Part shown: positions 1 through 25,630 of the stretch, in pieces | Layout: each line of letters opens with the position of its first letter | How positions within the stretch are numbered: position 1 is the first letter of the stretch | Source of the DNA: a virus | Direction: 5' to 3' (one strand) | DNA length: 25,630 nucleotides | IMG/VR virus record: IMGVR_UViG_3300017613_000283 | Coordinates: 1-25,630 of that record | Made by a program: the position numbers and the translations under genes | Notes under the pieces: model-generated | Database searches by the model: none | What the model saw: only the letters and a program-made list of their open reading frames with translations | Told to the model about the DNA's origin: nothing

Positions 1-14
1 ATAATAGTAGAGGA

Positions 15-254
15 ATGACATTAAGGCATAAAATAAAATTAGTGTTTTGCAGGATCACTTGGTGGTTAGGGATAACAGAAAAAGCAAGAAACTATTACAA
101 TGCCTTGCAGGACTACTATCATCTTTATAACATATATAACGTAATTGCTGGTGCTTATTTAGAGCAACATAGAAAGCGACCAGATGCACAGGAAACATAT
201 AAACTTAAAGGACAGGCAGAGATATTAGCCAAAATACTGGACATAAAAAGGTAA
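15..254 (+). CDS. Small hypothetical late protein (79 aa)
   Basis: I do not recognise this protein. It is basic and rich in aromatic residues: the N-terminal third has an amphipathic stretch with paired tryptophans (ITWWLG), and the rest looks helical with many Tyr, Lys and Gln. A GAGG ribosome site lies just upstream of the ATG, which supports the start. Its last codons (ATA AAA AGG TAA) sit on a run of five A residues. A -1 slip there would move ribosomes into the open frame that continues to 430, so the protein may have a longer form. It belongs to the run of small genes ahead of the head module. Existence is fairly likely; function is unknown. Confidence 0.6.
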   Translation: MTLRHKIKLVFCRITWWLGITEKARNYYNALQDYYHLYNIYNVIAGAYLEQHRKRPDAQETYKLKGQAEILAKILDIKR

Positions 255-430
255 TAATCGGGGAACCGATTGAAACTGAAAGCGATATAACAGAAGGCGG
301 ACAATCCAAATTATGGGTATCTGACGAAGGTGCTGAATCTACATTGAATAAAATCTATAAAGAATTACAGATAATGAATTTATATTTAAGCCAGATAGTT
401 GGTGAAGAAATTACAAAGCAGGAGTTATAA
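254..430 (+). CDS. Orphan ORF without a normal start codon, possible -1 frameshift extension of the upstream gene
   Basis: The frame ending at TAA 428-430 is open back to position 209 but has no ATG or GTG before an internal ATG at 374, and its only TTG is at 344. The translation looks like real protein: an acidic N-terminal part (GEPIETESDITEGG), then a helical part ending in MNLYLSQIVGEEI. That tail resembles short phage proteins ending in a MNLxLSxxTxEEI-like segment. The stop overlaps the ATG of the next gene (TAATG), the junction type used throughout this genome, so translation probably does end here. Possible routes are a -1 slip on the A-run at 245-249 from the upstream gene, a rare ATA/ATC/ATT start near 254-269, or a one-base sequence error. 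Confidence 0.5.
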   Translation: MIGEPIETESDITEGGQSKLWVSDEGAESTLNKIYKELQIMNLYLSQIVGEEITKQEL

Positions 431-975
431 TGGCAGAGGCAATAAAAGATGGAGTGGGCAAGGGAAATTTAGCGAAGGTTGACGAATATAATAGATTAAG
501 GAGTTACTCTACCACAGAATCCGAGATAAGTTATGAAAGCGAAACTCACGCAAGGGCTTATACTTGGACTCATAGTTACAACAGCGGGGCTAACGATACT
601 ATTTTATGGTTAAAAAATACAAGCACAACGTCATCCCTTATTATTGACACAATAATATTAGCAAGCGATACTACCACTCACTTTGTTATCCACTTCCCAA
701 GCACAACAGCATCTCCCACAGGGACAGGGGTAACAGGCACTAACTTGAATAGAACTACCAATAATGTTGCACAAGCTACTTGTTACGGAGATGAGACAGG
801 AAACTCGCAAGGCGTTGTAATGGCGCAGGGGATTATATTAAATAATGCCCCAGCAATACTGCCAGTGAACGGTTCAATAGTCTTAGGTATTAATAATGAG
901 TTGGGTATTGATTTCGTTTCGGCAACAACAGCTTTAGGAATGGCAACTATCAGGGGATATTATCACGAAATTTAG
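430..975 (+). CDS. Virion-type structural protein, first of a tandem paralogous pair (181 aa)
   Basis: The protein is predicted to be mostly beta strand, rich in Thr, Ser, Asn and Gly. It shares a clear pattern with the next gene: DGxGxG near the start, an NRL segment, AYTWT around residue 43, a repeated N-x-S/T-T segment, IHxP, GxNxNRT and DETxN. I know of phage proteins of this general form (an NRLxxxS start followed by a beta sandwich) next to head genes, where they are taken as virion structural proteins, but I cannot name the exact role. The ATG overlaps the stop of the preceding frame. It may be a head decoration or fibre protein. No catalytic motif is visible. Confidence 0.65.
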   Translation: MAEAIKDGVGKGNLAKVDEYNRLRSYSTTESEISYESETHARAYTWTHSYNSGANDTILWLKNTSTTSSLIIDTIILASDTTTHFVIHFPSTTASPTGTGVTGTNLNRTTNNVAQATCYGDETGNSQGVVMAQGIILNNAPAILPVNGSIVLGINNELGIDFVSATTALGMATIRGYYHEI

Positions 976-983
976 GAGATAAA

Positions 984-1580
984 ATGTTAATAGACGATGG
1001 AGCAGGAAGTGGCACAAGGGCATCGGTAACAGATAGCAATAGGTTAAACACTTCAGCAAGGATAGGTTCAAGGTTATATTATTGTTCAAGGTACGATGGG
1101 AACGCTTACACTTGGACAGCGGTAAGTGCAGATATAGACACCGGCGATACTGGTTTATATGTAGTAAACAATTCAACTACTAAAAAGTTATATATTGAAA
1201 GGGTTTACGTTTGGGGCGACGTAGCTGCACAATTCAAAATACATTGCCCAGCTTATGCAACCCCAGCAGGTGGCTCCGTGGTTGTTGGGATGAATATGAA
1301 TAGAACTTCCGGCAGGGCAGCAGATGCAACTTGCAGGGCAGATGAAACAGCTAATACATTTGCAGCAGCCAATGTTATTACAACTGTAAGAAACACTTAT
1401 ATGTCAAGAGGTAACGGGGATGATAATGCAGATATCCCGGCAGCAGGTTTTGGGCAGTGGGTAGATTATCAAAGTGCTTTAATATTAGGTTATCACGATG
1501 CAATAGCTGTTGATATTATAGGGGAGACAGCAGCTTTTGAATGTACAATTATAGGGCATTTCCATAACGAGCCCGATTGA
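984..1580 (+). CDS. Virion-type structural protein, second of a tandem paralogous pair (198 aa)
   Basis: This is a diverged copy of the gene before it. The shared landmarks, in the same order, are DGAGSG at residues 5-10, NRL, NAYTWT, NNSTTKKLYI, KIHCP, GMNMNRT and ADETAN. The second half differs more and ends in GHFHNEPD. A consensus AGGAG ribosome site lies seven bases before the ATG. Cysteines (for example in YYCS, IHCP and TCRAD) are more frequent than in the first copy. The product is probably a beta-sandwich virion component; the exact place in the particle is unknown. Confidence 0.65.
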   Translation: MLIDDGAGSGTRASVTDSNRLNTSARIGSRLYYCSRYDGNAYTWTAVSADIDTGDTGLYVVNNSTTKKLYIERVYVWGDVAAQFKIHCPAYATPAGGSVVVGMNMNRTSGRAADATCRADETANTFAAANVITTVRNTYMSRGNGDDNADIPAAGFGQWVDYQSALILGYHDAIAVDIIGETAAFECTIIGHFHNEPD

Positions 1581-2047
1581 TGATTAAGACAAGTTTAATA
1601 GATAGCGGTTCGGGTGAAGCTTTTAAGTCATTCAAAACTGCATTCGGCAGATTGATTGGCGTTATGACTCCACATAAACAATATGGTAGGTGGAACTCTG
1701 CTACTTGGGTTGGTGCAGTTGCAGAGACGGCAATAGTAACTCCTGATGCCGGTGGTTCGGTTGAGATATGTGATATATTTGTAACAGCGGAAAAGAAAAG
1801 AAATGGTACTATAAGAGTACACTTTGATGATGGTACTAATGAAAAGGATATGTTCAAATCAGAGGTAGATGACGGAGTGATTAACGTAGCAAGTAATTTT
1901 GTTGGCAGTATAAGAGGCTGGGAAGATGCAACTTTGTATTATACAATAGAAGGGACTTATTCAGGTTCATTATTAGTTACCTACATTAAACACAACAAAG
2001 ATAACACAGAATCTTATAACGAAATGGTGGAGGCAAGCGGCTGGTGA
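1580..2047 (+). CDS. Beta-rich putative virion protein (155 aa)
   Basis: I placed the start at the ATG at 1580, which overlaps the previous stop (TGATG), rather than at the in-frame TTG at 1577. The protein begins IKTSLIDSGSGEAFKS and continues with alternating beta strands (VEICDIFVTAE, TIRVHFDDGT, SLLVTYIKHN). The opening and the single-domain size are like small virion proteins found with the two preceding genes, and it may be a third, more distant member of the set. There are no membrane segments and no enzyme motif. Its role as a structural protein is inferred from composition and position. Confidence 0.6.
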   Translation: MIKTSLIDSGSGEAFKSFKTAFGRLIGVMTPHKQYGRWNSATWVGAVAETAIVTPDAGGSVEICDIFVTAEKKRNGTIRVHFDDGTNEKDMFKSEVDDGVINVASNFVGSIRGWEDATLYYTIEGTYSGSLLVTYIKHNKDNTESYNEMVEASGW

Positions 2048-2078
2048 ACATAAAGGCAATTTTGGGATAAAGTATAAG

Positions 2079-2324
2079 ATGAAAATTAGTTTAAAATATA
2101 AAGCAATAATATTAAAAAGAAATGACGGCTCGATTACTGAAACCTGGTATTATTTGAACGAGATACCCGGACGAATAAAAAATTGGTATCTGGGTAATTT
2201 TTTCATTAAAAGCAAAAAAAGGATGACAGATTGGGATAAATTCTTTGCACATCCTTATGTACAGAAGGTTGTAGATAATGCAGTCAAGAATTGTGATAAG
2301 ATAATCGCTGAGAGGGGCGGATGA
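2079..2324 (+). CDS. Small hypothetical protein (81 aa)
   Basis: I do not recognise this basic protein. The first 25 residues look like two beta strands (SLKYKAIILKR, SITETWYYL) followed by helices (WDKFFAHPYVQKVVDNAVK). It contains many Lys, Trp and Tyr and no cysteine pattern of a zinc finger. It is separated by 31 bases from the gene before and overlaps the next gene by four bases (ATGA), so the two are probably translationally coupled. Confidence 0.55.
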   Translation: MKISLKYKAIILKRNDGSITETWYYLNEIPGRIKNWYLGNFFIKSKKRMTDWDKFFAHPYVQKVVDNAVKNCDKIIAERGG

Positions 2325-2515
2325 CTTTAATAAAAGGATTTGACGAGCCGAAGCAACAAGGATTCAACGAGGAAACCTTGGAGTGGAAGGGCAAGAAATT
2401 AAAAGAAATGCACCACAAAGAATTGGTTGATATAATAGTTAATTTATTCAAAATCAATTTAGCGATGCAGGAAGAAATGAAACAACATAAGAAAATTTTA
2501 ACACCGTATTCATAA
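2321..2515 (+). CDS. Small hypothetical helical protein (64 aa)
   Basis: Unrecognised short protein, predicted to be mainly helical in its second half (KKLKEMHHKELVDIIVNLF and then EEMKQHKK), with a hydrophilic N-terminal part. It starts at an ATGA overlap with the preceding gene and has a purine-rich GAGAGG ribosome site. The helix with hydrophobic residues every three to four positions could form a coiled coil. Position suggests a late small accessory or assembly protein; function unknown. Confidence 0.5.
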   Translation: MTLIKGFDEPKQQGFNEETLEWKGKKLKEMHHKELVDIIVNLFKINLAMQEEMKQHKKILTPYS

Positions 2516-2524
2516 GGAGATGAA

Positions 2525-2950
2525 ATGAAACTAATAATTATGTTTTTAATAATGACTGCATTTACCTTTGGGCAGAATTTATTTTTTACCTCAGACACAA
2601 CGGGCACAGCCACTAACACAGAAGACTCAATTAAAATTGATTTAGGGTTTGATACAGAGTTAATACAATCACGTTATGGATATGTTCAAGAGCAAGCAAG
2701 GGCGATTGCTATGTACCGAACGGGTACTTGGACTAATGATTCTTTGGGGGTATATGCAGCAGTTGACCCAGATTCACCTTATGTTGCTGTTTATTTTGAC
2801 GAAGCCGTTTTAACGATGGTTGGCACAACCGGGGGTGATTATATATTATTTGACCCAAGACATTTTGCAGGGATAAGATATTTAATGTTTGTTTTACCTG
2901 CTGCTGAGGCGGCTAATAGGACGTACACCATTGTAAGAAGAAGATATTAA
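2525..2950 (+). CDS. Secreted beta-domain protein resembling a phage virion Ig-like domain (141 aa)
   Basis: Residues 1-17 (MKLIIMFLIMTAFTFGQ) form a short Sec signal peptide: a lysine, a strong hydrophobic core and an FGQ end like those of Bacteroidota-type exported proteins. The rest has the layout of a small beta domain common in phage head/tail regions: a W-T-N segment, a long beta region, an FDPRHFAGIRYLMFVL segment and a final basic strand (TYTIVRRR). In other phages this type of domain normally has no signal peptide. A strong AAGGAG ribosome site precedes the ATG. It sits directly in front of the portal gene. Either the mature protein joins the particle from the periplasm, or it acts at the cell surface. 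Confidence 0.6.
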   Translation: MKLIIMFLIMTAFTFGQNLFFTSDTTGTATNTEDSIKIDLGFDTELIQSRYGYVQEQARAIAMYRTGTWTNDSLGVYAAVDPDSPYVAVYFDEAVLTMVGTTGGDYILFDPRHFAGIRYLMFVLPAAEAANRTYTIVRRRY

Positions 2951-2959
2951 AAGGGCGTT

Positions 2960-4408
2960 ATGAATATTTTAACGATGCAATATCATAAAGACGTTGCTGA
3001 GAAAAATGATATTCGTGTTAAAGAGCAACAGAAGCAATATATCTATTACGCTGGGGATGCCTTTAATATAAAAAAATACTTGGTTGATGCTATGACCCTA
3101 TCTTATGCGGAGGAAGATATAGCAGAAATGCAATTACAGTGGATAAACATTACCGAGAAAATTATAAATCAAATGGCGGTAGTTTATCTTCAACCAGCGG
3201 TTAGAACTATAATGCTAAACGGGGAAGCAAGTGAGGATTTAACGGATTATTACAACGAAATAATGCCGATGAATATTAACACCCAGGATAAAGATGCTCA
3301 TAGATTAGCGAAGTTGCACAACGTATCGTTGCCCTTTGTTAGTTATAACGAAGAGAAGGGTAGGTTTGATTACAAAACCCAGCCGTCTTATCTTTATAAC
3401 ATTAAACACGAATATGGGAAATTAACAGAACTCAGTTACGAAAAATATTTCAAAGAACAAGGGGAAGATGCTTGGTATCAAGTCTATTGGACTGATGATG
3501 AACATTACAGGCGGGATGCTTATGGAAATAAAAGGGAGATGCCGGATGGGGATGGAGAGAATCCATTTGGGGTAATCCCCACACCGGTATTTAGATTAAG
3601 AAATACTGTCGACTTCTGGGGAGAAGGTCGCAGTGATGTAGTAAATGTCAACGAACAAACTAATCTACTTTTAACTAAGCTAATCAACTCAGATATTATT
3701 ATGGGTACGGAGGGAACTACCTTAGCAATAAATTTAGATTTGATTAAAAAGGGCGAAGAAGAAGCCGGAGAAAAGAAAGTAAAAACAGGGCGAAGGCATC
3801 CTATTGCTATTGATAACGTAAGGGCAGATGAAGTTCAACCAAGTTTACAGCATATAACAACCGACCCGCATATCGGAGAAACCCAAGATACGATAGACTG
3901 GTATATTAAAATGATTGCTAATTTTAATGGATTAAATCCTTCTACTATTTTATCTCAAATAAAAGATACGTCCGATTATCAGAAGTTAATGGATGCAGTA
4001 GATCAAATGGAAGTGAGGAAAGATGATATAGAACCTTGCAGGGCATTTGAGGGGGATAGATTTGAAATAACCAAAGCAATCAACAACGCTTATGTAGGGA
4101 CAGACAAAGGCAAGGGGTTACAGGAATTACCGGAAGATGCTACCTTATCAGTTGACTTTGCAGAAGTACAAGTACATAAAACTCTTGCAGATAGACAGGC
4201 AGATTGGGAATGGAAATTAGAAAGGAATATCATCTCTTTGATGGATGTAGTTAAAGAAATAAACCCGGATTTAGACAACGAACAAGCAGAGGAATTATTA
4301 GAAGCAAACCGAATCGCCAATAGTAAATTAAGTGGTAAGGCAGGACGGCTTGAATTATTAACAAAGACTCCCCTGGGGGAGGAAGAACAGGAAGAAGAAA
4401 ATGAATGA
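2960..4408 (+). CDS. Portal protein (482 aa)
   Basis: The portal is the dodecameric ring at one capsid corner through which DNA is packed and the tail attaches. Supporting features are the length (482 aa is typical), position directly before a coiled-coil scaffold and a capsid gene, and internal segments of portal type. A helical N-terminal region is followed by a central region around residues 210-270 (RLRNTVDFWGEGRSDVVNVN), which matches the conserved portal wing/stem pattern of a non-polar strand, a Gly-rich turn and a long polar helix. Later comes an NGLNPSTILSQ segment and a helix, which is the usual position of the stem-to-crown transition. The C-terminus is acidic and ends in a Glu-rich tail overlapping the next gene by eight bases. 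No other function fits as well. Confidence 0.8.
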   Translation: MNILTMQYHKDVAEKNDIRVKEQQKQYIYYAGDAFNIKKYLVDAMTLSYAEEDIAEMQLQWINITEKIINQMAVVYLQPAVRTIMLNGEASEDLTDYYNEIMPMNINTQDKDAHRLAKLHNVSLPFVSYNEEKGRFDYKTQPSYLYNIKHEYGKLTELSYEKYFKEQGEDAWYQVYWTDDEHYRRDAYGNKREMPDGDGENPFGVIPTPVFRLRNTVDFWGEGRSDVVNVNEQTNLLLTKLINSDIIMGTEGTTLAINLDLIKKGEEEAGEKKVKTGRRHPIAIDNVRADEVQPSLQHITTDPHIGETQDTIDWYIKMIANFNGLNPSTILSQIKDTSDYQKLMDAVDQMEVRKDDIEPCRAFEGDRFEITKAINNAYVGTDKGKGLQELPEDATLSVDFAEVQVHKTLADRQADWEWKLERNIISLMDVVKEINPDLDNEQAEELLEANRIANSKLSGKAGRLELLTKTPLGEEEQEEENE

Positions 4409-5018
4409 AACCGCTGATGCAGTAAAGAAGGTGGATGACGTGGACACTAACACGGATTCAAATAGTGGCAATGGAACAGATGACCATTCAACATCTGACA
4501 ACAAGGCTGGAAGCGTACCTCTTGCAACCTTTCTTGGAATGAAAGACACAGTTAAGCAGTTAGAGGGTAAAATCAAACAAATGGAAGATACCAAAAAAGC
4601 GGAGGCAGATGCAAAGCTATTAGAGGATGGCAAATTGCAAGAGTTGATTGATTCAACCAAGATAGAACTTGCAGAAACTAAATCTAAATTAGAAGCAGCA
4701 GAATCCGAAGCAGAAGAATCTAAAACATTTAGAGGTGCTAAGATTGAAGAATATAAAAAGAAACTTGGCGATAAATGGCAGGAGGATTATAGTAATCTTT
4801 CTTTGATTGCTCTTGATAAATTAACATCTCAATTATTAGGTGTTAAGCCGAGCCCGGCTACCGATAAAGGTGCAACGGGTGAACATACAGAAGTAGAGTT
4901 GACTGCTGAACAAAAGAAAGAAGCTGAATTGATGTTCCCTTACGCTCCAAAAGAAAAAGCGTGGGAATTTCATAAGCATAATTTAATAAAATTAGGTACT
5001 ATAAAAACGGAGAAATAA
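4401..5018 (+). CDS. Capsid scaffolding protein (205 aa)
   Basis: Scaffolding proteins act as temporary cores for prohead assembly. Here the first 30 residues are acidic and disordered (Asp, Asn, Ser, Thr). Roughly residues 45-125 form a charged coiled coil (KQLEGKIKQMEDTKK, then KLEAAESEAEESK). The C-terminal part is a basic helical segment (EKAWEFHKHNLIKLGTIK), as expected for a capsid-binding end. Its position between the portal and the capsid cluster and its length match the family. It overlaps the portal gene by eight bases. I see no serine-protease motif, so it does not look like a fused maturation protease. Confidence 0.75.
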   Translation: MNETADAVKKVDDVDTNTDSNSGNGTDDHSTSDNKAGSVPLATFLGMKDTVKQLEGKIKQMEDTKKAEADAKLLEDGKLQELIDSTKIELAETKSKLEAAESEAEESKTFRGAKIEEYKKKLGDKWQEDYSNLSLIALDKLTSQLLGVKPSPATDKGATGEHTEVELTAEQKKEAELMFPYAPKEKAWEFHKHNLIKLGTIKTEK

Positions 5019-5516
5019 ATGGCACATACGAGATATGGGTGCTTAAATCCAAATCCTAAAACCACAATGTACCCGGTTGCTGCAAGCCAGTATTTTCGTC
5101 CTGACTACCCCTGGTTTGTCTTTTTAGATGGCAGCGGTCATCTTGAATTAGCAGTTACAGCTACAGGCAAACTTTTTGGTTGTGTTGCGGCTGTCCCTAC
5201 GGGGCGGGGATCAGGGTCGAGTGATGATTACTGGTTATCAAGTGCATCAGCGGGTCAAGATGAACTACCTGTTATAACAGTAGACCAGAATGAATTGTTT
5301 TTATTCTTAGCAGACGACACACCAACGGTTTCGCAAGGTGGAAATGCGTGTGATTTGTTAGTAGATAATGATGGTACAGCGGGTTATGTTGATATAGGGA
5401 CAAGTTCAACAGACGTTCTGATAATTCAGGGCAGAGGTGTTGATTTTGTTGCTGGTGCAGGGGCTAATGACGTTGTAGTTAAAATGAACTCAGACGAACA
5501 ACAAATTGATACATAA
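5019..5516 (+). CDS. Candidate head decoration protein (165 aa)
   Basis: This protein lies between the scaffold and the major capsid protein, the usual place for a head-stabilising (decoration) protein. Its composition supports that role: small hydrophobic and Gly/Ser/Thr/Asp residues with alternating strands (LELAVTATGKLFGCV, ELPVITVDQNELFLFLAD) and no helices of note. It starts immediately after the preceding stop, with GGAGAAATAA just before the ATG as a ribosome site. It has two cysteines (near residues 50 and 110) and no enzyme motif. The alternative is a different small structural protein. Confidence 0.55.
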   Translation: MAHTRYGCLNPNPKTTMYPVAASQYFRPDYPWFVFLDGSGHLELAVTATGKLFGCVAAVPTGRGSGSSDDYWLSSASAGQDELPVITVDQNELFLFLADDTPTVSQGGNACDLLVDNDGTAGYVDIGTSSTDVLIIQGRGVDFVAGAGANDVVVKMNSDEQQIDT

Positions 5517-5532
5517 GAAAGGATAAACTAAA

Positions 5533-6507
5533 ATGGCTTTTAGAAGTGATATGACCGAGCTAATGACTCGGGATATGTATGGTTGGTTCTTGCAAGAGTA
5601 TAACCAACTATCGCCGGTTTATCCTCAAATCTTTGACGTACAACCCTTGGTAGGTGCGTATGCTCAAGAGACACAGGGTATCGGCTTGGGACAATTATCG
5701 GAAAGAGGCGAAGGTAACGATATTATTGCCTCTAATCCAATGGAAGGATATACTGTAATAGGTAAGTCCAGAACATTCTCAGATTCATTCTATTTAACAA
5801 TGGAATTTGTTGAGGATTCAACACCACAGAAAATGGCAAGTGTAATGAGTGGATTCGCTTCCACTTGGGCTCAGGGTGTTGTAAATAGTAAAGAAACATT
5901 TGCAGCTAAATTTTTTATCTACGGTGGTTTCACATCGGGAAGACACGATACCTTTGATAATACAATCACAGGTGTTATATCTGATTCAAGCGGAGATTTG
6001 ATTTACACAGGTAAACCATTCTTTGCTTTAAGTGGTAATAACCATCCGGCTAAAGACGGCTCAACATATTATAATAGTTTAGGTGCATTGAGTTTAACGA
6101 GTACAAACTTGCAGACAGCGTATAACTTAATGACTAATACTAATAACTATGATGAACGTGGTGAAAAAATATCATTAAGCCCGGATGTATTATTGATTCC
6201 CCCGGCTTTAAGATTCACAGCAAGGACTATTCTTGAATCCGAAGGCTCGGTGGGCGATGCAAACAATGATATAAATGTAACACAAAATCTTGTACAGCAA
6301 TTAGAATGGCAGTATTTAACAGACACCAATGGTTGGTTCTTAGGGAAGAAACAAAAGGGCTTGAAGTTCTACGAACGAAAAGCACCCGTTATTGATTTCT
6401 ATCAAGATGAAGTAAGTAAGAAATACTATGCAACTATTGATGCCCGCTGGGGCGGAACTGTTGATGAGTGGCGTCACTGGGTTGCTGCTAACATTTCAAC
6501 ATCATAA
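5533..6507 (+). CDS. Major capsid protein (324 aa)
   Basis: This is the likely shell protein. Evidence is position after the scaffold and decoration genes, a length typical of HK97-fold subunits without an N-terminal delta domain, and an internal pattern of that fold. It has a helical N-terminus (SDMTELMTRDMYGWFLQEY), a long strand-rich E-loop region, a helix around residues 95-125, and a segment near 217-235 (SPDVLLIPPALRFTARTIL) like the conserved A-domain strand-helix of Mu gpT-type capsid proteins. The last third ends in a segment like IDARWGGTVDEWRHWVA. No protease or scaffold segment is fused. Start: ATG at 5533, with AAAGGATAAACTAAA upstream. Confidence 0.8.
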   Translation: MAFRSDMTELMTRDMYGWFLQEYNQLSPVYPQIFDVQPLVGAYAQETQGIGLGQLSERGEGNDIIASNPMEGYTVIGKSRTFSDSFYLTMEFVEDSTPQKMASVMSGFASTWAQGVVNSKETFAAKFFIYGGFTSGRHDTFDNTITGVISDSSGDLIYTGKPFFALSGNNHPAKDGSTYYNSLGALSLTSTNLQTAYNLMTNTNNYDERGEKISLSPDVLLIPPALRFTARTILESEGSVGDANNDINVTQNLVQQLEWQYLTDTNGWFLGKKQKGLKFYERKAPVIDFYQDEVSKKYYATIDARWGGTVDEWRHWVAANISTS

Positions 6508-6516
6508 GGTGAAATA

Positions 6517-6747
6517 ATGGCTAAGAAAAAAGCTGATGGAAAGGGACCAACGGTTACACAAAACTTTTATAGTGGAGTAGAACCGTATGTTCCTGATGAA
6601 AGTGTAAACACCGAAGGGAAAGAAAGAACAGTCATCGGTTTAATCGAAGCCGAGAAATTACAGAAAGCAGGATGGGTGTTGGTTGATGCCCATCTTACTT
6701 CTAAAGACCCTTTTGGTGATAAAGAGTATAAATTTAGAAAGGAATAA
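6517..6747 (+). CDS. Small hypothetical head-region protein (76 aa)
   Basis: Unrecognised. The N-terminus is highly basic (AKKKADGKG), the central part is polar with VTQNFYSGVEPYVPD, and a short helix (IGLIEAEKLQKAGWVLVD) follows. It sits nine bases after the capsid gene and three bases before the beta-helix gene, so it is made with late head genes. A small minor head or connector role is possible but not shown by the sequence. Confidence 0.55.
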   Translation: MAKKKADGKGPTVTQNFYSGVEPYVPDESVNTEGKERTVIGLIEAEKLQKAGWVLVDAHLTSKDPFGDKEYKFRKE

Positions 6748-6750
6748 ATA

Positions 6751-7737
6751 ATGGGTCATATAACAAATTTCCCAAATGGAGTTTCCTCTTTCGGCGGACC
6801 TGTAACTGGCGGTGCTGGTTATAGATTTGACGGATGGTGGGATAACGATATTTGGTTTGTTGACTTTGACAATGGTAGCACTGGCTGGGAAGGCAAGGAA
6901 ATGAGCACCCCTGCCACAAACCTATACCAGTGTTTGAATGTAGCAGGTGCCGGCGATACTATCTTTGTGAGAGAAAGAACTTCTGTGCCGAGTGTTGGTT
7001 CTAATAATGCGGTAATAACTCCTGCGGCTGCTCAGGCAGCTAACTGGACTATCGGGCAGACACAACATCACTTGAGTATTATAGGCACCTCAAGGAATCA
7101 GGGGTTAGCTCACGGCGTAATGTTCCAAAGTTATGCTGCACTAACAACCCCGACTATAAATGTATTGGCACCCTATTGTACGATTGAGAATGTAGGGTTC
7201 AAAGGGATTGCAGCACAAGTAGCTAATGGATTAGTCCAGGGGTATTCATACACACCCGGAACGGAAGATGGATTTGCTTTGACAATAGATAATTGTCAAA
7301 TCAATGTTTACCAAAGTTCTAATGGTGGTGGAGTTGTTTTTGATTCTGGCAGATATTGCAGAGTCTTAAACACAGATTTCTGGCATTGCCGTTCAGGTGT
7401 TGAGTTGGCTTCAACTGCTGGCAATATCCACGGTTCAGTAGTCCAGAACTGCAATTTCTTCGGACAGGACACCGATATAGATGTGGATATTCTCTTAGGA
7501 GACAACTCACATACTTGGATTGATAGTTGTAATTTCTTGCACGATGTCCCTGCTAAAGCAGGCGGGTCGAGAACAAAATACATTCAATCGGTCGGGACAT
7601 CCGAAGGTGTAATCAGTAGATGTACTTTTGGAACAGAAGCAGAAGCCAAAGCAACGGACAATACACCAAGCAACTTAGATTTGGTTGGTAACATTGGTTC
7701 ATTCGGTGCAGGTTATTGGGGAGTTTCAACATCATAA
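6751..7737 (+). CDS. Right-handed beta-helix virion protein (328 aa)
   Basis: The protein has a short N-terminal adapter (GHITNFPNGVSSFG), a WWDNDIWF segment, and then repeated short coils with buried hydrophobic residues and Asn/Cys/Gly turns (for example TIENVGFKGI, TIDNCQINVY, CRVLNTDFWHCRSGVELAS, SVVQNCNFFGQD, HTWIDSCNFLHD). This is the pattern of a right-handed parallel beta helix. The coils run roughly from residue 115 to 290. The N-terminal segment resembles those of phage beta-helix proteins next to capsid genes, so it may be a capsid-attached fibre. I see no signal peptide. No catalytic residues could be assigned. Confidence 0.65.
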   Translation: MGHITNFPNGVSSFGGPVTGGAGYRFDGWWDNDIWFVDFDNGSTGWEGKEMSTPATNLYQCLNVAGAGDTIFVRERTSVPSVGSNNAVITPAAAQAANWTIGQTQHHLSIIGTSRNQGLAHGVMFQSYAALTTPTINVLAPYCTIENVGFKGIAAQVANGLVQGYSYTPGTEDGFALTIDNCQINVYQSSNGGGVVFDSGRYCRVLNTDFWHCRSGVELASTAGNIHGSVVQNCNFFGQDTDIDVDILLGDNSHTWIDSCNFLHDVPAKAGGSRTKYIQSVGTSEGVISRCTFGTEAEAKATDNTPSNLDLVGNIGSFGAGYWGVSTS

Positions 7738-7937
7738 TGGAAATAATAATTAGAAAAGGCAACCCAACAGGTAGGACAAGAAGCTCTATTAACGAGAGAA
7801 TGCAGGGTGAGTGGGGTACTTCAACCTTAACACCTGAGCAGAATGATAAATGCAAATACTTAGAGCGGGCAATTAAGGATAAATACGGAGTTAATAAGAG
7901 TATGATTAAACAATCTCATATTGACAGCGTTAAATGA
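7737..7937 (+). CDS. Small hypothetical protein (66 aa)
   Basis: I chose the ATG at 7737, which overlaps the previous stop (TAATG), rather than an earlier in-frame ATG at 7716 inside the preceding gene. The protein is basic (IIIRKGNPTGRTRSS) and has a helical C-terminus with C-K and Tyr-rich residues. No known domain was recognised. It overlaps the following gene by four bases (ATGA), so it is co-translated with it. Confidence 0.55.
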   Translation: MEIIIRKGNPTGRTRSSINERMQGEWGTSTLTPEQNDKCKYLERAIKDKYGVNKSMIKQSHIDSVK

Positions 7938-8425
7938 AGATAGTTATTATCGGGAAAGCTCCTGGATGGAAGAAAGCCCCGAGCGAAGGTGAGACTTGGG
8001 GCATTCATTCGCTTTGCCTTTGGCGACCTGTAAGTATGGTTTGGGATATGCACAGAACAGATGAAATAAAAACAGAAGAACAGGCAGATATAATTAAATA
8101 TGTTAATGATAATAAAGTTCCATATATGACTTTGAAGAAGCATAAGGACATACCAACCTCAATTGAATTTCCTTTAAACGAAATGCCTTTGATATACTCT
8201 GAATGCTCCGTTGCTTATATGGTTTGGTATGCTGTTCACAAAGGTGCAACACAAATTGATATGTATGGTGTTTGTTTAGGGCTTGAGGAAGAATATAGAG
8301 ACCAACGACCCTCTGTGGAGTATTGGGTCGGCTATGCGAGAGGGAAGGGAATAACGGTAATAATACACGGTAAATCTGCAATATGCAGAGGTAGCCAAAA
8401 ATTATATGGATATAACAGTGGTTAA
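7934..8425 (+). CDS. Rossmann-like protein of unknown function in the head-tail region (163 aa)
   Basis: The N-terminus is a strand followed by a glycine loop: residues 1-12 read MKIVIIGKAPGW, and later GETWGIH. Farther on are a VWDMHRTDE segment, an ECSVAYMVWYAVHKGATQID helix and an MYGVCLG strand-turn. This alternation of strand-Gly-loop and helix fits an alpha/beta Rossmann-like fold. I have seen similar proteins (IIGKGPGW-like starts, GETWGIN, DMH) in phages near the capsid, without a known role. It may bind a nucleotide or sugar; no catalytic set is certain. The start overlaps the previous gene by four bases. Confidence 0.55.
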   Translation: MKIVIIGKAPGWKKAPSEGETWGIHSLCLWRPVSMVWDMHRTDEIKTEEQADIIKYVNDNKVPYMTLKKHKDIPTSIEFPLNEMPLIYSECSVAYMVWYAVHKGATQIDMYGVCLGLEEEYRDQRPSVEYWVGYARGKGITVIIHGKSAICRGSQKLYGYNSG

Positions 8426-8966
8426 TATCAAAACAACTTGTGCTGAATGTGGAACTCCTTTGTGGGGGGAGAATCTTCACAAGCGGGGCGATGAATATTA
8501 TTGTTCTGCGGACTTTGAAAGATTATCTCCTGAAGAGGATATGGTAAATAAATTAACAGAAAAGCAATACGATGATTATCAAGAGTTATTTGATGGAACT
8601 GGAATAGAAGAGTTGGTAACTAATGGTGGATTTGATACGGACACAAGCTGGACTAAAGGAACGGGCTGGACAATTTCAGGCAAAGCAAGTTCGGATGGGA
8701 GTCAATCGGCAGAAAGTTTATTGACTCAAGAAAGAGCTAAAACGGTTGGTGTAGAATATGTTTATACATTTACGATTAGTGATTATTCAGCAGGTTCGAT
8801 AGCAGTGAGATATGGAACTTCATATACGGGGACGTCAAGAAGTGCTAACGGTACTTATACGGAAACATTAAGACAGTTGTTTGAATATAATAATAATGCT
8901 TTAGCAGCCGATGCAGATTTTATTGGTTCAGTAGATAACTTTTCAGTCAGGAGAAGAAAGATATAA
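8406..8966 (+). CDS. Zinc-finger plus jelly-roll fusion protein (186 aa)
   Basis: Two parts can be seen. Residues 12-36 carry C12-x2-C15, H25, C33 and D36, a layout like a small LIM/zinc-ribbon knuckle (Cys-x2-Cys ... His ... Cys-x2-Asp). Residues about 70-186 look like a carbohydrate-binding-type jelly roll: an NGGFDTDTSW opening, a GWTIS strand, YVYTFTISDYSAG, and a final VDNFSVRRRK. The same jelly-roll layout occurs at the start of the tail hub protein (13864). The gene overlaps the previous one by 20 bases, and GAGG lies about 12 bases before the ATG. It could be a connector-area decoration binding a cell-surface glycan; function unproven. Confidence 0.5.
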   Translation: MDITVVNIKTTCAECGTPLWGENLHKRGDEYYCSADFERLSPEEDMVNKLTEKQYDDYQELFDGTGIEELVTNGGFDTDTSWTKGTGWTISGKASSDGSQSAESLLTQERAKTVGVEYVYTFTISDYSAGSIAVRYGTSYTGTSRSANGTYTETLRQLFEYNNNALAADADFIGSVDNFSVRRRKI

Positions 8967-9691
8967 TGGTAGAATCATTTTTAACACAAAATTTAATTGT
9001 CAGGGGTGAAACAGCGATAGGTGATTATCTTCGGACAAGCCAGAGTGATTTCGCAAACATTTGGAAAGAAACCTTTGCAGATTTACTATTAGATTTAGAT
9101 ACGGTAGGATTAAAGATCAGACAACTTTGTGAACGCTTATCGCTGCAAACCTCAGTTACAAAAACGGCTGCTTTTAACGGTGCTATATCAAGTCAGGATT
9201 ATGCACAAAGAATGAGATTGGTAATTCCGGTTTCAGCTATAACGGGGGATGCGGTATTTACTTTACAAGGGTCAGATGACGACGGGACAACGTGGACAGC
9301 AGTAACAATGGTGGCTGATGGTGGGACTTCTGCGACTACTCATACTATTTCAGCAGCGGCGACAGGGAATAGTGCAAATACTTATGTGATCACAAGATTG
9401 TATGAAAAGTATAGATTGCAGTTAATTTCAATAGGTACAACAGTTACTTACACGGCTTATATGATTGAGGAAGTTTATACCACATTGCATAGGGAAATGA
9501 CCCGTAGAAAGATTTACGAAACATTGATGGCACAGGACAGAGATGTATATATGATTAAATTTGAAGAGTACGCAAATAAATATAAAGATAGATTAGCAGA
9601 AGCAAGGTTAAGGGTTGATTATACTGATGACGGAGATATTTCAAGAGAAGAAGGAGAAAAAAGAATCGCTAACATCAGGTTTACATTATGA
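8966..9691 (+). CDS. Head-tail connector candidate with an inserted beta domain (241 aa)
   Basis: The N-terminal 60 residues (LIVRGETAIGDYLRTSQ, then FADLLLDLDTVGLKIRQL) and the C-terminal 70 (TLHREMTRRKIYETLMAQ, then a long helix KFEEYANKYKDRLAEARL) look helical, like head-tail adaptor proteins. Between them, roughly residues 65-165, lies a beta-rich region (AVFTLQGSDDDGTTWTAV ... YEKYRLQLISIG) like the Ig-like domains common in virion proteins. Its place between the capsid cluster and the tail-terminator candidate fits a connector. The insertion would make it an unusually large adaptor. It overlaps the next gene by four bases. Confidence 0.5.
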   Translation: MVESFLTQNLIVRGETAIGDYLRTSQSDFANIWKETFADLLLDLDTVGLKIRQLCERLSLQTSVTKTAAFNGAISSQDYAQRMRLVIPVSAITGDAVFTLQGSDDDGTTWTAVTMVADGGTSATTHTISAAATGNSANTYVITRLYEKYRLQLISIGTTVTYTAYMIEEVYTTLHREMTRRKIYETLMAQDRDVYMIKFEEYANKYKDRLAEARLRVDYTDDGDISREEGEKRIANIRFTL

Positions 9692-10080
9692 GCTGGGCAG
9701 CAGATAGAGCTACTATAAAAACAGCCATTGAAGGATTAACGGGGTATATAATTATCCCTGAGAATAAGAAGCCAGAGGATGCACCTGGTACTCATCCCCA
9801 CAGGGCCTTTAGTATCGCATTAACCGGGGTAGATGACCCTGTAATGCATACAGGTAGGGCTTTGGTTTATGTCCATTCTGTTGAAGTGTTAGTAAAATAT
9901 TTAGGGGTTGATGATACTATACAAGCTACTAATGAAAGTTTGTTTTTAACATTACAGAATACGATTTCAGCATTAACAGGTTTTATAAATTTTAATTCAG
10001 AACCAACTTTAGAACCAATGGATAACAAGCACTTGCTTGGGACTTTGGATTTTCAGTTTGGTGTTGATTGTAATAGTTAG
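9688..10080 (+). CDS. Tail terminator / tail completion protein candidate (130 aa)
   Basis: The layout fits the small proteins that cap the siphovirus tail tube at the head end. An N-terminal helix (ADRATIKTAIEGLTG) is followed by strands and an HRAFSIAL segment, then VHSVEVLVKYLG, a helix TNESLFLTLQNTISAL and a final strand LGTLDFQFGVD. Length (130 aa) and position immediately before the tail-tube gene agree with that role. It overlaps the connector candidate by four bases. The family assignment rests on position and general fold pattern rather than a diagnostic motif. Confidence 0.55.
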   Translation: MSWAADRATIKTAIEGLTGYIIIPENKKPEDAPGTHPHRAFSIALTGVDDPVMHTGRALVYVHSVEVLVKYLGVDDTIQATNESLFLTLQNTISALTGFINFNSEPTLEPMDNKHLLGTLDFQFGVDCNS

Positions 10081-10088
10081 GAGATATA

Positions 10089-10277
10089 ATGGAAAAGAAA
10101 GTAAAGCCCGGAATATCAATATCCAAATCTAAAAGTTATGGGGCAGAATTTAAGATTATTTTAGGGTTGGATAAAGATAGAGAAGGGAAATTTAACAAGG
10201 GCGGTAAAATTACCGTCACAAAAGAAGAATTAGAAACCATTGGGAAACATAGATGGTTGGAGGTGAATAATGGCTGA
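10089..10277 (+). CDS. Small basic hypothetical protein (62 aa)
   Basis: Unrecognised, Lys/Gly-rich protein with a beta strand (YGAEFKIILGL) and a final KITVTKEELETIGKHRWLEV segment. A strong TAGGAG ribosome site lies seven bases before the ATG. The start of the tail-tube gene (10270) overlaps its last eight bases. The location between the tail terminator and tail tube suggests a minor tail protein, with no direct support. Confidence 0.55.
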   Translation: MEKKVKPGISISKSKSYGAEFKIILGLDKDREGKFNKGGKITVTKEELETIGKHRWLEVNNG

Positions 10278-11343
10278 TGTAAAAATAGGGGCTCGTGAAG
10301 AACGGTTAGGGTGCTACATACAAGCCACCTACAATGAGTCACTGGCTGATAGCACTACTTTTTATACAATGCAATGGGTAAATGCGGGGAATTTAATACT
10401 TGATAATGCTACTACACTTGATCAATTCAACGTAATATCCCAACACGGTGTGCATAATGAAATTGAAAGGGCTGTAATAGACACCGTGGGTGGGTTTAAG
10501 TCTATACCCATTACCGGTATAGCGGAAAAATCAGTAATGGCACCCTTGTTATATTCGTCTCATTTTGTATGTACAGAAGCAGCAGGAACTCCGTTTAATA
10601 AAGTAATAACAGCGGGTGGGTTGACAGCCCCACTTGATTTCGCAAACAATGGGACTAAGTTTTTTACTTGGGCAATAGACCAAGGAGGTACAGCAACACA
10701 GGGGAGCCCTGCAAGTACGAGTGATGATGGAATCCAGTTATTAAATGGGGTTGTTGATAACCTGAATATCGTTTGGGATATGGGGGCAGATGGTACCGCA
10801 AGATTCGCTAATTATTCTGCGACTATTTTGGGTAATCAAACAAAGCACGAACAGTCTTTAAGCGGTACTTGGACAAATGCAACACCAGCACAGAACTTTT
10901 TTAATAACTCAGACACTTGGGCGTTTATAGCCCTTACTGTTGATTCGGTTGATCTAAAACAAGAGAGAATAAGAAGGGTTGAATACAATGTTAATAATAA
11001 TTTCGCTTCAAGCACGGCAGCAATAGCGGGAAAGATAAACCAATATGATTTCGCCCCGGAATATACGATGAAAGTGATTTTGAATTATAACGCCGTAACA
11101 GAAAAATGCTTAAATGATTTTAACCTAAAAGCTACAGTAGATGCTAATTGGAGTAACGATTCGGGGCAAGCAAAAACAGATGGCAAATGGACTATTGATA
11201 TGCCTACAAGTTATTTATACGCCCCGACTAAGATTTACGAAGGTGATTTCTTGGGAATTGAATTAAATATTAAAGCATTTTCAACAGCAGGAGCAACACC
11301 GGTGACAATTAACTATTGTGATACAATAGATTGGACTTTTTAA
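10270..11343 (+). CDS. Major tail (tube) protein (357 aa)
   Basis: The tube subunit forms the channel through which DNA exits. This is the most likely tube gene because it lies between the terminator candidate and the tail chaperone and is large and beta-rich. It starts ADVKIGAREERLGCYIQ, with alternating beta strands and loops throughout, and ends with long strands (GDFLGIELNIKAFS). The middle (around residues 180-230) has a DMGADGTARF strand and an NQTKHEQSLSG segment like tube-protein loops. A GGAGG ribosome site precedes it. No sheath gene follows, so this looks like a non-contractile tail. Confidence 0.7.
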   Translation: MADVKIGAREERLGCYIQATYNESLADSTTFYTMQWVNAGNLILDNATTLDQFNVISQHGVHNEIERAVIDTVGGFKSIPITGIAEKSVMAPLLYSSHFVCTEAAGTPFNKVITAGGLTAPLDFANNGTKFFTWAIDQGGTATQGSPASTSDDGIQLLNGVVDNLNIVWDMGADGTARFANYSATILGNQTKHEQSLSGTWTNATPAQNFFNNSDTWAFIALTVDSVDLKQERIRRVEYNVNNNFASSTAAIAGKINQYDFAPEYTMKVILNYNAVTEKCLNDFNLKATVDANWSNDSGQAKTDGKWTIDMPTSYLYAPTKIYEGDFLGIELNIKAFSTAGATPVTINYCDTIDWTF

Positions 11344-11823
11344 ATGCAATTATCATTAAAAAAATCTTTAACCAACTGGATAAAAGTAGAAGGGGATGAT
11401 CCTCCCGCAGAGTTCTTAGTGGATTACCCCACAAGGGAACAATCACGGGAATTACAATCTATTGCTTTTGGAGATAAATATTCAGGCAACGATAGGATGC
11501 TGAAGTATGCTCAACTGTTTATTAAATATGCAGTCAAAGATTGGAAAAATATGTTCGGCGATGATGATAAAGAAATCGAATGTAAAATAGTAGATAATGA
11601 ATTATATGGTGGAGAAAAACAAACTGGATTTGAGAAGTATAAAGAAAGTTTGGGCGATTTATACATCCATAAAAGAGAAGAATATTATAGATTGCTTAAT
11701 GAATATGATGCAGAGCACCAGGACCTTTGGTGGGCTTTGGTGAAAGTTCCCGGTAGAGCTTTAGCAATCTATAATAGTATTGCACCGGAAGTTGAGTTTA
11801 CAGATAATGATAAAAAAAAATAG
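11344..11823 (+). CDS. Tail assembly chaperone, short form (159 aa)
   Basis: This is the G-type half of a tail assembly chaperone that coats the tape measure during tail building. It starts right after the tail-tube stop and is acidic and helical (EYDAEHQDLWWALVK, KYAQLFIKYAVKDWK). It ends in DNDKKK followed by TAG. The three lysines are nine A residues at 11812-11820, an ideal slip site. The gene is followed by an open -1 frame that ends at the nuclease gene, the classic arrangement for G/GT chaperones before a tape measure. Confidence 0.75.
   Translation: MQLSLKKSLTNWIKVEGDDPPAEFLVDYPTREQSRELQSIAFGDKYSGNDRMLKYAQLFIKYAVKDWKNMFGDDDKEIECKIVDNELYGGEKQTGFEKYKESLGDLYIHKREEYYRLLNEYDAEHQDLWWALVKVPGRALAIYNSIAPEVEFTDNDKKK
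11812..11820 (+). promoter_or_regulatory. Programmed -1 ribosomal frameshift site (A-run of nine)
   Basis: In the zero frame the codons are AAA AAA AAA TAG. A heptamer A AAA AAA fits the X XXY YYZ slip rule. Slipping back one base puts the ribosome into the frame that stays open to 12173. The zero-frame stop follows directly. I did not find a strong downstream stem by eye. Confidence 0.75.
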
Positions 11824-12173
11824 TTTACTGTTCAACACTCTATAACGCTGGGAAACTTCAGGGTAAACCAATAGAATTTCCAGCAGAGATTGCAGGGAAT
11901 ATATACGAAACGCAAGATGATTTGATTGAATCGCTTGATGAGGAGATAGAAAAATTACAAAATGTAGAAGGGGCAACATTGTTAAAGTGTTTAGATACTG
12001 CATTATTCCCTTTAGGGGTTGATACCGCTTGTCTTGCAGATATAAGGACTATGGATTTAATCAATACTTATTCCTTTTATAAGAACTCTCCAGATAAAGC
12101 ATTTACCCCCCCGACCCAAGTATGGTTTGATGCTTATAATATATTAACAAAATTGGAGCCTCGTTTAATGTAA
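11820..12173 (+). CDS. Frameshift extension of the tail chaperone (GT-type, 117 extra residues)
   Basis: This -1 frame is open from the slip site to TAA at 12171-12173 and reads through KIVYCSTLYNAGKLQGKP into an acidic helical domain (LIESLDEEIEKLQNVEG) and a final WFDAYNILTKLEP segment. It has no ATG near the beginning (the first alternative start is a TTG at 11922), which fits translation only by frameshift. The combined product (11344-11820 then 11820-12173) would be about 276 aa. The T domain of such proteins binds the tape measure. The site is unusual only in being a pure A-run of nine. Confidence 0.75.
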   Translation: MVYCSTLYNAGKLQGKPIEFPAEIAGNIYETQDDLIESLDEEIEKLQNVEGATLLKCLDTALFPLGVDTACLADIRTMDLINTYSFYKNSPDKAFTPPTQVWFDAYNILTKLEPRLM

Positions 12174-12394
12174 TGGCAAGAAATTATAAAAAAGAATATA
12201 AAAGTTATCACGCTAAACCGATACAGGTTAAGAATAGAGCTGCAAGAAATAAAGCCCGTAAAATACTTGGATTAAAACCCGGTGATAAAAGAGAAGTTGA
12301 CCATAAAAAACCCCTATCTAAAGGTGGTGGCAATTCAAGGAAAAATTTAAGAGTAATATCTCTAAAGACTAATAGAAAAAAAGGCAATAGATAA
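12173..12394 (+). CDS. HNN-type (HNH-like) nuclease (73 aa)
   Basis: The motif VDHKKPLSKGGGNSRKNLR, with D43, H44 and N58, and then a TNRKKG segment with N67, is the HNH pattern with Asn in the third place (HNN). The N-terminal 40 residues are very basic (ARNYKKEYKSYHAKP), which fits DNA binding. Length is typical of these tiny phage nuclease-like proteins. The ATG overlaps the stop of the chaperone extension (TAATG). A free HNH protein at this position in a tail operon is known from other phages; its role there is unclear. It has no zinc-binding cysteines. Confidence 0.65.
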   Translation: MARNYKKEYKSYHAKPIQVKNRAARNKARKILGLKPGDKREVDHKKPLSKGGGNSRKNLRVISLKTNRKKGNR

Positions 12395-13864
12395 ATGGCT
12401 CAAGTTGTAAAAGACATAAACTTTAAGACTAAAGTAACCGGAACAGGTGCAGCTAAAAGTAAAATTCAGGGAGTAGAAAAAACTGCTGTAGGTTCTGCGA
12501 ATAAGATGAGTGCTGCATTTACTAAAATGGGCGGTATGATGATAGCTGCTTTTGGCGGTATGCAGATGGTGAATATTCTTAAGGGCACACTGGATGCATA
12601 CGGAAAACAAGAATTAGCAATCCAAAAACTTGACACCGCTTTAGGATATAGCACAAAATCACTTCAAGATTATGCTGCTGAACTTCAAAAAGTTACAACC
12701 TTCGGAGATGAAGAAACTATAAATGCAATGGCATTGATAGGAATGTTTGTTAAAGAGGAAGAACAAATCCAAAAGTTAACCGTTGCTGTCCAGAATTTTG
12801 CTGCTGCTAAAGAAGTTGATTTGGCAATGGCTGCCGATTTAATCACTAAAACATTTGCATCTTCTACTAATGCACTATCAAGATACGGATTAGTGGTTGA
12901 AGGAGCTGCCAACTCGAGTGAAAGATTAAATAGTTTATTAGATGCAATGAGTGTTTATAGTGGGCAAGCTGAAGAAAAAGCCAAGACAAACACTGGTCAA
13001 ATGATCAAACTTAAAAATAAAATTGGTGATTTAGAAGAACAAATTGGTGCCGGGTTAATTCCTTCAGTTATGGACTTAACGTCTATAATGGATGGTTTGA
13101 GTGGTGCAATAGGGGATAGTGATGGGTTGCTTTACTGGTTAACAAGACTAACAACTTTGCCTTTAATGTGGCCTGTTGAATTATATAAAGCTATTGCAGA
13201 CCTTTTAGATGGTAAAGACGGAGTAAAAGATTTGACATCCGAATGGAGCAAACAAAATGATGTGCTCAAAATAGTCGGTGGTCAGTGGGGAAAGTTTGGG
13301 TTGGCAGGAAAAGAAGGTTTAGGTTCAGTAAAAAATGAAGTTGTTGGATTAAATAAAGAACTAATAATAACAAGAGAATTATTAAAGGGTATTGTAGGCG
13401 AAGCAGGTAGAGAAATAACTGGTGGTGTTGCGGGCGAAACCGGCATCGGTGCTGGTGGGGCTAAAGAAGTCGGGACGGCAAAGGAATCTCCACTTGCAGC
13501 AGCTACATTTGACGGGTTAGAAGACGGATTTGATAAAGCCTCAGATATGATGGAGAGTGTATCAAGAAACTGGACAGCTACTTTAGAAAGCAACTTCAAT
13601 GAGTTCTGGGATTCGACCTTTGGTTATGCAAATTCATTATTAGAACAATTATTAAAAATGACTTTTACAGGTATACTTTCACAGGCTTTAAGTTTCTTAC
13701 CAGGTGGTGGGATTTTAACGGGGATTATAAGTGCATTTAGCAGTCCAACAAGTAGTGGTGCCGGTGTATACCCACAAACGATAGTAGTAAAATTAGGAGA
13801 TGAAGACTTGGCAACTGCTGTAAGAAAGGGAGACTCATATAATACAATGAGAAGACGAAACTAA
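12395..13864 (+). CDS. Tape measure protein (489 aa)
   Basis: This protein sets tail length. It begins with a helical polar region (KVTGTGAAKSKIQGVEKTA), has a hydrophobic membrane-like segment around residues 46-60 (KMGGMMIAAFGGMQMV), then long helices with Ala/Lys/Glu/Gln (TVAVQNFAAAKEVDLAMA), a central LIPSVMDLTSIMDGLSG hydrophobic part and a C-terminal Gly/Ala hydrophobic stretch (LLKMTFTGILSQALSFLPG). Its position after the chaperone pair fits. At 489 aa it is short. Using the usual ~0.15 nm per residue, the tail would be about 70 nm. The gene follows the nuclease without a gap. Confidence 0.75.
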   Translation: MAQVVKDINFKTKVTGTGAAKSKIQGVEKTAVGSANKMSAAFTKMGGMMIAAFGGMQMVNILKGTLDAYGKQELAIQKLDTALGYSTKSLQDYAAELQKVTTFGDEETINAMALIGMFVKEEEQIQKLTVAVQNFAAAKEVDLAMAADLITKTFASSTNALSRYGLVVEGAANSSERLNSLLDAMSVYSGQAEEKAKTNTGQMIKLKNKIGDLEEQIGAGLIPSVMDLTSIMDGLSGAIGDSDGLLYWLTRLTTLPLMWPVELYKAIADLLDGKDGVKDLTSEWSKQNDVLKIVGGQWGKFGLAGKEGLGSVKNEVVGLNKELIITRELLKGIVGEAGREITGGVAGETGIGAGGAKEVGTAKESPLAAATFDGLEDGFDKASDMMESVSRNWTATLESNFNEFWDSTFGYANSLLEQLLKMTFTGILSQALSFLPGGGILTGIISAFSSPTSSGAGVYPQTIVVKLGDEDLATAVRKGDSYNTMRRRN

Positions 13865-16800
13865 TGTTATCTCTAAATGATACCCCAACAAATGACAACG
13901 AAGCTGTTTTTTTATTAGAGATTAACTGCGAAGGAAGCAACTTAATTGGGAACTCAGGGTTTGATAGCGATAGCTCAACCGGATGGACTTTAACAGGTGA
14001 TTGGGCTGTAAATAGCAATGAGTTGCAATTTGACTTTGTTGATGATGCCACTGGTACTGCTCGTTATACAGTCAGTCAATTAAGTGCCGCTACTTATGTT
14101 TTTGAATATGAAATAATGTACGCTTCTGGGACGTTTGCTTTATATTTAGAAGGTGGTGGTGGAGGTTCAATACTTACCAATGATTTAACATTACCCCAAA
14201 CATTAGGGAAACACTCCCTTAGATTTGTAGCCAATACCGGCACCTTAGTTTCAATAGCAGTAACCGGTATGGATGGAACAGACGAGGTAGATATTGATGA
14301 CATTAAGTTAAGAAAATTAGAAGATGTAATAAGATTATCAACAAGGGATATCACTTTAACCGGGAATGTGTTTGATGGACAAGTAATTCAGTATAACGAA
14401 TTAACAGATGTTGATGCTTATATTGATACTGAAGCCGGTGGTGGCATAGGTGCTATAACGGGATATAGTTTTAAGATTGCGAGGCATACAGCCAATACAA
14501 GAACAGATGGATTTTTTAATGAGTTCTTCCCTGCTTACAACGGTGGACAATTAATAGCAAGGGAAATAAAATTTGGTGTAGTCTGGGATTCTGGAACTCC
14601 GGCATATACTGACGTGACCTGGTTAATGAATGGGAAGGTAATCGACTACAGTTACGAACCAAGGGCAATAAATATTATAGTATTGCAATCAACTGAAATA
14701 GATGCCAGGGAAGTTCCTTATTATTCAATTCAAAAAGATTTTAATAATTTTGTTTCTTATTTTGAAAATGCACCAGAGGAAAATTACGGAGCTATTATTC
14801 CAATCGTTTATGGTGACTTTGGGACTTGTACTCGGGCTTTGATGGATACTTTTACAGCTTCAAGATATGCACCAGGCATTATAGTAGACCAAGGTTCTTT
14901 TGAATCTATATACTGTTCGCATAAAGTAGAAACGGCATCAAATGGTCAAGCTGCTGGCGCTGATTGGGATGTAATGAAATATTTACCCGGGTTAGATATT
15001 TATGGTTATATAGTATCCACCGGTTCATCGGGCTCTAATACTGAATTAAACTGCAGAGTTGTAATGTTACAAAGTGCTGATGTATTATATGCTGGTTTAT
15101 GGATACCGTTAAACGAATTGTCAGAAGGAAGTGATATAGATGACATTTCTAACTTGACCGATCAAGATGAATCAACTTATGTTACAGTAGAAGACACTGG
15201 TGGTACTGATAATGTATTGGCACTAAGAATAAAAGGGAGCACTTCAACCGGAGAGGTTGGTTATGTTGATACCATCAACAACGGTAGTGCGACCGTATAT
15301 TTCAGGGCAAGCAATAATGATGATGGGGCGAATACAAGGGCTTACACTATTAAATATAGAAATGAGGGCTTAGCAACACCGGCTGATGGTACTGATACAT
15401 CGAGCACAGTTGCTGCGGCGATAGCAGATGCAACTCACGCCTTTGCTACGGCTACAGATGCTAACGCAGATAGTCAAATTCCTTGGACAATAGAGGAGTT
15501 ACAAAGTTTAGATTATTATTTTACTAATGATGATGCGGATGCAGGGGATGATATTCGGGTTTATCGTGCATATATATATATAGTAACAAAGCTCACGGGG
15601 GCGGTTGGTAGATATCACACTATATATGGCTGGGGGAAAAATCCTTGGAAGGGGGTTAGACCTATTGGGATACTCCCTATAACACAATATGAAGGGAGGG
15701 CAGAAGACCCTTGGGCTCCATATCATTTTTCCCACGCTACAAGGGAATCAAAAGGAAGGGCGGATAATGTCTTTTGTTTTATGAAGGGCAGAGAGTTTGG
15801 AAGATGGACAGATACAATATTGGCAGGGGCAAGAAGTAACGGATATAACGAGGGTGATTTAATAGAATGCCCACCTTATATAATCGAATCAATTTTAAGA
15901 GATGAATTATTTACTGAACGGGATATGCGGATGGATAGCTCTGCCGACACTACTCATTTTGTTGATGCAGAAGCTATGACAAAGGAAGATGATTGGTATA
16001 ACTATTCAGAATTTATAAACGCAGGCACTCCAGGGGCAAGGGTTCACGTATCGGATTATGTAGCTTCGACTAACACATTTACAATAGATGCTGCCGATGC
16101 TAATTTAGGTGCGACAGTTAATTATTTTCTTACCAACATCCAGGGTGATAATAAAATAGACTATGCAACTTTTGATGCAATAGGCAATACAACGAATGGT
16201 ACTCGCAAGAGTTGGAAGTTTGCTCGTTCTGTAAACACTAAACAACCTATTCAGAGTTTATTGAATGAACTTCTTTTTGAATCACATTGTATTATGTTTG
16301 AAACCGCAGATGAGACTACAGGGAAAACAAAAATAAAAATTAAGGCTTTGGACAAGGCAAGTGCTACGGAGTTTGATACAATAAATAATCCAATGCAAGC
16401 AAAAACAGCAGGGAACATAGAACAGTTAAGATGTTCACTCACACCTTTAGCAAATGTTTTTACCTCTTTCGAATTGTTTTATCATTATGATTACGGTAAA
16501 GGAGATTACACTAAAAGTATATTAGTTGATAGAAATGGGTATTCAAATCCTTCCGGCGGAACGACTTTAACAGACGAACACCAAAACCTTTGCCAATTTG
16601 CAGAAGATACATACAGGATTAGAAATCCCTTTACTTATTCAAGCAACTGGATTTATGACGATGCTACTGCTGAGTTCTTCTTAGATAAAAAGATAAGATG
16701 GTTTACCGAACAAAGATTAAGAGTAACAGTAACAGAGCCGATTGGTTCGGATGGAGATTCCGGTTATTACATCCAATGGGAGGTAGGCGATCAAGGGGTC

Positions 16801-16950
16801 ATTACATATACACAAGGGATGCCGGCAGAGTATGAATGGAATGCTACAACAGCAGACAGCCATCTATTTATGATAACAAGTAAACGGATAGTAACAAACC
16901 CACAGGGGTCGCCGTATATTATTTTTGAATTAATCGATATGGGAATATAA
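13864..16950 (+). CDS. Large tail hub / tail-tip protein with a jelly-roll insert (1028 aa)
   Basis: This large gene directly follows the tape measure, the place of the tail tip / distal-tail-hub protein. Residues 28-155 form a jelly-roll resembling a carbohydrate-binding module (NSGFDSDSSTGWTLTGDW, YVFEYEIMYASGTFALYL, then a final DIDDIKLRK). The rest is long beta-rich virion material with an NFVSYFENAPEENYGAIIP segment in the first third. The C-terminal part ends in strands (GDQGVITYTQGM, PYIIFELIDMGI). The start overlaps the tape-measure stop (TAATG). It probably contacts the cell surface; no enzyme motif was identified. Confidence 0.6.
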   Translation: MLSLNDTPTNDNEAVFLLEINCEGSNLIGNSGFDSDSSTGWTLTGDWAVNSNELQFDFVDDATGTARYTVSQLSAATYVFEYEIMYASGTFALYLEGGGGGSILTNDLTLPQTLGKHSLRFVANTGTLVSIAVTGMDGTDEVDIDDIKLRKLEDVIRLSTRDITLTGNVFDGQVIQYNELTDVDAYIDTEAGGGIGAITGYSFKIARHTANTRTDGFFNEFFPAYNGGQLIAREIKFGVVWDSGTPAYTDVTWLMNGKVIDYSYEPRAINIIVLQSTEIDAREVPYYSIQKDFNNFVSYFENAPEENYGAIIPIVYGDFGTCTRALMDTFTASRYAPGIIVDQGSFESIYCSHKVETASNGQAAGADWDVMKYLPGLDIYGYIVSTGSSGSNTELNCRVVMLQSADVLYAGLWIPLNELSEGSDIDDISNLTDQDESTYVTVEDTGGTDNVLALRIKGSTSTGEVGYVDTINNGSATVYFRASNNDDGANTRAYTIKYRNEGLATPADGTDTSSTVAAAIADATHAFATATDANADSQIPWTIEELQSLDYYFTNDDADAGDDIRVYRAYIYIVTKLTGAVGRYHTIYGWGKNPWKGVRPIGILPITQYEGRAEDPWAPYHFSHATRESKGRADNVFCFMKGREFGRWTDTILAGARSNGYNEGDLIECPPYIIESILRDELFTERDMRMDSSADTTHFVDAEAMTKEDDWYNYSEFINAGTPGARVHVSDYVASTNTFTIDAADANLGATVNYFLTNIQGDNKIDYATFDAIGNTTNGTRKSWKFARSVNTKQPIQSLLNELLFESHCIMFETADETTGKTKIKIKALDKASATEFDTINNPMQAKTAGNIEQLRCSLTPLANVFTSFELFYHYDYGKGDYTKSILVDRNGYSNPSGGTTLTDEHQNLCQFAEDTYRIRNPFTYSSNWIYDDATAEFFLDKKIRWFTEQRLRVTVTEPIGSDGDSGYYIQWEVGDQGVITYTQGMPAEYEWNATTADSHLFMITSKRIVTNPQGSPYIIFELIDMGI

Positions 16951-17111
16951 TGAAAGAAGAAACAAAAAGATTTTACGAGTTTACTTTTGAGCAACTTGTA
17001 GCAGCGTTGAAACTCAAAGGTAATTTTTTAACTTATGATAACAGCGACAGCGATGGGGCTAAAACCTCTGTGCTGAAAATCATAACAGTAGAAACAAAAG
17101 AACACAAATGA
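16950..17111 (+). CDS. Small hypothetical protein (53 aa)
   Basis: A short ORF fully open between the hub gene and the tailspike. Its ATG overlaps the hub stop (TAATG) and its TGA overlaps the tailspike ATG (ATGA), which is strong positional support for a real gene. The protein is polar, beginning MKEETKRFYEFTFEQ, with a VAALKLKGNF middle and a KIITVETKEHK end, probably helix then strand. I do not recognise it. It may be a small fibre-assembly protein, going by its neighbours. Confidence 0.6.
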   Translation: MKEETKRFYEFTFEQLVAALKLKGNFLTYDNSDSDGAKTSVLKIITVETKEHK

Positions 17112-19642
17112 GATACTTGTTCTTAATATTCTTTTTATGCGGGATTACCCAAGCTCAGATTTACAGAGACCTGGACATCTACAAAGGAGACAGCCATACT
17201 CTTTATTTTGAAGCAGATGGAGATGTTTCAAGTGATTCCTTGATGTTTGTTGTTAAGGCGGATAGGGACGATGATACTCCAAGAGTTATAACAAGAAGAA
17301 ACACAGCGGGTGGTGGGGGTGATACGCAGATAAAAGTTATCTATTCGACTAAAAGCACTATCCTTGTTAAATTAACTCAAACAAATACTGAAGGATTAAC
17401 GGCAGCAACTTATGTATATGATTTAACAGTAGATTCAACCACTACCCTTTACACTGGCTATTTGAAATTAAGAGATGAAGTTTCCGGCTCTGCTGATGGG
17501 GTAGCAACTTCAACACCTTATTATACTGTAGCTCTTGACACTCCAAACGCTTCACCCTCGTTCCCGATAGGGCAAGATTCAGATAATGGGTGGGATGTGG
17601 TTTCTGCGGGTGCACATATAGACACATTAGCAAAACAAAGGCATAGATACGGGGTATTGAATGTTTTAGAATATGGTGTAAAAGGGGATGGTTCAAATGA
17701 AAGAGTAGCGTTGCAGGCTGCTTTTGATATTGCCAATGATTCGGGTTGGACTATATGGATGCCTAACCCCGGTAATGGGATTTATATAGATGACCCCGGA
17801 TGGGATAAGAAAGGTTATGCTTCTGATTCAACTATTGTGAATAAAAGCTCCCCTATTATTATGGATGCTCCTTTATATTATGTAGGGACAAGGGCTGATG
17901 GGAGTGCTGGGAAATTAACTCTGACAGGTTACCCAGTAAAAAACGACACACTTTTAATTTGTGGTGAAACGGGGGTTAATTTTAATGATTTTTCGGGTTC
18001 TATTATAAGGGTTATGGCAGTCGGAAATGCAAGAACTGGCTCTGAGGGGGTAGGTGCTGATTCTACCGTTGGTGTTGTATTAAAAAATGTACGCAAAGCG
18101 CATTTTAGAATTGAAGATGCAAGATATTTTTTTACTAATGCCTTGCTAATCGGAGATATGGCTTCATTCGGGGGCAATGTAATCCACATAAATAACTTCC
18201 TCGGTGGCTATGTGATGTTACACATTATGGATAGAGGCACAGGCGGTTTTACAGGGAACAACCTTATTATAGGTGGAAGATTTCAACAACAGTTTATGCT
18301 ATTAGATTTACCCGTAACTATGATAATGCTAAGTAGCGGGGGGAACACATTTATACAGCCACAGTTACAAGCATTCAGAAATGAATTTTCTACTGGAATA
18401 CATTGCAAATCAAATAACAACACCTTTATAGATGTTTGGGGTGAATCATCGTTTCCGGTTGTTGACAGCACACACTATGCCTTAAAATTAACAGATAATG
18501 CAACCCAAAATAAATTTGAGTTTACAGTCGCAACAAATTTAACTTATAGTTTAGCTGGGGGACTTTACCCGAATATTGTTACCAACCCACAAGTTACTGC
18601 ATTAGGTTATACTGGCGAACAAGTATTATTATTCAGAGCAAATGATTTATCTAAAATCACAAATGTATATTCAAATGATTTAGCGAATAATAAACAAACC
18701 TACTACATACGGGGGATGTCATTCATAAGGGGGTTTGCTGTCGTACCGTGGTCTGTTCAAGATACGATTCCAGTTAAAGACACATATAATCTTTTTAAGA
18801 CTGACAATGGAATAAATTTAAGTAGAAGTTTAGCTATGGGAGTAATGGTAGATTGTGAGGACATAAAGGAATATTCTTTGGCAGTTTCTTTCAAAAGAGA
18901 CACTACTACCAGTTACTCACCAGCGATAGACTCAGTTGGTGTTCCGTTTATTATATTGTATGATTCTCTTGGGGCTACGATTACAGCCGATAGTTCAATA
19001 AACGGGCTTACCTCATCTATGAGCCACAGATATTGGGATTACGATAACACAAGATTGAAAGGTCATACTGGTATTGCATCCTTTGTATTTAGTGCCGATG
19101 GGCAAATAGGTCAACTGCGAGAATATTTTTCACTCCCAACCACAGCCAAGACAGCATTCATAGGGATAACGGGCAAGACGGCTGATGTTTTCGGAGGGAA
19201 TACTTATTCAAACGACTTAGTAGATTACACTTCTTTTGCTTTATACGCCAACCAAGAGACAAGCACTTGGGCTGGATATGATGATAGCTCTAATACAACC
19301 GACTTGCCATTAGCTTTAGATGTTGGTGGTAAGTGGCAACGAGGTTCTGTAATATATAACGATACCGTGAACTCAGGTGGGCATATAGGATGGGTGGCTA
19401 CTACTGGCGGGGTGGTGTTTACAGAGGACAGGGCGGATGCCACGGTTTATAGTTATCAGGGGTTTCACGCTATGTTCAGCGATTCTACTATGTGGGTCAC
19501 GCAAAAAATAGGGGCAACAAGCTACGCAGAACCAACAATAACAGGCAAACAAATTGGTGAATTTGTCCAAGACAGCACGGTTGTTTGGAGAAAAGTAGGT
19601 AAACAAGGTGGAGTATTCAAAACATTTGGGAAAATAGATTAA
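17108..19642 (+). CDS. Secreted-type beta-helix tailspike (844 aa)
   Basis: Residues 1-17 (MRYLFLIFFLCGITQAQ) are a Sec signal peptide with a QAQ end. Residues about 20-140 resemble the N-terminal adapter domain of tail fibres and baseplate proteins: a strand DLDIYKGDSHTLYFE, a KADRDDD loop, then an AATYVYDLTVDST strand-turn. Residues 189-195 (YGVKGDG) and the following ALQAAFDIA helix are the classic opening of a pectate-lyase-like right-handed beta helix, followed by many short coils. No catalytic residues could be assigned. The C-terminal part is beta-rich (WQRGSVIYNDTVN). A tailspike with an export signal is odd for a virion protein. Confidence 0.7.
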   Translation: MRYLFLIFFLCGITQAQIYRDLDIYKGDSHTLYFEADGDVSSDSLMFVVKADRDDDTPRVITRRNTAGGGGDTQIKVIYSTKSTILVKLTQTNTEGLTAATYVYDLTVDSTTTLYTGYLKLRDEVSGSADGVATSTPYYTVALDTPNASPSFPIGQDSDNGWDVVSAGAHIDTLAKQRHRYGVLNVLEYGVKGDGSNERVALQAAFDIANDSGWTIWMPNPGNGIYIDDPGWDKKGYASDSTIVNKSSPIIMDAPLYYVGTRADGSAGKLTLTGYPVKNDTLLICGETGVNFNDFSGSIIRVMAVGNARTGSEGVGADSTVGVVLKNVRKAHFRIEDARYFFTNALLIGDMASFGGNVIHINNFLGGYVMLHIMDRGTGGFTGNNLIIGGRFQQQFMLLDLPVTMIMLSSGGNTFIQPQLQAFRNEFSTGIHCKSNNNTFIDVWGESSFPVVDSTHYALKLTDNATQNKFEFTVATNLTYSLAGGLYPNIVTNPQVTALGYTGEQVLLFRANDLSKITNVYSNDLANNKQTYYIRGMSFIRGFAVVPWSVQDTIPVKDTYNLFKTDNGINLSRSLAMGVMVDCEDIKEYSLAVSFKRDTTTSYSPAIDSVGVPFIILYDSLGATITADSSINGLTSSMSHRYWDYDNTRLKGHTGIASFVFSADGQIGQLREYFSLPTTAKTAFIGITGKTADVFGGNTYSNDLVDYTSFALYANQETSTWAGYDDSSNTTDLPLALDVGGKWQRGSVIYNDTVNSGGHIGWVATTGGVVFTEDRADATVYSYQGFHAMFSDSTMWVTQKIGATSYAEPTITGKQIGEFVQDSTVVWRKVGKQGGVFKTFGKID

Positions 19643-19673
19643 AAATATTATTCAATATAAAAAGGTGTAAAAA

Positions 19674-20699
19674 ATGTTTAAGAAACTAATTTTAATAATA
19701 GTTCTTTTTACAGGAGTAACTTTTGGACAAAATCCGTTGATGCTTTTGTTTGCGAGTGCAGCAGCATCGTTTGATTCAACATTTATATATCAAGTGACGG
19801 ATTCTTTAGCTACTGATATAGCGGAGATTCTGGATGGGACAACTCCTTTCTCAGGAGATATTACACTTGAAAACGAAGAAATAATTAGCAATGGTACAGA
19901 CGGAGATGTGAAGGTCACTTTTAATGAAGATGCTGTCAACTGGGGTGATTTTCACGTTGCTTCAAGTTTGGCGGGTGCTGACGTAGAAGTGGGCAATACT
20001 ATGGGTCTCATTTTCCAAGGCAATGACGATGCAGAGAATGTAACAGATTATGCAAGGATAGAATTGTATGTAGCTGATGAAACACACCCCTCTGAAGATT
20101 CTTGGATAAGGTTTTGGAATACTGTGAGCGGTACTTTGACTAATGTGTTTAGTATAACAGGCACGAGTTATGGTGGTTCAGCCACTTCGGCGACTCTTGA
20201 TGACTTGCTTAGTTATGGGAAATCTACCTTTAATGAAAATGGGTTAGATGAAGATTTCAGAATAGAAACAGATGGTGAAGATTCTGCTTTTGTAGTAGAC
20301 GGTACAGACGGTGATATTTATATGGAAGGACTTGGCACGGGCACAGGCACTCAACTTTCAAGATTAGCCAACACAGACGAGATAGTAGAAGAGTCAAGTT
20401 CAATGCGTTTCAAAGATGATATAGAAGATTGGTATGTAAGTGTAAGAGATGTAATGAAATTGAAACCACGCCAATGGGTATGGAATGAGGAAAGTTCAAT
20501 GCCTCCTAATTTTCACGATTACGGGATGGTAGCTGAAGAAGTGTACGAGGTAATACCTGAGGCTGTAACTTACAACGATAAGGGGCAGATACAATCTTGG
20601 GATGCTAAAACATTAGCAACTTATTTAGTAGGTGTAGTACAAGACCAGCAGAAACAAATCAATGCTTTAGAAGAACGAGTAACTGCATTAGAGAAATGA
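19674..20699 (+). CDS. Secreted-type fibre with S74 self-cleaving C-terminal chaperone (341 aa)
   Basis: Residues 1-19 (MFKKLILIIVLFTGVTFGQ) form a Sec signal peptide with an FGQ end. The middle is a fibre-like region of repeated DGDVKVTFNEDAVN- and DGDIYMEG-type segments. The C-terminal 100 residues are the intramolecular chaperone of the peptidase S74 family: SSMRFKDD, then KLKPRQWVWNEE, HDYGMVAEEVYEVIPEAV, TYLVGVVQDQQKQ and a final coiled coil. The Ser and Lys of the usual catalytic dyad are present at S242 and K247 (five apart as in endosialidases), so self-release is likely. It has AAAGG eight bases upstream. The last four bases overlap the next gene. Confidence 0.75.
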   Translation: MFKKLILIIVLFTGVTFGQNPLMLLFASAAASFDSTFIYQVTDSLATDIAEILDGTTPFSGDITLENEEIISNGTDGDVKVTFNEDAVNWGDFHVASSLAGADVEVGNTMGLIFQGNDDAENVTDYARIELYVADETHPSEDSWIRFWNTVSGTLTNVFSITGTSYGGSATSATLDDLLSYGKSTFNENGLDEDFRIETDGEDSAFVVDGTDGDIYMEGLGTGTGTQLSRLANTDEIVEESSSMRFKDDIEDWYVSVRDVMKLKPRQWVWNEESSMPPNFHDYGMVAEEVYEVIPEAVTYNDKGQIQSWDAKTLATYLVGVVQDQQKQINALEERVTALEK

Positions 20700-21025
20700 T
20701 TTACATTCTAATCATATTACTTATAGCTGTTCAGGCTTGGAGAGAAATACAAATCCTTATTGACAGGAAGAGTTATAAAGCCGAAGATTACCGTAAGTTA
20801 TTCTGGTACACCGATTGGCGTAGTAAGTGGAAGAACTGGGATAGCTTTCACGTTTCAAATGGAATAGCAACTTTGATTATTTGTTATTTCATTAGCCTCC
20901 ATCTCGATAGTATCGGGATGCTGACGGGATTATCTCATTGGGTAATCCCGTTTCTTAACACTATCGCATACTGGTTAATCTGGATGCAAATTAGAAATTT
21001 ATTTATGAAACTTTGCAGGAAGTGA
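20696..21025 (+). CDS. Small membrane protein, lysis-region candidate (109 aa)
   Basis: Hydrophobic segments are at residues about 2-15, 55-76 and 82-99, with a basic tryptophan-rich middle (WRSKWKNW). No family is recognised. It starts at an ATGA overlap with the fibre gene and lies before the cupin, so it is expressed at the end of the late unit. Possible roles are a holin-like or membrane-modifying protein; the sequence does not choose between them. Confidence 0.5.
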   Translation: MIYILIILLIAVQAWREIQILIDRKSYKAEDYRKLFWYTDWRSKWKNWDSFHVSNGIATLIICYFISLHLDSIGMLTGLSHWVIPFLNTIAYWLIWMQIRNLFMKLCRK

Positions 21026-21026
21026 T

Positions 21027-21419
21027 ATGTGCGAGAAGAACTTAGCTAAATTAAGAGAATTAACCCCTCGGCTTGTACCGTTTCCGCCTATGACTAAAGA
21101 TAGTGCGGGCTTTGAAGTAATAGAGGGTAAGTGTTTATCGTGGTTTCTTTGGCAATATAAAGACAGAATAAAAATAAATGATTTTTGGTTGGCTAAGGGT
21201 ACTGACTTTCCAGCACACCAGCACAAAGAAGAAGAATGGGCTACTGTTTACAAGGGTAAAGCGATATTCAGGAAACAGGGAAGAGAGATAGTAATGAGAG
21301 AGGGGGATTTTGAATACACCCCCGCAGGTATATTACATAGTGCTTATTTCCCGGAAGAGTGCAGGGTGCTTGTAATTTCTATGCCACCGACAAAGGAGTA
21401 CCCAAATGGCAGAACCTAA
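21027..21419 (+). CDS. Cupin-domain protein (130 aa)
   Basis: Both cupin motifs are present in full. Motif 1 is G58-x5-H64-x-H66-x3-E70-x6-G77, and motif 2 is G93-x5-P99-x-G101-x2-H104. H64, H66, E70 and H104 should hold a metal ion (Fe, Mn, Zn or Ni in known cupins). Length is that of a single-domain cupin. It has AGGAAG upstream of the ATG at 21027 and overlaps the next gene by 14 bases. A cupin here is not a standard lysis gene. It may modify or bind a sugar, or act in host metabolism; the substrate cannot be told from sequence. Confidence 0.75.
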   Translation: MCEKNLAKLRELTPRLVPFPPMTKDSAGFEVIEGKCLSWFLWQYKDRIKINDFWLAKGTDFPAHQHKEEEWATVYKGKAIFRKQGREIVMREGDFEYTPAGILHSAYFPEECRVLVISMPPTKEYPNGRT

Positions 21420-21618
21420 CGGATGGGCTGAATGGAGCAAATACGTATTGAAAGAACTTGAGGATAATGATAAAGATCATAAAGAAATGCTAACTAAATT
21501 GAACAACATAGAAATAGGACTCGCAGTATTAAAAGCAAAAGCAGGGATTTGGGGTGCGGTAGCTGGCTTTATAATATCTACTGCGGTTTCATTTTTGGGT
21601 TATGTTTTATTCAAATGA
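21406..21618 (+). CDS. Holin-accessory-like (XhlA-like) membrane protein (70 aa)
   Basis: The layout is an N-terminal Trp-rich polar part (GWAEWSKYVLKELEDNDKD), a coiled coil with an NNIEIGLAVLKAKAG segment, and one C-terminal membrane helix (residues ~48-68, GAVAGFIISTAVSFLGYVLF). This matches small phage XhlA-like proteins, often next to holins and endolysins. The gene overlaps the cupin gene by 14 bases, and its stop overlaps the ATG of the next gene. The role is inferred from layout only. Confidence 0.6.
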   Translation: MAEPNGWAEWSKYVLKELEDNDKDHKEMLTKLNNIEIGLAVLKAKAGIWGAVAGFIISTAVSFLGYVLFK

Positions 21619-21890
21619 AGTGGTTAGCCGAAATATTAAAACCATTATTCGACTTCTTGAAATGGTGCTGTGATTGCAAGTGGAAGAAGACAATGATGCT
21701 CTTTTTTATGATGTTTTTATTAGTAGGAATTTCAGCAGGGATTATTTATATTAACACCTTAAAGCATCAATCAAAATCAGTACCACAATATACAAAAAGA
21801 GTAATAGAGAAACCGGAATCAATTTTACCGGAATATGTGGAATATAAAGACAGAGCAACTTTCAACAACAAAGCAGGAACAACAAAATGA
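21615..21890 (+). CDS. Single-span membrane protein, holin/spanin candidate (91 aa)
   Basis: I placed the start at ATG 21615, overlapping the previous stop (ATGA), instead of the in-frame ATG at 21549. The protein has a short amphipathic N-terminus (KWLAEILKPLFDFLKW), cysteines at 18, 19 and 21, a hydrophobic segment around residues 27-47 (MMLFFMMFLLVGISAGIIYI), and then a polar outer domain of about 45 residues (KRVIEKPESILPEYVEYKDR). This could be an inner-membrane spanin or a holin component. No family motif was recognised. Confidence 0.55.
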   Translation: MKWLAEILKPLFDFLKWCCDCKWKKTMMLFFMMFLLVGISAGIIYINTLKHQSKSVPQYTKRVIEKPESILPEYVEYKDRATFNNKAGTTK

Positions 21891-22069
21891 AGAACACAAT
21901 ATCAAACATACTCGCTTGGTTATTTTTGATAGGTGGTGCAGTAAACACTTATCTTGAAAGCCTATGCGCAGAGTGTGAGATAAACTGGTGGACACTTATT
22001 ATGGCTATCTTAGCAGCCGTGATAGCATACTTCACAGGTAAATCACAAAACCTTAAAGAAAAACATTAA
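21887..22069 (+). CDS. Two-span small membrane protein, holin candidate (60 aa)
   Basis: Two hydrophobic segments (about residues 5-22 and 33-50) are separated by a short polar loop with two cysteines (SLCAECEIN), and a basic tail follows (GKSQNLKEKH). This size and layout fit a class II holin. It starts at an ATGA overlap with the previous gene and is the last gene before a strong terminator. Alternatives are a small membrane anchor or accessory protein. Confidence 0.55.
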   Translation: MKNTISNILAWLFLIGGAVNTYLESLCAECEINWWTLIMAILAAVIAYFTGKSQNLKEKH

Positions 22070-22093
22070 GATTTTGTTTTAATAAAAACATTT

Positions 22094-22126
22094 TATATCT
22101 TACAGATTGTAAGAAATATCTTACAG
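22094..22126 (+). promoter_or_regulatory. Triple TCTTACA half-site dyad, operator or RNA switch candidate
   Basis: TCTTACA (22098-22104), GAT, TGTAAGA (22108-22114), AATA and TCTTACA (22119-22125) follow each other. The first and second arms form a perfect 7-bp inverted repeat with a 3-base loop, flanked by TAT/ATA. The second and third arms form another perfect 7-bp repeat with a 4-base loop. The two hairpins exclude each other. The direct repeat ATATCTTACAG recurs at a 21-base period. It may be an operator with three half-sites or an attenuator-like RNA. Confidence 0.4.
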
Positions 22127-22145
22127 TTTCCTTTATTTAGTTGAT

Positions 22146-22173
22146 GCCGCTCCTATCTGGGGCGGCTATTTTT
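22146..22173 (+). terminator. Strong Rho-independent terminator
   Basis: The stem GCCGCTCC pairs with GGGGCGGC (eight base pairs with one G-U), the loop is TATCT, and the downstream tract is TATTTTT. It separates the late/holin genes from the lysozyme transcription unit. The stem is GC-rich in an otherwise AT-rich region, which supports function. Confidence 0.85.
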
Positions 22174-22181
22174 AACAAATA

Positions 22182-22319
22182 ATGGTGATGCTGATTACAT
22201 ACCAAAAGACATTTCATTTTACCCGCTTACTATGGGCGTTTTCCCCCGAAAGGAATTACAGCGTTAATCAGGCGTCATCATACCCTAACGTGGCGGGTAT
22301 CTTATTAGGAGAATTATGA
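22182..22319 (+). CDS. Uncertain 45-aa ORF between terminator and lysozyme
   Basis: This frame is open from ATG 22182 to TGA 22319, and its stop overlaps the next ATG (ATGA), as elsewhere in this genome. The peptide (VMLITYQKTFHFTRLL, then WAFSPERNYSV) is not recognised. Against it being a gene: there is no clear ribosome site before the ATG, and the codons are more GC-rich than in neighbours. The same stretch has a 7-bp inverted repeat, TACCCGC (22220-22226) and GCGGGTA (22293-22299), so it may be a structured leader RNA instead. Both readings stay open. Confidence 0.3.
   Translation: MVMLITYQKTFHFTRLLWAFSPERNYSVNQASSYPNVAGILLGEL
22220..22299 (+). other. 80-nt element closed by a perfect 7-bp inverted repeat
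   Basis: TACCCGC and GCGGGTA close an 80-base stretch with a small internal TTCC/GGAA hairpin (around 22241-22254). The element is followed by AGGAG and the start of the lipoprotein-like ORF. It might be a leader RNA or only chance pairing. It is not a tRNA: I see no T-loop or anticodon arm. Confidence 0.3.
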
Positions 22320-22423
22320 AAGTATTATTTTATTTTTTGCTATTTGCCTCAACCTATGCGTGCCAACCCGTATGGCTGATGAGGCTTACACAATACCGAG
22401 TTGGATTGAGAGGTATGCCGTAA
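22316..22423 (+). CDS. Tiny lipoprotein-like / secretion-signal ORF (35 aa), outer-spanin candidate
   Basis: It begins MKVLFYFLLFASTYAC, a short signal sequence followed by a Cys at residue 16 in a lipobox-like context (T-Y-A-C), and ends MRLTQYRVGLRGMP. A clear AGGAG sits before the ATG. The stop (TAA 22421-22423) overlaps the lysozyme ATG (22423), which suggests translational coupling. It could be a small outer-membrane lipoprotein, such as an outer spanin, though spanins are usually longer. It contains the heptamer T TTT TTG in the zero frame (22333-22339), which would shift into the lysozyme frame. Confidence 0.5.
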   Translation: MKVLFYFLLFASTYACQPVWLMRLTQYRVGLRGMP

Positions 22424-22950
22424 TGAAAACATCAACAAATGGAATAGGGCTGATACATTCCTGGGAGCAGTTCAGACATAAAGCATACGCCGATTCCGGT
22501 GGGACGTGGACTGTTGGCTGGGGATCGACACGCATTTTTGGCAGGTCTGTAAGAAGGGGCGACTATGTTACAAGAGAAGAAGGGGATGAACAGTTTGAAA
22601 AAGATTTAGTATATTTTGAAAACGCTGTTGAGTCTTATGTAAGGGTAAGAATAAACCAGAATCAGTTTGATGCTTTAATGAGCCTTTGTTATAATATAGG
22701 GGCAGGAGGGTTGAGGCGTTCTAAAGTATTGAAGCATTTGAACAACCACGAGCTATTCCAAGCTGGTGAAAGTTTTATGCGGCACGTTTATACAAGACAT
22801 AGAAAAACTAAAAAACTAATAAAATTAAAGGGGCTTGTTAGGAGAAGGAAAGCAGAGAAGAAATTATTTTTAAGCGTTACCCCTGATTTCAGCAAGTTAA
22901 AACCAAGAGGGTTAACACCATACATTATTTGGTGGGAGAGGTTTATATGA
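22423..22950 (+). CDS. T4-type lysozyme (endolysin, 175 aa)
   Basis: This enzyme cuts the peptidoglycan glycan chain (GH24-type muramidase). The catalytic triad spacing is exact: E15, D24 and T30 (E-x8-D-x5-T, as in T4 lysozyme E11/D20/T26), within SWEQFRHKAYADSGGTWT. Further family marks are SLCYNIGAGGLRRS and GLVRRRKAEKKLFL. I chose ATG 22423, which overlaps the preceding stop and has GAGAGG nine bases upstream, over an in-frame GTG at 22360 with no ribosome site. With this start no signal sequence is present, so the enzyme would need a holin. Confidence 0.85.
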   Translation: MKTSTNGIGLIHSWEQFRHKAYADSGGTWTVGWGSTRIFGRSVRRGDYVTREEGDEQFEKDLVYFENAVESYVRVRINQNQFDALMSLCYNIGAGGLRRSKVLKHLNNHELFQAGESFMRHVYTRHRKTKKLIKLKGLVRRRKAEKKLFLSVTPDFSKLKPRGLTPYIIWWERFI

Positions 22951-23588
22951 AAGACATACTAATGACCATCGGAGTAATAGCACTTATAATCCTTGCATTT
23001 TTTATAGGTAAAAAGTGTAGTGATACAACTGCAAAGACGACAGTAGATAAATGGAAAGCCAAAGTAACAGTTGAAGAAGCAAAGATAAAAAGATACCAGA
23101 AGGATGTTGCTATTCTTTTTAGTGTTATAGATTCACTTGAAAGCATTGAACTTGATGAACGTATAGTTTACTTACAAGTAGATTCGGCTATTGCAGCAGA
23201 TTCAACAAATGCTATAAGGGAATACAGAAAAGGTCTTCAGGTGCTTTGCTATATCCCAGATGAAACACCAACATTAACATTAAGGGAAGTAGGATTAGGG
23301 GCATTAAACTTTCAATCTTTGATTGGGTTAAAATTAGCACTCCCTGTTTTATATGATAAAATCCACATCCGTGATACCTTGATAAGCAAGCAATCAACAA
23401 TGTTAGAAATTAAAGACAATATTATAAGTTTAGATTCTCTTACCATAGACTTGTTGATTAAAGATAAAGATTCATTCTGGAGAAACAGGTTTATATTCTA
23501 CATAGGCGTTGGGGCGAATTGGAATGGCACAGCTTTAGCACCCGGCATTCAAGCAGGAGTAGGCATTAGGATAGTAGGTAATGACTAA
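22947..23588 (+). CDS. Inner-membrane spanin candidate (213 aa)
   Basis: I start it at ATG 22947, overlapping the lysozyme stop (ATGA). Residues 4-21 form one membrane helix (ILMTIGVIALIILAFFIG), followed by a long charged coiled coil (KWKAKVTVEEAKIKRYQ) and a C-terminal beta-type segment (YIGVGANWNGTALAPGIQAG, ending GVGIRI). Position immediately after lysozyme is the classical site of the Rz-type spanin. The C-terminal end is like the outer-membrane-facing segments found in some phage spanins. It overlaps the next gene by eight bases. Confidence 0.55.
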   Translation: MKDILMTIGVIALIILAFFIGKKCSDTTAKTTVDKWKAKVTVEEAKIKRYQKDVAILFSVIDSLESIELDERIVYLQVDSAIAADSTNAIREYRKGLQVLCYIPDETPTLTLREVGLGALNFQSLIGLKLALPVLYDKIHIRDTLISKQSTMLEIKDNIISLDSLTIDLLIKDKDSFWRNRFIFYIGVGANWNGTALAPGIQAGVGIRIVGND

Positions 23589-23988
23589 AACTGAAGCTGA
23601 AATAAAAGAGTTTATTGATAGCAGGGAAGTTTTAATGAAATCTGAGCTTATAAGGTTTATCTATCCTAATTACGATTATAAAAAAGCAGGCGGTTATTAC
23701 ACAAAATTAAAATTTTTAAGATGGTGGGATTATGTATTACAAACAAAAGATTGGGCAAAGTTAAAAGAACACAGAAATTACAGAGAAAAAAACGCAAACA
23801 AAAAAGGCGAAAGGTTCAATAGAGTTAGGGAAATTTATAAAACCGACAATCGTTTGCAAGAATTTGGGAAGAGGCGAATCCGTAACCTTTTAATCAAGGT
23901 TTACGATTTAGACATTCCACTTGCTTCGCTTGCTCGGTACTTAAAGGAACTTAAACAGGAGCCACAATGTATTCCAAAAAGCAGTTAG
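23581..23988 (+). CDS. Basic hypothetical protein, possibly DNA-binding (135 aa)
   Basis: Unrecognised. It is highly basic with many Lys and Arg (KEHRNYREKNANKKGERF), a helical first half (AEIKEFIDSREVLMKSELI) and Trp-rich WWDYVL. It overlaps the lysis gene by eight bases and the next gene by 22 bases. A DNA-binding or terminase-small-subunit-like role is possible on composition alone, but no helix-turn-helix is certain. Confidence 0.5.
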   Translation: MTKTEAEIKEFIDSREVLMKSELIRFIYPNYDYKKAGGYYTKLKFLRWWDYVLQTKDWAKLKEHRNYREKNANKKGERFNRVREIYKTDNRLQEFGKRRIRNLLIKVYDLDIPLASLARYLKELKQEPQCIPKSS

Positions 23989-24806
23989 AAATCTATTCGG
24001 AATTTTTTGAATGGGATTTTACTAAAAAACCTAAAATATTTAAGGGTAAGAAAAACACAAATAAAGATTTATTGATAGCAGATGTTCACGCCCCTTTTCA
24101 TCATAAGACTTTATACCAGCAAAGCATCGAGGATAATTTAGATGCACAGAATTTATGGATAGCTGGCGATTGGTGGGATTTTTATTCTAAATCATTTTAC
24201 CGCAAAACACATCATATTGATTTCCACGTTGAATTTAGAGAAGCGTTTGCCTTGCTATGGAAGTTGTCAGATAAGTTTGAAAACATAAACTTAATGCTTT
24301 CAAATCACGATATGAGATTTATGAAATGGATGTTTGACAATATACCCACTTCGGCTTTACCGTTTACTGATATAAACTTTGTTGAAAGGATATTACAAAC
24401 AATCCCAAATGTTAAAGTAATAAAGCAAATCACAGACAGAGAGCGACAAGTGGGTTATGTTTATCAGCATAAGAATATGGTATTAAGCCACATTGAAATG
24501 AGCCGGAAGAATGTAGGTCATACAGTCCAGGAAATTTGTAAAGAATTATTTAGATGGGAAGATGCTTTTAGATTAAAGAAATATGATATGCTTCTGCAAG
24601 CTCATAACCATCAAAGTGCTAAAGTAAGATTCGGCAACAAGTGGCTGTACCAAATACCCTGCTTAATTGACATTTCTCAACCTTCCTTTGACTATGTATT
24701 TTATGGCAAGCTACAAGGAAATCCCCCGGCTTTAGGTTACATAGTATTGAAAAAATATGACGATGGCACAATCGACCCAAGGGGAAGCTACATAGTTGAC
24801 TTCTGA
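23967..24806 (+). CDS. Calcineurin-like metallophosphoesterase (279 aa)
   Basis: All core motifs of this phosphoesterase family are visible: D39-x-H41 (IADVHAPFHH), G67-D68-x2-D71 (GDWWD), N113-H114-D115 (LMLSNHDM, with Ser before Asn instead of Gly), an SHIEMSRKNVGHT segment with likely metal histidines, and AHNH near residue 217 in place of GHxH. Two metal ions would be bound. The substrate is unknown; phage members may act on nucleotides, RNA/DNA ends or proteins. GGAG precedes the ATG. It is followed by a 212-base noncoding gap. Confidence 0.75.
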   Translation: MYSKKQLEIYSEFFEWDFTKKPKIFKGKKNTNKDLLIADVHAPFHHKTLYQQSIEDNLDAQNLWIAGDWWDFYSKSFYRKTHHIDFHVEFREAFALLWKLSDKFENINLMLSNHDMRFMKWMFDNIPTSALPFTDINFVERILQTIPNVKVIKQITDRERQVGYVYQHKNMVLSHIEMSRKNVGHTVQEICKELFRWEDAFRLKKYDMLLQAHNHQSAKVRFGNKWLYQIPCLIDISQPSFDYVFYGKLQGNPPALGYIVLKKYDDGTIDPRGSYIVDF

Positions 24807-25018
24807 TTTAAGCGACTTTTATTTTTAGGGGTATATTATATCGGATTTAGCATACAAATGCTGTCAGCAAAGCCCAGTGCACAAAAAACGCTATGTTTGT
24901 CCTAATCTTTAGCCCAGGCAAACCCTACCTAAAACTTTTTTTATATTTATTTTCAAAAACACTTGCATCTTTATATATATTTTTATATAATAGAGTAACA
25001 ATAAAAAGGAGTTAGAAA
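24807..25018. other. Intergenic gap with small hairpins and promoter
   Basis: The gap holds a 5-bp hairpin AGCAT/ATGCT (24849-24862), two copies of AGCCCAG 40 bases apart (24871, 24911) and an imperfect stem GTTTG(T)CC / GGCAAAC (24895-24923) with T7 some 12 bases later (24936-24942). That last stem could be a weak terminator. No ORF of note was found. It separates the phosphoesterase from the next transcription unit. Confidence 0.4.
24963..24991 (+). promoter_or_regulatory. Sigma70-like promoter
   Basis: TTGCAT (24963-24968), a 17-base spacer and TATAAT (24986-24991, a perfect -10) lie 27 bases before the ATG at 25019, with AAAGGAG as ribosome site. This should drive the 93-aa gene and the small ORFs after it. 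The -35 matches TTGACA at four of six positions. Confidence 0.7.
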
Positions 25019-25300
25019 ATGGAACAAATAAAAAGCTCATATAAAAAAACTTCAACCCACCTTTATTCATTTAAGATATATGAAACCCACAATGAATATT
25101 TTACTGAATATTATACGGCCGAAGATGCTAAAATAATGTGGGATGTATTGACTAAAGACGGGCAAGTTTTTTCCTGCTCGAAAGCAAATCTTAATGATTC
25201 TTATTTAGAAGATGTAAGTAATAAAAGTGAAATTTTTGTTGACAGCAAAACAGAACAGCAAAGAAAATTATTCAAACTCCAAAGCAACATACAATTTTAA
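25019..25300 (+). CDS. Hypothetical protein, first gene of a new unit (93 aa)
   Basis: Unrecognised, acidic to neutral and polar, with Tyr-rich EYFTEYYTAEDAK and a Ser/Lys-rich end. A strong AAAGGAG ribosome site precedes the ATG, and a near-consensus promoter lies just upstream, so it is probably expressed strongly and early. No membrane segments. The following genes are tiny membrane proteins, but this one is soluble. Confidence 0.6.
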   Translation: MEQIKSSYKKTSTHLYSFKIYETHNEYFTEYYTAEDAKIMWDVLTKDGQVFSCSKANLNDSYLEDVSNKSEIFVDSKTEQQRKLFKLQSNIQF

Positions 25301-25312
25301 TTAGGCAATAAA

Positions 25313-25411
25313 ATGGACTTACTAATTATTCACTTTGCAAAAATAATTTATGTAACCACTTGCCTAATAATCTTAGGTGGTTATATTAAATATGTATTAA
25401 CTAAATTTTAG
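25313..25411 (+). CDS. Tiny single-span membrane protein (32 aa)
   Basis: MDLLIIHFAKIIYVTTCLIILG continues with GYIKYVLTKF: essentially one hydrophobic helix with a basic end. No strong ribosome site was seen before the ATG. It begins 13 bases after the previous stop. Its stop is within the GGAGG region that serves the next ORF. The run of three such ORFs supports that they are real. Confidence 0.45.
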   Translation: MDLLIIHFAKIIYVTTCLIILGGYIKYVLTKF

Positions 25412-25420
25412 GAGGAAGAA

Positions 25421-25501
25421 ATGAAAGAACCTAAACACTTACTATTCAACATTGGATTATTCTTATTGATAATCCAATTATTTTACAGGAGCAAAAAATG
25501 A
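25421..25501 (+). CDS. Tiny single-span membrane protein (26 aa)
   Basis: The sequence is a basic MKEPKH start, then LLFNIGLFLLIIQLFY and RSKK. A strong GGAGG ribosome site lies six bases before the ATG, which is the best evidence for expression. Its stop overlaps the next ATG (ATGA). Function unknown. Confidence 0.5.
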   Translation: MKEPKHLLFNIGLFLLIIQLFYRSKK

Positions 25502-25626
25502 ATCTTTTGATACTAATGTTCACCATAATAATTTCCTTTTTCTCCGGCTACTGGCTGGGCTCAAAGGAATACAGGAAAGAGAACGATATTTTAATTCAAC
25601 TACTAAATGGAAGGAAAGAGAAATGA
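25498..25626 (+). CDS. Tiny single-span membrane protein (42 aa)
   Basis: An N-terminal helix (LLILMFTIIISFFSGYWLG) is followed by a charged tail (KEYRKENDILIQLLNGRKEK). It starts at an ATGA overlap with the 26-aa ORF and ends overlapping another ATG at 25623, so translation is likely coupled. GGAGC precedes the ATG. Confidence 0.5.
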   Translation: MNLLILMFTIIISFFSGYWLGSKEYRKENDILIQLLNGRKEK

Positions 25627-25630
25627 AAGA
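25623..25630 (+). CDS. Start of a further gene cut by the window edge
   Basis: An ATG (25623-25625) overlaps the stop of the 42-aa ORF and has GGAAAGAG upstream. Only two complete codons (ATG AAA) are within the window, so nothing can be said about the product. Confidence 0.4.

What the first reader, a model, noticed from the sequence alone, without database searches (positions are those of the whole stretch)
2525..20699. Three proteins that look like virion parts carry Sec signal peptides
Seen: residues 1-17 or 1-19 of the genes at 2525, 17108 and 19674 are hydrophobic signal sequences ending in FGQ, QAQ and FGQ. Known: the partner domains (virion Ig-like, pectate-lyase-like tailspike, S74 fibre chaperone) normally come without export signals because virions assemble in the cytoplasm. 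Inference: these proteins may be exported and join particles only in the periplasm or at lysis, or act on the outer surface as depolymerases, decoys or superinfection barriers. The S74 fibre type also occurs in secreted bacterial proteins, so exchange with a host is possible.
Basis: partly seen in the sequence, partly recalled or inferred. Interest (0 to 1): 0.78.

Follow-up and report, generated by a model that had tools for sequence, protein, structure and literature searches.

The report
Phage tail fibres with export signals
Three late genes of this uncultured tailed phage, two of them fibre- or spike-like, start with host-style export signals, and cultured marine phages carry the same kind of signal on proteins found by mass spectrometry in their particles, which suggests that some tailed phages send tail parts out of the cytoplasm before completing their particles.

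Summary
The genes at 2525, 17108 and 19674 start with 16-18-residue Sec/signal-peptidase-I signals. Each is followed by Q at +1, the 'Bacteroidetes Q-rule' (PMC5837995). No other annotated window gene does this (3 of 28; null about 3e-4 per gene). Starts are supported by Shine-Dalgarno (SD) sites or ATGA coupling. The only near relative found keeps the signal on its 2525 homologue.

S74 fibres in general lack signals (1 of 36). The exception led to a family of fibres at the tail/lysis junction of uncultured phages. All 54 members with an intact start have a signal and 53 have +1 Q, although the signals form 15 unrelated clusters.

Cultured Cellulophaga phages phi10:1, phi18:3 and phi39:1 carry Q-rule-signal 'tail fiber', 'pectate lyase' and structural proteins; nine are annotated from virion MS/MS.

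Most likely, the two tail-end proteins (and perhaps 2525) are virion adsorption proteins that are exported, cleaved to pyroglutamate starts, and joined to particles once the holin opens the membrane. Signals and virion membership (in phages of the same type) are shown; cleavage, export and the place of joining are inferred. Host: an SD-using Q-rule lineage, perhaps Ignavibacteria.

The parts
2525..2572 (+). signal peptide of the 141-aa protein, MKLIIMFLIMTAFTFG, followed by Q17
   Evidence: SD AAGGAG just upstream
2525..2950 (+). exported-type small protein immediately 5' of the portal gene; mature part probably a beta-sandwich
   Evidence: homologue with signal at the same place in L004 (6163-6579; BLAST 30% id, E 3e-14); weak model
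17108..17155 (+). signal peptide of the tailspike-like protein, MRYLFLIFFLCGITQA, followed by Q17
   Evidence: ATGA overlap with upstream small ORF
17108..19642 (+). 844-aa tailspike-like protein
   Evidence: position after the tail genes; phrog_1084 on aa 21-127 directly after the signal (E 0.0024); PF12708 motif at aa 185-220, sub-threshold
19674..19727 (+). signal peptide of the S74 protein, MFKKLILIIVLFTGVTFG, followed by Q19
   Evidence: SD AAGGTG upstream
19674..20699 (+). 341-aa fibre-like protein with C-terminal Peptidase_S74 chaperone
   Evidence: PF13884 35-39 bits, 14 PHROG matches mostly tail fibre:
20397..20570 (+). Peptidase_S74 (chaperone of endosialidase) domain
2960..4408 (+). 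portal-like gene, context for 2525
   Evidence: inference from size and order next to the MCP; syntenic with L004 6579-8045
5533..6507 (+). major capsid protein, no signal peptide
   Evidence: phrog_133/371; 62-63% id to L004
22360..22950 (+). endolysin (phage lysozyme), start of the lysis block after the S74 gene
   Evidence: PF00959 1.8e-36
22929..23588 (+). candidate Rz-like spanin
   Evidence: phrog_9841, E 0.011, weak
23967..24806 (+). metallophosphoesterase; a metallophosphatase-like gene also follows the endolysin in the L045 lineage
   Evidence: phrog_221; L045 gene by reading its sequence

Best explanation
The window is part of a tailed phage of a diderm host that follows the Q-rule and uses Shine-Dalgarno sites. 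Two adjacent genes at the tail/lysis junction (17108 spike-like, 19674 S74 fibre-like) and one small gene before the portal (2525) encode precursors made for Sec export. Host signal peptidase I would cut before Q, and a host glutaminyl cyclase would turn that Q into pyroglutamate. The two tail-end proteins are probably virion adsorption proteins. They would fold and oligomerise in the periplasm and attach to tails when the holin opens the inner membrane, so virions would be completed in two compartments. Shown: the signals, their conservation, the cassette position, and virion membership of comparable signal-bearing proteins in cultured phages according to MS/MS-based record annotation. Inferred: cleavage, export, the place of joining, and the role of 2525.
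For: (1) Signals are far above chance and all have +1 Q. (2) The 2525 homologue in L004 keeps a different signal, also cut before Q, at 30-31% protein identity. (3) In the L045 fibre family all 54 intact-start members carry signals and 53 have +1 Q; the signals fall into 15 unrelated clusters. This includes 15 loci whose match lay outside the signal, so the search did not select for it. (4) N-termini are conserved and C-termini vary: of 42 pairs with at least 90% N-terminal identity, 9 have similar C-termini and 13 have no detectable C-terminal similarity. (5) The order tail genes, signal-bearing fibre, small signal proteins, lysis genes recurs in the contigs examined. (6) Q-rule-signal proteins annotated from MS/MS: phi10:1 gp091-094, phi18:3 gp085-087, phi39:1 gp26 and, by eye, gp25. 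(7) phi46:1 and phi46:3 share a host strain, but the phi46:1 virion tail fibre has no signal, so the signal belongs to the fibre lineage and is not forced by the host.
Against: No cleavage, localisation or assembly data exist for the window phage or, as far as I could read, for the Cellulophaga phages. The MS/MS notes come from record annotation, and the source paper was not available. Exported proteins could co-purify with particles. Most cultured Bacteroidota phages checked lack signal-bearing fibres, so the route is optional. The window proteins share no sequence similarity with the MS-detected ones; the link is by type, position and signal. The 2525 gene lies in the head module, where no MS-detected signal protein was seen.
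Confidence: 0.5

Rival explanations
1. The proteins are exported but work outside the virion, as soluble or envelope-bound depolymerases, receptor blockers or superinfection barriers. Their detection in virion preparations is co-purification.
For: Export signals are clear. Pectate-lyase and fibre domains suit glycan binding. Small signal-bearing proteins in the same cassettes look non-virion.
Against: In phi10:1 and phi39:1 they were annotated by MS/MS alongside tail- and connector-type proteins. The variable C-terminus pattern and S74 chaperone are typical of receptor-binding fibres. No type IX secretion domain was matched in the Pfam scans.
Confidence: 0.22
2. The hydrophobic start is not used for export. 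It stays on the protein and serves virion attachment or oligomerisation in the cytoplasm.
For: Tailed-phage assembly is cytoplasmic in all classical models (own knowledge).
Against: Retention of a -3/-1 site and +1 Q across 15 unrelated signal sequences is expected for a peptidase substrate, not for a structural helix. In the window spike the phrog_1084 domain begins right after the cut site.
Confidence: 0.13
3. The genes are secreted host proteins captured by the phage (morons) and have a host-surface role.
For: S74 domains also occur in bacterial proteins (own knowledge); the signals are host-like.
Against: They sit inside the structural module at the tail end, recur in that place in unrelated phages, and are annotated from virion MS/MS in cultured ones. 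Bacteroidota genomes could not be searched here.
Confidence: 0.1
4. Wrong start codons: the true proteins begin after the hydrophobic segment.
For: Some annotated phage starts are wrong in general.
Against: SD or ATGA signals at all three starts, no near downstream start that leaves an intact domain in 2525 and 17108, and conservation in relatives.
Confidence: 0.02

Closest known systems
Cellulophaga baltica phages phi10:1 (NC_021802), phi18:3 (NC_021794), phi39:1 (NC_021804), and by similarity phi46:3 and phi13:2
   Same: Fibre-, spike- and pectate-lyase-type genes with Q-rule signals, mostly in tandem near the lysis genes; several annotated from virion MS/MS
   Different: No sequence similarity to the window proteins; their hosts are flavobacteria, whose phages here show almost no SD use; no signal-bearing gene beside the portal was seen
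L045/G005-type uncultured phages (IMGVR_UViG_3300042887_000744, 3300042868_001476 and about 50 more)
   Same: S74 or other fibre with Q-rule signal after the last tail gene, then small signal proteins, candidate spanin lipoprotein, endolysin, metallophosphatase-like gene
   Different: Mostly much longer fibres (up to 1616 aa); similarity to the window is confined to the S74 end
Q-rule proteins of Porphyromonas gingivalis Nixviridae phages (PMC10367356)
   Same: Phage-encoded signal peptides that obey the Q-rule
   Different: Five proteins of unknown function, read there as host-surface modifiers, not as virion fibres
Filamentous phage adsorption protein pIII
   Same: An adsorption protein made with a signal peptide and held outside the cytoplasm before it joins the particle (own knowledge)
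   Different: Filamentous phages assemble in the membrane and are extruded; the window phage is a tailed phage that lyses
Peptidase_S74 tail fibres
   Same: C-terminal S74 chaperone domain
   Different: 35 of 36 intact-start S74 proteins surveyed have no signal peptide

Membership tests
Bacteroidetes Q-rule signal peptidase I substrates | hydrophobic Sec signal with -3/-1 site | tested here: met
   all three, with a crude scorer, not SignalP
Bacteroidetes Q-rule signal peptidase I substrates | Q at +1 | tested here: met
   3 of 3, background Q 3.3%
Bacteroidetes Q-rule signal peptidase I substrates | cleavage and pyroglutamate at the mature N-terminus | not testable with these tools
   needs N-terminal mass spectrometry
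Bacteroidetes Q-rule signal peptidase I substrates | host is a Q-rule organism | tested here: inconclusive
   No host found in genome scans. SD use 42% against 0-11% in cultured Bacteroidota phages points to a Q-rule lineage with SD use; Ignavibacterium album has Q-value 77% (PMC5837995)
Peptidase_S74 tail fibre (19674) | S74 domain above Pfam cut-off, C-terminal, coiled-coil end | tested here: met
Pectate-lyase-fold tailspike (17108) | match to PF12708 above cut-off or confident beta-helix model | tested here: not met
   E 0.089 only; single-sequence model unusable, pLDDT 33. Resemblance only
Virion Ig-like protein (2525) | match to an Ig-like family | tested here: not met
   no Pfam or PHROG match; weak beta-sandwich model
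Virion adsorption protein with export signal (Cellulophaga type) | present in purified virions | not testable with these tools
   shown only for phages of the same type, through record annotation
Virion adsorption protein with export signal (Cellulophaga type) | located after the last tail genes and before lysis genes | tested here: met
   17108 and 19674 yes; 2525 no
Type IX secretion cargo | C-terminal sorting domain | tested here: not met
   no such Pfam match in the window proteins; S74 or typical fibre C-termini in the relatives

The most novel reading that the evidence does not exclude
Some tailed phages of Q-rule bacteria complete their virions in two compartments: heads and tails in the cytoplasm, receptor-binding fibres in the periplasm after Sec export, signal-peptidase cleavage and pyroglutamate capping, with joining when the holin opens the inner membrane.
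Probability: 0.45. Interest if true: 0.9.

Novelty: new variant of a known kind. Interest (0 to 1): 0.74.

Why it matters
Tailed phages are taught to assemble wholly in the cytoplasm. Virion fibres that carry conserved, peptidase-type export signals would mean that the receptor-binding parts take a different route. That gives fibres a periplasmic folding environment and a chemically capped N-terminus, ties particle completion to lysis timing, and makes host Sec, signal peptidase and glutaminyl cyclase virion assembly factors. It also gives a simple sequence test (signal plus +1 Q on a fibre) for spotting receptor-binding genes and Q-rule hosts in uncultured phages. Cultured Cellulophaga phages exist in which the idea can be tested directly.

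Tried and rejected
Direct relatives of the 17108 protein were not found, nor new relatives of 2525 beyond L004. Genome scans with the MCP and the S74 end gave no bacterial host (one unrelated gammaproteobacterial S74 gene). TerL, MCP, endolysin and metallophosphatase matches were too spread to name a host. A Bacteroidota-wide S74 search was not possible without a genome handle. The AlphaFold model of 2525 was weak; Foldseek hits are only suggestive. The model of 17108 failed. I thought phi39:1 gp23 might hide a signal behind a wrong start; checked and dropped (my notebook entry is wrong on this point). Controls without a signal: P12024S gp10, phi38:1 S74 protein and phi46:1 gp06. The 2013 paper that I believe lies behind the Cellulophaga MS/MS notes is not in the held library. 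Eight literature searches found no report of signal peptides on virion fibres of tailed phages; most subscription journals are missing from that library.

Full report
OBSERVATION. The window is a 25,630-base IMG/VR virus record. The three named genes start with MKLIIMFLIMTAFTFG|Q, MRYLFLIFFLCGITQA|Q and MFKKLILIIVLFTGVTFG|Q. A crude Sec/SPI test (positive start, hydrophobic core, -3/-1 site) finds a signal followed by Q in exactly these three of 28 genes. It passes 0.03% of shuffled N-termini and none of 4944 internal positions of the other genes. The starts are backed by SD sites (2525, 19674) or an ATGA overlap (17108). Q at +1 is the mark of the Bacteroidetes Q-rule: signal peptidase I exposes Q, which is cyclised to pyroglutamate (PMC5837995, PMC10653852). 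The first of these papers gives a Q-value of 77% for Ignavibacterium album.

DOMAINS. 19674 is a true S74 protein with tail-fibre profile matches. 17108 resembles a spike: a weak phrog_1084 match starts at residue 21, directly after the signal, and a pectate-lyase-type motif lies at residues 185-220, below threshold. 2525 matches no family; a weak model is a beta-sandwich, with weak similarity to small uncharacterised phage proteins.

NEAR RELATIVE. L004 (capsid protein 62-63% identical) has a 2525 homologue in the same place before the portal, with its own signal SLA|Q, and a second Q-rule protein at 4289. L005, more distant, has signal-bearing late proteins, one with +1 Q, so exported late proteins may not be limited to Q-rule hosts.

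HOST. 42% of window genes have an SD 5-mer against 6% background. Six cultured Bacteroidota phages have 0-11%. Together with the Q-rule this points to an SD-using relative of Bacteroidota; Ignavibacteria is a guess. No host was found.

IS A SIGNAL NORMAL ON FIBRES? No. Of 36 S74 proteins with an intact start (35 of them viral), one has a signal: L045, a 1385-aa fibre with LKA|Q. Its N-terminus led to 56 loci. All 54 with an intact start have a signal and 53 have +1 Q by the scorer; in the last (L111) Q follows C. The query contained its own signal, but 15 of these loci matched only outside it and all 15 have one. The signals fall into 15 unrelated clusters, so what is kept is the function, not the sequence. 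N-termini are conserved while C-termini, S74 or not, differ even between phages with nearly identical N-termini, the usual pattern of receptor-binding fibres.

CASSETTE. In the contigs examined the signal-bearing fibre follows the last tail gene and is followed by small signal-bearing proteins and lysis genes. G005 appears complete, since its ends repeat. The window has the same order: tail genes, 17108, 19674, then endolysin, candidate spanin, metallophosphatase.

VIRION EVIDENCE. Among 20 cultured Bacteroidota phages checked, phi10:1, phi18:3, phi46:3, phi13:2 and phi39:1 carry large Q-rule-signal proteins, usually several in a row. Record notes say 'experimental MS/MS proteomics analysis' for phi10:1 gp091, gp092, gp093 (pectate lyase) and gp094 (tail fiber), phi18:3 gp085-087, and phi39:1 gp26 (pectate lyase) and gp25. 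The strict scorer misses gp25, which reads LEMAA|Q by eye. Other MS-detected head and tail proteins in the same lists have no signal. phi46:1 and phi46:3 infect the same strain, yet the phi46:1 virion tail fibre has no signal. The signal is therefore a property of the fibre lineage.

MECHANISM. The simplest reading is export, cleavage and pyroglutamate capping of the fibres, and joining to virions when the holin opens the inner membrane or in the fresh lysate. Export and joining are inferred. Rivals are co-purification of secreted proteins, an uncleaved hydrophobic anchor, and captured host genes. For 2525 the same export is likely, but its role is unknown.

PRIOR ART. P. gingivalis phages encode Q-rule proteins of unknown function (PMC10367356). 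A survey of phage DGR proteins took the lack of signal peptides as support for phage origin (PMC6199706). Rumen Bacteroides phages were noted to have one or two signal peptides, without assignment to virion fibres in the passages read (PMC5723332). I found no paper that reports signal peptides on virion fibres of tailed phages in the held open-access library; the paper that I believe lies behind the MS/MS notes could not be read, so it may mention them.

Noticed in passing
window 22316-22420: An ORF with a good SD (MKVLFYFLLFASTYACQPVWLMRL...) overlaps the endolysin start in another frame, and the endolysin frame is hydrophobic upstream of its weak GTG start. This may be a split signal or SAR start (frameshift or sequence error) or an overlapping lipoprotein-like ORF.
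   Followed up: partly
window 430-975 and 984-1580: Two adjacent late genes are paralogues (33% identity) and match no family.
   Followed up: partly
L004 4289-4618: A second Q-rule signal protein, perhaps beta-barrel-like, lies right after the terminase gene in the near relative.
   Followed up: no
L121 (G013) 2339-9389, minus strand: Two signal-bearing large proteins (441 and 1509 aa) and three small ones in a row in a 55-kb contig.
   Followed up: partly
L045 4830-5428: Two small Q-rule proteins (73 and 124 aa) follow the fibre and are conserved in its lineage; the larger matches phrog_5474 weakly, including its start.
   Followed up: no
window, all genes: Strong SD use (42% of genes) together with Q-rule signals, unlike cultured Bacteroidota phages; a possible host marker for uncultured phages.
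   Followed up: partly
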